64,000 nucleotides of DNA, taken from Paraburkholderia agricolaris. Lineage in GTDB: Bacteria; Pseudomonadota; Gammaproteobacteria; Burkholderiales; Burkholderiaceae. Below the pieces are notes generated by a model. That model did not search any database. It had not been told where the DNA came from and saw only the letters and a program-made list of their open reading frames with translations. The position numbers and the translations under genes are program-made. Below are positions 1-64,000 of the stretch, one piece after another. Location of the stretch: assembly GCF_009455635.1 (NCBI RefSeq), contig NZ_QPER01000001.1, positions 3,224,001-3,288,000 on the forward strand, read 5' to 3'. The number at the start of each line of letters is the position of its first letter. Within the stretch, counting starts at the first letter, position 1.

Positions 1-71
1 GGTCAGCCAGTATCGCGCGCCGGACCGTCCGGTTGCACTGCGGGCAGTAGCCTGAACCAGGCTCGCACATC

Positions 72-746
72 ATGCCCAAAATACTGACGATCGAAGACGA
101 CGAGCTGATCGCCCACGACATCGTGCGCACGCTCAGCGCGAGTGGTTTCGCGGTCGACGTGGCACGCACCGGCCGCGAAGGCATGGCAAAGGTCATGGCG
201 GGCGACTACGACGTCGTCACACTCGACCGCATGCTGCCCGACCTCGACGGCCTGACCATCGTGGCGACAATGCGGGGCGTCGGCATGGAAACGCCGGTGC
301 TCGTGATGAGCGCGATGTCCGATGTCGATCAGCGCATTCAAGGTCTGCGCGCCGGCGGCGACGACTATCTGACCAAGCCGTTCTCGCCCGAGGAAATGTT
401 CGCGCGCGTCGAGGTGCTGTTACGTCGCCGGCCACGTCACGCCAAAGCTGAAACGCTGCTGCGCAGCGGCTCGCTCGAACTCGATCTGGTACGCCGCAAG
501 GTCATGTACCGGCAACGCGAACTCGACCTGCAGCCCACCGAATTCCGCGTACTCGAGTTCATGATGCGTCACGCCGGCCAGGTGCTCACGCGCACGATGA
601 TTTTCGAAGCCGTATGGGGTTGCCGCTTCGATCCCGGCACCAATCTGATCGACGTACATGTAGGCCGTTTGCGCAAAAAGGTCGAGACGCCCGGCGAGCG
701 TCCGTTGATTCGCACCATTCGCGGTTCGGGCTATCTGTTCGGCTGA
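72..746 (+). CDS. OmpR/PhoB-family response regulator
   Basis: This 224-residue DNA-binding regulator has an N-terminal receiver domain (residues 1-115) and a C-terminal winged helix (about 130-224). The receiver keeps the acidic pair in TIEDDE (D9/D10), the phosphoacceptor D52 in TLDRMLP and K102 in YLTKPF, so it should be phosphorylatable. The C-terminal part has the usual GTNLIDVHVGRLRKK recognition-helix pattern. No histidine kinase gene follows it. The next gene, 250 bp downstream on the same strand, starts an RND efflux operon, which is a plausible target. It is clearly paralogous to the regulator at 14547-15224, with near-identical receiver motifs. The partner kinase may lie upstream of the window. 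The first 71 bases hold no recognisable gene. The family call is firm; the regulatory target is inferred. Confidence 0.93.
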   Translation: MPKILTIEDDELIAHDIVRTLSASGFAVDVARTGREGMAKVMAGDYDVVTLDRMLPDLDGLTIVATMRGVGMETPVLVMSAMSDVDQRIQGLRAGGDDYLTKPFSPEEMFARVEVLLRRRPRHAKAETLLRSGSLELDLVRRKVMYRQRELDLQPTEFRVLEFMMRHAGQVLTRTMIFEAVWGCRFDPGTNLIDVHVGRLRKKVETPGERPLIRTIRGSGYLFG

Positions 747-775
747 CGCCGCTCTACTCGCAGGTTTTCTGACCA

Positions 776-805
776 GGCTTTAGCGCTGCATGCAGCGCTA
801 AAGCC
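776..805. terminator. 30-bp perfect palindrome after the response regulator
   Basis: A perfect palindrome with arms GGCTTTAGCGCTGCA and its complement starts 29 bases after the regulator stop codon. It could end the regulator transcript, but no T-run follows. A protein-binding site or attenuator in the leader of the downstream RND operon is equally possible. The rest of 747-995 holds no gene and presumably contains the efflux promoter. Confidence 0.45.
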
Positions 806-995
806 GTTGCAACGCGAGTATCGGCGCAATCACGCACATCGTCCCGGCTTCCTAAAACTAGTTTCATTTGTTTAGTCCACGACTGTTAGGACTCGCTCTC
901 CAGAATGCCGTTACCGGGCCCGCGCAATTGGTGCGTGCCCTAACCGCCACACGCCCGCGCAGATTCAATCGCGCCTCTGAACGGAGCAGCCTTCG

Positions 996-3900
996 ATGTT
1001 AAAAATAGTCCGGTTGGCTTTGACCCGGCCCTACACGTTCATCGTGCTTGCGATGCTGATCCTGTTGGTCGGCCCGCTTGCCGCATTGCGAACGCCGACG
1101 GATATCTTTCCCGACATCCGCATTCCCGTGATCAGCGTGGTCTGGAACTATGCCGGCCTGCAACCGGACGATATGTCCGGACGCATCGTCACCTACTACG
1201 AACGCACGCTCGGCACGACGGTGAACGACGTCGCGCATATCGAGTCGCAATCGTTTCGCGGCTACGGCATCGTCAAGATATTCTTCCAGCCGACCGTGGA
1301 TATCCGCACCGCCACCGCACAGGTGACCTCGGTTTCGCAAACCGTGCTCAAGCAGATGCCGCCGGGCACCACGCCGCCGCAGATTCTGAACTACAACGCG
1401 TCGACCGTGCCGGTGCTGCAACTGGCGTTGACCAGCAACACGCTCGACGAACAGAAGCTCGCCGACTACGCGACCAACTTCATTCGTCCGCAATTGCTGA
1501 GCGTGCCCGGCGTAGCGATTCCGACACCGTACGGCGGCAAGACCCGTGAAGTACAGATCGATCTCGATCCACAGGCACTGCAGGCGAAAAAGCTCTCCGC
1601 CAACGACGTCGCGACCGCCCTCGCACAGCAGAACCAGATCATTCCGGCCGGTACCGAGAAGATTGGCCGCTTCGAATACAACATCAAGCTGAACAACAGC
1701 CCGCTCGCGCTCGACGAACTGAATGCGCTGCCGATCAAGACGGTGGACGGCGCAACAATCTATATCCGCGACGTGGCTCACGTGCGCGACGGCTATCCGC
1801 CACAAGGCAACGTAGTGCGGGTGGACGGTCATCGCGCGGTGCTGATGAGCATTCTGAAGAATGGCTCCGCGTCGACGCTCGACATCATCTCCGGGGTCAA
1901 GGCGCAGTTGCCGCGTATTGAAGCGACGCTGCCGCCCGGCCTGAAGCTCGTGACGATGGGCGATCAATCGACCTTTGTGAAAGGCGCCGTCAGCGGCGTG
2001 GCGCGTGAAGGCGTGATCGCCGCCGCGCTCACTTCGCTGATGATTCTGCTGTTCCTCGGCAGCTGGCGCTCGACGCTGATCATTGCGGCGTCGATTCCGC
2101 TCGCCGTGCTGGCCGCCATTGCCGGTCTCGCCGCCATGGGCGAAACGCTCAACGTGATGACGCTCGGCGGCCTTGCGCTCGCGGTCGGGATTCTGGTCGA
2201 CGACGCCACCGTCACAATCGAAAACATCAACTGGCATCTCGAGCAAGGCAAGGACGTGCGCAGCGCGATTATGGACGGCGCCGCGCAGATCGTCGCCCCC
2301 GCGTTCGTGTCGCTGCTGTGCATCTGCATCGTGTTCGTGCCGATGCTGCTGCTTAACGGCATCGCCCGCTTCCTGTTCGTACCGATGGCCGAAGCAGTGA
2401 TCTTCGCGATGATCGCGTCGTTCATTCTCTCGCGTACGTTCGTGCCGATGATGGCGCAGTACCTGTTGCGCCCCCATGCGTCGGGCGGCCACGCCTCCGG
2501 CGAACTGGCCGCGGTGATGGACCCGCACGGCGGCCACGCGCATGCGGCGCCCTCGCGCAATCCGCTGGTGCGCTTTCAACGTGGCTTCGAGCGGCGTTTC
2601 GAGCGCGTGCGCAGCGTGTACCGGATCGTGCTCGGTCTTGCGCTCACGCATCGCAAACGCTTCGTGGCGGGCTTCCTGGTCGTGGTCGGCGCGTCCTTCC
2701 TGCTCGCGCCGTGGCTCGGCCGCAATTTCTTCCCCGATATCGACTCCGGCGCAATCTCGATCCACGTGCGCGCCCCGATCGGCACACGGGTCGAAGATAC
2801 CGCCGCGGAATTCGACCGGATCGAGAACGCTGTGCGCCGCGCGATTCCGCCCGACCAGTTGCGCAGTATCGTCGACAACATCGGCCTGCCCAATAGCGGT
2901 ATCAACCTGACCTATAACAACAGCGGCACCACCGGACCGCAGGACGGCGACATTCTCATCTCGCTGGACGAGAACCACCAGCCGACCGCCCACTTTGTGC
3001 GCGAGCTCCGCGAAACACTGCCGCGCCAGTTTCCGGGGACAACTTTCGCGTTCCTGCCGGCCGATATCGTCAGCCAGATCCTGAATTTCGGCGCACCCGC
3101 GCCGATCGACCTGCAGGTGGCAGGACCGAATCAGGCAGCCAATCATCGCTACGCCAACGAGGTGATGCGGCGTATGCGTCTGATTCCCGGCATTGCCGAT
3201 ACGCGCATCCAGCAGGCCGCGACGTATCCGCAATTCACCGTGTCGGTGGACCGTTCGCGTGCCGATCAGCTCGGCATCACCGAACAGGACGTGACCAATT
3301 CCGTGGTGGCGAGCCTCTCGGGTACGAGCCAGGTGTCGCCGACGTACTGGTTGAATCCGAAGAACGGCGTGTCGTATCCGATCGTCGCGCAGACGCCGCA
3401 ATACGACATGACTTCCCTGTCGAATCTGAGCAACCTGCCGGTGACGAGCAAGAGCGGCCAGGCGCAGATTCTCGGCGGCATCGCGACCATTACACGCGGC
3501 GTCGGCAATGCGGTGGTGTCGCACTACAACATCGAACCGCTCTACGACGTGTTCGCGACCACCCAGGGTCAGGATTTGGGCGCCGTCGCAGCGAGGATTC
3601 AGAACATCGTCCATGCGACCGCGAAAGACGTGCCGAACGGCTCGATTGTCACGCTGCGCGGCCAGGTGCAAACGATGAATAGCGCGTTCCTCGGCTTGTC
3701 GCTGGGTCTGGTCGGCGCGATTCTGCTGATCTATCTGCTGATCGTCGTGAACTTCCACTCGTGGAGCGACGCGTTCGTGATCGTCACCGCGTTGCCCGCG
3801 GCGCTGGCCGGCATCGTGTGGATGCTGTTCACCACGCATACGCCGCTCTCGGTGCCCGCACTGACCGGCGCAATTCTCTGCATGGGCGTCGCGACCGCCA

Positions 3901-4277
3901 ACAGCATTCTGGTGGTGAGCTTTGCCCGCGAACGGCTGGCGGTGACCGGTAACGCGCTGGTCGCGGCAATGGAAGCCGGTTTCACCCGCTTTCGCCCGGT
4001 GCTGATGACGGCGCTCGCGATGATCATCGGCATGGCGCCGATGGCGCTCGGTCTCGGCGACGGCGGCGAGCAGAACGCGCCGCTCGGCCGCGCCGTAATC
4101 GGCGGCCTGATCTGCGCGACCTTCGCCACGCTGCTCTTCGTACCGGTTGTGTTCAGCCTCGTGCACCGGCGCGACGCCGGCGCTCACGATCCGTCGCACG
4201 GCCCATCGCATCGCTCATCCAACGATCCCTCGCACGATCACTCATCATCCGAACCCGGAGTCCAACATGTCCACTGA
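996..4277 (+). CDS. RND efflux pump inner-membrane permease
   Basis: This 1093-residue proton-driven permease should form the inner-membrane trimer of a tripartite pump with the next two genes. It has the AcrB-like plan: a first transmembrane helix at residues 12-30, a large periplasmic porter domain, a helix bundle from about 340 with the proton-relay Asp pair D402/D403 in GILVDDATV, a second periplasmic domain and a second bundle ending near 1055. The start is an ATG; GGAGCAG lies upstream. Two segments are unusual: a His-rich central cytoplasmic loop at about 494-517 and a 37-residue C-terminal tail with eight histidines. The gene overlaps the adaptor gene by 11 bases, which supports translational coupling. 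Order permease-adaptor-channel is unlike acrAB. The substrate cannot be read from sequence. Confidence 0.95.
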   Translation: MLKIVRLALTRPYTFIVLAMLILLVGPLAALRTPTDIFPDIRIPVISVVWNYAGLQPDDMSGRIVTYYERTLGTTVNDVAHIESQSFRGYGIVKIFFQPTVDIRTATAQVTSVSQTVLKQMPPGTTPPQILNYNASTVPVLQLALTSNTLDEQKLADYATNFIRPQLLSVPGVAIPTPYGGKTREVQIDLDPQALQAKKLSANDVATALAQQNQIIPAGTEKIGRFEYNIKLNNSPLALDELNALPIKTVDGATIYIRDVAHVRDGYPPQGNVVRVDGHRAVLMSILKNGSASTLDIISGVKAQLPRIEATLPPGLKLVTMGDQSTFVKGAVSGVAREGVIAAALTSLMILLFLGSWRSTLIIAASIPLAVLAAIAGLAAMGETLNVMTLGGLALAVGILVDDATVTIENINWHLEQGKDVRSAIMDGAAQIVAPAFVSLLCICIVFVPMLLLNGIARFLFVPMAEAVIFAMIASFILSRTFVPMMAQYLLRPHASGGHASGELAAVMDPHGGHAHAAPSRNPLVRFQRGFERRFERVRSVYRIVLGLALTHRKRFVAGFLVVVGASFLLAPWLGRNFFPDIDSGAISIHVRAPIGTRVEDTAAEFDRIENAVRRAIPPDQLRSIVDNIGLPNSGINLTYNNSGTTGPQDGDILISLDENHQPTAHFVRELRETLPRQFPGTTFAFLPADIVSQILNFGAPAPIDLQVAGPNQAANHRYANEVMRRMRLIPGIADTRIQQAATYPQFTVSVDRSRADQLGITEQDVTNSVVASLSGTSQVSPTYWLNPKNGVSYPIVAQTPQYDMTSLSNLSNLPVTSKSGQAQILGGIATITRGVGNAVVSHYNIEPLYDVFATTQGQDLGAVAARIQNIVHATAKDVPNGSIVTLRGQVQTMNSAFLGLSLGLVGAILLIYLLIVVNFHSWSDAFVIVTALPAALAGIVWMLFTTHTPLSVPALTGAILCMGVATANSILVVSFARERLAVTGNALVAAMEAGFTRFRPVLMTALAMIIGMAPMALGLGDGGEQNAPLGRAVIGGLICATFATLLFVPVVFSLVHRRDAGAHDPSHGPSHRSSNDPSHDHSSSEPGVQHVH

Positions 4278-5481
4278 GATCGAGATCAATTCGCCGAAGC
4301 GGCTGCGTCATCTGAAGCTGGTCGGTATCGTCGCGCTGCTGGCGGCAGCGGGCATCGTGACGAGCGGCATTGCCAGCCGCGTGCACGCGAAACAGGAGCT
4401 CACCACCTGGTCGGCCGAGCAAGCCGTGCCGACGGTGGTTGCATACACGCCGAAGCACGACCTCGGCGCGCAGGCGCTGGTGTTGCCCGGACGCCTCTCC
4501 GCCTTCGTCAACGCACCGATCTATGCGCGCGTATCAGGTTATCTGCATGCGTGGTATGCCGATATCGGCACGCATGTCAAAGCCGGCCAGTTGCTCGGCG
4601 TGATCGACACGCCCGACCTCGATCAGCAATTGCTGCAGGCTCGCGCCGATCTGCAGAATTCGGTGGCGAACGAAAAACTCGCTGCCTCCACGGCAAGCCG
4701 CTGGACCAAGATGCTCCAGCAGGATTCGGTCTCCCAGCAGGATGCCGACGAAAAGACCAGCGATCTGGTTGCCAAGCAGGCGACGGTAGCCGCCGCGCAA
4801 GCCAACGTGCGGCGTCTCGAAGCGCTCGAATCGTTCAAGCGCATTACCGCGCCGTTCGACGGCATCGTCACCGCGCGCACCACCGACATCGGCGCGCTCA
4901 TCAATGCGGGCGGCGGCAACGGGCCTGAACTGTTCACCGTCTCCGACGCCCGTCAGTTGCGTGTCTATGTGAGCGTGCCGCAGGACGAGGCGGCCGCCAT
5001 CAAACCCGGCATGACCGCCACACTCACCGTACCGGAACGGCCCGGCGTGAAGTTCAACGCCAAACTCGTCGACACCGACGACGCGATCACGCCTTCCTCG
5101 GGCACACTGCTGGTGCAGCTCGCGGTCGACAACCAGGATGGTTTGCTGATTCCCGGCGAATACACCGAGGTGCATTTTGCGTTGCCGACCAACTCGCACG
5201 CGCTGTCGATCCCGGCCAGTTCGCTTATCTTCCGGCAGGCCGGCTTGCAGGTTGCCGTAGTCGGCAACGACAACCGCGCCGTGCTCAAATCGGTGTCGAT
5301 CGCCACGGATCTCGGCACGCACGTCGAGATCGCGTCGGGTCTGAATCCCACCGACCGCGTGATCGACAACCCGCCCGACTCGCTCGCGTCCGGCGACGAA
5401 GTGCGGCTCGAAAGCAAACCGGCCGGTACGACGGACACGTCGCTAGCCGAACGCCGGCCGGCGGAGAGCGCTCATGGATAA
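4267..5481 (+). CDS. RND efflux periplasmic adaptor (HlyD/MFP family)
   Basis: This 404-residue membrane fusion protein should link the permease to the outer-membrane channel. It has one N-terminal membrane anchor (about residues 18-36), a lipoyl-like half motif around YLHAWYADIGTHVKAGQLL, a coiled-coil hairpin at about 120-190 with heptad-rich AARADLQNSVANEKL-like sequence, the returning lipoyl half near FDGIVTARTTDIGALI, and a beta-barrel region. The frame is open from 4147, but the ATG at 4267 is preferred because GGAG lies 7 bases upstream and the anchor follows at the right distance. It overlaps the permease by 11 bases and the next gene by 8, so the three form one operon. Confidence 0.93.
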   Translation: MSTEIEINSPKRLRHLKLVGIVALLAAAGIVTSGIASRVHAKQELTTWSAEQAVPTVVAYTPKHDLGAQALVLPGRLSAFVNAPIYARVSGYLHAWYADIGTHVKAGQLLGVIDTPDLDQQLLQARADLQNSVANEKLAASTASRWTKMLQQDSVSQQDADEKTSDLVAKQATVAAAQANVRRLEALESFKRITAPFDGIVTARTTDIGALINAGGGNGPELFTVSDARQLRVYVSVPQDEAAAIKPGMTATLTVPERPGVKFNAKLVDTDDAITPSSGTLLVQLAVDNQDGLLIPGEYTEVHFALPTNSHALSIPASSLIFRQAGLQVAVVGNDNRAVLKSVSIATDLGTHVEIASGLNPTDRVIDNPPDSLASGDEVRLESKPAGTTDTSLAERRPAESAHG

Positions 5482-6964
5482 ACGCCGCATCTGCATCGCA
5501 CTGGCGGCCGCGGCGCTGGTGAGCGGCTGCTCGTTTGCGCCGACCTACCAGGCGCCCGCCACCAGCATCCCCACGACCTTCAAGGAAGGCGGCGCCTGGC
5601 AGCTCGCCAGACCAGCCGACCGCGTGCCGCGCGACGCGTGGTGGAGCGTCTATCGCGATCCCGTACTCGACCGTCTCGAAGTTCAGGTGGCGGCGGCCAA
5701 TCCGGACGTGGCCGCCGCGATGGCGCGGCATGACGAGGCCACCGCCTATCTGTCGCAAGCCCGTTCGGGCCTGTTCCCGACCATTGGCGCGGAAGCGTCC
5801 GTCGAACGCCAAAGGCAGTCCGATAACCGCCCGCTGCGGGGCGCGGGTCAGCCCGCGGTGTACGGCACGAACACGGTCGACGTCGGCATCGGTTACGACC
5901 TCGACCTGTGGGGCAAGATCCGCAACGAGGTTTCCGCAGGCCGCTCGGCAATGCAGGCCAGCGAGGCCGATCTCCAGTCGGTGCGCCTGAGCTTGCAGGC
6001 AAATCTGGCCAGTGCGTACTTCAATCTGCGCGGGCTGGACGAGCAGCAGCAACTGCTCAACGATACGATCGACACTTACCAGCACGCGCTCAAACTCACG
6101 TTGAGCCGCCACGCGGGCGGCATTGCATCCGATCTCGACGTCTCGCGCGCGCAAACGCAACTCGACACCGCACGCGCTTCCGCGGACGACATCGCTGCAC
6201 GCCGCGCCCTGTACGAGCATGCGATCGCCAGCCTGACCGGCACACCGGCGTCCTCGTTCACACTCGCACCGGAGATCGAAACGGCGTACCTGCCGTCGAT
6301 TCCAACCGGCGTGCCGGCCGCGCTGCTGCAACGGCGCCCCGATATCGCGGCAGCCGAGCGGCGCGTTGCCGAGGCCAATGCGAAGATCGGCGTGGCCAAG
6401 GCAGCGTTCTTCCCGGACATTTCGCTCGGTCTCGACGGCGGCTATCAGAGCGACACGCTTTCGCCGTGGCTGATGGCGCCGAACGAAATCTGGTCGGTCG
6501 GGCCAAGCCTGGTGTTCACGCTATTCGACGGCGGGCGCCGTGAAGCGATCACACAGCAGGCTCGCGCGAAGCTCGCCGAGAACGGCGCGAAATACAAGGC
6601 GACGGTGCTGCTCGCCTTCCAGCAGGTCGAAGACAACCTGGCCCAACTGCATCATCTCGGCGACGAGGCCACGCAGCAAAACGAGGCGCTGGTGGCCGCG
6701 CAACGCACCTTGACGCTTTCGATGTCGCGCTATCGCGACGGCGTGGTCAGCTATCTGGACGTGGTGACCGCGCAAACCACCGAACTCACCACGCAGATCG
6801 ACGCGCTGAACCTCACTACGCGGCGTTTGCTGGCCTCGGTGGGATTGATCGAGGCGCTGGGGGGCGGCTGGTCGCCGGACGGCGCCACGGGCACGCCTGA
6901 GGTTCAGGCGGCCAGCGTGCAGGTGGCGCATCCCAATCCCGGAGTGCTCGCGTCCGCGGATTGA
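5474..6964 (+). CDS. NodT-family outer-membrane efflux lipoprotein
   Basis: This 496-residue TolC-like outer-membrane factor completes the tripartite pump. The N-terminus is a lipoprotein signal with lipobox VSGC (Cys19), followed by the FAPTYQAP motif typical of NodT/OprM proteins. Two repeated outer-membrane efflux domains follow; the second half carries RRPDIAAAERRVAEANAKIGVAKA, the usual signature. Its start overlaps the adaptor stop by 8 bases and a strong hairpin terminator lies 56 bases downstream, closing the operon. Length and domain order match the family. Confidence 0.95.
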   Translation: MDKRRICIALAAAALVSGCSFAPTYQAPATSIPTTFKEGGAWQLARPADRVPRDAWWSVYRDPVLDRLEVQVAAANPDVAAAMARHDEATAYLSQARSGLFPTIGAEASVERQRQSDNRPLRGAGQPAVYGTNTVDVGIGYDLDLWGKIRNEVSAGRSAMQASEADLQSVRLSLQANLASAYFNLRGLDEQQQLLNDTIDTYQHALKLTLSRHAGGIASDLDVSRAQTQLDTARASADDIAARRALYEHAIASLTGTPASSFTLAPEIETAYLPSIPTGVPAALLQRRPDIAAAERRVAEANAKIGVAKAAFFPDISLGLDGGYQSDTLSPWLMAPNEIWSVGPSLVFTLFDGGRREAITQQARAKLAENGAKYKATVLLAFQQVEDNLAQLHHLGDEATQQNEALVAAQRTLTLSMSRYRDGVVSYLDVVTAQTTELTTQIDALNLTTRRLLASVGLIEALGGGWSPDGATGTPEVQAASVQVAHPNPGVLASAD

Positions 6965-7019
6965 ACCGGCTGGCTGAAGCTGCCAGTTGAATCTGACTGC
7001 CGGGTCCGCCAATGCCATA

Positions 7020-7054
7020 AAAAACGTCGCCGGTGATGAACCGGCGACGTTTTT
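7020..7054. terminator. Bidirectional intrinsic terminator between pump operon and porin
   Basis: A 14-bp perfect stem (AAAAACGTCGCCGG and its complement) with a 7-base loop carries an A-run on the left and a T-run on the right. It can therefore terminate the plus-strand efflux operon and the minus-strand porin gene, which converge here. Confidence 0.9.
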
Positions 7055-7097
7055 GTTTCGGGCAAGCCCACTGCAGCTTGCAGCAGGCTTGCAGCAC

Positions 7098-8276
7098 TCA
7101 GAACCGATGCCGCATTCCCAGCGCCACCACTGCCTGCCGATCGCTCGACGAAGCCGCCAGCGAGTAGATCGACGCATTGCCCAGCACCGCGATGCCGTCC
7201 GCACCGGACACATGCTGATACACGCCTTCCAGATACACATCGGTTCGGCGCGACAACGCATAGTCAGCCTGCAACATGAACTGATTCCACTTTGGCGCGA
7301 CGCTCCTGCCGTCGTCGCTGAAATGCCCGTCGGTGAACGTGTACGAGCCGCCCAGCGTGAACGCCGGTGTAATCGCGTAGCGCGCATTCAGTTCGTAGTT
7401 ATTGAAGGTGAGCATATCGCCGTTGAGTGTGGAATACGCACCACCCTGGGTGATCTGATGCGGATCGTCGAGCATCGTTCGTGTGAAGACGAGGCCGACA
7501 GTCGCCGCGCCGAACGTATAGCGGCCCGCCGCGCCGAGAATGCGCTGGCGCGCGCCGGTGAAGACCGCGTCGCCGTCGCTGCTGCTCACCGCGCCGCCGG
7601 TATTGCCGGGTTGATTGACGCCACCCGGCTGGTTCACCTGCAGATAGGCGAGCGCCAGATTGAACGGACCGCCCGCCCATTGCGCGCCGAGACTATAGGC
7701 GTTGTTGTTGCTGAAACCGCCGGCCGCATTGCTGAAGGCGTAAGCGCCGCCGACCGTGAAGCCGTCATACGTCGCGCTGCGGAATTTCAGCGCGTTGTTC
7801 ATGCGCAGATCGTTGTTGAGGTTGTCGTTATCGAACGGATGGTCGGCAATATTGCCGCCGAAACCCGAACCCGTCGCCGAAAGCGGCGCGACGAAATCAA
7901 CGAGGAAGTCATATTGCCGGCCCATCGTCACGGTGCCCCACTGTTTGCTTGCGATACCGACCCACGCCTGACGGCCGAATTCGTCGCCGCCATTGGAGAA
8001 CTTGCCGCTGTCGATATTAAAACCGTTCTCCAGATCGAAGACCGCGCTCAGTCCGCCGCCCAGGTCTTCGTTGCCACGCAGGCCCCAGCGGTCGGTACTG
8101 ACGTTGCCGCTCTCCATCATCCAGTTGCTTTTGCCGCCCGTGGCCGTTTTCTGATTGCTGATGTAGTCGATGCCCGTATCGAGGGTCCCGTAGAGCGTGA
8201 CACTGCTTTGCGCGTGCGCCGCCGCACCGAAGGTGCCTGCCAGGGCGACGAGTGTGGTTGCCAATGCTTTATTCAT
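7098..8276 (-). CDS. Gram-negative porin (OmpC-like general diffusion porin)
   Basis: This 392-residue trimeric outer-membrane beta-barrel has a Sec signal peptide (MNKALATTLVALAGTFGAAAHA) cleaved before QSSVTLYG, the standard mature start of Burkholderia porins. It carries the family motifs RWGLRGNEDLGGGLSAVFDLE and a C-terminal RHRF ending with the aromatic residue needed for barrel assembly. The frame is open upstream to 8375, but the start at 8276 is chosen because the signal peptide begins there. A second porin of the same family lies at 9190-10305. It probably passes small hydrophilic solutes; selectivity is unknown. Confidence 0.95.
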   Translation of the reverse strand: MNKALATTLVALAGTFGAAAHAQSSVTLYGTLDTGIDYISNQKTATGGKSNWMMESGNVSTDRWGLRGNEDLGGGLSAVFDLENGFNIDSGKFSNGGDEFGRQAWVGIASKQWGTVTMGRQYDFLVDFVAPLSATGSGFGGNIADHPFDNDNLNNDLRMNNALKFRSATYDGFTVGGAYAFSNAAGGFSNNNAYSLGAQWAGGPFNLALAYLQVNQPGGVNQPGNTGGAVSSSDGDAVFTGARQRILGAAGRYTFGAATVGLVFTRTMLDDPHQITQGGAYSTLNGDMLTFNNYELNARYAITPAFTLGGSYTFTDGHFSDDGRSVAPKWNQFMLQADYALSRRTDVYLEGVYQHVSGADGIAVLGNASIYSLAASSSDRQAVVALGMRHRF

Positions 8277-8395
8277 GTTTGATTCCGGGTAAGAGAAGGC
8301 GCCGGTCCGCGCATTGACGGACCGATCCCGCACACCGTGCGGGTAGCCGCAATGTAGATTTGCGCGATGACACACCCGTGATCAAAACCGGCCCA

Positions 8396-8422
8396 TTCAT
8401 GAAACGTTTTTTATGTTCATGA
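8396..8422. promoter_or_regulatory. Direct repeat TTCATGA x2, 20 bp apart, in the porin promoter region
   Basis: TTCATGA occurs at 8396-8402 and 8416-8422. Start-to-start spacing is 20 bp, about two helical turns, and each half contains the palindrome TCATGA. It lies between the porin start (8276) and the divergent small gene at 8603. That 326-bp gap holds no other gene. A dimeric regulator or AraC/OmpR-type site is possible; no protein can be assigned. Confidence 0.35.
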
Positions 8423-8602
8423 CATGTGGCCGGAGGCCCTTTAAAACATTGCCACGGCGACGCTTGAACAGATAAATATCTTTTCATGCACACATCGCCG
8501 AACCGCTAAAGCCAGGTGACTATCCTTCTCATCAACCGATCCACGAATGCATTGCGGTTCGCGCATCGGCCCCAACCAATTTGATTTGTGAGGATTACGA
8601 AC

Positions 8603-8878
8603 ATGAAATCTCTGACGCTCGCCATCGCTTTCATCGGTGCAACCGCAACGGCTTCCGCTTTCGCTCAATCGGCCACTGCGCCCGCACAGCAAAACACCGC
8701 GCCGGCAATGCAAGTGGCACAGAACAGCACGACCGGGAGCAACGGTGCAGGATCGTGGGTTGCGCCTTACGGTCAGGCGACCGCCGGGAAGACGCGTGCA
8801 CAGGTTTATCAGGAACTGGTGCATGCGGAGAAGGACGGCCAGCTCGCCTACCTGAACTCGACCCTCTACGCACACTGA
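8603..8878 (+). CDS. DUF4148-type small secreted protein
   Basis: This 91-residue protein has a Sec signal peptide (MKSLTLAIAFIGATATASAFA) and a short mature part ending KTRAQVYQELVHAEKDGQLAYLNSTLYAH. That ending is the characteristic DUF4148 pattern found in many Burkholderiales periplasmic proteins. The ATG at 8603 is preferred over an in-frame GTG at 8588 because TGAGG lies 9 bases upstream and the signal peptide starts there. The role of the family is unknown. It sits between two porins and just before a tiny lipoprotein on the same strand, 88 bp away. Confidence 0.85.
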   Translation: MKSLTLAIAFIGATATASAFAQSATAPAQQNTAPAMQVAQNSTTGSNGAGSWVAPYGQATAGKTRAQVYQELVHAEKDGQLAYLNSTLYAH

Positions 8879-8966
8879 TCCCGATGAACAACGAAGGCCG
8901 GATGAATGATTTCATCCGGCTTAATCGTCAATCGCACCGCTGCGCCTTCTTGCCCCGAAAACATCA

Positions 8967-9125
8967 ATGACCCTCCGTACCGCGATCAAACGATCTGCTT
9001 GCTTCGCTGTTGCCGCTGTCACAGCCGGACTGCTGTTATCCGGTTGCGCGACGACAACGACACCCACCAGCGCCGACAACTGTGTCGGTCCACCGAGTTA
9101 CTGCAACGTCTATTTTGGTTCATGA
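8967..9125 (+). CDS. Small lipoprotein, 52 residues
   Basis: This short reading frame starts at ATG 8967 and stops at 9125. It encodes a basic N-terminus (MTLRTAIKRS), a hydrophobic stretch and a lipobox LLLSGC with the acylated Cys at residue 27. The 25-residue mature part is rich in Thr and has two further Cys residues (39 and 46), which could form a disulfide. A strong terminator follows 9 bases later, as expected for the end of a transcription unit. The ribosome-binding site is weak. It may be co-transcribed with the DUF4148 gene. Small lipoproteins of this kind occur in Burkholderiales; function unknown. Confidence 0.72.
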   Translation: MTLRTAIKRSACFAVAAVTAGLLLSGCATTTTPTSADNCVGPPSYCNVYFGS

Positions 9126-9134
9126 ACAAACGAA

Positions 9135-9172
9135 AAAAGAGCGCGCTACCCCTTCGGGCAGCGCGCTCTTTT
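9135..9172. terminator. Bidirectional intrinsic terminator
   Basis: A 13-bp perfect stem (AAAAGAGCGCGCT and its complement) with a 12-base loop has an A-run at one end and a T-run at the other. It lies between the convergent small lipoprotein gene and the porin ending at 9190, and can serve both. Confidence 0.92.
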
Positions 9173-9189
9173 ACTTGACGCGGGGGCTT

Positions 9190-10305
9190 TTAGAACGAGT
9201 GTCGAATCCCCACCCGTCCGACGACCTGCTTGCCGTCCGACGACGGATCGAAGCCCGCGATCTGCGCAACGGCGCCGCCGCTGGCCTTCTGCAGTGCCGC
9301 GAGCGCATAGATGGCCGTGCGCTTGGACAGTTCATATTCCGCGCTCAGGTTGAGCTGTTGATACTTCGGTTCCTGATTGGTTGCGTGATCGCGGCCATCC
9401 GTGTAGGTGTAACCGGCCGCGAGGTTCAGCTGACTGGTCGCCGCGAAGGTGCCGGCAATTTCATAGTTCTGGAACTTGACGTCTTGTCCTGCATCGCCTT
9501 GCTGGAAATTGACGTTGGTGAAGTTGCCCATCACCTTGAACTTGCCGATCTGATATGAAGCACCGGCGGCAAAGATGCCCTGGCTACGGGCATTGGCCAG
9601 ATAGTTTCCGTACACCGCGTTGGTGTAGCCCACGCCGTTCTGATAACTCTGGATCGACTGTTCCGGATCGTTGACGCGCAGATAGCCCGCCCCCATCGAG
9701 AACGGCCCATTCGTGTACGAGGCTGCGGCGCTATAGGCGGAGTTATTCGAGAACTGGCCGGCCTGGCCGCCGAACGAATAGAGCGCTTCACCGGTGAAGC
9801 CGCCGATGGTGGGACTCGTGTACTTCACTGAGTTGCTGACAGCGAAGCCGTTATCGAGGTTGTCCATGTCATTGGGGTGGGAGAAATACCAGCCGCCGTA
9901 GCTATCGTTGAGCGAGTACGGCTCGATAAGATCGACGACCGGGTCCCACTGCCGCCCGATCGTGACGGTGCCTGCGGTTTGACTGGCGAGACCGACGTAG
10001 GCATTACGGGAGAAGGCGAGGCCGCTGCCCAGACTGCCGTTAGTCGAGCTGAAGCCGCTTTCCAGGTCGAACACTGCGGCGAGGCCTCCGCCCAGATCTT
10101 CCTTGCCCCGGAGGCCCCAACGGCTTCCTGCGCTGACACCGCTGGCCATTTGATAGAGATGGTTGCCGTTGACGTTGCTCGCGAAGTCGATACCTGTATC
10201 GAGGATACCGTAGAGCGTGACGCTGCTTTGCGCATGCGCGGTGGAAACGGCACCGACACAGAGGAGTGCCCCGACCAGATGTGTCAGTTTCATCTTTTGT
10301 TTCAT
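9190..10305 (-). CDS. Gram-negative porin (OmpC-like), second copy
   Basis: This 371-residue outer-membrane porin has a signal peptide ending STAHA before QSSVTLYGILDTGIDF, followed by RWGLRGKEDLGGGLAAVFDLESGF and a C-terminal RHSF. It is in the same family as the porin at 7098-8276 but clearly diverged, so this is an old paralogue rather than a recent duplicate. AAAGGTGA lies just upstream of the ATG at 10305, which decides the start over an in-frame ATG at 10293. Its 5' side faces the long inverted-repeat element beginning near 10414. Confidence 0.95.
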   Translation of the reverse strand: MKQKMKLTHLVGALLCVGAVSTAHAQSSVTLYGILDTGIDFASNVNGNHLYQMASGVSAGSRWGLRGKEDLGGGLAAVFDLESGFSSTNGSLGSGLAFSRNAYVGLASQTAGTVTIGRQWDPVVDLIEPYSLNDSYGGWYFSHPNDMDNLDNGFAVSNSVKYTSPTIGGFTGEALYSFGGQAGQFSNNSAYSAAASYTNGPFSMGAGYLRVNDPEQSIQSYQNGVGYTNAVYGNYLANARSQGIFAAGASYQIGKFKVMGNFTNVNFQQGDAGQDVKFQNYEIAGTFAATSQLNLAAGYTYTDGRDHATNQEPKYQQLNLSAEYELSKRTAIYALAALQKASGGAVAQIAGFDPSSDGKQVVGRVGIRHSF

Positions 10306-10976
10306 GAATCACCTTTCATTTAAATAAGGATGCCTTGCGGAACTGTGTGACCACGGGGTGAATATATCGAGGCCAGAAATGGTCGCCGCTGCAAGACAGA
10401 CTTTCAGTTTTTTTGTTGGGTTTTTTGCCTGTGGCACTTCCTGGATTTGGGTTTTTGGCTCTTTGGGATTTTCTTGCCGTTGGCGGTCTGTTCTGTTGTT
10501 GGTCTTTTTGGCCTTTGGCCTTTCCTTGCTTTGTTAGTGGTCTATTAGCGTTCCCCCTGTGCGGGGGGGCACCTACTTTTCTTTGCCTGCCGCAAAGAAG
10601 AGTAGGCAAAAGAAAGCGGCTCACACCGCTAATTCTTAAGCGGGTCCCCCGCACAGCCACGGTAGTGGTGCATCTGGAATCCGTGCCCCCGCACACTCCG
10701 CGCCGTTGACAAAGGACTCATCAGCTCCCACTCCGCACTGCGTGTGTCGCGGATGGGTCTGCCATGGAAACCTGATCAATGATTTGCATAACTGATTGTT
10801 TTTTGGAGCCAGGCGTCGGCGCGCGCAGCGCCGCCGGAGGTATGACTGCCTTGTCACTAGCGCCGAATGTGCGAGGCGACAGATTCCAGATGCACCACTA
10901 CCGTGGCTGTGCGGGGGACCCGCTTATGAGCTGGCGGTGTGAAGCCGCTTTCTTTGCTTATCTTTCTTTGCGGCGG

Positions 10977-12244
10977 TGTATAGACCGGAGACATGGTTGA
11001 CAAACGTGCGGAGACATCATTGACACTTTATGGTCAGTGATTGTCGCTCCTCAGGTCAAGGGTGAGGATGCGGTGATGGGCAAACCAGAATTCAAATACG
11101 CCGTCTTCGCCCGGCTTTGCGCGTGCCGCAACCGGCAGTCCATAAAGTGCATTCGAGACCTTGAGGTGCCGTCCTTCAAAGCGTAGCCGGCCATCCGATT
11201 TAACCAGCAGCACCACGTCATCCGGGCCGTACTCCGGCTCCGGCAGGATCGATGGATACGCCCGGGGGCTCGGCCGGTAACGGCTGATGGGCGTGTCCAT
11301 GCCGATCGCCTCATGCGGGCGCTCGCAGTTATATACGGTGCGCCAGCGGTCCAGTTCCTGTTGCACGTGCTGCTGGGTAGCGAAGCTTCGTCCGTTCAGT
11401 ACTTCAGCCTTCAGCGTACGGTGAAACCGCTCGTCCTTGCCGTTGGTCTGCGGGTGGTAAGGCCGGCTGTAACTGATGCGGATACCCAGCCGGATCAGCC
11501 AGACGGCCAGCTCGGTGAGCTGACCCGGACTGCCAGGCGAACCCCACGGCGAGCCGTTATCGGTATTGATGCGTAACGGCAGGCCATAGTGTCCAAACGC
11601 CTCCCGTAATCCCGTCTGCACGGTAGCGGTGTCGGTGGGTCCACAGGCGCGCAGCAGGATGCTGAAGCGCGAGTGGTCGTCGAGTACCGTCAGGGGGCTG
11701 CAGCGCCCCTTCCCGAGGGTCTCAAAGTGCCCCTTGAAGTCCATCTGCCAGAGTACGTTAGGCTGCTCGTGCTCAAAGCGCTTCCAGGGTTGGCTCATCG
11801 CTGAATCGGCCGGCAGGATCAGGTTGTGCCGGTGCAGGATGTCGGTCACGGTGCTGGGCTGCGGCACCGCCTCAAGGCCCAGATCACGCAGGCGCCGGCT
11901 GATCTTGCGTCCGCCCCAGCGCGGATGGGTCTGGCGCAGCCGTACCACTTCCTGCTCCATCGCAGTGGGGGTCTTCGACGGACTGCTGAGCGGGCGTCGG
12001 GATTGATCTGCCAGCGCATGCTCGCCGCGATGGAGCCATTTGTAGCCGGTCTGCCGGCTGATGTTAAAGCGCTGGCACAGCTCGGTCATCGTCAGCGTGT
12101 CCTGACTGGCCAGATGAACAAATTCCTGTCGGAGGCTCATGGTGTCTCTTGCGTTCCAGGGCATGGTCGGGACCGGGCGTTTTAGTACCCGGAAGTGTCA
12201 ACCATGTCCCCGCACACCTGTCAGCTATGTCTCCGGTCTATACA
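10977..12244. mobile_element. IS481-family insertion sequence, 1268 bp, apparently intact
   Basis: The ends are terminal inverted repeats beginning TGTATAGACCGGAGACAT. The repeats extend for about 52 bp with 8 mismatches, and the left end contains two subterminal copies of a GGAGACATNNTTGACA motif. The flanks carry a 6-bp target duplication CGGCGG (10971-10976 and 12245-12250). Uninterrupted copies of the host repeat have this sequence once, in TTTGCGGCGGCAAAG, which proves the insertion point. One full-length transposase gene fills it. Intact ends, duplication and reading frame suggest a fairly recent and potentially active insertion. Confidence 0.93.
11034..12164 (-). CDS. IS481-family transposase
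   Basis: This 376-residue DDE transposase has an N-terminal helix-turn-helix (about residues 25-60, MTELCQRFNISRQTGYKWL) followed by an integrase-like rve catalytic core. The catalytic acids are visible in QMDFKGHF, NTDNGSPW and the glutamate of NGKDERFHRTLKAE. The C-terminal part resembles the integrase-core tail seen in IS481 proteins. The start could be the ATG at 12164 or the one at 12140; neither has a clear ribosome-binding site. No frameshift or stop interrupts the frame. Confidence 0.95.
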   Translation of the reverse strand: MPWNARDTMSLRQEFVHLASQDTLTMTELCQRFNISRQTGYKWLHRGEHALADQSRRPLSSPSKTPTAMEQEVVRLRQTHPRWGGRKISRRLRDLGLEAVPQPSTVTDILHRHNLILPADSAMSQPWKRFEHEQPNVLWQMDFKGHFETLGKGRCSPLTVLDDHSRFSILLRACGPTDTATVQTGLREAFGHYGLPLRINTDNGSPWGSPGSPGQLTELAVWLIRLGIRISYSRPYHPQTNGKDERFHRTLKAEVLNGRSFATQQHVQQELDRWRTVYNCERPHEAIGMDTPISRYRPSPRAYPSILPEPEYGPDDVVLLVKSDGRLRFEGRHLKVSNALYGLPVAARAKPGEDGVFEFWFAHHRILTLDLRSDNH

Positions 12245-12315
12245 CGGCGGCAAAGAAAGTAAGTGCCGCCCCGCACAGGGGCAACGCTAATAGACCACTA
12301 ACACAACAAGGAAAG

Positions 12316-12343
12316 GCCAAAAGCCAAAAGCCAAAAGCCAAAA
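12316..12343. repeat. (GCCAAAA)4 heptanucleotide tandem repeat
   Basis: Four perfect tandem copies of GCCAAAA lie in the outer right arm of repeat copy 1. Copies 2 and 3 have only one unit at the equivalent place, so the tract has expanded in this copy. It may be a slippage-prone marker; no coding role. Confidence 0.85.
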
Positions 12344-12389
12344 GCCCAGTTCAACAACAAAACCCGCCGAACAGGCAAAAAAACCACCA

Positions 12390-13100
12390 CTACAAAACCG
12401 ACACCTGATACCCAAACCGGCTAACAGTCTCAATCCTCACCTCAGGCACATCATCCGAAAGCTTCCTCCGTAACCTCGAAACAACCAGATTGACACTGGA
12501 AGGATCGACATCCTCCTTCTCGGGCCACGCATACCGGATCAATTGATCCCTCGCCACCGGCGCATTAATTTGCCTCAGCAAACATTCAAGCAGCAAAAAC
12601 TCCCGTCGGGTCACGGCAACCCGCCGCCCCCCGCATACCAGCTCGCGAGTAGCCGCATCCAAAGAAGGTCCCCCAAGCGCCGGCAAAACAGAAGTAGCAG
12701 ACGCCGTAGCAGAAACAAACCCGGCCCCCCGCGAGCCCCCCACCCGCTGCAAAGCAGCCATCCTCTCGTGCATTTCAATAAACGAATAAGGCTGGCAAAA
12801 ACACGCATCCGCGCCGGCCCGCAAAGTCCTGGTGCGATCCTGCGCCGTAGCAGCCCCCAGCACCGCAACGATCGCAGCACCACTCCCGGCAGCAGCAAAC
12901 TCCCCAATAAACCCCTGCAAGGAAGAATAAAACCCCACCTCGAGCACCATCAGAACAATCGCATCGAACGGTTCCTGCGATGCAAGAAAAACCCCATCCC
13001 GCAGATCATCGGCTCGCTGCAAACTATGGGCGCTCTCCTGCAGCGCCTTGAAAAGCCATGCAGCTTCCGGATGAGAAGGCCCAACGAACAGAACGCGCAT
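12390..13100 (-). CDS. OmpR-like regulator with a degenerate receiver domain
   Basis: This 236-residue protein has a receiver-like N-terminal domain (1-118) and a good winged-helix DNA-binding domain (about 145-236, with DVDPSSVNLVVSRLRRKL). The receiver lacks the chemistry of phosphorylation. The N-terminal acidic pair is replaced by FVGPSHPE, the phosphoacceptor position in DAIVLMVLE is Met51, and the conserved Lys is Gln103 in FCQPYS. It probably works without phosphate or senses something else. The ATG at 13100 follows AGGGTGG; the frame is open upstream, but the kinase stop at 13136 leaves a 35-bp gap. It is the third gene of a regulator-kinase-regulator operon. The 3' half is unusually G/T-rich in the sense strand, next to repeat copy 1. 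Confidence 0.85.
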   Translation of the reverse strand: MRVLFVGPSHPEAAWLFKALQESAHSLQRADDLRDGVFLASQEPFDAIVLMVLEVGFYSSLQGFIGEFAAAGSGAAIVAVLGAATAQDRTRTLRAGADACFCQPYSFIEMHERMAALQRVGGSRGAGFVSATASATSVLPALGGPSLDAATRELVCGGRRVAVTRREFLLLECLLRQINAPVARDQLIRYAWPEKEDVDPSSVNLVVSRLRRKLSDDVPEVRIETVSRFGYQVSVL

Positions 13101-13135
13101 TAACCACCCTGTCAGGATAAAGAGAACGCATAAGC

Positions 13136-14533
13136 TCATGCCAGCGTCCTCGACCAGCATTCGATGGAGATCCTCGTGCCAGGCTGCGCATTGCCGATCT
13201 TCATCGTGAAGTCATGCACCCGCATCACCGCCGAAACAATGCTTAAACCGAGCCCCGATCCGGCCAGGTGCCGCGTACTCTCCCCACGATAAAACCGCTG
13301 CAGGACCGCATCGCGTTCATCCGCGGCAATCCCCGGCCCGTTATCGACAATATCCACCTGCGGCCCCGCCGAAGTCTGCCGAAGCTCCATACGTACCGCA
13401 CCACCCTCCGGCGTGAACTTGATCGCGTTATCCATCAGATTGCTCAACGCTTCGAACAGCAACGCGCGGTCGCCATGAATCGCGTCGACCGGTTGCGCAT
13501 GCACGGACAGCTGAATCAGGCGGCTCTCGGCAAGCGGCTCGTAGAGTTCACCCACTTCCTGCACCAGCGTCTCCAGTTGCACCTCGCCGAATCCACCGCG
13601 GCGCTGCAGCGTGCCAATCTCGGAGATACGCAACATCGCGCGAAACCGGTCGAGCAAGGCATCGGTCTCGATCCGCGCGCGTTCCACCAATTGCGATAGC
13701 GCAGGATCGTCAAGCGAGTCGGTGTGCTCCGCCGCATGCGCGAGCAAGGTCCGCACATGCGCGAGCGGCGTGCGCAAATCGTGCGCGATACCATCGCACG
13801 CGCCCTTCACTTCATTCATGAGACGCTCGACTTCCGCGAGCATGTGGTTCACCAGATGCGCGAGCATATCCACTTCGTCGCGTCCGCCGATCGGCAGGCG
13901 TTGCGCAAGATCGCCCTGGGCAATACGCTGCGTGACGCGCCGGATCGCTTTCAGGCGGCGCATCTGCCGCACGCTCAGTGCAAGTCCACCCGCCACGCCT
14001 GCAAGCAGGCACACGATACCGCCGCCCACCAGCGCGTTGATGATGGTCTCGCGAATCCGCAGAATGTGCGTCAGATCACGGCCGATCACGAGCGTCGAGC
14101 CGTCCTTGCGCCGCTCGGCCATCGCGCGAACCACCGGCACCTGCTCGTTGCGTCCCTTCGCGAGCGCAAGATCGAGCGTCTTGCCAGTGCGATTGGTGGG
14201 AAGTTGCGTTGGATACGCGAGGACATCGCCGGCCAGTTGCCGGCCATCGGCCGCGAACAGGCCGTAGTAATTCGTATGCATGCGCTCGTGTTCGATACGC
14301 CGATGAATCGCGTCTACGAGGCCGGCATCAGGCACCGAATCGAAGTAGACCAGTTGCCAGTCCATCACGACATCCGTCTCGCGCTCCATATCGCCAGTCA
14401 CGGCCCAGCCGATGTAGCCCAGCAACACCATCACCGAAAGCGAAAAGATAACCGCGTAAACCGATAGCAGGCGAAAGGTGGTGGAATGCCAGCGCCGCCC
14501 GAGCGCAGATTGAGCCGGGAAGGTTGTGTCCAT
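13136..14533 (-). CDS. Two-component sensor histidine kinase
   Basis: This 465-residue membrane kinase has transmembrane segments at about 24-45 and 165-188 around a periplasmic sensor region of roughly 115 residues. A HAMP linker follows (about 189-240), then the HisKA box GIAHDLRTPLAH with the phosphorylated His at 251, and an HATPase_c domain with NLMDNAIKFTPEGG, DNGPGI and GSGLGLSIV. ATG 14533 is taken as the start, 13 bp after the stop of the upstream regulator gene; an in-frame TTG precedes it. It is most likely the partner of the 14547-15224 regulator. The signal sensed is unknown. Confidence 0.92.
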   Translation of the reverse strand: MDTTFPAQSALGRRWHSTTFRLLSVYAVIFSLSVMVLLGYIGWAVTGDMERETDVVMDWQLVYFDSVPDAGLVDAIHRRIEHERMHTNYYGLFAADGRQLAGDVLAYPTQLPTNRTGKTLDLALAKGRNEQVPVVRAMAERRKDGSTLVIGRDLTHILRIRETIINALVGGGIVCLLAGVAGGLALSVRQMRRLKAIRRVTQRIAQGDLAQRLPIGGRDEVDMLAHLVNHMLAEVERLMNEVKGACDGIAHDLRTPLAHVRTLLAHAAEHTDSLDDPALSQLVERARIETDALLDRFRAMLRISEIGTLQRRGGFGEVQLETLVQEVGELYEPLAESRLIQLSVHAQPVDAIHGDRALLFEALSNLMDNAIKFTPEGGAVRMELRQTSAGPQVDIVDNGPGIAADERDAVLQRFYRGESTRHLAGSGLGLSIVSAVMRVHDFTMKIGNAQPGTRISIECWSRTLA

Positions 14534-14546
14534 CAAAATGGTCTGC

Positions 14547-15224
14547 TCATGCGAGGATATAACCCGAGCCGCGCACGGTCTGGATCATCGGCGTCACGCC
14601 GGGTGGGTCGATTTTCTTGCGCAGCCGGCCCATGTGTACGTCGATCAGATTGGTGCCCGGGTCGAAGTGGTAGCCCCACACCGCTTCGAACAGCATGGTG
14701 CGCGTGATGGTTTGTCCGGCATGCCGCATCATGAATTCGAGCACGCGATACTCGGTGGGCAGCAGGACGATCTCTTCGCCGTCGCGCTGCACCTTGCGGG
14801 AAATCAGATCGAGTTCGAGCGGACCGACCCGCAGATGCGTTTCGAGCGGCGTAGCCGGCGTTTGACTGCGACGCAGCAAAACTTCGAGACGCGCGGTCAT
14901 TTCCTCGGGGTCGAACGGCTTGGTCAGATAATCGTCGCCGCCGGCGCGCAGGCCGCGCACCCGTTCGTCCACATCGCCCAGCGCGCTTAGCATCAGCACC
15001 GGCGTTTGAATGCCGATACTGCGCATGGTGGTCAGGATCGTGAGACCATCCACGCCCGGCAGCATGCGGTCGAGCGTGATCACGTCATAGTCTTCGCTGA
15101 TCGCGCGCGCCATGCCGTCGCGGCCGTTGGCCACCCAATCCACGGTGAAGCCGCGACTTTTCAGCTCCCCGACAATTTCATTCGCGGTAATTTCATCATC
15201 TTCGATCGTCAATACTCGCGACAT
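14547..15224 (-). CDS. OmpR-family response regulator, first gene of the TCS operon
   Basis: This 225-residue regulator has intact receiver residues (TIEDDE, D52 in TLDRMLP, K102 in YLTKPF) and a winged-helix domain with GTNLIDVHMGRLRKK. It shares most of its sequence pattern with the regulator at 72-746, so the two are paralogues. The frame extends upstream to 15305, but the conserved MSRVLTIEDDE start fits ATG 15224; ATG 15230 is also possible. The kinase gene follows by 13 bp. The upstream gap (15225-15585, 361 bp) to the divergent small gene shows no further gene and presumably holds both promoters. Confidence 0.93.
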   Translation of the reverse strand: MSRVLTIEDDEITANEIVGELKSRGFTVDWVANGRDGMARAISEDYDVITLDRMLPGVDGLTILTTMRSIGIQTPVLMLSALGDVDERVRGLRAGGDDYLTKPFDPEEMTARLEVLLRRSQTPATPLETHLRVGPLELDLISRKVQRDGEEIVLLPTEYRVLEFMMRHAGQTITRTMLFEAVWGYHFDPGTNLIDVHMGRLRKKIDPPGVTPMIQTVRGSGYILA

Positions 15225-15585
15225 GATCATTGCATGCGCCGCCGCCAGCTCTACCGATGCGAGCGGTGGGCGCGACCGGTTATCAGTAGAAAGACATGAT
15301 GCCATATTTGGCTTGCGCGTTCAGAGTACGGGCGTGCGATTCGACGGGTGTCGCCGCTTTGCCCCAGTGCCTGCCTGCAGGCTACGCGCGTGCGCATGGC
15401 GGATGAACATCCGCTTCATGAAGAAAAATTTAAGTTAGCTGCAAGGCCGCTGGGAGCGGGCGGCAGAACGATAAAACATATTTCATTTTCCCGACGCCGC
15501 TTCGGTAGGCTGCCTCAACTAGCCTACTGCCATCCCGCTGTTTCTCTAGCGGTCCGATTCGAACCTTATCGTGGATGGCACAAAC

Positions 15586-15933
15586 ATGAAGCTCGCAACC
15601 AGAACACTCGTCACTACCCTTCTGCTGATCGGCAGCGCATCGGCAATGGCTTCACCGGGTCTCACACAGCAGCAATGCAACGACTACCCGTTCAAACAGC
15701 TCAAAACCGAAGTCACGCACAAGCAGTTGATGAACGAACTCGGTGAACTGGAAGCGGTCGGCTACAGCCCGAGCAACGACGACGACGAATACCCGAGCGA
15801 TCTGGAGCAGGCCGAGCAAAAACTGCAAGCCGAATATCGCGCGGACTGCATGCCGGCCGCGCACGCGTCCACAACCGCTACGCAAATGCCGGGCGGCGCA
15901 GCACCCGCAGCAGCGAATCAACCGGCTGGCTGA
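15586..15933 (+). CDS. DUF4148-like small periplasmic protein
   Basis: This 115-residue protein has a signal peptide (MKLATRTLVTTLLLIGSASAMA) and a mature domain VTHKQLMNELGELEAVGYSPSNDDDEYPSDLEQAEQKL. That domain matches the DUF4148 pattern of a regulatory-looking helix followed by an acidic YP-D stretch. An Ala/Thr-rich tail follows. Two Cys residues are in the mature part. ATG 15586 is chosen over an upstream in-frame start because the signal peptide begins there. It is divergent from the TCS operon and converges on the RND gene ending at 15993. Function unknown. Confidence 0.75.
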   Translation: MKLATRTLVTTLLLIGSASAMASPGLTQQQCNDYPFKQLKTEVTHKQLMNELGELEAVGYSPSNDDDEYPSDLEQAEQKLQAEYRADCMPAAHASTTATQMPGGAAPAAANQPAG

Positions 15934-15992
15934 ACGCTGCGTTCGACGCTGACGACGGCGCGGCGCCCAGGCGCCACACGGCCGCCGTCGCG

Positions 15993-18900
15993 TCATCGGC
16001 CGTTGGTCAACTGACCGCTTTCGCTCGCCGCCCGCTGGGCACGCCGCTCGTTACGCTTGCGGCGCAGCTCTGCGAGCCTCCGCCTGCTATAGGTTAGCGA
16101 GGCAACCGCATGAAACGCGACCGGCGCGAACACGAGGCCGAACAGCGTGGCCGCCAGCACCCCGCCAAATACGCCGGTGCCGATCGAGCGGCGGCTTTCG
16201 GCACCCGCCCCGCTCGACACTACGAGCGGCACGACGCCCAGCAGGAACGCCGCCGAGGTCATCACGATCGGCCGGAAGCGCGCCGCGGCCGCTTCGGTGA
16301 CAGCACGCGTCAACGGCAGCCCCCGGCGATACAGGTCGCGCGCGAACTGCACGATCAGAATCGCGTTTTTCGCTGCAAGACCGATCACGGTAATCATGCC
16401 GACCTTGAAGTACACGTCGTTGGGCATGCCGCGCAGCAGTACGGCGGCGACTGCGCCGATCACGCCGAGCGGCACGACCATCAGCACGGCAAGCGGGATC
16501 GTCCAGCTTTCGTACAACGCAGCCAGCGCCATGAACACGGCCAGCACCGACAAGCCGATCAGCAACGGGGTAAGCCGCGCCGCAGCGGTTTCTTCACGCG
16601 CCGCGTCGACCCAGTCGTACGAAACGCCGAGCGGCAACGCAGCGGCGAGCCGTTCCATTTCGGCCATCGCCGCGCCCGAACTGTAGCCAGGCGCCGCGTG
16701 ACCGCTCACGTCGAGCGACGGGTAGCCGTTGTAGCGGCTCAGCATCACCGGTCCAATGGACCAATGGCGCGACGCAATCGCCGACAGCGGCACCATGCCG
16801 CCCGTCGAGTTCGGCACCGAGAGCGCCATCAGATCGTCTTCGGTCATGCGGGTCGCGGCGTCGGCGGAGATCATCACCCGGCGCATGCGGCCGCCGGCAG
16901 GAAAGTCGTCGATATACGTCGAGCCGAAGGTGCTGCCCAGCACGTCAGAGATACGATCGAACGACACGCCGAGCGCGTACGCTTTCGCGCGGTCGATAAT
17001 CAGCTCGACACGCGGCGCATCCGGCAAGTCCTCGGAATGCACCGATGCCAGCACGGGGCTCGCCTTTGCCTGCGCGAACAGTTGCTCACGTGCGGCCTTC
17101 AACGCGTCCAGCCCGACTCCACCGCGATCTTCGAGCCGGAACACGAAGCCGTCCGAATGCCCCAGACCCGGCACGGAAGGCGGCAATTGCGCCTCAACGT
17201 CGCCGTCGAGAATCTTGTCGAACCTCTCGTTGAGGCGATCCCGCAACGCCATCGCATCGGTGTCGCGCTTGCCCCAGTCTTTCAGTTCGACGAAACCCAT
17301 TGCCACGTTCTGACCGCTGCCGGTAAAACTCCAGCCGATCACACTGGTGACGTGCGCAATCGCGGGCTCCATATGCAGGATGTTTTCCATCCCCTTGACC
17401 ACGGCAAGCGTACGCGCCTGCGTGGCGCCGGCCGGCAATTGCACCATCACCTGCAACTGGCCCTGGTCTTCGCTCGGCAAAAAGCCGCCGGGCATTTGCC
17501 AGTACAGCACGCCGCATACGCCGACCAGCACGGCATAAATGACCAGCATCGGTCCAATACGGCGCAGCGTTCTCGCGGTCAGCCCACGATAGCCGCTCGC
17601 TGTGCGATCGAAACCGGCGGTGAAATGACTTGCCGCGCGCGCCGCGAAACCGAGCGGGCCGCGGCGGGCATCGCGCTCACTCACCGGATGCTTGTGCGCT
17701 TTCAGCAGATTCGCGCACAACGCGGGCGTCAGCGACAAAGCCATGAACGACGACACCAGCATCGAGGCGATCATCGCCACCGCGAATTGCCGGTAAATAC
17801 CGCCGACGCCGCCTGGAAAGAATGCCATCGGCACGAACACGGCAGTCAGGACGGCGGTCACGCCGACGATCGCACCGCCGATTTGCGACATCGCTTTACG
17901 GGTTGCCTCACGCGGCGGCAAGCCTTCTTCTTCCATCACGCGATGCACGCTTTCCACCACCACGATCGCATCGTCGACGAGGATACCGATGGCGAGCACG
18001 AGGCCGAACATCGTGAACACGTTGATCGACAGGCCGCAGACGTAAATCGCGAGAAACGCGCCCATCAGCGTGACCGGAATCACCACCGTCGGCACCAGCG
18101 TGTAGCGCAGATCGCGCAGGAACAGCCACATCACGAAGAACACCAGCACCACCGCTTCCGCCAGCGTGACCAGCACTTCACGAATCGCGATCTGCACGAA
18201 ATGGGCGTTGTCGAACGGGATTTCGACCGCCACACCAGGCGGCAAGGTTTTCGAAAGTTCAGCCAGCCGCGCGCGGATCGCGTTGGACGTCTCGAGCGCA
18301 TTGCCGCGCGGCCCGAGTTGAATACCCACGGTTGCGGCGGCCTTGCCGTTCAGGCGGGAATAGTACGAGTAGTTGTCGCGCCCGAGCTCGACCCGCGCGA
18401 CGTCCCGCAAGCGCACGGCCGAGCCGTCGGGCAATGCCTTGAGCACGATCTGTCCGAACTCGGCGGGCGAGATCAGTTGCCCCTTCACGCTCACCGAGGC
18501 GGTCAATTGCTGCCCCGGAACGAACGGCGCGTCGCCCAGCGTGCCGGCCGTTACGGTGGCATTCTGCGCGGCGATCGCGGCGTTGACTTCGGCGGCACCG
18601 AGGCCGTATTCGCGCAGCTTCATCGGATCGAGCCAGATGCGCAGCGCCTCGTCGGCGTCCCACAACTCGGCCGCGCCCACACCCGGCGCGCGCTTCAGTT
18701 CACGCAAGACGTAGCGGCTCAGGTAATCGCTCAGTTGCACGGAATCGCGCGAGCCGTCCGTCGATGTCAGCGCAACCAGCATCAGGAACGTATTGGCCGC
18801 CTTGAATACGCTAATGCCCTGCTGCACGACCTGTTGCGGCAGGCGCGGCTCGACCTGCTTGAGACGGTTCTGGATGTCGACCAGCGCGAGATCCGGGTTA

Positions 18901-19193
18901 GTGCCCGGCGCAAAGGTCGCGTCGATCTCGAGATTGCCGAGATTGTCGCTAGTCGTTTCGTAGTACAGCATATTGTCGGCGCCATCGAGACTTTCCTCGA
19001 TGATGCTGCCGACGTTCGCATCGACCACCTCCGTGGCGGCGCCCGGATAGGTGGCGCTGATCACGATACGCGGCGGTGCCAGACGCGGATACTGCGCCAC
19101 CGGCAGTTGCGGAATGGCGAGCGCGCCCGCTACCACAATAGCGAGCGCAACAATCCATGCGAAGACCGGGCGGTCGATGAAAAAAAATGGCAC
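15993..19193 (-). CDS. AcrB/HAE1-type RND efflux permease, last gene of the yej-tld-GNAT run
   Basis: This 1066-residue hydrophobic/amphiphilic RND exporter starts MPFFFIDRPVFAWIVALAIV. It has the first transmembrane helix at about 10-29, porter domains, the proton-relay pair in GILVDDAIVVVES, and a long second bundle. A lysine/arginine-rich tail ends it. It follows the GNAT gene at 19206 by 12 bases on the same strand, so it looks like the terminal gene of that run. No adaptor or outer-membrane factor gene is nearby; it must borrow partners from elsewhere or from the 4267-6964 genes. It could expel the processed or acetylated product of the upstream enzymes. That role is inferred from position only. 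Confidence 0.9.
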   Translation of the reverse strand: MPFFFIDRPVFAWIVALAIVVAGALAIPQLPVAQYPRLAPPRIVISATYPGAATEVVDANVGSIIEESLDGADNMLYYETTSDNLGNLEIDATFAPGTNPDLALVDIQNRLKQVEPRLPQQVVQQGISVFKAANTFLMLVALTSTDGSRDSVQLSDYLSRYVLRELKRAPGVGAAELWDADEALRIWLDPMKLREYGLGAAEVNAAIAAQNATVTAGTLGDAPFVPGQQLTASVSVKGQLISPAEFGQIVLKALPDGSAVRLRDVARVELGRDNYSYYSRLNGKAAATVGIQLGPRGNALETSNAIRARLAELSKTLPPGVAVEIPFDNAHFVQIAIREVLVTLAEAVVLVFFVMWLFLRDLRYTLVPTVVIPVTLMGAFLAIYVCGLSINVFTMFGLVLAIGILVDDAIVVVESVHRVMEEEGLPPREATRKAMSQIGGAIVGVTAVLTAVFVPMAFFPGGVGGIYRQFAVAMIASMLVSSFMALSLTPALCANLLKAHKHPVSERDARRGPLGFAARAASHFTAGFDRTASGYRGLTARTLRRIGPMLVIYAVLVGVCGVLYWQMPGGFLPSEDQGQLQVMVQLPAGATQARTLAVVKGMENILHMEPAIAHVTSVIGWSFTGSGQNVAMGFVELKDWGKRDTDAMALRDRLNERFDKILDGDVEAQLPPSVPGLGHSDGFVFRLEDRGGVGLDALKAAREQLFAQAKASPVLASVHSEDLPDAPRVELIIDRAKAYALGVSFDRISDVLGSTFGSTYIDDFPAGGRMRRVMISADAATRMTEDDLMALSVPNSTGGMVPLSAIASRHWSIGPVMLSRYNGYPSLDVSGHAAPGYSSGAAMAEMERLAAALPLGVSYDWVDAAREETAAARLTPLLIGLSVLAVFMALAALYESWTIPLAVLMVVPLGVIGAVAAVLLRGMPNDVYFKVGMITVIGLAAKNAILIVQFARDLYRRGLPLTRAVTEAAAARFRPIVMTSAAFLLGVVPLVVSSGAGAESRRSIGTGVFGGVLAATLFGLVFAPVAFHAVASLTYSRRRLAELRRKRNERRAQRAASESGQLTNGR

Positions 19194-19205
19194 GCAATAG
19201 TCCGT

Positions 19206-19754
19206 TCAGATTGGCTGGAGGCGCGGCGCGTCAACGAGGCGGGCCATATGCAGCACGTCGGCCAGTATGCCGTCGCGCATCGCGAAACCGCGCGAGCGGC
19301 CTTCTTCGACAAAGCCGAACTTGCGATACAGCGCAATCGCCGGCGCGTTGTCGAGAAACACCGTGAGGTCGATACGGCGCAAACCGAGCGACGCGTCCGC
19401 GCAATCCGTCAGCCCCTGCAGAAGCGCCGAGCCGACACCGCGCCCATGATACGCGTCATGCACGGCCAATCCTAAGTGCGCGCAATGCGCGCGACTGGGC
19501 CGCTGGACCTCCAAGCCTGCGTGGCCGACCATGTGCCCGTCAATCGTTGCACACACGTTCACACCGTCTTTGAGGCGCCGCTCGTACCATATCTTGAGTT
19601 GGTCGGCGCTGCGGTAGCCGACCGACAACGTGCCGCGCCGCACGCCAGGCAAGCTCATGATATCGGCGAACGCGTCCATATCGGACGATTCAAGTGCGCG
19701 AATCGTAATACGATTGTCGAGCGCGGCGCCGTGCTGCACCGTTTCTTCTTTCAT
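19206..19754 (-). CDS. GNAT N-acetyltransferase (YhhY/RimJ-like), gene A
   Basis: This 182-residue acetyl-CoA-dependent transferase has the GNAT motif A (Q/RxxGxG/A) in YHGRGVGSALLQGL and the motif B region RRIDLTVFLDNAPAIALYRKFGF. The tail FAMRDGILADVLHMARLV is very like that of E. coli YhhY-type amino-acid acetyltransferases, from memory. It lies 4 bases after the next GNAT gene (19759) and 12 bases before the RND permease. Its neighbours are a peptide importer and the TldD/TldE protease, so an amino group of a peptide or released amino-acid derivative is a reasonable substrate guess. The N-terminal 15 residues are extra compared with the core. Confidence 0.88.
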   Translation of the reverse strand: MKEETVQHGAALDNRITIRALESSDMDAFADIMSLPGVRRGTLSVGYRSADQLKIWYERRLKDGVNVCATIDGHMVGHAGLEVQRPSRAHCAHLGLAVHDAYHGRGVGSALLQGLTDCADASLGLRRIDLTVFLDNAPAIALYRKFGFVEEGRSRGFAMRDGILADVLHMARLVDAPRLQPI

Positions 19755-19758
19755 AGTC

Positions 19759-20361
19759 CTATTCCGCTACGATGCTGGCGGCTGCCGGCTCATTGTGGAT
19801 TGCCGGTGGCGCCGACATCCATAGCGGTGCCTCGCGCAGCCGCGCCATGAAATAGCAGTCGATCAGGACGCCACGGCGCAACACCGCACCTCGCTGATGC
19901 GCTTCGATCTCGAAGCCGAACTTGCGATAGAGTGCGAGCGCCGCATGGTTGTCGGCGAAGACATGCAACTCGAGACGGCGCAGACCGAGCCAGTTATCGG
20001 CCAGATCGAGTAGTTCGGCCATCAGCGCCGAGCCGATGCCGCGCCGGTGCCATGCGTCGTGAACACCAATGCCGATCGACGCGGCATGCGCGCGGCGCCC
20101 CTTGAAAGGCGTGAACTCCGCCTCGCCCACCAGGGTATCGCCAACCGTCGCGGCGATCGCGATCTCGGGGGGCGCGAGTTTTTCGAGGTATTCGCGCGAG
20201 CTGGCCAGCGTCTGAAACGGTACGTGCGGATTGCCGTTCACCACGGCCGGCAACTGCCACATGGCATGGAATTGTTCGACGTCGGAAACACGCAATGCGC
20301 GCAGCTTCAAACCCTCGGGTAAGCCCCCTGAACTGGATTTTGTTCTTATGTCTTGATTCAT
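19759..20361 (-). CDS. GNAT N-acetyltransferase (YhhY/RimJ-like), gene B
   Basis: This 200-residue paralogue of the neighbouring GNAT has motif A in WHRRGIGSALMAELLD and LELHVFADNHAALALYRKFGF, then a C-terminal LRRGVLIDCYFMARLR. The two GNATs are clearly related yet diverged, so they may act on different acceptors. Genes are 4 bases apart on each side (20361/20366 and 19754/19759), tight enough for translational coupling. Both could protect the cell from a processed toxic amine, as RimL and the MccE acetyltransferase domain do for microcin C in E. coli. That comparison is inference. Confidence 0.88.
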   Translation of the reverse strand: MNQDIRTKSSSGGLPEGLKLRALRVSDVEQFHAMWQLPAVVNGNPHVPFQTLASSREYLEKLAPPEIAIAATVGDTLVGEAEFTPFKGRRAHAASIGIGVHDAWHRRGIGSALMAELLDLADNWLGLRRLELHVFADNHAALALYRKFGFEIEAHQRGAVLRRGVLIDCYFMARLREAPLWMSAPPAIHNEPAAASIVAE

Positions 20362-20365
20362 AGGC

Positions 20366-21727
20366 TCATAACGTCAATTCGAATGACCTCGCCAGGATGC
20401 CGGGCAATTGCATGCCGCCCGTGGCGCGCTCGCCCCATGTCGAATCGCTCAATAGCAATTGCGCCTGCGAGCCGAGTTCTTCGAGTTCGCTGCCGAGCAG
20501 GCGGTACAAACTGTCGTCGAAACGCATGGCATCCAGCGGCGCAACGATCTGCCCGTTTTCGACCCAGAAGGTCGCGAAACGCGTCATGCCGGTCAGGCGG
20601 CAATTCATCCGGTCGGAGAAATTGACGTACCAGAGATTGCCAATGTAGAGACCCGTATCGAGCTTTGCCAGCACGTCTTCTTCCCGCAGATCGCCTGCTT
20701 GCATCGAGAGCGCGGCCGGCGACTCGCCCGCCAGCGCACCGTTAGGCGTCAAGCCGTACTCGCGCGCGCTGCGGGCATTGGTCAGGCGTTCGGCGCTGCG
20801 GCCGGCCTGGATCAGCGAGACGCTTTCGCGCAGGTAGCCGTCGTCGTTGAAGCCGGGTGTAATGCCGAGATTCAGATCTTCGCTGATCGTGACGCGCGGG
20901 TCGACTACGATTTCTCCCACATGCAGCTTGTACAACTCGCTGCGCGAACTCGCCTGGGCGCGCGCGGAGAAACCGCTCCATGCGGTCACGCCGAGCAGTT
21001 CGGCCAGTGCTTCAGGCGCCAGATACGAGCGATAACGCCCCGGCGCCAGGGTGCGCGGCGTGCGCGCGAGCACCGACAGACGCGCTGCGGCCTGTTCGAC
21101 CTTGCGGGCGAAAACCGTGTCGCTCCAGTCGTCGCCGGCGTAAGTCGTTTTGATCGCACGACCGCTCGGGTCGTACAGCGACCAGCTGAAATTGAAGTTG
21201 TCGACTTCGTACCAGCCGCGGCTGCCACCCGTGGACGCAAAGCCCCGCACAATCGTGCCGCCCGCGTAAAAACCCACGAAATCCAGCCCTTGCGCGCATT
21301 CGGCGACCACGCGCAGCAAGCCAGCCGGCTCCGGCAGCTTGCCCGAACGTTGGGTGGTGCGCGCCCATTGCGTCGTGTCGATCAGCAGATGCGGGTCATC
21401 CGCCGCACCACGCAGACCTTCGCGCAAGGTGGCGAGCGCCGCGCTCACATCGTCCAGATCCTGTTGCAGATCGCCGCAGATTGTCAGCGTCGAATAGGCC
21501 TGGCGTGCGCCGTCGATCAAGCGCAAGGTCAGCTTGCCTTGCGACACGCTGCCGATCTGCCGCACCCGGCCCAGGTTGAAACGGATAAAGTCGGATTGCT
21601 CGCCGGCAAATGAACTCAGCGTGGTTTCCGAGCCCTGCTGCAGGCGCTCGATAGCGTCGGCCAGCGCGGTGAAATGCTGCTGCCAGTCGACCGCTGCAGC
21701 GGCGCGCGAGGAGATGAACTGGCTCAT
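20366..21727 (-). CDS. TldE/PmbA-family protein, non-catalytic partner of TldD
   Basis: This 453-residue protein belongs to the TldD/PmbA family. In the known TldD-TldE heterodimer, TldE lacks the zinc-binding HExxxH and supplies part of the substrate channel; no HExxxH is seen here either. Recognisable pieces are GFYAGGTIVRGFASTGG and NCRLTGMTRFATFWVENGQIVAPL near the end. The frame is open to 21820, but ATG 21727 fits: its ATG overlaps the TldD stop codon as TGATG. E. coli TldD/TldE matures microcin B17 and degrades small unfolded peptides. Here it sits directly after a YejABEF-type importer. Confidence 0.88.
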   Translation of the reverse strand: MSQFISSRAAAAVDWQQHFTALADAIERLQQGSETTLSSFAGEQSDFIRFNLGRVRQIGSVSQGKLTLRLIDGARQAYSTLTICGDLQQDLDDVSAALATLREGLRGAADDPHLLIDTTQWARTTQRSGKLPEPAGLLRVVAECAQGLDFVGFYAGGTIVRGFASTGGSRGWYEVDNFNFSWSLYDPSGRAIKTTYAGDDWSDTVFARKVEQAAARLSVLARTPRTLAPGRYRSYLAPEALAELLGVTAWSGFSARAQASSRSELYKLHVGEIVVDPRVTISEDLNLGITPGFNDDGYLRESVSLIQAGRSAERLTNARSAREYGLTPNGALAGESPAALSMQAGDLREEDVLAKLDTGLYIGNLWYVNFSDRMNCRLTGMTRFATFWVENGQIVAPLDAMRFDDSLYRLLGSELEELGSQAQLLLSDSTWGERATGGMQLPGILARSFELTL

Positions 21728-23163
21728 CAGGCGCCTCCGAACACGTCGATGTTGCTGAACACACACGCCGGCGACGCGTGGCCGACGCGAATGATCTGCG
21801 CCGGTTCGCCCTTGCCGCACATGGACGTGCCGTACACCTCGCGCGTCTGCGCATTCCCCACCGCGCTCAGGCTACGCCAGAAATTCGCTGAAATACCGCG
21901 GTAATTCGGCTGTTTGACGACCTGGGTGAGCTTGCCGTTTTCGATCAGCTGACCGAACTCGCAGCCGAACTGGAATTTGTTGCGATGGTCGTCGATCGAC
22001 CAGGACGTATTGGTGCGCATCAGAATACCGTGTTCGATGTTGCCGATCATCTGCGCGAGCGAATGCTCGCCGGGTTCGATGTTCAGATTCGCCATCCGGT
22101 CTATCGGCGGGCGGTTCCAGTTCGAGGCACGCGAATTCGCCACGCCCGCCATCTGCGCGCGCTGCTGCGAAAGCGCGCCGCCGAGCGGACGTTCGAGCAC
22201 GCCGTCGCGGATCAGATACTGTTTTTTCGCCTCAGTGCCGTCGTCGTCGAAGGCGTACGCGGCGGCTTCCTCGCGCAAATCCGGATCGAAGGTCACGTTC
22301 AGCAGTTCCGAACCGTAGCGGTACGAGCCAAACATCTCCTTCTTGACGAAGCTCCAGCCGGCAAAATTGCGCTCGTCGCCGAGAATGCGATCGAGCTCGA
22401 GCGGATGGCCGATCGATTCGTGAATCTGCAACATCATCTGATCGGGCATCAGCAGCAAATCGCGCTTGCCCGACGGGCAATTCGGCGCGGCCAGCAATTG
22501 CAGCGCTTCATTGGCGACACGCGCACCTGAGCCGTCGAAGCCGAAACGCGCCAGCACTTCCATGCCACCCTGCCCCAGCGTGCCGTAGTTGCCGCCGAGC
22601 GTACGCACCTGTGTATCGCCGTCCGCGTGGGCGGCCACGCTCAATTGCGGCATCACGAACTGGAACCGCTGATTGATCCGCACGCCGTCGCTAGTCACGT
22701 AGAGCTGATCGGTATGCGTGATCTGCACGGCCGCGACACGCTCCACAATGCGCGCATCGAGATTCGCACCCGCGCATTCCACGCTGAGGCGCTCCAGCCA
22801 CTCGGCGCGGCTCGGCAACGCATGCTGCGCATTCGGCGATACATAGTGGCCGCTCACGGCCGGGCGCGCCACCTCGCGATGGTCGATCAACGACAAGGCC
22901 GCGCTCGCCTCCGCGCGCGCCGTGGCGAGATCCAGCGCTTGCTGCAGACCGGCGGCGCTCAGATTCGCGGTAGCCGCATAGCCTGCGCCCGCGCCCGCCC
23001 ATGCGATCAGCATTGCGCCACGATCGCGCACTGTACGCATGGGTTGCGCGATGTCGTTGCGGATCTCGTGGTCGTCGATCTGTTCGTCGACAATGCGCAG
23101 CGACCAGAATGCCGCGCGGCTACCAAGCGATCGGGCGGCTTGCGCCCAACGTTCGTCAATCAT
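21727..23163 (-). CDS. TldD-family metalloprotease
   Basis: This 478-residue zinc metallopeptidase has the TldD signature HESIGHPLELDR (HExxxH). The family also shows the typical ending around SWSIDDHRNKFQFGCEFGQLIENGKL and MCGKGEPAQIIRVGH, both present. The protein should act in the cytoplasm on small linear peptides threaded into the TldD/TldE heterodimer. ATG 23163 (MIDERWAQ) is taken as start and overlaps the upstream ATPase stop by 8 bases; ATG 23193 is an alternative. Together with the next gene it makes a tldD-tldE pair. In many bacteria the two are unlinked; here they are adjacent and fused into a transporter operon. Confidence 0.9.
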   Translation of the reverse strand: MIDERWAQAARSLGSRAAFWSLRIVDEQIDDHEIRNDIAQPMRTVRDRGAMLIAWAGAGAGYAATANLSAAGLQQALDLATARAEASAALSLIDHREVARPAVSGHYVSPNAQHALPSRAEWLERLSVECAGANLDARIVERVAAVQITHTDQLYVTSDGVRINQRFQFVMPQLSVAAHADGDTQVRTLGGNYGTLGQGGMEVLARFGFDGSGARVANEALQLLAAPNCPSGKRDLLLMPDQMMLQIHESIGHPLELDRILGDERNFAGWSFVKKEMFGSYRYGSELLNVTFDPDLREEAAAYAFDDDGTEAKKQYLIRDGVLERPLGGALSQQRAQMAGVANSRASNWNRPPIDRMANLNIEPGEHSLAQMIGNIEHGILMRTNTSWSIDDHRNKFQFGCEFGQLIENGKLTQVVKQPNYRGISANFWRSLSAVGNAQTREVYGTSMCGKGEPAQIIRVGHASPACVFSNIDVFGGA

Positions 23164-24817
23164 TGGCAGTTCCCGTAGGAGTCTCGGTTGCACCCGCCGG
23201 CGACACGATCAGCGACGACGCGAGCAACGACTGGGTGTAAGGATGCGACGGCGCGTGCAGCACATCAAGGGTGTCGCCCGCTTCAACGATGCGTCCTGAC
23301 TTCATCACGATCACGCGATGCGCCATGGCTCGCATCACCGCCAGATCGTGCGTAATGAACAAATAGCTAAGCTTGTACTTTTTCTGCAGATTTGTCAGCA
23401 GATTCAGCACCTGTTTCTGGATGGATACATCGAGCGCACTGGTCGGTTCATCGAGCACCAGCAATTCCGGCTCGACCGCCAACGCGCGCGCAATCGCAAT
23501 ACGCTGGCGCTGGCCGCCGGAAAACTCGTGCGGATAGCGCAGCATGGCGTCCGCGGGCATGCCCACTTCCTCCAGCAAACCACCCACGCGGGCGCGCCGC
23601 GCCCTGGCGTCCATGTCGGGCTGATGCATGGTCAGGCCTTCGCTGACGATTTGCTCCACCGTCATGCGCGGCGACAGCGAGCCAAACGGGTCCTGAAACA
23701 CGACCTGCATGCGCGAATACAGCGCCCGGCGCGAACGCGCGGTTTTCAGCGTGGCCAGCGGCAAACCGTCGATATGGATCTGACCGGCCGCCGGCCGCTG
23801 CAAGCCGAGTACAGTTGCGGCCAGCGTCGATTTACCGGATCCCGATTCGCCGACGATGCCGAGCGTCTCGCCGCGCCGCACGCTCAGGTCGACGTCGTGC
23901 ACCGCGCGGAACGTGGAGCGCCCGAACAGGGAACGCCAGCCCTTCGCAGACGTGCTGTAGTCGACCGCGAGTCCCTGCACCTCGAGCAAACGCCGCGCAC
24001 CTGGCTCGACCGGCGCCACCGCACGCTGCGGCTCGCTGTCCAGCAGGCGCTGGGTGTAGGGATGCTGTGGGTTGGAGAACAGGGCTTCAGTCGTATTGGT
24101 CTCGACCAGCACGCCCTTCTCCATCACCGCGACGCGTTGCGCGAAGCGCTTCACCAGATTCAGGTCGTGCGTGATCAGCAACACGGCCATGCCGCGCTCG
24201 GCAGCCTCCTGCTCCTGCAATGCGATCAATAGATCGACGATCTGCTGACGCACGGTGACGTCGAGCGCGGTGGTCGGTTCGTCGGCAAGCAGCAGGCGTG
24301 GCCGGCATGCCAGCGCCATCGCGATCATCGCGCGCTGCCGCTGGCCACCTGACAGTTGATGCGGAAAGCTGTCGATGCGCCGTTCCGGCTCAGGGATACC
24401 CGTGCGCCTGAGCAACTCGATACCGCGCTTGCGCGCCGCATTCGGCCGCAAGCCCTCATGCAGACGCAAACTTTCAGCGATCTGCTTGCCGATCGTGAAA
24501 AGCGGATTGAGCGCTGTCATCGGTTCCTGAAACACCATTGCCACATCGGCGCCGCGCAGGCCACGCATCTGCTGCTCGGTTTTCTGCAGCAGATCTTCGC
24601 CGTCCAGCAGCATGCGGCCGCTCAGCTCCGCATGCTCGACGAGTCGCAAGATAGACAACGCGGTGACGCTCTTGCCGGAACCCGATTCGCCGACAAGCGC
24701 AACGCGCTCGCCCCTCGCAATCGAGAGACTTAGTTCATGCACTGCAATCTTGTCGCCGAAGCGCACCGAGAAGCGATCAATCTCGAGCAAGGGCCGATTG
24801 GCTTTGGCTTCGTTCAT
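23156..24817 (-). CDS. yejF: YejF-like peptide ABC transporter ATPase, two ABC domains
   Basis: This 553-residue ATPase fuses two nucleotide-binding domains. The first (about 10-260) has Walker [13 protein letters not shown], signature [15 protein letters not shown] and Walker [13 protein letters not shown]. The second (about 285-540) has [27 protein letters not shown] and [12 protein letters not shown]. Both keep the oligopeptide-type C-terminal extension with Tyr-Thr-Gln motifs ([23 protein letters not shown]). This fused form is typical of YejF, the ATPase of the YejABEF importer. It overlaps yejE by 4 bases (ATGA). Confidence 0.92.
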
Positions 24818-25929
24818 CGCGGACCTCCACCAAAGGCCGAACCGCGCTTGCGCGTGTCGAGCGCATTGCGCAGCGCGTCACCCATGAAGGTCAACAGCAG
24901 CAACGTAATCACCAGCGCGGCGAAAGCCGAAATCGAAATCCACCAGGCGTCGAGATTATTCTTGCCTTCCTGAAGCAATTCGCCGAGGCTCGGTGTGGGC
25001 GGCGGCACACCCAGCCCGAGGAAGTCGAGACTGGTCAGCGACAGAATCGCCGCACTCATGCGAAACGGCAGAAACGTAATCACCGGTGTCAGACTGTTCG
25101 GCAGCACATGGCGCCACATGATCTGCCAGTTCGAGAGACCCATGGTGCGTGCCGCCTTCACATAATCGAGCGAACGGTTGCGCAGGAACTCGGCGCGCAC
25201 GTAGTCGGACAACACGAGCCAGCCGAACATCGACAGAAGAATGAAGAGCAGCCATAGCGTCGGCTCGAAGATCGACGCGAAGATGATCAGCAGATACAGG
25301 TCAGGCATCGAGCTCCATATCTCGATCAGACGCTGGCCGATCAGGTCGGTGCGTCCGCCATAAAAACCCTGCACCGCGCCAGTCAATACGCCGATCAGGA
25401 CGCCGGATACCGTGAGCGCGAGCGCCATCAATACCGAGAGCCGGAAACCGTATAACAGCCGCGCAAGCACGTCGCGGCCGAACTGATCCGTGCCGAGCCA
25501 GTTGCTCCGGGTGGGCGGCGCCGGATACGGATGGGCCGCGAAGTAGTCGATCGTGTCGTAGTGGAAATGATTCGGCGGATAGATCGCAAAGTTGCCGTTC
25601 GATTCGAGTCGCGAACGGATATACGGATCGAGGTAATTCGCACGGGCAGGAAAATCGCCGCCGAAGATCTTCTCCGAATAGTCCTTTACGATAGGGAAAT
25701 AGTAGTGCCCGTCATAGCGGACAATCAGCGGACGATCGTTGGACAACACCTCGCCGAACAGACTGATGACGAACAGCGATACTAAGATCACGAGACTCCA
25801 GTAACCGAGCCGCTGCTGCCTGAAGCGCCACCATGTGCGCCGCCAGGGAGACGGCGACGCCACGTGCGCCGCGCCGGACAGATCAGCGGTCCAGGCGGTT
25901 GAATTGGATGCGGGGGTCGACGAGGACAT
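24814..25929 (-). CDS. yejE: YejE-like peptide ABC transporter permease
   Basis: This 371-residue permease has an N-terminal transmembrane segment, a long periplasmic insertion of about 100 residues (FPARANYLDPYIRSR and PYPAPPTRSNWLGTDQFGRDV), and a C-terminal BPD-type transmembrane domain with the cytoplasmic EAA-like loop EFLRNRSLDYVKAARTMGLSNWQIMWRHVLPN. The long insertion is typical of YejE. The ATG at 25929 is preferred; a TTG at 25944 is in frame. The gene overlaps yejB by 47 bases and yejF by 4, so it is translationally coupled to both. Confidence 0.9.
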   Translation of the reverse strand: MSSSTPASNSTAWTADLSGAAHVASPSPWRRTWWRFRQQRLGYWSLVILVSLFVISLFGEVLSNDRPLIVRYDGHYYFPIVKDYSEKIFGGDFPARANYLDPYIRSRLESNGNFAIYPPNHFHYDTIDYFAAHPYPAPPTRSNWLGTDQFGRDVLARLLYGFRLSVLMALALTVSGVLIGVLTGAVQGFYGGRTDLIGQRLIEIWSSMPDLYLLIIFASIFEPTLWLLFILLSMFGWLVLSDYVRAEFLRNRSLDYVKAARTMGLSNWQIMWRHVLPNSLTPVITFLPFRMSAAILSLTSLDFLGLGVPPPTPSLGELLQEGKNNLDAWWISISAFAALVITLLLLTFMGDALRNALDTRKRGSAFGGGPR

Positions 25930-26935
25930 AGCAGACGTCAGCAATGAGTTTGGTTACGAGAGCGATCAGCGTGAACAGAAACAGGGAACCGAGCACGACC
26001 GGATAGTCACGACGAATCACCGAGTCATACGAAAGTTGGCCCATGCCGTCGAGCGAAAACAAGGTTTCAATCAACAGATTGCCGTTCAGGAAAGCTCCCA
26101 CGAAGGCGGCCGGCAAGCCGGTCAGCAACGGAATCGCGGCATTGCGCAGCACGTGTTTCCACAGCACGTCGCGCTCCGGCGCACCCTTGGCGCGCGCGGT
26201 CAAAACGTATTGACGTCCAATCTCCTCGAGGAAGGTGTTCTTGGTCAGGATCGTGACGATCGCGAAGTTGCCGACCACCGAAGCCGTGACCGGCAGCACG
26301 ATGTGCCACAAGTAGTCAAGCAGCTTGCCGAAGGTGCTGAGATCGCTGAAGTTGTCCGAGGTCAGGCCGCGCATCGGAAACACCTGCCAGAAGGTGCCGC
26401 CGCCGAACAGCATCAGCAACAGCACGCCGAGCACGAAACCTGGAATCGCATAGCCGGCCAGCACCAGGACACTGGTCACCGTATCGAAGCGCGAGCCATT
26501 GCGCACTGCTTTCGCAATACCTAACGGCACCGATATCAGGTACGTGAGCATCACTGTCCATAAGCCGAGCGTGATCGACACCGGCAACTTCGATTTGATG
26601 ACGTCCCACACGCTATCGTGCTGATAGTAGGACCGGCCGAGATCAAAACTCGCGTAGCGCTTGAGCATCAACACGTAACGTTCGAGCGGGGGTTTGTCGA
26701 AGCCGAACTGCTTCTTGATCTGCTCGAGCTGTTGCGGATCGACACCCTGGCTGCCGTGATAGCCGCCGCCCCCCGCCCCCGCCTCTCCGCCACGGCCAAC
26801 GCCGTGGCGGAGTTGCGTCATCACCTGTTCGACCGGCCCACCCGGCACGAACTGCGTGACGACAAAAGTGAGCGTGACCACGCCGAGCAACGTCGGCACC
26901 ATCAACAGCAATCGTCTGAGAATGTAGGCAAGCAT
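25883..26935 (-). CDS. yejB: YejB-like peptide ABC transporter permease
   Basis: This 350-residue permease begins MLAYILRRLLLMVPTLLGVV, the classic DppB/OppB N-terminus. A periplasmic glycine-rich insertion (RGGEAGAGGGGYHGSQG) at about 50-66 precedes a FGFDKPPLERY stretch. The BPD domain has the EAA loop GRQYVLTARAKGAPERDVLWKHVLRNAAIP. The ending DVCYVLVDPRIQF is typical of the family. It follows yejA by 8 bases. In E. coli, YejABEF takes up microcin C; homologues take up other antimicrobial peptides. Confidence 0.92.
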   Translation of the reverse strand: MLAYILRRLLLMVPTLLGVVTLTFVVTQFVPGGPVEQVMTQLRHGVGRGGEAGAGGGGYHGSQGVDPQQLEQIKKQFGFDKPPLERYVLMLKRYASFDLGRSYYQHDSVWDVIKSKLPVSITLGLWTVMLTYLISVPLGIAKAVRNGSRFDTVTSVLVLAGYAIPGFVLGVLLLMLFGGGTFWQVFPMRGLTSDNFSDLSTFGKLLDYLWHIVLPVTASVVGNFAIVTILTKNTFLEEIGRQYVLTARAKGAPERDVLWKHVLRNAAIPLLTGLPAAFVGAFLNGNLLIETLFSLDGMGQLSYDSVIRRDYPVVLGSLFLFTLIALVTKLIADVCYVLVDPRIQFNRLDR

Positions 26936-26943
26936 GCTGTTCC

Positions 26944-28842
26944 TCAGTGCGCAAGCGCCGTGGTTGAGCCGGCGGACTGCGCCGTCTGAAGTTGTTGTGC
27001 CGTCTGTTCGTTCGACGCTTTCACGTACCAGTAGTCGATCACCCAGTCCTCATACAGATATGAATTCGGTACGATCTTCGGAAAACCGATTGTCCTCTTG
27101 TAGCCGATGCGCGCGTCCGGTGCGTAGTACTCGGGCACGAGATAAAACGAGTAGATCAGCACGCGATCCAGCGCACGGGTCGCGGCTTCCAGATCGTCGA
27201 GATTGGTAGCGGAGAGCGCGGAGTGAATCAGGGAGTCGACCGCCTTTGAACGAATACCCGAATAGTTCTCGGAGCCGATCTCAGATGCGGCCGCACTGCC
27301 GAAACGGCGTGTCAGTTCAGCGCCCGGAATCGTGACCGGCGGATAGATGAAGGTGGTCATGTCGTACTCGAAATTATCCAGGCGCTTTTCATACAACGCA
27401 CTGTCGATCTCGCGCATATGAGCATGGATGCCGAGCATGTCGAGCGCCTGCATATACGGCAGGATCAGGCGATCCATGCCGGGCTGATCGTCCATGATCT
27501 CGATCGTCATCGACGTACCGTTGGCATCGCGCAATGCGCCGTCGCGATAGTGCCAACCGGCTTGCGCCAGCAGATCGCGCGCGACGCGCAAATTGCCGCG
27601 CAGGGAATTCGGCGGGATCGTGTCGGGCTGCTTGAACATTGGACCGAACACCTCGGGCGGCACGCTGCCGCGCAATGGTTCGAGCAGCGCCAGTTCCTTC
27701 TTGCCCGGCATGCCGGTCGCGCCGAACGGACTGGCCTCGAAAAAACTGCTGGTGCGCCGGTATTGGCCGTAGAACATCATCCGGTTCATCCAGTCGTAAT
27801 CGAGTGCCAGCGTCAAGGCATGGCGCACGCGCGGGTCCTGGAACATCGGCTTGCGCATATTCATCAGCATGCCCTGCATCTGCGCGGGACCGTCGGCGAA
27901 TTCGCCTTTTTTCAATAGCCCGTTGTCGAAGTTTTTGCCGACATACTTGCGGGCCCACTGCGTTGCGCTGTATTCGACGATAACGTCCGCGTCGCCCGCC
28001 TTGAAGGCTTCGAGTTGCGTGTAATGATCGCGATACAGATTGAACGTGATCCGCGCGAAGCGGAACATGCCGCGTCGCGACGGCAGATTCGCCGCCCAGT
28101 AGTCCGGATTGCGGCGATATGTAATCTGCTTGTCGTTTTTACGGCTCTCGATCAGATACGCGCCGCTGCTGATCGGCGGCGCGGATGAGATCTGATCGAA
28201 TGGTGGACGTTTGCCGTCAGGCTGGATCCCCCACTTCGGCGAGAAGATCGGCAGGTCGCCGGCAATCAGCGGCGCATCGCGTTCCGGATGCTTGAAGTCG
28301 AAACGGACCGTGCTCCTGTCGATCACCGTCGCGCTTTTGATGATCGAGAACTGCGCGTTGAACAGCGGCGATGCCTGCGGACTCGCCAGAGTGTCGTACG
28401 AATATTTGACGTCGGCGGCGGTGATCGGATCGCCGTTGGAAAAGCGTGCGGCGGGGTTGATATGGAATGTCGCCGAGGTCAAATCCGCGGCCACCTCCAC
28501 ATCGTCGGCGATCAGCGGATATTCGGAGGCCAGTTCGTCCCAGCTACGCTGCATCAGCGTATCGAACATCAGATTCTGAATGTCGGGCGCAGGCGCACCG
28601 CGCACCAGAAACGGATTCAGCGAATCGTAGGTCTGCAGTTCGCTATAGTTTTCGAAACTCAACGAGCCGTTCGCCAGCGCGTCGGGATTCGCATAGTCGA
28701 AGTGCGTGAAATCGGCGGGATATTTCGGTTGATCGTATTGAGCAATCGAAGGGCGTGCGTGCACCGGTGCAGCGAATGCGCCGAGCAGCGCGATAAGCGT
28801 CGCGACGGTCAGTGCGACTCTTGAGTTGAGGCGGGCAAGCAT
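26944..28842 (-). CDS. yejA: YejA-like periplasmic peptide-binding protein
   Basis: This 632-residue extracellular solute-binding protein (family 5) has a Sec signal peptide (ALTVATLIALLGAFAAPVHA). The mature part has FDYANPDALANGSLSFENYSELQTYDSLNPFLVRGAPAP and SNGDPITAADVKYSYDTLASPQASPLF, which are signatures of YejA-type binding proteins. ATG 28842 has GAGGA 7 bases upstream and is chosen over ATG 28854. It is the first gene of the yejABEF run and starts after a hairpin behind the TonB-dependent receptor. The ligand is a peptide or peptide-like molecule by family; which one is unknown. Confidence 0.92.
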   Translation of the reverse strand: MLARLNSRVALTVATLIALLGAFAAPVHARPSIAQYDQPKYPADFTHFDYANPDALANGSLSFENYSELQTYDSLNPFLVRGAPAPDIQNLMFDTLMQRSWDELASEYPLIADDVEVAADLTSATFHINPAARFSNGDPITAADVKYSYDTLASPQASPLFNAQFSIIKSATVIDRSTVRFDFKHPERDAPLIAGDLPIFSPKWGIQPDGKRPPFDQISSAPPISSGAYLIESRKNDKQITYRRNPDYWAANLPSRRGMFRFARITFNLYRDHYTQLEAFKAGDADVIVEYSATQWARKYVGKNFDNGLLKKGEFADGPAQMQGMLMNMRKPMFQDPRVRHALTLALDYDWMNRMMFYGQYRRTSSFFEASPFGATGMPGKKELALLEPLRGSVPPEVFGPMFKQPDTIPPNSLRGNLRVARDLLAQAGWHYRDGALRDANGTSMTIEIMDDQPGMDRLILPYMQALDMLGIHAHMREIDSALYEKRLDNFEYDMTTFIYPPVTIPGAELTRRFGSAAASEIGSENYSGIRSKAVDSLIHSALSATNLDDLEAATRALDRVLIYSFYLVPEYYAPDARIGYKRTIGFPKIVPNSYLYEDWVIDYWYVKASNEQTAQQLQTAQSAGSTTALAH

Positions 28843-29035
28843 GGTTGTCCTCATTGAACCAGGTTGGCCGCAAGCAATTGCGCAATGACGCCAGCAAGCG
28901 CCCGCGAATGCTGGAACATCATGTGTAGCTTCATCGCTCGGTACGGATGCTCCGGTTTATGACCAAAGGCACGATTCATCCAGTCGAGGTAGCGAGCCGG
29001 TTGAATACGTCCGAAAGACTTGCATTTCCAGGCAA

Positions 29036-29072
29036 CCCGCTCCGGTTTTCAGCAATGAAAGACCGGAGCGGG
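29036..29072 (-). terminator. Hairpin between the TonB-dependent receptor and yejA
   Basis: An 11-bp perfect stem (CCCGCTCCGGT and its complement) with a 15-base loop starts about 30 bases beyond the receptor stop. No T-run follows on the minus strand, so it may attenuate or protect mRNA ends rather than fully terminate. The space from here to 28842 holds no gene and could contain a separate yejA promoter. Confidence 0.5.
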
Positions 29073-29102
29073 ACGGTTCGTCACGCTTGAGAGATCAGCT
29101 GA

Positions 29103-31895
29103 TCAGAACTTGTAGGTTGCACCGATCTGCGCATAACGACCGATAAAGTTGTAGAGCGACGTGTCGTAGCCCGTCTGGTAATACGGGTACTGCACGAAGT
29201 TCGGGTCATACGGCGGCGCACGGTTGAAGATGTTGTTGATGCCACCATACAAGGTCCAGTTCTTGAAGCCCGTGTAGCTTGCCGTCAGGTTGAACACGCT
29301 GAACGAACCGATTTCCGTCGGGATGCCGGCCGTGCCGAACTCCGATTCCATCGTGGTATTGCCGTACGGTCCCGTGTAATTCCACGTCAGCGCGGTATTC
29401 CACTTGCGATTAGGCGACTGCCAGCTGACTGTCGTGTTGCCCTTCCAACGCGGGAACGAACCGCCGAACGACAGGGACAGGGAACTGTTGTTACCCGCCG
29501 CATCGGTTGAGCCGTTAGCAAGACCCGGGGTCTGGAAGTGCCAGATGTAGCCCCAGTCGGTCGAGAGCGCGAAGGTACCGAGTTTGGTCGGCAATGCCTG
29601 ATGGAAGTTCGCCTCGAAACCGTCGGTATGCAGATACGAGAAATTGACCAGTTGCGAGTTGACGTAGTCGATCACACCGGAATTCGGATCACGGACCACG
29701 TTTGCCGGATTGTTCGCATTCACCGTCGGCTGAAGCGGTGCAATACCGATCACGTTTGACACGTCGATCTTGTACCAGTCGAAACCCAGGTCGGTATTAC
29801 GCGCGGGCGACAGTTCAAAGCCGATGTTGTAGTTCTTGGTGCGCTCCGGTTGCAGATTCGGATTACCGTGCATCAGTTCGGCGACGTTGACGTTCTGGCC
29901 GTACTGCGCGCTAGCCGGATCGGTATCGATCGCCGCCTGATTCCCCAGAGACGCGCCAGGCGCGGATTCAACCAGCGTCGGTGCGCGGAACCCGCGGTTG
30001 TACGATGCATATGCGGTGAATGCCTGCATCGGTTGATAGCGCAGAGCAAAGCGCGGCGAGAACGCACCACCGAACTGGTTGTAATGGTCGTATCGGCCAG
30101 CCTGGCTAAAAGTCAGGTTCTTGATGATAGGAATATCGATCTGGTAGTAGACTGCCGCCACGTTACGGCTCGCGTCTGCCGACTGCAGAGGAATGCCGGC
30201 AATCAGCGTCTGGCCCGTGCCCACGCCAGTCGGATTCGAGATGGATTCGCTTTGATGCTGGAACTGCGCACCGAAACCGACCCCCACGTCGCCTGTCGGC
30301 AAGTGGAACAGATTCGGCGTCGAAATGGTCGCGTCGACTACGTCGAGCTTCGATATAGCCAGGTAATCCGCGTTGCTGAACAGACCATTGAGACCGTTAG
30401 GCGTTGCAGCGGGATTGGCAAAATCATAGCCGCCGGCCAGAACGCTCTGATACGCCTGGGCGTTCATCACATTCGTATCGGTCACTGCAACAACGCTCTG
30501 CGAATGGCCATAGCTGGTCGCCCAGTTCCAGCTACCCCACTTCGACGTGTCGAACTGCCCTTTCAGGCCGGTCGAAAATGCCCAGAAATTCGAGGTCGAC
30601 TGCACACCCACGGGTGTGTTCGGAAAAGTATAGTTAAGCGGCGTTGCGACGCCGAACGGATTGTACGGATTGCTCGCGGCAACCGTGTTGTTGTTGGTCA
30701 CCAGCCCCGTCGCGGGCGAATACGACAGCGGTGAACTCAGGCCGCTGAAGTATGCCGCGCCAGTCACGATCGAGCTCGTGGCGTAGCTGTCCCAGATGTC
30801 GGCGTAAGCCTGAACGTCGTCGTTGATCTTGAAATCGCCGTGAATCTTCACGTTGGCGTGCTCGCTCTCGGGCGCCAGCGAATCGAGACTACTGGTGTTG
30901 TACCCGCAAGCGGTGCCGGGCTGGAAAGCTGCCGTGGTCGAGGTCGCGGTCGAGATCGTTTTGCCGCCGGCGCAATTGCCCACGGCAACCGGCCCGTTGC
31001 CCGTTAGCCAGTAGGACGTGGGCTGGTTGTTCCCGTACGGGAACACCTGGCTGGAGGTCGTATCGCGCTGTGACAGGTCGATACCGCTCGTGTGGGCGTA
31101 GCTGGCGGCTGCCGTGATGTTGTAGCCGTCGGAGGCCAGGTTGCCGAAGCCGCCCAGAATGTTGAACTTGTCGGTGCCCGCGCCGCCGTGCTGCGCGCCG
31201 CCCAGGCTGCCGTCCAGTTGCAGACCCTGGTAATCATGCTTGGTGATGATGTTCACCACGCCCGCGATTGCGTCCGAACCATACTGCGAAACCGCGCCGG
31301 TCTTCACGATCTCGATGCGGTCGATCATGTTGAGCGGCAGCGAATTCAGGTCGACGAACGAATCGGTAAAGTTCGTATTGAGCGCATAAGGCGCCACGCG
31401 CTGACCGTCTATCAGCACCAGCGTGTACTTTTCGCTCAGACCGCGCAGTGCGATACCCGAGCCGCCTGGTGCAGTGCTGTACGTGTAGTTGTCGCCCCAA
31501 CTGCTTGCCGAGTTGGCTGCTGTCGATCGCAGGAAATCCGACACCGTGGCCGCGCCACTCGCCTGGATATCCTTCTGCGAAACGACCTGCATCGACTGGA
31601 AGCCGGTCTTGTCGGATTGACGGATCAGCGAACCGGTCACTTCGAACTTCTTCATCTGCTGGACGCCTTTGCCAGCCGGCGTCGCGGGGGTGTTGCCCGC
31701 GGACGGTGTCGCAGCAACGCCCGATGCCGGAGCTGCCGCCGCTGCCGGCGGGCTTTCCGCAGTCGTCGCACCCGCCGCGGTTCCTGTCGTGGCCGGCTGG
31801 CTTTGTGCAAACGCCGGTACGGCGATTGCGGCCGACAATGCCAGTTCAGCCCAGATTATTCTTCTGATGGCCAGCGCCAATGCCCTCTGTTTCAT
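29103..31895 (-). CDS. TonB-dependent outer-membrane receptor
   Basis: This 930-residue receptor has a signal region ending VPAFAQ, a long low-complexity Ala/Pro/Thr linker (about 31-80), a TonB-box-like segment before KFEVTGSLIRQSD, and a plug domain (about 95-230) with the conserved VLIDGQRVAPYA and DRIEIVKTGAVSQYGSDAIAGVVNIITK. A large beta-barrel follows, ending YAQIGATYKF with the terminal Phe. GGGGA precedes ATG 31895. The extended linker after the signal peptide and the size resemble receptors for larger substrates rather than simple siderophores. It is flanked by a dedicated TonB/ExbB/ExbD set upstream and a peptide importer downstream, which suggests a peptide-like ligand. No Fur box was noticed. 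Confidence 0.93.
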   Translation of the reverse strand: MKQRALALAIRRIIWAELALSAAIAVPAFAQSQPATTGTAAGATTAESPPAAAAAPASGVAATPSAGNTPATPAGKGVQQMKKFEVTGSLIRQSDKTGFQSMQVVSQKDIQASGAATVSDFLRSTAANSASSWGDNYTYSTAPGGSGIALRGLSEKYTLVLIDGQRVAPYALNTNFTDSFVDLNSLPLNMIDRIEIVKTGAVSQYGSDAIAGVVNIITKHDYQGLQLDGSLGGAQHGGAGTDKFNILGGFGNLASDGYNITAAASYAHTSGIDLSQRDTTSSQVFPYGNNQPTSYWLTGNGPVAVGNCAGGKTISTATSTTAAFQPGTACGYNTSSLDSLAPESEHANVKIHGDFKINDDVQAYADIWDSYATSSIVTGAAYFSGLSSPLSYSPATGLVTNNNTVAASNPYNPFGVATPLNYTFPNTPVGVQSTSNFWAFSTGLKGQFDTSKWGSWNWATSYGHSQSVVAVTDTNVMNAQAYQSVLAGGYDFANPAATPNGLNGLFSNADYLAISKLDVVDATISTPNLFHLPTGDVGVGFGAQFQHQSESISNPTGVGTGQTLIAGIPLQSADASRNVAAVYYQIDIPIIKNLTFSQAGRYDHYNQFGGAFSPRFALRYQPMQAFTAYASYNRGFRAPTLVESAPGASLGNQAAIDTDPASAQYGQNVNVAELMHGNPNLQPERTKNYNIGFELSPARNTDLGFDWYKIDVSNVIGIAPLQPTVNANNPANVVRDPNSGVIDYVNSQLVNFSYLHTDGFEANFHQALPTKLGTFALSTDWGYIWHFQTPGLANGSTDAAGNNSSLSLSFGGSFPRWKGNTTVSWQSPNRKWNTALTWNYTGPYGNTTMESEFGTAGIPTEIGSFSVFNLTASYTGFKNWTLYGGINNIFNRAPPYDPNFVQYPYYQTGYDTSLYNFIGRYAQIGATYKF

Positions 31896-32274
31896 TTTTC
31901 CCCTTCCCGCTCGTCAATAAGGCCACAGCTGTGTGTGAAGAGAGGTCTTATGAACCTCTCCACTCGATGTACGGCGATCTTGCGCCGCGCTCCGTTAAAG
32001 CTGCCCCGCCTTCCAATGCCCAGCAAGCCGGTCAACAGCGCACCGGATTGCAAATGCAAGCAGGAAGGTAGGGCACTTCATAAACATGAATATCGGACTA
32101 TTTATTTATTACAAACGAATTGCGCAGCGCTTTCTGATTGTTATCACTTCTTTAATCTCAGGCTCTGGTTATATGGGCAACACACGCTCTACCAGATCTA
32201 TTCCCGATCCAACATTAAGTAATGCTTACAAATATTGAGCGACTCACTCAAACGAAAATGCGGAGCAACGACAT
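31896..32274. promoter_or_regulatory. 379-bp AT-rich leader/promoter region of the receptor, with a small hairpin
   Basis: This gap holds no convincing gene. Its distal part (about 32080-32240) is clearly AT-richer than its surroundings and probably contains the receptor promoter. A 7-bp inverted repeat (GAGAGGT and ACCTCTC, 31940-31960) lies 45 bases before the receptor start and could form a leader hairpin. A binding site for the adjacent XRE regulator is likely but cannot be fixed by eye. Confidence 0.5.
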
Positions 32275-32850
32275 CTAAAACAATCGTGGCGTGCCCACCC
32301 ACACAACTACCGCTTCCTCGCGGGTGGTATTGCACCAGGAGTGAGGCACGGTGGACTCGTAATGCGCGGTGTCACCGGCCTGCAATACGAACGTTGTACC
32401 TTCTAATGTGAGCGAGATCTGGCCGCTCATCACGTACAGGAATTCTTCCCCCGCATGCGTCGTGACCTCCGATGGGTTCTGCCCCACCGGCATCCTGACG
32501 AGAATCACTTCCAGCTTGCTGCCGACCGACAGGTTCGTCAGCCGTCCAAAAAGATTCGCGGTTCCGTCGAACCCGAAGTACTTCAGCTCGCTCCCCCTGC
32601 GCACCGACCTGTCTTCATTTGGCGTATCGACGAAGTACTGCACCGTCACACCTAAAGCCCGGGCGATGCCCACTAGCGACGTAATCGAAGGTGTTGCGTG
32701 ACCTCGTTCTACCTGCGACAAAAAGGGCTTCGAAATTCCCGCCGTGTTTGCCACTTCATCCAGCGTGCGCTTGAGTCGTTGGCGAAGCGCGCGAATTTTG
32801 CTTCCTATCGAAACTGCGACCTGTGCCTTGTTATCGAGTGGCAAAACCAT
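32275..32850 (-). CDS. XRE-family regulator with C-terminal cupin
   Basis: This 191-residue transcription factor has an N-terminal lambda-repressor-like helix-turn-helix (about residues 15-70, RALRQRLKRTLDEVANTAGISKPFLSQVERGHATPSI) and a C-terminal cupin_2 domain (about 105-190, HAGEEFLYVMSGQISLTLEG and GDTAHYESTVPHSW). Such HTH-cupin proteins commonly control amino-acid, amine or peptide metabolism and bind a small effector in the cupin. ATG 32850 is chosen over an in-frame TTG at 32874. It sits between the TonB-system operon and the receptor on the same strand and is the obvious candidate controller of this block. An inverted repeat lies 35 bp upstream of its start. Confidence 0.88.
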   Translation of the reverse strand: MVLPLDNKAQVAVSIGSKIRALRQRLKRTLDEVANTAGISKPFLSQVERGHATPSITSLVGIARALGVTVQYFVDTPNEDRSVRRGSELKYFGFDGTANLFGRLTNLSVGSKLEVILVRMPVGQNPSEVTTHAGEEFLYVMSGQISLTLEGTTFVLQAGDTAHYESTVPHSWCNTTREEAVVVWVGTPRLF

Positions 32851-32884
32851 AGCAAGACAGAATCCCGTAGTCAAAATTAGTTTG

Positions 32885-32906
32885 ATGAAACTAAACTATG
32901 TTTCAT
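32885..32906. promoter_or_regulatory. Inverted repeat ATGAAAC-N8-GTTTCAT, candidate XRE operator
   Basis: Perfect 7-bp arms with an 8-base AT-rich spacer lie directly upstream of the XRE/cupin gene. Position and symmetry suit an autoregulatory operator. The same half-site GTTTCAT also occurs at the receptor start codon (31889-31895), which may be chance. Confidence 0.45.
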
Positions 32907-32982
32907 TGAATGCAGCACCCTCCTTAAGACACGCGCGATAGCAGCGCTTCGCAAGATGGGACATAGCGGAATCAATGCACCG

Positions 32983-34188
32983 TTATTTCGACGCCACCAG
33001 CACCCACAGGCGGGCAAGGTCGGCCGAACCGTCGGTACCCTTTACAGCGCGGAAGGTTTGCACCGCGCGAGCTTTGTCGCCCGCCATGTAGTACGCCTCG
33101 CCGAGATGCAGTTGCGCCTGGTCCGGGTGATCGATACCGCCCTTCGCGATCGCAGCGTCCATCGCCGTCAGACCCTGCTTGGGCTGCCCTGCGAAAACCT
33201 GATTGAAACCCACGTCGATCGGCGCGACGGGGTTCGCGGGATCGGCCGGTGCTTGCGCCCGTTTCGCGGCGAGCGCCTGCAACCGCTTCTCGCGATCCGC
33301 TTGTGCGTCGTGACCGAGAACGCCTGACGCAAAGCCCTGATCGATGACCTGTTTGCCTTCAGCCGTGGTGCCGGCCACGATCGCGAGTTGCGTCATCTCC
33401 ATGTAATCGTCGGCGGTGCTGAGCGAACCGGTTGCACGGCGCAGGCGATAGGTGTCGATATCGAGCGCCGACGAATAGCCGGGCTTGCTGCGAATCGCGG
33501 TGAACAGATCGTCCCAGTACGACTGCTTCGGATGATAGGCAACCAGTTTCTCGAGCGTGCTGCGGTACGTCGCGTCATCTTTCACGCGCTGCGCGCAGGT
33601 GCCGAGCAATTGCAATTGCGATTCGTCGGGTGCATGGCCGGCGCGTACCTGGGCATCGACTGCCGGTTTAAGCGAACTCACCACATCGCTGCAATCGTTT
33701 GCCAGGTAGTAAGACTGAACAAGCAAAGTGCGCATGTCGGGATCGCCGCCGCCTGCTTTCAGATAGCGTTGCGCGACCTTCGCGGCTTGTGCGTAGTTTT
33801 TCTCCTGAAAGTAGATGCCCGCGAGCGCTGCGGTTGTGCGTTGCTCATCGGCACCGGTCAGGCGTCCTGAACTCAACAAGGTTTCATAGGCCTGCGCCGC
33901 CACACCCGATTCGCCGGCCGCCGCTGCCGCGGCGCCTCGCATCTCCTGGATCATGTAGCTTTCGTAGGGCGTCTTGCCCGGCACGGCGTCGGCCTGATCG
34001 ATCTTCGTCAACGCATCCTTGTACTTGTGCGCGCGATACAGATCCTGCGCGGCGTTCAGCGGCTTGGCCACATCCGGCCGCAAGCTGTCCGCTGCATGAG
34101 ACGTGACCGGCAGCACGACGAGCGCGGACAGCCCTCCGATAGCGGCCGCGATGACGGCGCGCTTGAACCGTTGATGGATCGTTAGCAT
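32983..34188 (-). CDS. Periplasmic TPR-repeat protein of the TonB cluster
   Basis: This 401-residue exported protein has a signal peptide (about 1-32, ending TSHA) followed by helical repeats of tetratricopeptide type, for example ALAGIYFQEKNYAQAAKVAQRYLKAGG at about 125-150 and PDQAQLHLGEAYYMAGDKARAVQTFRAVKG near the end. It is the last gene of the tonB-exbB-exbD-exbD run, 9 bases after the second exbD. TPR proteins in this place are known in several proteobacterial TonB clusters, but their job is unclear; scaffolding of the complex is likely. Confidence 0.82.
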   Translation of the reverse strand: MLTIHQRFKRAVIAAAIGGLSALVVLPVTSHAADSLRPDVAKPLNAAQDLYRAHKYKDALTKIDQADAVPGKTPYESYMIQEMRGAAAAAAGESGVAAQAYETLLSSGRLTGADEQRTTAALAGIYFQEKNYAQAAKVAQRYLKAGGGDPDMRTLLVQSYYLANDCSDVVSSLKPAVDAQVRAGHAPDESQLQLLGTCAQRVKDDATYRSTLEKLVAYHPKQSYWDDLFTAIRSKPGYSSALDIDTYRLRRATGSLSTADDYMEMTQLAIVAGTTAEGKQVIDQGFASGVLGHDAQADREKRLQALAAKRAQAPADPANPVAPIDVGFNQVFAGQPKQGLTAMDAAIAKGGIDHPDQAQLHLGEAYYMAGDKARAVQTFRAVKGTDGSADLARLWVLVASK

Positions 34189-34197
34189 TGCACTTCC

Positions 34198-34626
34198 TTA
34201 TTGCATGTACTGCTCGTTGCCGATCAGGCCGATTTTCGTTGCGCCTAGCCGCTGCGCCGACGCCATCACCGCCGCGACATCCTTGTACGGCACCAGCTTG
34301 TTAGGCCGCAGATGGATTTCCGCCTGAACCGGTTCGGCCGCCACCTGCGCGAGCCTGGACTCGAGCGCCGCGCGGTCCGGCACCGGCTGGCCATTCCAGG
34401 TGGTGGTGCCGTCGAAATCGATATCGATCTGCACCACTTCCGGCTGCGTGATCGGCGGCGGCGGATTGCCAATCGGCAAGTTCATCTTGATGGCATGCGT
34501 CTGAATCGGAATCGTGATGATCAGCATGATCAGCAACACCAGCATCACGTCGATCAACGGCGTGGTGTTGATATCGACCATCACATCCGGTTCGCTGCCA
34601 CCGCCCGACGATACGTTCATTCCCAT
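34198..34626 (-). CDS. exbD: ExbD-family biopolymer transport protein, second copy
   Basis: This 142-residue inner-membrane protein has one transmembrane helix (TPLIDVMLVLLIMLIITIPI, about 22-42) carrying the proton-pathway Asp in IDVMLVLL, and a periplasmic C-terminal domain. It is one of two tandem exbD genes. The second differs in its periplasmic part, with an NPPPPITQPEVVQIDIDFDG segment. Tandem exbD1-exbD2 occurs in Xanthomonas, where the two have separable roles. Gaps of 9 bases separate it from both neighbours. Confidence 0.92.
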   Translation of the reverse strand: MGMNVSSGGGSEPDVMVDINTTPLIDVMLVLLIMLIITIPIQTHAIKMNLPIGNPPPPITQPEVVQIDIDFDGTTTWNGQPVPDRAALESRLAQVAAEPVQAEIHLRPNKLVPYKDVAAVMASAQRLGATKIGLIGNEQYMQ

Positions 34627-34635
34627 GGCGACCCT

Positions 34636-35058
34636 CTAACCGCCGCGCGCTGGCGGCTCAGTAATAAACGAAACCTTCGCGATACCGGCGCGCTCGCACT
34701 CGGTAATGACCCGGCCGATGAATTCATAGCGCGTGCTCTGGTCACCGCGAACATGCACTTCCGGCTGCGGCGTCATGACCGACACGGTTTTCAGTCGTGC
34801 CAGCAGCGTCGGCGCATCGACCTGTTTCTCGTTCCAGAAGAAATCGCCGTCGCGATTGACCGCAATGACGATACTTTTGGGCGTGGTCTGCAGCGGCTGG
34901 ATCGTCTCCTTCGGCAATTGCACCGGCACCGTATGCGTCACCACCGGAATTGTGATCAGGAAGATGATCAGCAGAACCAGCATCACATCGACGAGCGGCG
35001 TGGTGTTGATACTGGAGATGACCTCGTCGTTATCATCCTGCCCAACGCTCATAGCCAT
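34636..35058 (-). CDS. exbD: ExbD-family biopolymer transport protein, first copy
   Basis: This 140-residue ExbD has a transmembrane helix with the essential Asp in TTPLVDVMLVLLIIFLIT (about 18-35). The periplasmic part has VPVQLPKETIQPLQTTPKSIVIAVNRDG, the usual ExbD pattern. It forms the proton channel with ExbB and energises TonB. It starts 12 bases after exbB and precedes the other exbD by 9 bases. Confidence 0.94.
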   Translation of the reverse strand: MAMSVGQDDNDEVISSINTTPLVDVMLVLLIIFLITIPVVTHTVPVQLPKETIQPLQTTPKSIVIAVNRDGDFFWNEKQVDAPTLLARLKTVSVMTPQPEVHVRGDQSTRYEFIGRVITECERAGIAKVSFITEPPARGG

Positions 35059-35070
35059 GACGGACTCCGC

Positions 35071-35979
35071 TTATTGGACCAGCGATGCCTGGCGAGCCGA
35101 AGCGCGCGCCGAGCGTCGGCTGCCGGCGAGCAGAACGGTATGCAGTTGTGCGCCGAAGGCTCGCACACGCTCCATCACCGACTTGTTGCGGCGAACCAGG
35201 AAGTTGTAGCCGAGCACCGCCGGCACAGCCACGGCGAGGCCGATGGCGGTCATGATCAGCGCTTCACCCACCGGACCCGCAACCTTGTCGATCGACGCCT
35301 GGCCGGCGATACCGATGGCCGTCAGCGCGTGATAAATCCCCCACACCGTGCCGAACAGACCGACGAACGGTGCTGTCGAGCCGACCGTCCCGAGGAAAGC
35401 CAGACCGTCCTGCAAGCGATTCGACACATTGGTGATCGCGCGCTCAACCGAGGTATCGATCCACGTGTTGCGGTCGACGGCTTCGAGCAGCGCTTCGTCG
35501 TGGTGTTCGCCGGCTTCGATCGCGGTTTCGGCGATGAAGCGGAACGGCGACGACTCGTCGAGCAGCTTGGCGCCTTCGACCAGCGACGGGGCAGTCCATA
35601 ACTGTTCGTCTGCGCTCTTCGCGCGACGGTTCGCGCGGAACTGCTCGAAGAACTTGGTGATCATGATGTACCAGCTGCCCATCGACATCAGCACGAGCAG
35701 AATCAGCACGAAGCGGGCGACGAAGTCGCCGTTCTTCCAGAGCGCGCCGAGACCGTACGGGTTATTGACGGTTTCAGACGTGGCCGGCTGAGGCGGCGGC
35801 ACGGCCTGGTCGGCGGCGGCCGGGGCAGCCGTTAGCGGTGCGGCGGTGGCGGGCGCCGCAGCCGACGCGGTGGCGTCGCTAGCCTGCGCATGCGCCATGT
35901 GCGGCGCCACAAAGGTATCCACCGTGGTTACGGCGAACAACAGGGTTGCCGCCAATGCGGCGAGAGTACGCTTCTTCAT
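35071..35979 (-). CDS. exbB: ExbB/TolQ-family proton channel protein
   Basis: This 302-residue protein has an N-terminal signal-like segment and an Ala/Pro-rich periplasmic stretch (about 1-70), then the MotA/TolQ/ExbB domain with three transmembrane helices (about 87-108, 195-220 and 235-260). The conserved FLGTVGSTAPFVGLFGTVWGIYHAL and GEALIMTAIGLAVAVPAVLGYN motifs are both present. The long N-terminus is typical of ExbB rather than TolQ. ATG 35979 has GGAG upstream. It follows tonB by 77 bases. Confidence 0.93.
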   Translation of the reverse strand: MKKRTLAALAATLLFAVTTVDTFVAPHMAHAQASDATASAAAPATAAPLTAAPAAADQAVPPPQPATSETVNNPYGLGALWKNGDFVARFVLILLVLMSMGSWYIMITKFFEQFRANRRAKSADEQLWTAPSLVEGAKLLDESSPFRFIAETAIEAGEHHDEALLEAVDRNTWIDTSVERAITNVSNRLQDGLAFLGTVGSTAPFVGLFGTVWGIYHALTAIGIAGQASIDKVAGPVGEALIMTAIGLAVAVPAVLGYNFLVRRNKSVMERVRAFGAQLHTVLLAGSRRSARASARQASLVQ

Positions 35980-36056
35980 GCCTGCTCCAAGTTCATTAGT
36001 ACAACTTCTAAACCAAGACTGATAAATCGCTACCGGTACCGAACAGCCCGTGTGTT

Positions 36057-36764
36057 TCAGTTCAGGTTAAACGAGAACGGAACCTGTACACGGACGGCCT
36101 GGCCTTGGGAAACGCACGTGAACTGCTTGACCGCGTTGAACGCAGCGCGATCGAGTGAGGAATCGTCCGACGACTTGGCAACCCGTTCGTTCGTAATATG
36201 GCCCTGCGCATCAACCACGAATTCGATCAGCACATCGCCCGTCACGTTGTTCTCCTGCGCTTCCTTCGGGTAGTGAATCGACGAACGGACCTGATCCGAA
36301 TTCGGGCATGCCACGCCTACTTCGGCACTCACGGGCTTGGCCGGCGCTGGCGCGGGCGGTGCGGGAGGCGCCACGGCGGGTGCCGACACGACCGGTGCGG
36401 CCTGGTGCGTGATAGTCGGCTGGGGCGGCGTTTGCACCTGCACTTCCGGCGGCGGCACGAACGGCGGTGGCGGCGGTGCGAACTTCGGCGGCGGCAATTG
36501 CACGGTGGGCAAAGGCGGCGGAGGCGGCGGCTTCACCGGCTCGATGATCTTCGTTTCGATTGGATGCTGAATGACCTGCACGACCTTGGTGGCAAGGCCA
36601 TTGATAAGCGCGTAGATCAACACGATATGCAGGAGCAGAACAACTGCGATACCGCCGAAGCGGCGCACTGGGTTTTGTTGCTTACGCCCAAACTCACGCG
36701 GGCGTCCTGGCCTCTCCATACGGGCCGCTACTGCCGGAAATTGCCCTTCGACTTTCGTACCCAC
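36057..36764 (-). CDS. tonB: TonB energy transducer
   Basis: This 235-residue protein has an N-terminal transmembrane helix (about 36-55, GIAVVLLLHIVLIYALINGL), a proline-rich spanner (about 75-150, KPPPPPPLPTVQLPPPKF) and a C-terminal TonB domain (about 160-235, YPKEAQENNVTGDVLIEFVVDAQGHI). It should connect the ExbB/ExbD proton channel to an outer-membrane receptor, most likely the one at 29103-31895. The start is a GTG at 36764 preceded by GGAGGA with a 6-base gap; no ATG upstream has a comparable site. It is the first gene of the TonB-system operon. Confidence 0.92.
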   Translation of the reverse strand: MGTKVEGQFPAVAARMERPGRPREFGRKQQNPVRRFGGIAVVLLLHIVLIYALINGLATKVVQVIQHPIETKIIEPVKPPPPPPLPTVQLPPPKFAPPPPPFVPPPEVQVQTPPQPTITHQAAPVVSAPAVAPPAPPAPAPAKPVSAEVGVACPNSDQVRSSIHYPKEAQENNVTGDVLIEFVVDAQGHITNERVAKSSDDSSLDRAAFNAVKQFTCVSQGQAVRVQVPFSFNLN

Positions 36765-37709
36765 CTTTGCTCCTCCGGCGTGAACTGTCCATTTCTATTG
36801 CTGCAGCGCACTTGCAAAAGCCAACCACTACCAGCTTCAGACAATCGCACTCGCTGTCATGCATCTTGATTTGCAGTCCAAAATTTATGCTGCACTGCCC
36901 AAGCCCGACGCAATGACATGGATGCGGCTGCAATACGCCACGGTGCCACTTCACACGAGCCGAACAGTCATCTAAGTAGAAGTACTAATAGATTAGATTC
37001 AGCCTGCGCATTTCTGCGTGGCATGAACAGCCGGAGACAATCTGGTTGAAGCTGGATCACAGCTCCCGAACTTTTTGCGCGATTGTCACCCGCGTTTCAT
37101 GGGAGGCAACAATAGCAGGACAAAAAATGCCGGGTCAAACTTTTTTTGATGGGAGCATACTAAGTTTAGAGAGGACACTCTAACTAATGCCGTATTCGCG
37201 TCGTTTTAAAAGAATAAGCGTATGTCGAGCGGATGCGAGCGCGCTTTTCGTCGCTCACAAATTGATGCGCAGCCGCTATTGCGGCTTTCTGGAACACGCT
37301 GGAAATGGTCGACGGATCATTTGCGGAACATGTCGCAAAAGCCCGATGGACGGGCTTCCCGCGATGATTGCATGGCAACCGGAGCGGACCGCGAACAGAT
37401 TGTCTAACGTGATAATCGAGCGTCAACCCAAGGTCAACGTCGACGGCGAAAAGATAGCAGAAGGAGCACGACGTTTGAAATTCTTTTTCGCTGTATTTAC
37501 GACACCCGAAATACACATTTCAATTACGTCATTTATAAAATTACAAAATCACTCTAATTAATTACATATAGCCGACGGCGCCGATATTACTCCCTGTTTC
37601 AGCGATAGCAGGCATCTTGACAGCATGTTCATGGGATTCAAGCGACAGTTTTGGCGGGGTGGCTGCGAGTAACCGGACGCGTCCGATCCACCGTGTTGAA
37701 CGAGCAGAA
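36765..37709. other. 945-bp intergenic region, no convincing gene
   Basis: This stretch separates the tonB operon from the uvrA-like gene. Large parts (about 36960-37200 and 37470-37640) are clearly AT-richer than the flanks. A 124-codon plus-strand frame at 37187-37561 exists but shows no GC third-position bias, no recognisable domain and a repeat-poor sequence, so it is not called. The tonB promoter must lie in the part next to 36764. Otherwise nothing is seen. Confidence 0.55.
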
Positions 37710-37738
37710 GGAGTGGCGCAAAGGCGTAGCGCCACTCC
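37710..37738 (-). terminator. Hairpin after the uvrA-like gene
   Basis: A 10-bp perfect stem (GGAGTGGCGC and its complement) with a 9-base loop lies 7 bases beyond the uvrA stop on the minus strand. No clear T-run follows, so it is a likely but not ideal terminator. Confidence 0.6.
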
Positions 37739-37744
37739 ACGGTC

Positions 37745-40700
37745 TTAACCGTTGGTTCCTTCGCCCGCACTCACTGCCGTGTCGTTTTGCGCTCGCGCCA
37801 GCACGGGACGCAATGCCGCACCGGTGTGGCTGGCCGCGACTCGAGACAACCCTTCCGGATCCGTAGCGGCGACAATCTTGCCACCACCCACGCCGCCTTC
37901 CGGACCGAGATCAATGATCCAGTCCGCCTCGGCAATCACGTCGAGATCGTGCTCGATGACGACGACGCTATGGCCGCCGTCCGCGAGACGATGCAACACG
38001 CGAATCAGCTTGGCGACGTCCGCCATATGCAGGCCGACCGTCGGTTCGTCCAGCACATATAGCGTGTGAGGCGGCTTCTGACCACGGCGCGTGATGTCGT
38101 CACGCACCTTGCTCAGCTCGGTGACGAGCTTGATACGCTGCGCTTCGCCGCCCGACAGCGTAGGCGAGGGCTGCCCAAGTGTGAGATAACCGAGCCCGAC
38201 GTCTTTCATCAATTGCAAGGGATGCGCGATGTTCGAGATTGGCCCAAAAAACTCGACGGCCTCGTCGATTTCCATGGTCAGCACGTCGCCGATATTCTTG
38301 CCGCGCCACGTGACTGCGAGCGTTTCCGGGTTGAAGCGCTGCCCATGGCAAACGTCGCACGGCACCTTCACATCGGGCAGGAAACTCATGCCGATGGTAC
38401 GCACGCCCTGCCCTTCGCATGCGGGGCAACGTCCGTCGCCCGTGTTGAACGAGAAACGCGATGCGGTATAGCCACGCGCGCGCGCTTCGAGCGTGCCTGC
38501 GAACAGCTTGCGAATCGCGTCCCACACGCCGATGTAGGTCGCCGGACAGGACCGCGGCGTTTTGCCGATCGGTGTCTGGTCGACTTCGAGCACGCGATCG
38601 ATGGTTTCCCAGCCGGTGATCGAATCGCACCCCTGCCATGCATGCGTGACGTTCAGTTGCGCACGCGGCGCTGTGCGCGCCAGCACGCTCGAACGCCGAT
38701 TCGCTGCCGGTTGGGTCTCGGCGGCCGCGCGAGCGCGCCGCGTGGCCGGCGAAGACAGCACCGAGCGCCCCACGGCATCCAGCAGATTGGTCATCAGCAC
38801 GTCGCGCGCGAGGGTCGACTTGCCCGATCCGCTTACGCCCGTTACCGCTACCAGCCGCGCAAGCGGAATACCGACGGTGACGTTCTGCAGGTTGTGCAGC
38901 TTGCCGCCATGCACCGTCAGCCAATTCTCCGGCACAGCGGCTGCGCGTTTGGTCGGTGCGACCACCTCGCGACGCGGCTGCAACGGATGCACGATCGGAT
39001 GAGCGAGGAACTGTCCGGTCAGCGAATCGGGCTGCGCGGACAGATCGGCCACACTGCCCTGCGCGACCAGCGTGCCACCGCGCTTGCCCGCGCCCGGTCC
39101 GATGTCGATGATGTGATCAGCACGCCGAATCGTGTCCTCGTCGTGCTCGACCACCACCAGCGTATTGCCCTTTTCCCCCAGTTTTCGCAGGGCATTGAGC
39201 AGAATCTGGTTGTCGCGCGGATGCAGCCCGATGGTCGGTTCGTCGAGCACATAGCAGACGCCTTGCAGGTTGCTGCCCAGTTGCGCGGCGAGCCGGATAC
39301 GCTGCGCTTCGCCACCCGAAAGGCTCGGCGCCGCGCGATCGAGACTCAGATAACCGAGCCCGACCTCTTCCAGAAATTGCAGACGGCTACCGATTTCGCT
39401 GACCACGTCGCGAGCGATTTCCGCGTCCCGGCCGGTCATTTCCAACGTGTCGATCCACGCACGCGTGTCTGACACCGTCCACTGCGCGACATCGACAATA
39501 GCCTGTTCGCCGAACGTGACCGCGCGCGCGGTGGGGTTCAGACGCGTGCCGCCGCAATCGGCACACGGTTCGTCGACGAGACCTTCCGGTTCCTGCTCCT
39601 CGGAAGGCAAGCTCTGCTCGCGACCCCGGTTGTCGTCGACGACCACGGTGTCGTCGTACGCCGCGCGTTGTTCACGTGTCAGTGCGAGGCCCGTTCCGAC
39701 ACACGTGGTACACCAGCCATGTTTGCTGTTGTACGAGAACATGCGCGGATCGAGTTCGGGATAGCTCGTGCCGCATACCGGACAGGCTCGCTTGGTGGAC
39801 AGCACCTTCACTGTGCCGACTTTCGCCGTGGCGCGGCCGTTGCTGATCGCGTTGTGCAAACCGTCGAGCGGCGCCAGCAGATGCATGACACCCTTGCCGA
39901 TTTCCAGCGTCTGGTCGAGCGCCTGGCGCAGTTCCGCTTCGTTATCCGACGACACCACGAGGTCGGTCACCGGCAATTCGATGGTGTGCTCGCGGAAGCG
40001 ATCGAGCTTCGGCCACGGGTCCACCGGCACGAACTCGCCATCCACACGCAGATGCGTATTGCCGCGCGCTTTCGCCCACTTGGCGAGATCGGTATAGACG
40101 CCCTTGCGATTCACGACCAGCGGCGCGAGAAAACCGACGTGCTGCCCTTTGTGATCGCGCAGCAACTGCGCCGCGATCGATTCGACACTTTGCGACGTGA
40201 CCGGCGTGCCGTCATGGATGCAATGCTGCAGACCGAGTTTCACGTACAGCAGGCGCAGAAAGTGCCACACTTCAGACGTAGTCGCCACGGTGCTCTTGCG
40301 GCCGCCGCGCGACAAACGCTGTTCGATCGCGACGGTTGGCGGAATGCCATACACCGCGTCGACCTCGGGCCGTCCTGCCGGTTGCACGATGGAACGTGCA
40401 TACGCATTCAGCGATTCGAGGTAACGGCGCTGCCCTTCGTGGAACAGAATGTCGAAGGCCAGCGTGGATTTGCCCGAACCGGACACGCCAGTAATCACGT
40501 TGAATTTGCCGTGTGGGATATCGACGTCCAGCGCTTTCAGATTGTGTTCGCGCGCATTGACGATGCGCACCACGTCCTCGCCTTCGATCGCCCGCCGCGC
40601 CCGCGCCGCGCTCAACGCTTTTTGCAGCGGAATGCCCTGCGATGCCGGTTCGGCCGCCGTATTCATGGCCCGGTCGTATTGCAGCAGCGCCTCGCCCGTA

Positions 40701-43672
40701 TGCGATTCCGCGCACCGCTTGACGTCTTCCGGCGTGCCCGCGCACAGCACCCTGCCGCCACCGTCGCCACCTTCTGGACCGAGGTCGATCAGCCAGTCGG
40801 CCGCGCGGATCACGTCGAGATTGTGTTCGATCACGATCAGCGAATGTCCACTCGCCAGCAGCTTGCCGAATGCCTGCATCAGCTTGGCGATGTCGTCGAA
40901 ATGCAGGCCGGTGGTAGGCTCGTCGAACATGAAAAGGCGTTTGGCGACCGGCTGTTTCGTGCTGCGCGCGGTGCGCGCCTGCGCCGATTCCGCGAGGAAA
41001 CCGGCGAGCTTGAGCCGCTGGGCTTCGCCGCCGGACAGCGTAGGCACGGGTTGGCCCAGCTTCACGTATTCAAGACCCACGTCGACGATTGGCTGCAGCA
41101 CGCGCAGTACTTCGGCATCCTTCGCGAAGTAGGCAGTGGCCTCGCTCACCGTCAATTCCAGCACGTCGGCAATGCTCAACGCACGCGCCGGCTCGCCACG
41201 CTCGATTTTCACTTCGAGCAGTTCCGCGCGATAACGGCGCCCATCGCAATCCGGGCAGCGCAGATAGACGTCGCTCAGGAACTGCATTTCGATATGTTCG
41301 AAACCCGAGCCGCCGCAGGTCGGGCAGCGCCCATCGCCGGAATTAAAGCTGAACATGCCCGGACCGTAACCGCGTTGCTGCGCGAGCGGCGCCTTGGCGA
41401 AGAGCTTGCGGATTTCGTCGAATGCGCCGACGTAGCTGGCCGGATTCGAGCGCGCGGTCTTGCCGATCGGCGACTGGTCGACAAATACCACGTCGGTGAC
41501 CTGGTCGGCGCCCGTCAGGCTTCTGAATGCGCCGGGCGATTCGGTGGCGAGGCCGAAGTGCCGCGCCATGGCCGGATACAGGACGTCCTGCAGCAAGGTG
41601 GACTTACCTGAACCTGACACGCCCGTCACGCAGACGAGCCGCTGCAGCGGAATTTCGACCGTGACGTCGCGCAGATTATGTTCAGTGGCGCCTTCGAGCA
41701 CGATGCGCGGGGTGCTGTCATCCACCGGACGTTGCGACCAGTGTGCCGCGTCCGCCACGTGCCGGCGCCCACCCAGGTATTCACCGGTCAGCGTACCGGA
41801 CGAGCGGATTGCCTCAGGCGCACCGTCGTAAATGATCGAACCGCCCCGCTCGCCCGGCCCCGGGCCCATGTCGATCAGACGATCCGCCGCGAGCATCACG
41901 GAGGGATCGTGTTCGACCACCACCAGCGTATTGCCCGCGTCGCGCAGCCGATGCATTGCCTCGACGATCCGGTTCAGATCGCGCGGATGCAGGCCGATAC
42001 TCGGCTCGTCGAGCACGAACAGGGTTTTGGTCAGGGACGTGCCGAGCGCGGTGGTCAAGTTGATCCGCTGCACCTCGCCGCCGGACAGCGTGCGGCTCTG
42101 CCGGTCGAGCGTCAGGTAGCCGAGGCCGACATCGCAAAGATATTTGAGGCGCGTGCGCACCTCGGCGAGCAATAGCTTGAGGGCGTCGTCGAGCAACGCG
42201 CTGGGCAGGCTGATTTCGTCGAAGAAACGCCGGATACGCTCGATCGGCATCAGCATCAGATCGTGCACAGTCAGACCCGGCAGCGACTCTAACTGCGCCC
42301 GCTTCCATTCGACGCCACGCGGCATGAAGCGCTTGCCGGGCGCCAGCACTTCGTCCGCATTCTGCTTGCTGCCGAGACGCCACAACAGTGACTCCGTTTT
42401 CAGACGCGCGCCGCCGCAGGTTTCACACGGCGTATAACTGCGGTACTTCGACAGCAGCACGCGGATGTGCATCTTGTACGCTTTCGACTCGAGATATTCG
42501 AAGAAGCGTTTGACGCCGTACCAGTGGCTTTGCCACTTGCCGTTCCAGTCTGGCGACCCGTTGATGACCCAGTCGCGCTCGGCGTCCGTCAGTTCGCCCC
42601 ACGGCGTGCCGCGGCGGATATCGGCTTTCGCCGCGTAGCGCATCAGGTCGTCCTGGCATTCTTTCCAGGCTGGTGTTTGCATTGGCTTGATCGCACCGTC
42701 GCGCAGTGTCTTGCGCGCGTCGGGAATCACGAGACCGAGGTCGACCCCGATCACGCGGCCGAACCCGCGGCAAGCTTCGCACGCGCCGTAAGCCGAGTTG
42801 AACGAGAACAGCGCCGGCTGCGGATCCGCATAGCGCAGGTCGCTCTCCGGGCTGTGCAGGCCGGTGGAGAAACGCCAGATTTGCGGCTCGGCAGGATTCG
42901 TAGTGCCCAAAGTCTCCGGTGCGTCTGGCGTGGCCGGCAACACGTAAATATTGACGCGGCCGCCACCGCGCTTGAGCGACGCCTCGATGGCTTCGACCAC
43001 GCGCGGCTTCTCGACCGCGCTTAGACGGAAGCGGTCGGCCACCACGTCGAGCAGTTTGCGCTTGCCGGTGGGTGAATCGACTTCGCGCTGTGCCTGTACC
43101 CGCGTGTAGCCGCTCGCGGAAAGCCATTGCTCCACTTCCTGCTCGGAAGCCGTTTCCGGCAGTTCGACCGGAAACGTGACGACCAGCCGCGGATCATGCT
43201 CCGCGGTGCGTTCGAGCAACTCGGCGTAAATCGTTTCGGGCGTGTCGTGGCGCACCTGCTGCGCGGTCTTGCGGTCGAACAGTTCGGCCGCGCGCGCGTA
43301 GAGCAGTTTCAGGTGGTCATTGAGTTCCGTCATGGTGCCGACGGTGGAGCGCGAACTGCGCACCGGGTTGGTCTGGTCGATCGCGATGGCGGGCGGCACG
43401 CCGTCGACCCGGTCGACTTGCGGCCGGTCCATGCGGTCGAGAAACTGCCGGGCGTAGGCGCTGAAGGTTTCGACGTAGCGCCGCTGCCCTTCCGCGTACA
43501 AGGTGTCGAACACGAGACTCGACTTCCCTGAGCCGGACGGCCCGGTGACGACCGTCATTTCACCGGTTCGTACGTCGAGATCGACGTTCTTCAGGTTGTG
43601 CTGGCGCGCGCCGCGAATGCGGATAGTTCCGTTAGATGCCAATTTTTCCGACCGTCTGAATAAGTGGACCAC
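37745..43672 (-). CDS. Double-length UvrA-like excision nuclease ATPase (tandem UvrA fusion)
   Basis: This 1975-residue protein contains two complete UvrA modules, each about twice an ABC ATPase. Four Walker A motifs are seen (VTGPSGSGKSS at about 42-52, then VTGVSGSGKST, ITGVSGSGKST, VTGVSGSGKST), each matched by LSGGE-QR signatures and DEPS/T-GLH Walker B motifs. Cys-rich zinc-binding segments (ACEACRGFG, CETCGG, CPTCGGSGFEHIEMQF, CADCGG, CPACEGQGV) recur as in UvrA. A usual UvrA is about 940 residues. Canonical UvrA forms a dimer; this chain may fold as a covalent dimer. GTG 43672 is given as start; TTG 43642 is also possible. A LexA box lies 91 bp upstream. The housekeeping uvrA is presumably elsewhere. 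Confidence 0.9.
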   Translation of the reverse strand: MVHLFRRSEKLASNGTIRIRGARQHNLKNVDLDVRTGEMTVVTGPSGSGKSSLVFDTLYAEGQRRYVETFSAYARQFLDRMDRPQVDRVDGVPPAIAIDQTNPVRSSRSTVGTMTELNDHLKLLYARAAELFDRKTAQQVRHDTPETIYAELLERTAEHDPRLVVTFPVELPETASEQEVEQWLSASGYTRVQAQREVDSPTGKRKLLDVVADRFRLSAVEKPRVVEAIEASLKRGGGRVNIYVLPATPDAPETLGTTNPAEPQIWRFSTGLHSPESDLRYADPQPALFSFNSAYGACEACRGFGRVIGVDLGLVIPDARKTLRDGAIKPMQTPAWKECQDDLMRYAAKADIRRGTPWGELTDAERDWVINGSPDWNGKWQSHWYGVKRFFEYLESKAYKMHIRVLLSKYRSYTPCETCGGARLKTESLLWRLGSKQNADEVLAPGKRFMPRGVEWKRAQLESLPGLTVHDLMLMPIERIRRFFDEISLPSALLDDALKLLLAEVRTRLKYLCDVGLGYLTLDRQSRTLSGGEVQRINLTTALGTSLTKTLFVLDEPSIGLHPRDLNRIVEAMHRLRDAGNTLVVVEHDPSVMLAADRLIDMGPGPGERGGSIIYDGAPEAIRSSGTLTGEYLGGRRHVADAAHWSQRPVDDSTPRIVLEGATEHNLRDVTVEIPLQRLVCVTGVSGSGKSTLLQDVLYPAMARHFGLATESPGAFRSLTGADQVTDVVFVDQSPIGKTARSNPASYVGAFDEIRKLFAKAPLAQQRGYGPGMFSFNSGDGRCPTCGGSGFEHIEMQFLSDVYLRCPDCDGRRYRAELLEVKIERGEPARALSIADVLELTVSEATAYFAKDAEVLRVLQPIVDVGLEYVKLGQPVPTLSGGEAQRLKLAGFLAESAQARTARSTKQPVAKRLFMFDEPTTGLHFDDIAKLMQAFGKLLASGHSLIVIEHNLDVIRAADWLIDLGPEGGDGGGRVLCAGTPEDVKRCAESHTGEALLQYDRAMNTAAEPASQGIPLQKALSAARARRAIEGEDVVRIVNAREHNLKALDVDIPHGKFNVITGVSGSGKSTLAFDILFHEGQRRYLESLNAYARSIVQPAGRPEVDAVYGIPPTVAIEQRLSRGGRKSTVATTSEVWHFLRLLYVKLGLQHCIHDGTPVTSQSVESIAAQLLRDHKGQHVGFLAPLVVNRKGVYTDLAKWAKARGNTHLRVDGEFVPVDPWPKLDRFREHTIELPVTDLVVSSDNEAELRQALDQTLEIGKGVMHLLAPLDGLHNAISNGRATAKVGTVKVLSTKRACPVCGTSYPELDPRMFSYNSKHGWCTTCVGTGLALTREQRAAYDDTVVVDDNRGREQSLPSEEQEPEGLVDEPCADCGGTRLNPTARAVTFGEQAIVDVAQWTVSDTRAWIDTLEMTGRDAEIARDVVSEIGSRLQFLEEVGLGYLSLDRAAPSLSGGEAQRIRLAAQLGSNLQGVCYVLDEPTIGLHPRDNQILLNALRKLGEKGNTLVVVEHDEDTIRRADHIIDIGPGAGKRGGTLVAQGSVADLSAQPDSLTGQFLAHPIVHPLQPRREVVAPTKRAAAVPENWLTVHGGKLHNLQNVTVGIPLARLVAVTGVSGSGKSTLARDVLMTNLLDAVGRSVLSSPATRRARAAAETQPAANRRSSVLARTAPRAQLNVTHAWQGCDSITGWETIDRVLEVDQTPIGKTPRSCPATYIGVWDAIRKLFAGTLEARARGYTASRFSFNTGDGRCPACEGQGVRTIGMSFLPDVKVPCDVCHGQRFNPETLAVTWRGKNIGDVLTMEIDEAVEFFGPISNIAHPLQLMKDVGLGYLTLGQPSPTLSGGEAQRIKLVTELSKVRDDITRRGQKPPHTLYVLDEPTVGLHMADVAKLIRVLHRLADGGHSVVVIEHDLDVIAEADWIIDLGPEGGVGGGKIVAATDPEGLSRVAASHTGAALRPVLARAQNDTAVSAGEGTNG

Positions 43673-43762
43673 CTCTCACGGACGCCTCGCGACCGCGCAA
43701 GTTCGGGACACCCGGTTGGCGGAAGGACACGCCTGGAGGCCGGGTTATAGGGGGATACTATA

Positions 43763-43778
43763 CTGTATATTTATACAG
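43763..43778. promoter_or_regulatory. LexA (SOS) box CTGTATATTTATACAG
   Basis: The 16-mer matches the CTGT-N8-ACAG LexA consensus of E. coli and beta-proteobacteria exactly at the conserved positions, with an AT-only core, and is extended by TA on the left. On the minus strand TATAGT follows immediately and could be the -10 box of the uvrA-like promoter. The site ends 91 bp upstream of the proposed start. The remaining bases of the gap (43673-43975) hold no gene. Confidence 0.85.
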
Positions 43779-43975
43779 TTTTCCATGACGCGACACAGTT
43801 GCGCGGTGACCGCACCATAGGCCATGACCGGCGGCGCGAGGCACGCCCCGACCAGCCGGTCGGCAGGCGTTGAGCCGTTTCAGATGAGGCGCGCCGCGCA
43901 CAGGAAATGGCGGCGGAAGGTCGGAATTGCAAGCTTTTCTGCGCGGCGCCGCGCGCGCATTCGTTCCAGCCGGGT

Positions 43976-45478
43976 TTAGCCAAAGACGCTTTCCACGCTA
44001 TGGCGCCCCGCCGCCGGTGCCGCAGCGGCTTGCGTCGCTGGTGTCTCGCCGAGCGCATAAGCCACGCAGCGTTTTGCCAGCACGTCGGTCGGATCGACAA
44101 GCCGCACCACCGGCCGGCCGGGCCGCGCCAGCGTCGAACCGCGCAGCAGCAGCGGCAACTCGGTGCAGCCCAGCACGATGACCTGCACGCCTTGCGCGAC
44201 CAGGTCATCCACCGCAGCGGCGACATCGTCGTCGCATTCGCCCGACAGGTATCCCGCCTTCGCACCGCCCGGTCCGTAAATCGCATTCATCAGGCGGGCC
44301 TGGGCGGCCTCGGCCGGCACTATCTGCACGAAGCCGCGCGCTGCGAGCGCCGTTTCGTAGACCCGGCTGGCCAGTGTGCCCGAGGTAGCCAGCACGCCGA
44401 CTTCACGCACGCCTGGAAAAGCCTCGCGCAGATAATCGGCGGTGCAGGTCAGCATATTGACGATCGGAATGGTCAGCGACGGCTGAATCCGTTCCACGAA
44501 TGCATGCGCCGTATTACACGGAATCGCGATGAGATCGGCGCCGCCCTCTTCGAGGGTCTTGCAGGCGGCGTAGAGCGCGAGCGTCGGATCGTCGCCGCCG
44601 CCGAGCAGCGCCTCGGTGCGATCGGGAATCTGCGGGTTCTGCTCGACCATGACCTTGATGTGATCCTGATCGCGCGCGGCCGGCGTATTGCGCACCAGTT
44701 TCGCCATGAAATCGACTGTCGCCGCCGGACCGACACCGCCCAGCACGCCTACCTTGAAGTGCCGCTCCGGCTGCGCATATTGCGCCGCCGCGACGTACCG
44801 CGCATAAACCAGATTGGTATCCACGAACGGCACTTCCAGCGTGCCGAGCACACGCGCCACCAGGGGGATTTCGGCGAGCCCGGGCACGATGATCTCCGCG
44901 CCTTGCGCAATGAGGTCCGCGCAGGCCGCGCGCAACAGCTCGACGGGCCGGCCGCTCAGATAACCGCTTTTGATACCGTCGTCGCCATACACGGCACTTG
45001 TGACGCGATCGCCGTCGTCGTCGTGACGCGGATACAGCAGGTCGAACCGGGCACTGTCGAAATGGCGTTCGAAGAGACCGTTGGAGCGGATCGTGTCGGA
45101 AGTCAGCACGCCAATGCGGCGCACCGACGGAAACGCTTGCCGCACATGCGCGACGAGCGCCGCCATGATGCTGGCGATCGGCAAGGACACGTTCGCCGAG
45201 AGCTCGTCGATGAAGGTGTGACTAAGAAAGCACGGCAAGACGATCGCGTCGACGCCGCGTTTCTCGAAGGTGCGGATCGTGTCGAACACGTGAATCTTGA
45301 ACGGCGCGCTCGCCGCGCCTGGCGAAGCCGGTCCCGGCCATGCCTGCTGTTCGAGGACAAAGTCGAAAGGCTTGACCGTGCCGGGACGGCGCCAGGCGGT
45401 CATCATCCTGCTCAATACGTCGACGCTGGCGAGCGGCGACGCCCCGGTCACGACACCCAGCGAACGATGACGATACAT
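43976..45478 (-). CDS. Two-domain aspartate/glutamate racemase-family protein, N-half degenerate
   Basis: This 500-residue protein is a tandem of two Asp/Glu racemase-like domains; ordinary members are about 230-250 residues. The C-terminal half (about 240-475) has both catalytic cysteines, in IPCNTAHAF (Cys321) and LGCTELPL (Cys438). The N-terminal half (about 1-235) keeps the first (LPCFLSHTF, Cys83), but the second is Leu201 in VPGLAEIPLV. The N-half therefore probably cannot racemise and may be a regulatory or dimer-mimicking domain. Start ATG 45478. It is 105 bp downstream of the MHS transporter gene in the same orientation. Substrate unknown; Asp, Glu or hydantoin-type substrates are possible. 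Confidence 0.82.
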   Translation of the reverse strand: MYRHRSLGVVTGASPLASVDVLSRMMTAWRRPGTVKPFDFVLEQQAWPGPASPGAASAPFKIHVFDTIRTFEKRGVDAIVLPCFLSHTFIDELSANVSLPIASIMAALVAHVRQAFPSVRRIGVLTSDTIRSNGLFERHFDSARFDLLYPRHDDDGDRVTSAVYGDDGIKSGYLSGRPVELLRAACADLIAQGAEIIVPGLAEIPLVARVLGTLEVPFVDTNLVYARYVAAAQYAQPERHFKVGVLGGVGPAATVDFMAKLVRNTPAARDQDHIKVMVEQNPQIPDRTEALLGGGDDPTLALYAACKTLEEGGADLIAIPCNTAHAFVERIQPSLTIPIVNMLTCTADYLREAFPGVREVGVLATSGTLASRVYETALAARGFVQIVPAEAAQARLMNAIYGPGGAKAGYLSGECDDDVAAAVDDLVAQGVQVIVLGCTELPLLLRGSTLARPGRPVVRLVDPTDVLAKRCVAYALGETPATQAAAAPAAGRHSVESVFG

Positions 45479-45583
45479 GATGGCTTCCCCCGTCGTTTTT
45501 CAATTCGCCTTGATATTAGGACGCTTTTGGGGATTCCGGATGACGTTAACCACGAAATAGCGGGTTTATGCCTGGCCTCGCGC

Positions 45584-46903
45584 TCAAACCTCGGCCACTT
45601 CGACAACCCCTCGCGCCGTGCCTCGGTTACGGCGCTCCAGGGTACTGATGCAAACTAGCGAAACGCCGGCGAGACAGCTATAGAACACGGCCAACGGCCA
45701 CCATGCGCCCGGATATCGATGCGCGAGCAACGTTCCGATCAAGGGTGTCAACCCGCCGGCCAGTGCGGCGCATACCTGGTAAGACAATGAAATCGCCGAA
45801 TACCGGACTCTCACTGCAAATGCAGTCGACATAAACCCGGCCATCACCGCGTAAGAACTCGACATGCACATCACCGCCAGCGCGATGCCGATCACAATCG
45901 CGACCGGCCGCCCGGTCGATACCAGCGCGAACATCGGGTAAGGCGACAACATCGCCAACGCTGCCGCGCCCTTCAAAAACCTTCCAGTCCCGACGCGTTG
46001 TGCGAACCACCCCGAGCCCAGTTGCGTGAACAACTGAATGAACGCCACCACGAACAGACAATCGAGGATCAGCGAACGGTCGAGCCCAAGCGTCTGCGTC
46101 GTGTAATTCAGCATGAACGTATTGACGAACCACGCGCCGGCCACGCCGATCACGTTCGCGCCGAGACACAGCAACAGCGTGCGCCACGCGTCGCGCACCA
46201 CCTCGGCGACCGGCAGCGCCGCCACTCGCCGCTGTGCTTTGAGCGCCTTGAATTCCGGCGATTCGTCGACGCCCGCGCGGATCAGCAGGCCGACCACCAG
46301 CAGCACCGCGCTTGCGAGAAACGGCAGACGCCAGCCCCAACTGAGAAACGCGTCCTTATCCATCGACGCCACCGCGCGAAACGCGAGCAGCGACAGGATC
46401 AAGCCCGCAGGACTGCCCAGTTGCGCGAACGAGGCGAAGAAAGTACGCCGTCCCTGCGGCGCATGTTCGCTTGCCATCAGCACCGCGCCGCCCCACTCGC
46501 CACCGATCGCGATGCCCTGCGCAACCCGCAGCAGCACCAGCAAAACCGGCGCCCATACGCCGGCGCTCGCATAGGTCGGCAGGAAACCGATACCGACCGT
46601 GCCGATGCCCATAATCGCCAGCGTAGCCACGAGCGCCTTCTTGCGGCCGATGCGGTCGCCAAGGTGGCCGAATACGAGGCCGCCGAACGGCCGCGCAAAA
46701 AAACCCACTGCGAAGGTGCCGAACGAAGCCAGCGTCGCGAAGAAAGGATCGCTACCCGGAAAGAACAGCTTGCCGAAAATCAGCGCGGATGCAGTAGCGT
46801 AGATATAAAAGTCGTACCATTCGATCGTAGTACCGACAAATGCCGCCGCTGCGGCACGGGTGGGTTGCCGCCCTGCGGCGAGGTCGTCTGGCTCTCGATT
46901 CAT
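45584..46903 (-). CDS. MHS-family MFS transporter
   Basis: This 439-residue major facilitator has about 12 transmembrane segments. It starts with FVGTTIEWYDFYIYATASALIFGKLFFP, the signature of the metabolite:H+ symporter branch (ProP, KgtP, ShiA), followed by the DRIGRKKALV loop motif. ATG 46903 with GGAG 9 bases upstream is preferred over an in-frame TTG at 46918. It is in one direction with the CoA-transferase and acyl-CoA dehydrogenase genes, so it likely imports their organic-acid substrate. Confidence 0.88.
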   Translation of the reverse strand: MNREPDDLAAGRQPTRAAAAAFVGTTIEWYDFYIYATASALIFGKLFFPGSDPFFATLASFGTFAVGFFARPFGGLVFGHLGDRIGRKKALVATLAIMGIGTVGIGFLPTYASAGVWAPVLLVLLRVAQGIAIGGEWGGAVLMASEHAPQGRRTFFASFAQLGSPAGLILSLLAFRAVASMDKDAFLSWGWRLPFLASAVLLVVGLLIRAGVDESPEFKALKAQRRVAALPVAEVVRDAWRTLLLCLGANVIGVAGAWFVNTFMLNYTTQTLGLDRSLILDCLFVVAFIQLFTQLGSGWFAQRVGTGRFLKGAAALAMLSPYPMFALVSTGRPVAIVIGIALAVMCMSSSYAVMAGFMSTAFAVRVRYSAISLSYQVCAALAGGLTPLIGTLLAHRYPGAWWPLAVFYSCLAGVSLVCISTLERRNRGTARGVVEVAEV

Positions 46904-46979
46904 GTCTTTCGTCTCCAAGGTCTTTCTTCTGGATGGCGCGGCTTCTTTGTGCCGTCACCGGAACACTGCTTTCTTACGC

Positions 46980-48200
46980 TCAGGCTTTCAGTACGCCTGC
47001 TTCGAGCAAACGTTGCTGGGTTGCCTCATCGATGCCTAATGCGTCGAGTACCTTGCGTGTGTCGCCGCCCAGCGCCGGCGGCGCAGTGCGATACGTGGCC
47101 GGCGTGCGTGACAGTTTGATCGGCGACGCCGTGCCGCGATACTCGCCCATCTCGATCACCATGCCGCGATGCAATGTATGCGGATGATGCGCGACGACGT
47201 CGACGGTTTGCACCGGCCCGCACGGCACGCCTGCGTTGATCAACGCCTGCGCGAGCGGCTCGCAGTCGTGCGCGGCAAGCAGACTTTCCAGCGCGGCCTT
47301 GAGCGGCTCGCGATGCGCGCAGCGACTGCGGTTGTCCACGTAGCGCGGATCGTCCGCGAGTTGCGGTGCGCCGAGATGCGCGCATAGCCGTGCGAATTGC
47401 CGGTCGTTGCCGACGGCAAGAAAGATCGGTGCAGTCGCGGTGCGATAGCTGTCGTACGGCGTGATGTTCGGATGCGCGTTACCGCTGCGCTGCGGCGTAC
47501 GGCCCGAGCCGAAATAGTTCGGCAAATGCGGATGCAGAAGCGACACGCCGCAGTCGTATAGCGCGATATCGATCGACTGACCGTGCCCGCTTTTCGCACG
47601 CTCGGCGAGCGCCAGCAGAATGCCGGCCAACGCATTCAAGCCCGTCACCATGTCGACGACCGGCAAGCCGACACGCGTGGCCGGTCCGTCGCGTTCACCG
47701 TTGACGCTCATCAAGCCGGTCATTGCCTGAATCGCGGCGTCGTAGCCGGGCAAGCCGCCGAGCGGGCCGTCTGGACCGAAACCCGATACCGCGCAGTGAA
47801 TCAGCTTCGGGAAACGTTTACGCAGATCGCGCTCGTAGTCCATGCCCCAGCGCGCCAGCGTGCCGGGCTTGAAGTTTTCAACCAGCACGTCGGCGTCTTC
47901 GAGCAATTTCCACAGAATGTCGCGACCCTCTTCACACGACAGATCGACCGCGATGCCCTGTTTGTTACGGTTCACGCCGGCGAAGTACCACGCCGTATCA
48001 CCGTAAAACGGCGGCCCCCAGCCGCGCGTTTCGTCGCCCCCGGGCGGTTCCAGTTTGATGACCTGGGCGCCGTGGTCGGCCAGCGCCTGCGTGCAATACG
48101 GACCGCCGAGTACGCGGCTGAGGTCGATGACCTTGATGCCTTGCAACGCACCTTGCGTGGTTTGCGTGCGCTGCGCGGTGTCGTTCACGGATGCGGTCAT
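46980..48200 (-). CDS. CaiB/BaiF-family (class III) CoA-transferase
   Basis: This 406-residue protein has the class III CoA-transferase pattern: GIKVIDLSRVLGGPYCTQALADHGAQVIKLEPPGGDETR at the N-terminus, NRNKQGIAVDLSCEEGR, and GYDAAIQAMTGLMSVNG with the catalytic Asp. The C-terminal part has PYDSYRTATAPIFLAVGNDRQF. It transfers CoA between carboxylic acids, activating a substrate for the acyl-CoA dehydrogenase encoded just upstream. Its ATG overlaps the dehydrogenase stop by 4 bases (ATGA). The acid is unknown. Confidence 0.9.
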   Translation of the reverse strand: MTASVNDTAQRTQTTQGALQGIKVIDLSRVLGGPYCTQALADHGAQVIKLEPPGGDETRGWGPPFYGDTAWYFAGVNRNKQGIAVDLSCEEGRDILWKLLEDADVLVENFKPGTLARWGMDYERDLRKRFPKLIHCAVSGFGPDGPLGGLPGYDAAIQAMTGLMSVNGERDGPATRVGLPVVDMVTGLNALAGILLALAERAKSGHGQSIDIALYDCGVSLLHPHLPNYFGSGRTPQRSGNAHPNITPYDSYRTATAPIFLAVGNDRQFARLCAHLGAPQLADDPRYVDNRSRCAHREPLKAALESLLAAHDCEPLAQALINAGVPCGPVQTVDVVAHHPHTLHRGMVIEMGEYRGTASPIKLSRTPATYRTAPPALGGDTRKVLDALGIDEATQQRLLEAGVLKA

Positions 48201-49963
48201 TGCGCACTCCCTGCCGGCAGCAGTTGCAGCGCCTGATCGAGCGTCACGGTGCGGGCGTTGACCAGCGCCTCGATGACGTCACCGCTATCCGACGCCGTTT
48301 GCACGTCGAGCGGATCGAACGGCAGCAACTTGTGGCGCAACACCAGATGACTCAGCGCGAGGCGCCGGAAATCCGGTGCGAGGCGCGTGCCTTCGCAAGC
48401 CATGAGTACCGCTGTGCTTGCGTGATACAAAGCCGTGGCCGCCTGCCTGACCGATTCATCGCGTCCGCACTCGGCAACGCTCAAGAGGGCATCGCAGGCG
48501 CGCGTCAAGGTGGCGCGAAGCACGCTGAGACTCGCGGCGGGTAATCCCGCGGCGCCGAGCAGATCCAGCAGGTACGCGCGCAGCGGTTCGAGCGCGCCGT
48601 CCCGTTTGGCCGCGCGCGCGACGTCGAGCGCGACGATGTTGCTGGTGCCTTCCCAGATCGAACCGAGATGCGCGTCGCGCACGAGACGCGCGTCGCTCCA
48701 CTCCTCGATGTAACCGGTGCCGCCGCGTACTTCCATCGCGTCACCGGTCACGCGGCGTGCGTCGCGGCACGCGCGAAATTTGATCAATGGGGTGAGGATG
48801 CGCACACATTTCGCCGCCTGCCGATCGCCGGCGTCGGCTTTTTCAAGCAGCAGCGCGATCTGCATGAACATCGAGCGAGCCTGCTCCGCTGGCAGCATCA
48901 TCTTGAGCAATTGCCGCTGCATCAGCGGCATATCGATCAGCTTGCGGCCGAACGCTTCGCGATTGCGCGCGATGTGCAGCGCCTCGGTCAGCGCGCGGCG
49001 CATCAGGCCTGCCGCCCGCACACCGTTAGACAGACGCGACATGTTGATCATGTCGGCCATCTGGTGAAAGCCGCGCCCCACTTCGCCGATCAGATGTGCG
49101 ACGGCCCCTTCCAGCACGATCTCGCCGCTTGCCATCGAGCGGCTGCCGAGCTTGTCTTTCAGGCGTACGATCCGATAGCTGTTGCGCGAGCCGTCCGGCA
49201 AGGTCTTCGGCAACAGGAACAGCCCAAGGCCATGGATACCGGCGGGCGCATTGTCCACATGCGCGAGCACCATCGCGAGATCGGCGTCGGCATTCGAGCA
49301 GAACCATTTGTCGCCGTACAGACGCCACGCCTCTTCACCGTTCACGCCGGTTTCGCACGCGGCACGCGTCGCGATACGGGCCACGTCCGAGCCCGCCGCC
49401 TGTTCCGTCATGAACATCGCACCCTGAAACAGCGTGTCGAAATCACGCGATGCCAGCATCGGCAGAAATCGCGCGACCAGTTCGGGCGTGCCGAATTTGC
49501 GCAGCGTGCGCGTGAGTGAATCGGTCATGCTGACGGGACAACACAGACCGAATTCCGCCTGCACGAACAGGAACGTCAGCGCGTACTTGACCAGTGGCGG
49601 CGGCGTTTTCTTGCCTTCGCGCGTGTCATGGCTCATCGACGCCAGACCCAACTCCGAGTACGCGACACGTTCGAGCGCGACGTAATCGGGATGCTTGTCG
49701 ATGCTTTGCAGCGCTTCGCCGCGCCGTGTGCGATGCCGCAATTGGGGTGGGTTTTTGTCGGCGGACAGTGCCCAGACATCGAGTTCGCCGGACGCTCGCT
49801 GACCTAGCGAAACGAGTTGGTTTTCGAGTTCCTGGTAGATCGTGTCGCCCAGATGCAGTTTGAGCAAACGGGCGAAGTCGGGGTCGCTGCTGAAGAAGTT
49901 GATGCCCCGGCTGTCGGGAATATTGGACGAGCCGTGTGCCGGCTGCGCGGTGATTTCGCTCAT
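48197..49963 (-). CDS. Acyl-CoA dehydrogenase family flavoprotein
   Basis: This 588-residue protein is longer than simple acyl-CoA dehydrogenases (about 380-400) because of an N-terminal extension of about 130 residues and a C-terminal one. The core has FMTEQAAGSDVARIATRA, the FAD-binding region, LGSRSMASGEIVLEG, RRALTEALHIARNREAFGRKL and GGTGYIEEWSDARLVRDAHLGSIWEGTSNIVALDVARA. The architecture resembles AidB and the long VLCAD-like clade. ATG 49963 is preceded by AAGGAGA. It is divergently transcribed from a LysR gene and coupled to a CoA-transferase, suggesting oxidation of a CoA-activated acid. Substrate unknown. Confidence 0.88.
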   Translation of the reverse strand: MSEITAQPAHGSSNIPDSRGINFFSSDPDFARLLKLHLGDTIYQELENQLVSLGQRASGELDVWALSADKNPPQLRHRTRRGEALQSIDKHPDYVALERVAYSELGLASMSHDTREGKKTPPPLVKYALTFLFVQAEFGLCCPVSMTDSLTRTLRKFGTPELVARFLPMLASRDFDTLFQGAMFMTEQAAGSDVARIATRAACETGVNGEEAWRLYGDKWFCSNADADLAMVLAHVDNAPAGIHGLGLFLLPKTLPDGSRNSYRIVRLKDKLGSRSMASGEIVLEGAVAHLIGEVGRGFHQMADMINMSRLSNGVRAAGLMRRALTEALHIARNREAFGRKLIDMPLMQRQLLKMMLPAEQARSMFMQIALLLEKADAGDRQAAKCVRILTPLIKFRACRDARRVTGDAMEVRGGTGYIEEWSDARLVRDAHLGSIWEGTSNIVALDVARAAKRDGALEPLRAYLLDLLGAAGLPAASLSVLRATLTRACDALLSVAECGRDESVRQAATALYHASTAVLMACEGTRLAPDFRRLALSHLVLRHKLLPFDPLDVQTASDSGDVIEALVNARTVTLDQALQLLPAGSAQ

Positions 49964-50000
49964 GCGTGTCTCCTTTGTGGAAGGAGCATAGGAGCGGCTT

Positions 50001-50051
50001 CGATAATCGTCTAATACAACTTATATCCGGTACGATAGACACAGATTATCG
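50001..50051. promoter_or_regulatory. Inverted repeat in the LysR/acyl-CoA dehydrogenase divergent promoter
   Basis: CGATAATC (50001-50008) and GATTATCG (50044-50051) are perfect 8-bp inverted arms, 35 bases apart, inside the 110-bp gap between divergent genes. An inner pair ATCGT/ACGAT has the same symmetry. LysR regulators typically bind two such sites in the divergent gap. Inferred; a TTA-N-rich core is present but no footprint can be derived. Confidence 0.5.
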
Positions 50052-50073
50052 ATCAAAAGAACTGGAGACAGCC

Positions 50074-50946
50074 GTGGACCTGAAGCAACTACGCTATTTC
50101 GTGGCGGTCGCCGAGGAATTGCATTTCGGCCGGGCGGCCAAGCGGCTGTTCATTTCGCAGCCGGCGCTCAGTTTCGACATCCGCAAGTTCGAGGACCAAC
50201 TGGGTGTGCAACTGCTTGCGCGCACCAACAAGACGGTGGCGTTGACGAATGCCGGGCAGGTGCTGCTTGGCGAGGCGCGCCGCTTGTTGCTGCAGGCTGG
50301 CGAGGCCGAGCGCATTACGGTTCGATCGGCGCACGGATTGGCTGGCCGCTTGCGGATCGGTTTTGTGAATTCGATGCTGTATCGTGGCATGCCGCAGGCG
50401 GTGAGCCGTTTTGAGGCTGACTACCCGGGTGTCGAGATCGTGTTGAAGGAGATGAACACCAGTGAGCAGGTGCATGCGATCCAGCGGATGCAGATCGACA
50501 TGGGTTGTGCGCATTGGGGCAATTTTCCGTCGGGTGTGATTTCCACGCCGATTTTTTCCGAGCCGTTTCTGTGTTGCCTGCCGGCGGATCATCCGTTGGC
50601 GCGCAAGCGCAAGGTCGATTTGCGGGCGTTGGCACAGGAGCCGTTTATTTTGTTTCCACGCACGGTATCGCCGCATTATCACGATTTGATTATTGCGCAG
50701 TGCGTGGGGGCGGGGTTTAGTCCGTTGATTCGCCATGAGGCGCGGTTATGGCAGACCGTTGTGACGATGGTCGGGTTTGGGATGGGGGTGGCGTTGGTGC
50801 CTTTTACCTTGCGGCAGGTGCAGGATCCAAGGGTGTGCTTTTTGCCCTTGCAGGGCGAGACGCTTTTGTCGCAGGTTTTGTTGTTGCGGCGGAGTGGCGA
50901 CTCGGAGCCGGTCGCTGAGCGGTTTGTTGAGTATCTAGGGAAGTGA
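50074..50946 (+). CDS. LysR-family transcriptional regulator
   Basis: This 290-residue regulator has an N-terminal winged HTH (DLKQLRYFVAVAEELHFGRAAKRLFISQPALSFDIRKFEDQLGVQLLARTNKTVALTNAG-like) and a type 2 periplasmic-binding effector domain. The start is GTG 50074 with GGAG 7 bases upstream; the open frame begins earlier at 49966 without support. It is divergent from the acyl-CoA dehydrogenase gene and likely controls that operon. The 3' end is strongly G/T-rich (for example 46 of 60 bases at 50761-50820) next to repeat copy 2, which begins 11 bp after the stop. Confidence 0.92.
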   Translation: MDLKQLRYFVAVAEELHFGRAAKRLFISQPALSFDIRKFEDQLGVQLLARTNKTVALTNAGQVLLGEARRLLLQAGEAERITVRSAHGLAGRLRIGFVNSMLYRGMPQAVSRFEADYPGVEIVLKEMNTSEQVHAIQRMQIDMGCAHWGNFPSGVISTPIFSEPFLCCLPADHPLARKRKVDLRALAQEPFILFPRTVSPHYHDLIIAQCVGAGFSPLIRHEARLWQTVVTMVGFGMGVALVPFTLRQVQDPRVCFLPLQGETLLSQVLLLRRSGDSEPVAERFVEYLGK

Positions 50947-50956
50947 CTTTCTTTTC

Positions 50957-51672
50957 GCCTGCCCGGCGGGAGGGGGCCTGCGCGGCGTTTTTTGTTGTCT
51001 GGTTCTTTGGCTTTGCTTTGTTCGTGGTCTGTTTGGGGTTGGTCTTTTGGCCTTTCCTTGCTTTGTTAATGGTCTATTAGCGTTGCCCCTGTGCGGGGCG
51101 GCACCTACTTCTCTTTGCCGCCGCAAAGAGAAGTAGGCAAGAGAAAGCGGCTCAAACCGCCAATTCTTAAGCGGGTTCCTCGCACAGCCACGGTAGTGGT
51201 GCATCTGGAATCCGTGCCCCCGCACACTCCGCGCCGTTGACAAAGGATTCATCAGCTCCCACTCCGCACTGCGTGCGTCGCGGACGGGTCTACCAGGGAA
51301 ACCCCACCGATGCTTTGCATAACTGATGGTTTTTTGAACCGGGTATCGGCGCGCGCAGCGCCGCCGGAGGTATGACTGCCTTGTCACTAAAGCGGAATGT
51401 GCGAGGCGACGGATTCCAGATGCACCACTACCGTTACTGTGCGGGGGACCCGCTTAAGAATTAGCGGTTTGAGCCGCTTTCTCTTGCCTACTTCTCTTTG
51501 CGGCGGCAAAGAGAAGTAGGTGCCGCCCCGCACAGGGGCAACGCTAATAGACCGATAAGAGAGCAAGGAAAGGCCAAAAGACCAACCCCAAACAGACCAC
51601 GAACAAAGCAAAGCCAAAGAGCCAGAGCAAACAACAAAAAGCGCCGCGAAGGCCCCCTCCTGCCGGGCAGGC
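50957..51672. repeat. Long inverted-repeat element, copy 2 (intact)
   Basis: Left arm 50957-51215, centre 51216-51408, right arm 51409-51672. The arms are inverted copies. Both have the nested hairpin CCTACTTCTCTTTG-CCGC-CGCAAAGAGAAGTAGG-like structure (described by its half sequences), GCCCCTGTGCGGGGC stem segments and CTAATTCTTAAGCGGG or similar. The element lies exactly between the converging LysR and SSB-like genes, 10 and 13 bases from their stops. A frame for MTRQSYLRRRCARR recurs in the centre. The same element is at 10414-12385 and 60603-61339. Confidence 0.92.
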
Positions 51673-51685
51673 AAAACCAAAACCT

Positions 51686-51991
51686 TTAACCCTCCCCCCG
51701 ATACCCCACCAGCACTTTATGTGCAACCATATCCACTGCAGGCTTCACCAACCCATTCTTGTCAGTCCAAACCTTGGGCGTCAACGCCCCACTAAGCGCC
51801 ACACTATCCGCATCACCCAGCGCCAGCAACGCCCCCTGCACTTCATCATCAAACGCAATCACATTGACGAAAATCGTATCGCCATCATTGGTGGTTGCCC
51901 GGACCTTGCAGGTCACAAACCGCTTGCCATTCTGCCCCGTGCGAATCTGCGCCTCACCGTACAAGCGCCCACCCACCAGCCCATCGATCAT
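51686..51991 (-). CDS. Short single-stranded DNA-binding-like (OB-fold) protein
   Basis: This 101-residue protein matches the SSB OB-fold: MIDGLVGGRLYGEAQIRTGQNGKRFVTCKVRATTNDGDTIFVNVIAFDD (1-49) and LALGDADSVALSGALTPKVW (53-72). Canonical SSB is 160-180 residues with an acidic C-terminal tail that binds repair proteins; this one ends GYRGEG and lacks it. It may be a plasmid- or phage-type SSB relative or a specialised Burkholderia paralogue. ATG 51991 has AGGAGC upstream. Its 3' end lies 13 bp from repeat copy 2, and the sense strand is G/T-rich. Confidence 0.82.
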   Translation of the reverse strand: MIDGLVGGRLYGEAQIRTGQNGKRFVTCKVRATTNDGDTIFVNVIAFDDEVQGALLALGDADSVALSGALTPKVWTDKNGLVKPAVDMVAHKVLVGYRGEG

Positions 51992-52145
51992 CGCCCTGCT
52001 CCTCTTATCCCATACCGTGCAACAAGCAATCCCGCTCAGCACGGCCCGTATGATCCCACGATACGCAGCGCATTACGCAAAACCATCAACCACTCGCGCA
52101 ATAGCGCCATTGACCGCTCGCCTGTACCAACCCACGCGCTTGCCG

Positions 52146-53042
52146 CTAACCCGCTCCCGCCGCCTCAAAAATATCCCGCAACCACTGCGCAAAAACTCGC
52201 ACCCGCGACGACAACTGGCGATTGTGCGGATACAGCACTGAAACCGGCATCAGCGGCGGTGGAAAGTCCGCAAGAATGATCTTCAGCCTCCCCGCCGCCA
52301 ACTCACCCGCAACACGGTATTGCGGCACTTGCACAATGCCAAGACCCGCCACCGCCGAGCCCGTGTATAGATCGGCGCCCGTCACCGATACCGACGACGG
52401 CAAGTACATCGCCGTATCGCGGCCATCGACTCTGAATTCGAGCGGCACCGCCTTGCCAGTCGCGCTAGACAGATAATTGACCGCACGGTGCGCTGACAAC
52501 GCCGCCGGATCGGCCGGTTCTCCGTATGCCGCCAGATAAGCCGGACTCGCCACCGTCACCTGCGGCAAATGCGCCACGCGCCGCCCCACCATCGACGAAT
52601 CCTGCAGATTGCCCGCCCGCAACACGCAATCGATCCCCTCCCGCACCAGATCGACCAGCCGGTCGTCCTCGCCGATCATCAATTCGATGTCGGGAAACCG
52701 CGCAAGAAACGCGGGTAACGCCGGCACAACGAAATGCCGGGCCAGCGTGCCCTGCAAATTCACGCGCAAAAGGCCCTTCGGCGCGAGGTTGGAAAAAGAA
52801 CCCTCCGCCTCCTCCATGTCGGCAATCAAGCGCACGCAGCGACGGTAATACGCCTCGCCGTCGTGCGTCAGGCGTACCGAGCGCGTGGTGCGCTCGAGAA
52901 GCCGCGCGCCAAGCCGCTGCTCCATGCGCTTCATCAGATTGGTAACGGTGGCGCGCGGAATCTGCAGGTCGTCCGAAGCGCGCGTAAAGCTTTGCCGCTC
53001 GGCAATCCGGATGAACACGCGCATTTCCTCGAAACGATCCAT
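52146..53042 (-). CDS. LysR-family transcriptional regulator
   Basis: This 298-residue regulator has a winged HTH (EEMRVFIRIAERQSFTRASDDLQIPRATVTNLMKRMEQRLG) and an effector-binding domain. ATG 53042 is chosen over 53111. It is divergent from an SDR gene at 53218 and probably controls it; this LysR-SDR pairing is common. The gap 53043-53217 is 175 bp. Its 3' end is A/C-rich on the top strand, i.e. G/T-rich in sense, in line with the trend near repeat copy 2. Confidence 0.92.
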   Translation of the reverse strand: MDRFEEMRVFIRIAERQSFTRASDDLQIPRATVTNLMKRMEQRLGARLLERTTRSVRLTHDGEAYYRRCVRLIADMEEAEGSFSNLAPKGLLRVNLQGTLARHFVVPALPAFLARFPDIELMIGEDDRLVDLVREGIDCVLRAGNLQDSSMVGRRVAHLPQVTVASPAYLAAYGEPADPAALSAHRAVNYLSSATGKAVPLEFRVDGRDTAMYLPSSVSVTGADLYTGSAVAGLGIVQVPQYRVAGELAAGRLKIILADFPPPLMPVSVLYPHNRQLSSRVRVFAQWLRDIFEAAGAG

Positions 53043-53217
53043 GGTCAATGCCTTTGTGCCGGGCCGGCGATCCGGCTGGCTGCCAGCCGTCGCCCATAGC
53101 CTGCCAATCAATTGTTAAAGCAAATGGAATGATTATGGCAAGTCTAACCCGATTATCTCAGTGACGAAAGCGACCATGATTCGTTTCACCAACCCACCAC
53201 CCAGAAGGAAACGAATC

Positions 53218-53961
53218 ATGAACACGATCAAAAACGCTCGAGTCGCCATCGTTACCGGTGCATCCCGTGGCATCGGCGCAGCCGTTGCACAACGCCTCGC
53301 CAACGACGGCTTCGCGGTCGCCGTCAACTACGCATCGAGCTCATCGGAGGCCGATGCGCTGGTCGCGCAACTCACGGCGGCGGGCACCAGGGCCACCGCG
53401 GTGAAGGCCGACGTGGCGAACGCCGACGACGTACGCCGCATGTTCGAGATCACCGAACAGCAACTCGGCAAAGTGGACGTACTGATCAACAACGCCGGCG
53501 TACTCAAGACCCTGCCGCTCGCCGACACCAGCGACACGCTCTACGACCAGACGTTCGACATCAACGTACGCGGCACCTTCAATACCCTGCGCGAAGCGGC
53601 CGCGCGGATGAATAACGGCGGACGCATCGTCAACTTCTCAAGCACGACGCTGGCGCTGAACATGCCGGGCTACGCGATCTACAACGGCACCAAAGCCGCC
53701 GTCGAAGCCTTCACACACGTGTTCGCCAAGGAATTGCGCGGCCGCAACATCACCGTCAACGCAGTGGCGCCCGGCCCGATCGCGACCTCGCTGTTCCTCG
53801 ACGGCAAGACCGAAGAACAGATCCAGACCTTCGCGAAGATGCCGCCGCTGCAACGCCTCGGCCAGCCTGACGACATCGCCTCGGTAGTGTCGTTTCTCGC
53901 CGGTCCGGATGCAGGCTGGGTCAATGGCCAGATCCTGCGCGCCAATGGCGGTGTGGCCTAA
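53218..53961 (+). CDS. SDR-family oxidoreductase (FabG-like)
   Basis: This 247-residue classical short-chain dehydrogenase has the dinucleotide motif TGASRGIG (about 13-20), NNAG (about 89-92), catalytic Ser in VNFSSTT and the YNGTK Tyr-Lys pair, and ends WVNGQILRANGGVA. Start ATG 53218 follows AGAAGGA. The divergent LysR gene probably regulates it. A second SDR gene follows 91 bases on. Substrate unknown. Confidence 0.93.
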   Translation: MNTIKNARVAIVTGASRGIGAAVAQRLANDGFAVAVNYASSSSEADALVAQLTAAGTRATAVKADVANADDVRRMFEITEQQLGKVDVLINNAGVLKTLPLADTSDTLYDQTFDINVRGTFNTLREAAARMNNGGRIVNFSSTTLALNMPGYAIYNGTKAAVEAFTHVFAKELRGRNITVNAVAPGPIATSLFLDGKTEEQIQTFAKMPPLQRLGQPDDIASVVSFLAGPDAGWVNGQILRANGGVA

Positions 53962-53995
53962 CCCCGCCTGAAAACGCGTAAAGCGCGTAAAGCGC

Positions 53996-54010
53996 CGTGC
54001 TCACAGCACG
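53996..54010 (+). terminator. Small hairpin between the two SDR genes
   Basis: CGTGCT and AGCACG flank a 3-base loop, followed by TTTAAA. It is preceded by two tandem copies of CGTAAAGCG (53977-53994). It may be a weak terminator or attenuator for the first SDR gene. Confidence 0.45.
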
Positions 54011-54052
54011 TTTAAACGCCATATCACTTTCACGAACGAATCGGAGAGGATC

Positions 54053-54949
54053 ATGCAAAAGAACATCATTCTGGTGACGGGCGCCGGCACGGGCATCGGC
54101 AAACTCACTGCGCAATCGTTGGCCGAAGCCGGCCATATCGTCTACGCAACGATGCGCGATGTCGAAGGACGCAACAAGCCGCGCGCCGACGAAATGCGCA
54201 CGCTCGCCAAAGCGAAGAACATCCAGTTGCATCCGCTCGAACTCGATGTGCTGTCGCAAGAATCCGCCGATGCCGCCGCAGCGACAATCATCCGTGAACA
54301 CGGACGGCTCGACGTCGTGATGCAAAACGCGGGACATCTGGTGGTCGGTCCGAGTGAAGCATTCACGCCCGAAGAAATGGTGAAGGTGTTCGACACCAAC
54401 CTGTTTGGCGCGCAACGTGTGAACCGCGCGGTGCTGCCGTATCTGCGCCAGCAGGAAGCCGGTCTGATGTTATGGATCAGCAGCACGACCACCAAGGGCG
54501 GCTTTCCTCCGTTCCTCGGCCCTTACGGGGCGGCAAAAGCCGCGATGGATTCTCTCGCGGTCACTCTAGCCTACGAAATCGCGCGCTTCGGTATCGAAAC
54601 CTCGATCGTGGTGCCGGGCGCATTCACGCGCGGCACCGCACACTTTCCGAACGCCGGGAAACCCGCCGATACGCAACGCGCCGCCGCGTATGCACGCTAT
54701 GACGGCGTGATGGATCAGATCGGCGAACGTCTGTCCTATCTCACACCGGACAACGCCGATCCGCAAGCCGTAGCCGATGAAATCGTGCGAATCGTCGCCT
54801 TGCCTTCGGGGCAGCGGCCGATGCGCTCGGTAATCGATTTCGTCGGTGACGGTGCGCGTGAAGTGCTCGAAGTCTCGGAGCGCGTGCGCATCGAGTTCGC
54901 CAGGCGGATCGGCATGGGCGATCTGCTCGAAGCGAACATCAAGCGTTAA
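54053..54949 (+). CDS. SDR-family oxidoreductase
   Basis: This 298-residue short-chain dehydrogenase has TGAGTGIG (about 7-14), QNAGH (about 88-92), the catalytic Ser in ISSTTTKGG and YGAAK. It is about 45 residues longer than classical members at the C-terminus, typical of the SDR subgroup acting on larger hydrophobic substrates. GAGAGGATC precedes ATG 54053. It is probably co-expressed with the upstream SDR gene. Substrate unknown. Confidence 0.92.
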   Translation: MQKNIILVTGAGTGIGKLTAQSLAEAGHIVYATMRDVEGRNKPRADEMRTLAKAKNIQLHPLELDVLSQESADAAAATIIREHGRLDVVMQNAGHLVVGPSEAFTPEEMVKVFDTNLFGAQRVNRAVLPYLRQQEAGLMLWISSTTTKGGFPPFLGPYGAAKAAMDSLAVTLAYEIARFGIETSIVVPGAFTRGTAHFPNAGKPADTQRAAAYARYDGVMDQIGERLSYLTPDNADPQAVADEIVRIVALPSGQRPMRSVIDFVGDGAREVLEVSERVRIEFARRIGMGDLLEANIKR

Positions 54950-54968
54950 TCAGGCATGACCGCGCGGA

Positions 54969-54998
54969 ACGCCAAGGGCCGTTGAACCGGCCTGGCGT
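54969..54998 (+). terminator. Intrinsic terminator after the second SDR gene
   Basis: ACGCCA...TGGCGT with an inner GGCCG/CGGCC stem forms a hairpin 20 bases after the stop, followed by a C-rich stretch and CTTTCGTTTTT about 15 bases further. Terminator-like but the T-run is late. Confidence 0.55.
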
Positions 54999-55035
54999 CC
55001 CGCCGCGCCTCTTTCGTTTTTAACCCCACACGCTC

Positions 55036-55590
55036 ATGAAACCCTCAATCCTGGTCGCCTGCGCCGTGTTGCTGCCGTTTCTGATCGCCGCCTGCGATGC
55101 AAAACCACCGTCGCCGGACGCACCCGCCGCCACGTGGAGTACGAATATGAAACCCTCTGTGACATACCTTCATTTATTGAAGCACACGCCCTTTTTCACA
55201 AGCCTGACGACCGAACAACTGCGCTGGGTGATTGCTCATTCGCATGAATGGGAAGCGCGATCCGGCACGCTAGTCACACAGTGCGACGGCAATGCACACG
55301 GTGCCGCAAGTGACCACGGCATGTGGATTCTTCTGGACGGCGGTTGGCAAATCGAATATCGCCAGCAGTCGTATCCGGCCGGTCATGCGAGCGCAGGGAA
55401 ATGGTTCAGCGCGACAGTGACCGATCAACCTTGCCGCCTCGTCACGACCGAACACAGCTATGTGATGAAGATCGAACGCGCCGACTTCGACGCCATGCTC
55501 GAACAAGGTTTCGCATTCGACTCGCATCTCGATGCGGGGTGCCGCTATTACAGCGAACTGTTCACTGCTCCGGCCGACCTCGTTAAGTAG
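55036..55590 (+). CDS. Lipoprotein with a cNMP-binding-like (cupin/CRP) fold
   Basis: This 184-residue protein starts MKPSILVACAVLLPFLIAACDA, a lipoprotein signal with lipobox IAAC (Cys20). The mature part, LKHTPFFTSLTTEQLRWVIAHSHEWEARSGTLVTQCDG, matches the helix-turn-beta start of a cyclic-nucleotide-binding domain, with a beta-roll and WILLDGGWQIEYRQQSYPAG. Such folds normally sit in the cytoplasm. The ATG at 55036 has no visible ribosome-binding site, whereas an in-frame ATG at 55147 has GGAG 7 bases upstream and would give a 147-residue cytoplasmic form starting again MKPSV. Two isoforms are possible. The family assignment is by fold-level resemblance only. Confidence 0.65.
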   Translation: MKPSILVACAVLLPFLIAACDAKPPSPDAPAATWSTNMKPSVTYLHLLKHTPFFTSLTTEQLRWVIAHSHEWEARSGTLVTQCDGNAHGAASDHGMWILLDGGWQIEYRQQSYPAGHASAGKWFSATVTDQPCRLVTTEHSYVMKIERADFDAMLEQGFAFDSHLDAGCRYYSELFTAPADLVK

Positions 55591-55650
55591 AGGGCGAACC
55601 GGAGCGGGTTGTTACTCTGTCTATGCTGCGCAAACCCCAACGAAGCGCAC

Positions 55651-56676
55651 TTAAACCGCCGTCGGATTACGCTCCGCAAATCCTTCCTGATGCCAGTACG
55701 GATACGCCGGACGCACAGCGCTGGCAGCATCGAGTTTCGCCACCTGTTCGGGTGTCAGATTCCAGCCCACTGCGCCCAGGTTCTGCCGCAACTGCTCTTC
55801 GTTGCGCGCGCCGATCAGCACCGTCGATACGGTAGGCCGCTGCAGCAGCCAGTTCAACGCAATTTGCGGCACGGTCTTGCCGGTTTCGGCCGCAATCTCG
55901 TCGATTGCATCGAGCACGCGGAACAGATATTCGTTCGGCACCGGTGGCCCCATGTCGGCAGTTTTATGCAGGCGGCTCGTTTCCGGCAACGGTTGGCCGC
56001 GTTTGATCTTGCCGGTGAGACGCCCCCAGCCTAGCGGACTCCACACCACCGCGCCCACGCCCTGATCGACGCCGAGCGGCATCAACTCCCATTCGTAATC
56101 GCGGCCGATCAGCGAATAATAAGTCTGATTCGCGACATAGCGCGGATAGCCATAACGGTCCGCGGTGTCCTGCGACTTCATCAGATGCCAGCCGGAGAAA
56201 TTCGACACCCCGGTGTAGCGGATCTTGCCGGCGCGCACGAGATCGTCGAGCGTCGACATGACTTCGACAATCGGCGTCTTCGCGTCGAAACCGTGCAACT
56301 GGAACAGATCGATGTAATCGGTTTGCAGGCGTTTGAGCGCAGCGTCTACCGCCTGAATCAGATGAAAGCGCGACGAGCCGACATTGTTCGGACCGTCGTC
56401 GAAACGGAAGGTCGCCTTGGTCGAGATGATCGCTTTGTCGCGCTTGCCCTTGAGTGCTTCACCGAGCACCGCTTCGGAAGCGCCGCTCGAATAGATGTCC
56501 GCGCTGTCGAACATCGTGACGCCCGCATCGAAACAGATGTCGATCAGGCGACGCGCTTCGGCCACGTCTGTGGCGCCCCACGCCTGAAAAAATTCACCCT
56601 TGCCGCCGAATGTGCCGGTGCCGAAACTCAGGACCGGCACCTTGAAACCGGATGCACCCAGATGTCTGTATTCCAT
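55651..56676 (-). CDS. Aldo/keto reductase
   Basis: This 341-residue NADPH-dependent oxidoreductase has the AKR tetrad: Asp and Tyr in MFDSADIYSSGASE, Lys in AIISTKATFRF, His in LFQLHGFD. It ends with GARNEEQLRQNLGAVGWNLT, typical of the YajO/PhnQ-like AKR branch. ATG 56676 (MEYRHLGASG) is chosen over the upstream extension. It is isolated between a converging lipoprotein gene and a TPR protein on the same strand, with 67 bases in between. Substrate unknown. Confidence 0.93.
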   Translation of the reverse strand: MEYRHLGASGFKVPVLSFGTGTFGGKGEFFQAWGATDVAEARRLIDICFDAGVTMFDSADIYSSGASEAVLGEALKGKRDKAIISTKATFRFDDGPNNVGSSRFHLIQAVDAALKRLQTDYIDLFQLHGFDAKTPIVEVMSTLDDLVRAGKIRYTGVSNFSGWHLMKSQDTADRYGYPRYVANQTYYSLIGRDYEWELMPLGVDQGVGAVVWSPLGWGRLTGKIKRGQPLPETSRLHKTADMGPPVPNEYLFRVLDAIDEIAAETGKTVPQIALNWLLQRPTVSTVLIGARNEEQLRQNLGAVGWNLTPEQVAKLDAASAVRPAYPYWHQEGFAERNPTAV

Positions 56677-56743
56677 TGCTGAATCTCCGTGACCTAGCCG
56701 TCGATAAAGGGACATTCAGTCTACGCGTGTCTGGGAAAACGCG

Positions 56744-58453
56744 TCAGCTAGCGCTCAACCCGACCAGCGCGTCACGCACGTTTCGAATCACGCTGTCCCA
56801 ATCACCCAGTGCCGGTTGCCGGAACAATTTCGCTTGCGCATACCAGGGCGTATCGGTGCGCTCCAGCATCCAGCGCCAGCATGTGTCGAAGCGGTTCAGA
56901 ATCCATACCGGCTTATCCAGCGCACCGGCCAGATGCGCGGTAGACGTATCCACCGATATCACCAGATCGAGGTTTGCCACCAGCGCCGCCGTGTCGGCGA
57001 AGTCGTCGAGTTCCTCGGTGTAATCGATCACGTTGAGGTGCGAGTCGTCGTGTTGCAATTGCCGCGCCGCCGGTCCTTTTTGCAGACTGAAGAACCGCAC
57101 GTTCGGCACATCGAGAATCGGTGCGAGCCGTTCGAACGTAATCGAACGCCGCGCGTCGTTCTTGCGGAGCTCGGCGACATGCGGCCGGTTTCCGCCAGCC
57201 CAGACGAGCCCTACTTTCAGGCACTTTTGCGCCGGCGCGGCGATACGTTCATGCCACTCGCGGCTTGCTTGCGGGTCGGCGAACAGATAAGGCGTCTTCG
57301 ACGGAATACTCGCGAGATCGGTCTTGCACGCGAGCGGCAAACTCAGCAGAGGACAGTGGCAATCGAACGGCGGCAATGCGTGGCCCGCTTCGATCAGCTG
57401 GTCCACACCGTCGAGCGTGGACATGAGCCGCATCAACTCGCGCGGTACTTCCAGCACGACCTTTGCGCCGAGCTTCGACACCGTTTCGGCATAGCGGCAA
57501 AACTGCAGCGTGTCGCCCAGACCTTGCTCGGCGTGCAGCAGAATGGTTTTTCCGTCGATGGAAAAATCGCCGAGCCACAGCGGTTGTGCAAAGGTGCGCC
57601 GGCTTGCCTTGATCCGGCTACGCTCCCAGCGCCATTCGTACTCTGCCCACCCTGCTTTCAGTTGTCCTAGTTGCAGCAGACACAACGACCGGTTCCAATG
57701 GGTCTCGGCAGCGGCCGAATTCACGGCCAGTGCGCGCTCATAGCTCTGCAGCGCTTGCGCGTGCTCATTGAGATCGACCTGAGTCAGGCCGAGGTTATTC
57801 CACGCGTCGGCAAACGTCGGGGCGAGTTCGAGCGCGCGCTGATAGCTTGCCCGTGCTTCGTGCGGCTGGTTGAGATCGCTCAACGCATTACCGCGATTGC
57901 TCCATGCGTCGGGATAGCCCGGCTGCAAGGCGAGCGCGTGATCGCAACTCGCGAGGGCATCGGCGGCCCGGCCCAGATCGCGCAGCACGCAGGCGCGATT
58001 GTTCCAGGCGGGTGCGAAATCCGGCGCCAACGCGAGCGCGCGATCAAAGCTGTTGAGTGCTTCGAGCGGCAAATTCAGACCGGCTTGCGCATTACCGCGA
58101 TTGTTGAGTGCGTCCGGGAATCCGGACTGCAAGGCAAGCGCGCGATCGGCACTCGCCAGTGCTTCGTCGAAACGTTGCAACACATTGAGCGCATAGGCGA
58201 GATTCGAATGAAGGGGCGCTTGCTTCGCATTGACGGCGAGCGCCTTTTTCAGGAATTCGATGCCCTCTTGTACACGCCCCGCTTGCAGCGCGAGCGAACC
58301 CAATAATTGCAGCGCGTCGAAATGGCGTGGCCTGAGTTCAAGGATCTCACGATAGAGTTCTTCGGCCTCGGTCAATGCGCCGTTCTGCTGTAGCGCGACG
58401 GCTTGCCGAAGCATATGGTCCAACTGTTGCGGAAGATTGGCAGGCTTGCCCAT
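56744..58453 (-). CDS. TPR protein with C-terminal glycosyltransferase-9-like domain
   Basis: This 569-residue protein has about eight tetratricopeptide repeats (residues 5-300), including YRQAVALQ, LNNRGNAQAGLNLPLEAL, WNNRACVLRDLGRAADAL and WNNLGLTQVDLNEHAQAL segments at 34-residue spacing. The C-terminal domain (about 320-560) has QPLWLGDFSIDGKTILLHAEQGLGDTLQFCRY and VGLVWAGGNRPH, with ISVDTSTAHLAGALDKPVW, the GT9/heptosyltransferase-like motif. This combination is frequent in Burkholderia and may glycosylate proteins or surface sugars. The ATG at 58453 lacks a clear ribosome-binding site; it is preferred because the TPR region starts there. Confidence 0.88.
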   Translation of the reverse strand: MGKPANLPQQLDHMLRQAVALQQNGALTEAEELYREILELRPRHFDALQLLGSLALQAGRVQEGIEFLKKALAVNAKQAPLHSNLAYALNVLQRFDEALASADRALALQSGFPDALNNRGNAQAGLNLPLEALNSFDRALALAPDFAPAWNNRACVLRDLGRAADALASCDHALALQPGYPDAWSNRGNALSDLNQPHEARASYQRALELAPTFADAWNNLGLTQVDLNEHAQALQSYERALAVNSAAAETHWNRSLCLLQLGQLKAGWAEYEWRWERSRIKASRRTFAQPLWLGDFSIDGKTILLHAEQGLGDTLQFCRYAETVSKLGAKVVLEVPRELMRLMSTLDGVDQLIEAGHALPPFDCHCPLLSLPLACKTDLASIPSKTPYLFADPQASREWHERIAAPAQKCLKVGLVWAGGNRPHVAELRKNDARRSITFERLAPILDVPNVRFFSLQKGPAARQLQHDDSHLNVIDYTEELDDFADTAALVANLDLVISVDTSTAHLAGALDKPVWILNRFDTCWRWMLERTDTPWYAQAKLFRQPALGDWDSVIRNVRDALVGLSAS

Positions 58454-58656
58454 GCGGTGAGCTTTGATTGAATGCGCGTGAAATCGGGAAATTGCTGTCG
58501 ATCTGACTGAGTCATGCCGGGAGGCACGCAGCCTGAGCGAAAGAACGAAGCCGATTATCGCCGAAAAGAACGCATTCGGCCTGCTGCGCGCGTCACGCCG
58601 CAACGTGACGCGCGTTTGATGCCGCAAACTATGCGGGGTTGTGACCGGCGTGCGGC

Positions 58657-59205
58657 TTACTGGGCGAAATGTTTGCGTTTGGCGAGATCCTGGGCCATCG
58701 CGTAGTGCTCCTGGATGGTCGGCAGTGCCTTCTTCGCTACGTCCTTCAGCTGTTCGTCACGGCCGGAGGCGATTTCAGCCTGGAATGCCGACAGTGCTTT
58801 CTGTTCGCCGGCGAGCGCGACCTGCTCGATGTAGGTCTTGTCGAAGTCGGCGCCACGCAGGTTGTTGATGCTCGCGAGCACCGCTGCATTCGGATCGTTC
58901 TTCGGCACGTCGACGCCACGCGGGCTTGCGGCGCGCAGCGCGTCCGAGATTTTCGCGTTGTCGTTCGACACGCGTTCGGCGAATGCCTTCACGTCGCGGT
59001 CGGTGGAGCGCGAGGTGGCGATGCGTGCGGCATCGCGCTGCGTGGAGACCGCCGCGGTGGCGTCGGTAATGAAGGCCTGATCGGCGGCATGAATACGCGC
59101 GGTGTCCGGCGCTGCCGGCGCGGTCTGTGCATGGGCTGCGGTAGCGACGATCATAAGACTGGCCATGCAGGCGCTGGTGAGGGTGGCGAGAGGCAAGCGG
59201 ATCAT
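58657..59205 (-). CDS. DUF4142 exported protein
   Basis: This 182-residue protein has a signal peptide (about 1-26, ending AHA) and a four-helix DUF4142 domain: ADQAFITDATAAVSTQRDAARIATSRSTDRDVKAFAERVSNDN and the IEQVALAGEQKALSAFQAEIA stretch. The family is related to ferritin-like exported proteins of unknown function. ATG 59205 is preceded by AAGGAGA. It is alone on its strand, divergent from the CheV gene with a 403-bp gap that holds the CheV promoter and otherwise no gene. Confidence 0.9.
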   Translation of the reverse strand: MIRLPLATLTSACMASLMIVATAAHAQTAPAAPDTARIHAADQAFITDATAAVSTQRDAARIATSRSTDRDVKAFAERVSNDNAKISDALRAASPRGVDVPKNDPNAAVLASINNLRGADFDKTYIEQVALAGEQKALSAFQAEIASGRDEQLKDVAKKALPTIQEHYAMAQDLAKRKHFAQ

Positions 59206-59500
59206 ACGTTCTCCTTGTAGTGGAAGCGAAACGACGGCGATACGCGTGCGCCTCGGCCATTGCGTGCGATTGCATTGCTAGCTTGCAAGTCGCTTGCGAT
59301 TGACTAACGGCGCCGCGCTCTTATCGCTGTGCATTCTAGGAGGCGCATTACCGGGCATGTGCAACCACGCTGTCGCTTCTGTAACGTTAGGTAACCTTCA
59401 TACAAATTACCTGGCTTTGCCGTAAGGCCGCGGCTCCCTTCCGGTTCCGAAGATCGACCGGGTGTTAACCAGAACGCATCGGTAAACCGCCTGAATTCAC

Positions 59501-59527
59501 TGAATTTTCCTGTCGGTGCGCCGATAA
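59501..59527 (+). promoter_or_regulatory. FliA (sigma-28) promoter for cheV
   Basis: TGAATTTT-N11-GCCGATAA fits the flagellar sigma-28 consensus TAAAGTTT-N11-GCCGATAA: the -10 box is identical and the -35 box matches at 6 of 8 positions with exact spacing. The CDS starts 81 bases after the -10 box. This places cheV in the late flagellar/chemotaxis regulon although no other flagellar gene is in the window. Confidence 0.8.
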
Positions 59528-59608
59528 CGAAAAGATAGGGCACGCGCCAGGGCCGAACCGACGGTATGCATGGCGCACCACTCGCACCGCAATCCCCGGA
59601 GAGTTTCA

Positions 59609-60592
59609 ATGGCAGTCGATCACCGCGTGAACAACGAACGCAGCAACCTGACGAGTTCCAACAAGTTCGAGTTGTTGCTGTACCGGCTGGGCTCTGTTCC
59701 TGGCAGCGACGCACATGAGCTTTACGGCATCAACGTCTTCAAGGTGCGTGAAATATCGACGATGCCACCGGTGACGCCGATTGCGGGGTCGTCGCCGTAT
59801 GTCATGGGGGCGGTGGATATCCGCGGGCAGATTATTCCCGTGATCGATTTGCCGCGCCTGATGGGGTGTGAGCCGACGCGCGGCTTGAACATCTTGCTGG
59901 TGACGGAATTCGCGCGTTCGACGCAGGCATTTGCGGTCGAGGAAGTGGATGACATTGTGCGGCTCGAGTGGAATCAGGTGTTGTCTGCCGAAGGCGCGGC
60001 CGGTGGCAATCTGGTGACGAGCATTGCGCGGATTGACGGCAACACGGGCGACTCACGACTTGCCCAGGTGATCGACGTGGAGCAGGTATTGCGCGACGTG
60101 TTTCCGTCACAGCATCCGAGCGTCGACCCGACCTCTGTGGGCGAAGCGCTTGGCATCCGCCGGGGCGCGAAGATTCTCGCCGCTGACGATTCCGGTTTTG
60201 CGCGCAAGCTGATTGAGCAGGCGTTGAGCGCGATCGGCGCGGACTATGTGATGACCAAGACTGGCGAAGAGGCGTGGCATACCTTGCAGCAGGTTGCGCG
60301 TGAAGCGCAGGCTACCGGTGCGAGGGCGAAGGACAGTATTGCGCTGGTGTTGACCGATCTCGAGATGCCGGAGATGGATGGGTTTATGTTGACTCGTCAG
60401 ATCAAGGCTGACGAGCGGACCCGGGATATTCCGGTGATTATTCATTCGTCTTTGACAGGCGCGGCTAATGAGGCGCATGTGAAGAATGCTGGCGCGAATG
60501 GGTATGTGGCGAAGTTTGCAGCCGCTGAGCTGGCTGATGCTATTCGTAATGCGTTGGGGGGGGTGCCTGCGGCGGAGGGGGTTGTTGGTTAA
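59609..60592 (+). CDS. cheV: CheV-type chemotaxis coupling protein (CheW domain plus receiver)
   Basis: This 327-residue protein has an N-terminal CheW domain (about 18-165, FELLLYRLG, LYGINVFKVREISTMPPVTPIAGSSPYVMGAVDIRGQIIPVIDLPRLMG) and a C-terminal receiver domain (about 195-320) with AADDSG, the phosphoacceptor in LTDLEMPEMDG and a K in VAKFAA. It couples chemoreceptors to CheA and adapts the response. ATG 59609 follows GGAGAG. The 3' 150 bases are markedly G/T-rich (47 of 60 at 60541-60600) next to repeat copy 3. Confidence 0.93.
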   Translation: MAVDHRVNNERSNLTSSNKFELLLYRLGSVPGSDAHELYGINVFKVREISTMPPVTPIAGSSPYVMGAVDIRGQIIPVIDLPRLMGCEPTRGLNILLVTEFARSTQAFAVEEVDDIVRLEWNQVLSAEGAAGGNLVTSIARIDGNTGDSRLAQVIDVEQVLRDVFPSQHPSVDPTSVGEALGIRRGAKILAADDSGFARKLIEQALSAIGADYVMTKTGEEAWHTLQQVAREAQATGARAKDSIALVLTDLEMPEMDGFMLTRQIKADERTRDIPVIIHSSLTGAANEAHVKNAGANGYVAKFAAAELADAIRNALGGVPAAEGVVG

Positions 60593-60602
60593 GGCGGTTT
60601 TT

Positions 60603-61339
60603 GCCTGCCTCGGCGGAGGGGCCTTCGCGGCGCTTTTTTGTTGTTTGGTCTGGGTCTTTGGCGTTGTCTTGCTGTGTGTTCTTGGTCTGGTCTGGGGTTG
60701 GTCTTTTGGCCTTTCCTTGCTTTCTTATCGGTCTATTAGCGTTGCCCCTGTGCGGGGCGGCACCTACTTCTCTTTGCCGCCGCAAAGAGAAGTAGGCAAG
60801 AGAAAGCGGCTCAAACCGCTAATTCTTAAGCGGGTCCCCTGGCTTGGAGGGGGTAGCGGTGCATCTGGAATCTGTCGCCTCGCACATTCGGCGCTAGTGA
60901 CAAGGCAGTCATACCTCCGGCGGCGCTGCGCGCGCCGGTGCCCCGATCCAAAAAACGATCAGTCATGCAAAGCATCAGCCAGGTTTCCCAGGCAGACCCG
61001 TCCGCGACGCACGTAGTGCGGAGTGGGAGCTGATGAGTCCTTTGTCAACGGTGCGGAGTGTGCGGGGGCACGGATTCCAGATGCACCACTACCGTGGCTG
61101 TGCGGGGGGCCCGCTTAAGAATTAGCGGTTTGAGCCGCTTTCTTTTGCCTACTTTTCTTTGCGGCAGGCAAAGAAAAGTAGGTGCCCCCCCGCACAGGGG
61201 GAACGCTAATAGACCACTAACAAAACAAGGAAAGGCCAAAAGACCAACACCAGAAACAGACCACGAACACAGCCAGGCAACGCCAAAAAGAACCAGACCA
61301 ACAAAAAGCGCCGCGAAGGCCCCCACCTGCCGGGCAGGC
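60603..61339. repeat. Long inverted-repeat element, copy 3 (centre inverted)
   Basis: Left arm 60603-60875, centre 60876-61069, right arm 61070-61339. The arms match copies 1 and 2, but the central segment reads as the reverse complement of theirs. For example ACAAGGCAGTCATACCTCCG is on the left here, whereas its complement is on the right in copies 1 and 2. Homologous recombination between arms, or insertion in the other orientation, would explain this. It starts 10 bp after the cheV stop and ends 62 bp before the next gene. Within the inverted centre a plus-strand frame again has TRQSYLRRRCARR. Confidence 0.92.
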
Positions 61340-61401
61340 AAAAACCCAATTTCTATGTGACCATACCCAAACCCAACCCTGCACGGAGTGCAAACAAGAA
61401 A

Positions 61402-62181
61402 ATGCTACAACCTGACCCACTCCACCCCCTGCGCCCCTTCCTGAAAAACTACGTGTGGGAACACGGCCACATCGGCACTCGCTACCTGAACTGCGCCACC
61501 GGCGAAATCAGCTTCGATGACGGCAAAAAATCCCGCTTCGCAGCAGAAAAATACCTCTACATCCCGCTAGATAAAAACGCCCCCGACGACCCGCTGGCCA
61601 CCGGTCCATCAACCCAGGACGCGGCCCTCGCCCGCTTCCTCCGCGCAGCGCAACTCGGCAAACCCGAAGAGGCCGGCTCCGCCGCGGAAGTCCAACGCGC
61701 CGTTCACGATTGCGTCGACCTGGCAATCTTCAGCGCCTATCAGCACGACGCGCTGCAAGCAGTCGACCATTACACCCAGGAAGCCATGTTCGACGACGAA
61801 ATCCGCGCGGCGCTCGTCAGCGATATTCGAAAGGTCTATGGGCCCATGCGCGAACAACTCGCTCTCTACGACTTCACCGTGCTGCATGGCCTGCCCACCC
61901 CGCTTCTCTTCAGCGACACACCTTTCATCGACTGGCGCATACGCGTCAAGCCAGCCATGCCGTTCGTCTCGCTGCCCCTCGGACCCTACGCATTGCTGGT
62001 CGGCACACCATCTGGCAGAACCAGCCGCGCGGCGCCCGTCGCGTGGAAAACCGCCGTGTCGATGGGCGCGCTAAAGGATCACAATCGCCTGATGGTCGAA
62101 CGCGCCCGTCTGTGGATCGTCGCCACCAGCGACGATCAACTGGTGTCCATACAGGATCGCTTCAAGAAAGACGACGCATAA
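61402..62181 (+). CDS. DUF4238-like protein
   Basis: This 259-residue protein is not firmly recognised. It has FLKNYVWEHG near the start, IRAALVSDIRKVYGPMREQLALYDFTVLHG, then TPLLFSDTPFIDWRI and PLGPYALLVGTPSG. These resemble the DUF4238 pattern of a W/H-rich start, a central helical region and a TPFITSDNP-like and P-L-P-like motif, but this was not checked against a profile. ATG 61402 is preferred over GTG 61357; neither has a strong ribosome-binding site. The 5' end is A/C-rich (42 of 60 at 61381-61440), next to repeat copy 3. DUF4238 genes are often in accessory regions. Confidence 0.6.
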   Translation: MLQPDPLHPLRPFLKNYVWEHGHIGTRYLNCATGEISFDDGKKSRFAAEKYLYIPLDKNAPDDPLATGPSTQDAALARFLRAAQLGKPEEAGSAAEVQRAVHDCVDLAIFSAYQHDALQAVDHYTQEAMFDDEIRAALVSDIRKVYGPMREQLALYDFTVLHGLPTPLLFSDTPFIDWRIRVKPAMPFVSLPLGPYALLVGTPSGRTSRAAPVAWKTAVSMGALKDHNRLMVERARLWIVATSDDQLVSIQDRFKKDDA

Positions 62182-62211
62182 GCAGCGTCGTCCTCCCAGC
62201 CCTCACGACCC

Positions 62212-63321
62212 TCACGCCTCGCGGCGTGCATGCGCTGCGAGGTCAAACGAAAATGCCAGATGGCCGATTTCGATGCCCATGGTGTTGAACATCGGCGGCG
62301 CATGGAACGCGCTCAATTGCGCACGCTGTTCAGCGCTGCCGATATCGAGCCGCGCAAGCAGTTCGGCAACGGTCGCATACAACACGCCGATGTTGCCGTC
62401 CTCCACTTTCACCGCGATACCGAGCGCACCGTCTGCGCCAAGCCGCGCTGTCTGCCGCGAAGCCCGCACACCGATCGCATAGCTGCCGTCGGCGCCGACC
62501 TTGCCGATCAGCGCGCCGTCGAATGTCCGCATCAACGTGGTGCAGAAGCGCCCCTCGCCGCCCACCCACTCCGGATGCGCCGCCATCGCCCGGTAGATGC
62601 GCGCGAGCGCAACGGTGCGTGGCGAAATCGCAGAAGGGGTGCCCGCAGAAGCGGCGGCGGACGCCGATATCTCATCCTCCGCGGCCGCAAGCTTCGCGAA
62701 CAGCCGGGCAAGACGGTCAAGGGCAAATGCCGGCGTCGGCAGATTGCAACCGTCGATCGACCATTGCACCCCGTCGTCCGGCAAGTCGCACACCTCGGCG
62801 ACGGTGTGCTTCACGCGCACCTGCAACGGATGCTCCGGCAGTTCATAACCCGCTATCGCCGCGCCGATCGAACGCGCGCCGGCCAGCATGCCGGCGTGCT
62901 TGCCCGAACAGTTGCTGCACACAGCGTCCGGTTTGAAGTCGCGCTTTAACCAGTCGACATACACGGCGTCGGACAACGGGGGATGGCCGCCGCAACGCAG
63001 GTCGGCTTCGCTAACCTGCACCTTGGCCAGCATCTGCCGCGTGCGTTCGATGTGCCGCGGCTCGCTGCTATGCGACGCACACATGAGCGCAAGATCGGCT
63101 TCGTCGAAGCCGAAGCGTTCGAGCGCGCCGGTTTCCAGCACCGCCAGAGCCTGGGCGGGCTTTGCCGCGGAGCGCACCAGCGTGATGCGCGACGGGTCGC
63201 CAAATGAATACAGCAGACGGCCGTCGGCCTGAACCACCGCAACATGGACGATATGGGTGTTCTCGATCGCTTCGCCACGATAGACAGTCGCCGCGATCGG
63301 CCCGGTTTCACGCAAGCTCAT
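62212..63321 (-). CDS. Class 3 L-asparaginase (Asparaginase_II family)
   Basis: This 369-residue enzyme resembles the Rhizobium etli ReAV-type L-asparaginase family. Motifs include VRSAAKPAQALAVLETGALERFG, CASHSSEPRHIERTRQML and CSNCSGKHAGMLAGA; the Ser-Lys pairs in SAAK and SGK and the Cys belong to the known zinc/lysine-type active site. It hydrolyses L-asparagine to aspartate and ammonia in the cytoplasm. ATG 63321 has AGGAGG with good spacing, which is decisive against the upstream open frame. It is followed on the same strand by no gene; a LysR-type gene lies 50 bp upstream in the same orientation and could control it. Confidence 0.9.
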   Translation of the reverse strand: MSLRETGPIAATVYRGEAIENTHIVHVAVVQADGRLLYSFGDPSRITLVRSAAKPAQALAVLETGALERFGFDEADLALMCASHSSEPRHIERTRQMLAKVQVSEADLRCGGHPPLSDAVYVDWLKRDFKPDAVCSNCSGKHAGMLAGARSIGAAIAGYELPEHPLQVRVKHTVAEVCDLPDDGVQWSIDGCNLPTPAFALDRLARLFAKLAAAEDEISASAAASAGTPSAISPRTVALARIYRAMAAHPEWVGGEGRFCTTLMRTFDGALIGKVGADGSYAIGVRASRQTARLGADGALGIAVKVEDGNIGVLYATVAELLARLDIGSAEQRAQLSAFHAPPMFNTMGIEIGHLAFSFDLAAHARREA

Positions 63322-63371
63322 GTTCGTTCTCCTCCTGATCGCCTCTGTTGTTGCGATCGCTATGAATGGTG

Positions 63372-64000
63372 TTATGAAGCTTCGTGTAATTGCGCGACAA
63401 GGTAATCGATCAGCACTCTCACCTTCGGCGGCAAGAAACGGTTCGGCGGATATAGCAGCCACACCGACCCTACGTAAGCGCGTGCTTCGAGATTCCAGTC
63501 TGGCAGCACCTGCACGAGTTCGCCGCTTTGCAGTGCCTCGGTGGCCGCAAACTCAGGCAGATTGGCAATGCCGAAATCCTGCTGCGCGGCCTCGAGCCTT
63601 GCGCCGGCATGATTGGCAATGTAGCGCCCTTTCACGTCCACAGTTTGCGTCTCCGTGCCGCGACGAAAACGCCAGCGGTTGTCGTCGGCAGTTTCGCCCA
63701 GATAGATGCAATCGTGCTTGAGAAGATCGCGCGGTTGCACCGGCGTGCCGCGCTCACGCACGTAAGCCGGCGATGCAACCAGCAGCCAGCGCACCCTGCC
63801 CAGCCTGCGCCCCGCGAGCCCTTGCGGTGGATGCCCGGTCAAACGGATCACCAGATCGACGTCGTCGGCAAGCGGATCGACATCGTGGTCGGTGAAAAGC
63901 AGTTGCAGATCGACTTCGCCATAGGCGCGCAGAAAGCCGGGAATCAACGGGTGAATCACCGTCTTCGCAAACGCGGTCGGCGCGCTCACGCGCACCTTGC
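63372..64000 (-). CDS. LysR-family regulator, effector-binding domain only (cut by window end)
   Basis: The minus-strand frame runs off the right edge, so only the C-terminal effector domain is visible (about 210 residues, SAPTAFAKTVIHPLIPGFLRAYGEVDLQLLF through PPNRFLPPKVRVLIDYLVAQL). The N-terminal HTH must lie beyond 64000. The domain is of the GcvA/LysR type with the usual DLVIRLTGHPPQGL pattern. It is in the same direction as the asparaginase gene downstream and may regulate it. Confidence 0.88.
   Translation of the reverse strand, partial: KVRVSAPTAFAKTVIHPLIPGFLRAYGEVDLQLLFTDHDVDPLADDVDLVIRLTGHPPQGLAGRRLGRVRWLLVASPAYVRERGTPVQPRDLLKHDCIYLGETADDNRWRFRRGTETQTVDVKGRYIANHAGARLEAAQQDFGIANLPEFAATEALQSGELVQVLPDWNLEARAYVGSVWLLYPPNRFLPPKVRVLIDYLVAQLHEAS

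Follow-up and report, generated by a model that had tools for sequence, protein, structure and literature searches.

What does a block of 16 minus-strand genes (15993..36764) handle in Paraburkholderia agricolaris, and do its parts act as one system? The block lies in a window of 64,000 nucleotides, the whole stretch of DNA that was analysed. The original prediction read it as a single route of peptide import, cutting, N-acetylation and export, serving either nutrition or immunity. Our comparison of genomes and protein families suggests that the block probably imports ligands of the peptide class, driven by TonB and through exchangeable receptors.

Composition of the block

By open reading frame positions and family profiles, all 16 genes were found in the order, on the strand and with the family assignments first described. 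The features are as follows, in transcription order.

36057..36764, minus strand: TonB, 235 aa (Pfam TonB_C, 62.6 bits)
35071..35979, minus strand: ExbB/TolQ-type proton channel, 302 aa (Pfam MotA_ExbB, 112.9 bits)
34636..35058, minus strand: ExbD 1 (Pfam ExbD, 99.3 bits)
34198..34626, minus strand: ExbD 2 (Pfam ExbD, 88.1 bits)
32983..34188, minus strand: TPR protein, 401 aa, signal-peptide-like start (Pfam TPR_16)
32275..32874, minus strand: XRE-cupin regulator, 199 aa (Pfam HTH_3 and Cupin_2)
31893..31982, minus strand: conserved leader of the receptor gene (covarying hairpin 31940-31960, model R1 matches)
29103..31895, minus strand: TonB-dependent receptor, 930 aa, allele class D of nine (Pfam Plug and barrel)
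28700..31800, minus strand: exchanged cassette, approximate (sliding DNA identity against L021, one comparison)
26944..28854, minus strand: periplasmic solute-binding protein (SBP), YejA/MbnE family, 636 aa (SBP_bac_5; PDB YejA, MbnE)
25883..26935, minus strand: YejB-type permease (NCBIfam PRK15133, 425.8 bits, cut-off 445)
24814..25944, minus strand: YejE-type permease (NCBIfam PRK15021, 396.5 bits, cut-off 439)
23156..24817, minus strand: YejF-type double ATPase (NCBIfam PRK15134, 616.7 bits, cut-off 834)
21727..23193, minus strand: TldD-like metallopeptidase (HExxxH, as HESIGH, at residue 258; CGK at 459)
20366..21820 (likely start 21727), minus strand: TldE/PmbA-like partner without HExxxH (family profile, motif check)
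19759..20361, minus strand: GNAT acetyltransferase 1, YhhY/PA1377-like (NCBIfam and PDB matches)
19206..19754, minus strand: GNAT acetyltransferase 2, YhhY/PA1377-like (NCBIfam and PDB matches)
15993..19193, minus strand: HAE1/AcrB-type RND permease, 1066 aa (TIGR00915, 1279.7 bits, cut-off 940.35; GILVDDAI and GLAAKNA motifs)

The junctions measured 77 bp (tonB-exbB), 12 (exbB-exbD), 9 (exbD-exbD), 9 (exbD-TPR), 108 (TPR-regulator), 379 (regulator-receptor), 248 (receptor-SBP), 8 (SBP-yejB), -62 (yejB-yejE), -4 (yejE-yejF), -38 (yejF-tldD), -94 (tldD-tldE), 4 (tldE-gnat1), 4 (gnat1-gnat2) and 12 (gnat2-rnd). Between the SBP and RND genes they agree with the prediction, every junction being an overlap or a gap no longer than 12 bp, and later start codons for tldE (21727), tldD (23163) and yejE (25929) would shorten the long overlaps. 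The larger gaps of 77, 108, 379 and 248 bp suggest that the block comprises several transcription units.

The SBP matched YejA in the PDB with 324 bits over residues 38-610, placing it in the YejA structural family, and was about as close to the methanobactin-binding protein MbnE (PDB 5icq, 318 bits); YejB, YejE and YejF all scored below their NCBIfam cut-offs. YejABEF has been described as a promiscuous peptide ABC importer in E. coli and Sinorhizobium (PMC10128002). The block has in common with it an SBP, two permeases and a double ATPase of the same family in the same order, but its importer belongs to a second, separate clade tied to a receptor and a TonB motor. Another yejABEF copy elsewhere in the host genome lacks a receptor, a TonB motor and the block's other neighbours in the 20 kb inspected, and its YejA-type protein is 50% identical to that of the block.

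The motifs of the TldD/TldE pair, HExxxH and CGK in TldD and no HExxxH in TldE, are also those of the TldD/E (PmbA) metalloprotease, which is described as cutting unfolded peptides back from their N-terminal end (PMC5810440); catalysis by the block's pair is plausible. In contrast to that enzyme, the pair fell far under the equivalog cut-offs (TldD 78.8 of 513 bits, and 93.6 of 635 bits for an archaeal model; TldE 24.7 of 438 bits for PmbA) and is, by these scores, a divergent clade. Two better-scoring PF01523 genes elsewhere in the host genome are presumably the canonical TldD and PmbA.

Both GNATs had PRK10140 (YhhY) as best NCBIfam model (117 and 101 bits, under the cut-off of 236) and PA1377 as best PDB match. 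RimL did not appear by name among the NCBIfam matches of either, nor RimL or MccE among the PDB matches listed; an assignment to the RimL/MccE acetyltransferases was rejected, the nearest relatives among the matches listed being YhhY and PA1377. The RND permease passed its HAE1 model, as would the permease of a tripartite AcrAB-TolC-type pump, but neither an adaptor nor an outer-membrane partner was found among the 20 proteins of the window (12390 to 36764) that were scanned.

The regulator is supported, by its domains, as a member of the XRE-cupin kind that includes PsdR, a repressor reported to control peptide uptake genes in Pseudomonas (PMC7901475). The likeness is one of domain make-up and neighbourhood (peptide importer, peptidase). 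The TPR protein matched TPR-type models only, with no SusD match in Pfam.

Association across the genus

We surveyed 117 genomes of the genus, 67 of which carry the block's Yej-type importer. In every one of the 67, a receptor lay no more than 12 kb from the importer SBP; a TldD-like gene was within 10 kb of the SBP at 60 of 76 importer SBP places, and GNAT2 within 5 kb of tldD at 54/54 GNAT2 places. The grouping thus recurs beyond chance, with the parts together in rearranged orders, and these counts exclude a purely fortuitous assembly in this one strain. The parts also occur separately: 37 of 107 receptor places were more than 12 kb from the importer SBP or lacked it, and tldDE stood without Yej, receptor or RND in 18/80 loci. 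Among the loci with a full Yej set, 46/60 had the XRE-cupin regulator and 53/60 the RND gene. Because some systems lack tldDE, the GNATs and RND but are otherwise intact, the predicted four-step chain does not hold as a fixed unit. Since tldDE is a stand-alone pair in other Burkholderiales families (among the matches listed), its tie to the importer would be lineage-specific.

The motor and the importer can each be replaced. In 8 of 80 loci a different TonB-ExbB-ExbD type, whose ExbD is 28-30% identical to the block's over the aligned part, takes the place of the usual motor directly upstream of the SBP; it was also present in L181, L186, L187 and L189. The TPR protein travels with the block's TonB set, adjoining TonB type 1 in other arrangements. 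In the receptor-bearing genomes without the block's Yej set, the receptor adjoined a five-gene Opp-like importer (5/5), with OppA, by similarity, at the receptor-adjoining place in every one. In L203, the one profiled of the five, the best NCBIfam matches were OppA, OppB, OppC and OppD, and the SBP matched a periplasmic oligopeptide-binding protein in the PDB with 854 bits; by coordinates, the receptor-Opp linkage was also present in G229, G260 and G305. The five receptor-only genomes have flanking genes in common, so the Opp pairing is possibly a single event. As judged from these genomes, the core of the system is the receptor, a nearby TonB motor and a peptide ABC importer, and tldDE, the GNATs, RND and the regulator are frequent yet optional.

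The receptor, its leader and its exchange

None of the receptor's 20 NCBIfam matches reached its cut-off (siderophore model TIGR01783, 72.2 of 223.5 bits), and a FepA-type model likewise gave 105.7 of 583 bits. The PDB matches listed were of the colicin I receptor, PirA, ferric enterobactin receptor and BtuB types. Identity to the L021 receptor is 58%, against 90-99% for the other operon proteins compared. In 100-base steps, DNA identity to L021 was 0.96 before an exchanged cassette, 0.41-0.77 within it and 0.81-0.98 after it, with sharp breakpoints; identity was also lower (0.71-0.77) in the noncoding DNA that separates regulator from receptor. The cassette begins near codon 32 of the receptor, runs through the rest of that gene and the intergenic gap, and takes in roughly 50 codons at the start of the SBP gene. 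Comparison across the genus gave nine receptor allele classes and at least 16 class changes, and the SBP and permeases do not move with the receptor allele. These comparisons reveal, as a new finding, a receptor that is swapped repeatedly between soil-dwelling species of the Paraburkholderia group while the neighbouring genes change little.

Exchange of this kind has precedents. HmbR, the Neisseria haemoglobin receptor, is described as subject to horizontal exchange and to diversifying selection in its loops (PMC3068627). Both receptors are TonB-dependent and diversified through horizontal exchange, HmbR with haemoglobin as ligand and two families as described, the block receptor with nine classes. 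We know of no peptide importer linked to HmbR. RagAB of Porphyromonas gingivalis is reported to be TonB-dependent, implicated in protein and oligopeptide uptake, and present as four alleles (PMC11817032); TonB-dependent peptide uptake (inferred for the block) and several receptor alleles are thus common to both, whereas RagAB has the RagB lid and belongs to a different phylum, and the 20 proteins scanned contained no SusD-type match.

The simplest view is that the alleles would differ in which ligands of one class they bind, or would evade phages and bacteriocins that exploit the receptor, with a general inner importer. That receptor diversity serves escape from phages or bacteriocins only, in a system of ordinary peptide nutrition, is a possibility of some weight and is compatible with peptide import through exchangeable receptors. 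The independence of SBP and permeases from the allele fits it, as do the HmbR precedent and several long predicted loops that are among the most variable receptor parts (in a poor model, mean pLDDT 53.7); against it, plug region 91-150 is variable too, and the retention of two to six receptors of this family in 12/72 genomes, with two alleles (60% identical) in tandem in one genome, would suit a wider ligand range.

The receptor gene is preceded by a hairpin with a 7-bp stem and a UCAYRAG-like loop, about 45-65 bases upstream of the start. Its covariation was reached in 0 of 500 shuffles, and model R1 places the hairpin leader before many receptors of the family, operon and scattered copies alike; 11 of the 67 importer genomes had no leader match. 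The leader had no match in Rfam. At the sequence level, a covarying hairpin leader without Rfam match before many such receptors is also new. The element is unlikely to be a DNA operator of the XRE-cupin regulator rather than an RNA element. Its dyad position would suit an operator, palindromes are reported to be bound by XRE-family regulators (PMC12565409), and the leader, taken as a whole, has no folding advantage over shuffled sequences; but the half-sites, which an operator would be expected to keep, vary with compensation and the loop is more conserved, and the hairpin also precedes scattered receptors with no match to the block's regulator in the inspected stretches.

Function of the proposed import system

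We propose that the exchangeable receptor would move its ligand across the outer membrane, with energy from the nearby TonB-ExbB-ExbD, and that the YejA-type protein and YejBEF would carry it across the inner membrane. In P. agricolaris, the TldD/E-type heterodimer would then trim it from the N terminus, the two YhhY-like GNATs may acetylate the products, the RND permease may expel some of them, and the XRE-cupin repressor would turn the set on upon a product signal. This reading is built on the parts, their repeated association, the motor swap, the Opp pairing, receptor exchange and the common covarying leader; the peptide nature of the ligand, the way in which each step runs and the purpose that exchange serves are what we infer. 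Of the original prediction, import across both membranes is supported by the receptor, TonB-ExbB-ExbD and the YejABEF-type importer, and cutting is plausible given the TldD/E-type pair; N-acetylation and export are weakly supported, with YhhY/PA1377-like GNATs and an RND permease without an adjoining adaptor gene. That prediction did not include the receptor exchange, the leader with its hairpin, or the replacement of motor and importer by other types.

TonB-dependent receptors of known ligand carry mostly metal complexes. A metal complex is a possible ligand here too, because the YejA family also holds MbnE, which is reported to bind a copper peptide (PMC10128002). Metallophore or xenosiderophore uptake, with a metal-loaded peptide entering through the receptor and YejABEF, TldD/E freeing the metal and RND expelling the spent ligand, would agree with the near-equal MbnE and YejA scores and the receptor's listed PDB matches. 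We consider it improbable: no NCBIfam receptor model reached cut-off, the 20 proteins scanned included no methanobactin or copper genes, reductase, metal chaperone or siderophore maker, the regulator is XRE-cupin with no Fur-like conserved box noticed by eye in an informal look at the aligned leader, and the alternative importer is Opp-type.

An immunity pathway, in which a Trojan-horse-type antibiotic peptide is taken in, cut, acetylated and pumped out to protect the cell, agrees with what is known of the handling of microcin C and microcin B17 and with the tight GNAT2-tldD and frequent RND associations, but is very improbable, as importing a toxin for destruction would be costly, the GNATs are not RimL/MccE-like (among the matches listed), some otherwise intact systems lack GNATs and RND, and no toxin or RiPP maker is among the 20 proteins scanned.

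With peptide import as the preferred reading, Burkholderiales may well possess a receptor-variable form of peptide uptake, in which a conserved TonB motor and inner importer are served by a pool of exchangeable receptors (operon alleles and scattered copies, up to six found per genome), many with a common covarying RNA leader that possibly co-controls them. The outer-membrane route of larger peptides and peptide antibiotics toward YejABEF is a partly open question; in the accessible portion of a phazolicin Tn-seq report, no outer-membrane uptake system is pinpointed (PMC10128002). Across the genomes compared, one receptor family and a TonB motor are linked to importers of both the Yej and the Opp type, which opens this question to direct tests in strains of harmless soil bacteria. 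The leader is a candidate for a new RNA element, and the naturally occurring receptor alleles could serve to map how ligands, or else phages and bacteriocins, are recognised.

Composition and conservation of the gene block

We confirmed that the sixteen genes, proposed in the original prediction to form one route of peptide import, trimming, acetylation and export, lie on the minus strand at 15993..36764, and that profiles match the named families: in transcription order, tonB, exbB, two exbD genes, a TPR gene, an XRE-cupin regulator, the TonB-dependent receptor, the importer SBP, yejB, yejE, yejF, tldD, tldE, two GNAT genes and an RND permease. From the SBP onward as far as the RND gene, neighboring genes either overlap or, as had been claimed, lie no more than 12 bases apart. 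Upstream of the SBP we observed gaps of 77, 108, 379 and 248 bases, suggesting that the block is likely split into several transcription units; scans for sigma-70 promoters and terminators yielded no signal exceeding shuffles. The genome is 8.7 Mb in size, and its closest record among the matches listed, in which its own may be absent, was Paraburkholderia fungorum LMG 16225 (TldD 98%).

The SBP is a YejA/MbnE-family protein, and the permeases and ATPase are closest to YejB, YejE and YejF, with scores under those models' cut-offs. HExxxH and CGK are retained in the TldD-like protein, and HExxxH is absent from its TldE-like partner. Both GNATs are YhhY/PA1377-like. The RND permease is of the HAE1 type and carries motifs that we take to serve proton relay; no adaptor for it was found among the window proteins scanned. 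Neither the importer nor tldDE is the only one of its kind in this genome: a second yejABEF lies elsewhere, and the 20 kb examined around it contains neither receptor nor motor nor tldDE; two further TldD-family genes score better than the operon pair and are presumably the canonical pair.

Features flanking the block in the window:
72-6964, plus strand: response regulator and second RND permease with apparent adaptor and outer-membrane partners (by eye)
11034-12164: ORF for an IS-type integrase, flanked by the two-component genes and a porin-like gene (by eye)
12390-15305: OmpR-type regulators with a histidine kinase, immediately beyond the RND gene and retained next to it in about 11 close relatives
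15571-15933, plus strand: small ORF (120 aa) with a signal-peptide-like start, conserved in 11 loci
37745-43672: double-length UvrA-like ORF (1975 aa), named from sequence

The two-component genes may control the RND permease. A 114-aa minus-strand ORF at 15652-15996 has no Pfam match and is probably not a gene, the opposite-strand ORF being conserved instead.

A co-location search in a 117-genome genus sample (genomes designated G) and 80 related loci (loci designated L) demonstrated that the grouping recurs, and the linkage counts reject its assembly by chance in one strain. The full Yej set was present in 60 of the 80 loci, accompanied within the stretch covered by the receptor in 55, the RND gene in 53 and the regulator in 46; tldDE without Yej occurred in 19 (18 bare, one with RND), and the remaining locus was truncated by a contig end. 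Among the 117 genomes, the importer SBP, counted as listed matches with identity of at least 66% after rows at about 50% (other YejA) were dropped, occupied 76 places in 67 genomes, the locus being split over contigs in several draft genomes such as G203. At 60 of these 76 places tldD lay within 10 kb, the SBP was near tldD at 58 of 73 tldD places, and GNAT2 was within 5 kb of tldD at 54/54. Among the matches listed for other Burkholderiales families, for which several loci between L107 and L111 fall outside the set covered, tldDE relatives (about 56-60% identical) were paired and without this importer.

Other arrangements of tldDE were also observed. On a Pseudomonas aeruginosa plasmid (L102, CP124675.1, 7989-17419), tldDE of the same clade sits beside an exporter-fold ABC protein, followed by TonB-ExbB-ExbD and a TonB-dependent receptor; TldD/E is here combined with a TonB route a second time and in a different way. 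On a B. stagnalis plasmid (L101, NZ_CP156687.1, 27803-34595), about 5 kb beyond tldDE lie genes for an M16 peptidase and three radical SAM proteins (the one scanned being B12-binding), together with a 55-aa ORF; these possibly form a peptide-modifying cluster. In P. rhynchosiae and P. dilworthii (L039, L040), tldDE is on its own, next to a long UvrA-like gene that, by eye, resembles the neighbor of the window tonB at 37745-43672; the other genes of the set would have been gained or lost there.

Exchange of the operon receptor

Between the window and locus L021 the receptor is 58% identical, compared with 90-99% for the other operon proteins compared, and against L024, which has the same receptor class, it is 95% identical. 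DNA identity to L021 drops near position 31,800, within the receptor frame, and rises again near 28,700, within that of the SBP; it is also lower (0.71-0.77) in the noncoding stretch before the receptor, the last 100 bases excepted. Single linkage at 75% identity divided 51 receptors into nine classes. Very close pairs mostly share one class: where TldD is 95-100% identical, median receptor identity is 91% (at least 75% in 62% of 82 pairs), and where TldD is 90-95% identical, the median is 59%. Mapped onto a YejB-YejE-YejF-TldD tree, the classes require at least 16 changes, versus 8 if each arose once.

As a control, we compared TonB-dependent receptors among genomes G000 (sequences for 20/20 places), G310 (14/15; taken as the genome of L021) and G302 (19/19; taken as that of L024). 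G000 and G310 gave 13 reciprocal best pairs, of which 11 were 97-99% identical, one 70% and the operon receptor 55%, the last in the same surroundings. The 70% pair was not counted as exchange in place, since its arrangement and outer neighbors differ; by eye, its loci have ExbB, ExbD and two-component genes in common. Between G310 and G302 the operon receptor was 56% identical, ten other reciprocal pairs 92-98% and one 69%, and between G000 and G302, which share a receptor class, the operon receptor was 94% identical.

A paralogue as the source of the window receptor's divergence was rejected, this receptor being the only family member found in the window genome. G248 carries two alleles in tandem that are 60% identical, and 2-6 copies were found in 12 of 72 genomes, counts that are lower bounds with seven candidates scored in each. 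Six of ten copies examined away from the operon were at least 75% identical to an operon allele and four fell below, and with the multi-copy genomes this suggests that scattered copies may be a reservoir of alleles. L190 and L191 duplicate L042 and L037 (identical receptors) and were not recounted. The receptor structure model was poor (mean pLDDT 53.7), and loop statistics drawn from it are weak.

The hairpin leader

About 45-65 bases ahead of the receptor start there is a 7-bp stem capped by a conserved loop. In 19 distinct cores, representing 28 of 30 upstream sequences (23 of the 30 entered an earlier step), both-side changes occurred at five of seven pairs, in 12 such cells, with 0/500 shuffles as high; in four loci (L060, L047, L048, L085) the loop anchor chose another site and the core was set on the dyad by eye, which favors pairing. 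L098 and L080 were left out, and no clear dyad was seen in them. Sliding the partners removed the signal. The 34 distinct rows of an alignment fitted to the model itself gave 26 both-side-change cells (0/500 shuffles). The whole 80-nt leader folds no better than shuffles (z -0.57), and structural support rests on covariation; no Rfam family matched. We read the leader as a putative structured RNA. A rival reading takes the dyad as a DNA operator. Elsewhere in the window the dyad recurs at one site, with three mismatches, which is no more than chance.

Searching the 117 genomes with the leader model returned 73 places in 56 genomes, all of which have the importer, and for 57 of the 73 the importer was no more than 10 kb away; in 11 of the 67 importer genomes the model found no match. 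The scan used stricter filters, and these counts are therefore lower bounds. A separate search with the model gave 15 off-operon matches, of which the best 11 were checked: the best ten all directly precede receptors of this family, two of them (L200, L201) with a stem poor or partly missing, and the eleventh abuts a receptor by coordinates. The scattered receptors of L200 and L201 follow a gene of about 347 aa starting MYKNKLLRILVC / MHKKKLLRSLVC, whose product is perhaps, as a guess, a nucleoside-related periplasmic protein.

Core, second importer and proposed route

A distantly related, different TonB-ExbB-ExbD set lies upstream of the SBP in 8 of the 80 loci, and L181, L186, L187 and L189 likewise carry it. 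In L181 and L183 the stretch examined contains receptor, motor and Yej and lacks tldDE, GNATs and RND; L182 and L185 have RND and lack tldDE. Hence the core is receptor, motor and peptide importer.

The receptor family occurs in 72 of the 117 genomes, 67 of which also have the Yej-type importer, within 12 kb of a receptor in 67/67, and 45 genomes have neither; the Fisher test of this association takes related genomes as independent and is not phylogenetic. All five receptor-only genomes have a five-gene Opp-like importer next to the receptor, and the same locus carries a motor of the alternative type. In the one such locus profiled, the top NCBIfam matches were OppA, OppB, OppC and OppD, and the SBP scored 854 bits against a PDB oligopeptide-binding protein. 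This OppA was present in 18 of 20 chosen genomes, adjoining the receptor in eight (the five receptor-only genomes plus G229, G260 and G305, in which the Yej set is also present) and lying away from it in the other ten, including the window's. Flanking genes are common to all five receptor-only genomes, suggesting that their Opp pairing may be a single event.

Presence, linkage and exchange of the parts were observed, whereas we infer the order of steps and the substrates. A ligand would bind the receptor, TonB-ExbB-ExbD would open it, and the SBP would pass the ligand to YejBEF, after which TldD/E would shorten it. Judging from their YhhY-like relatives, the GNATs could acetylate the freed amino acids or peptides; YhhY acts on amino acids and is reportedly mentioned in one lysine-acetylation paper. 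The RND permease may expel the products. E. coli TldD/E is described as trimming unfolded peptides, N terminus first (PMC5810440), and PsdR, of the same XRE-cupin kind as the operon regulator, is described as repressing peptide uptake genes (PMC7901475).

Each single part is already known; among the titles and abstract openings found in open-licence PMC, none describes a nearby motor combined with two interchangeable peptide importers, a pool of exchangeable receptors and a covarying leader. The nearest working parallel is RagAB, a TonB-dependent complex with four alleles that has been implicated in taking up proteins and oligopeptides (PMC11817032). The existence of a second, Opp-like importer type supports peptide as the ligand class of this receptor family.
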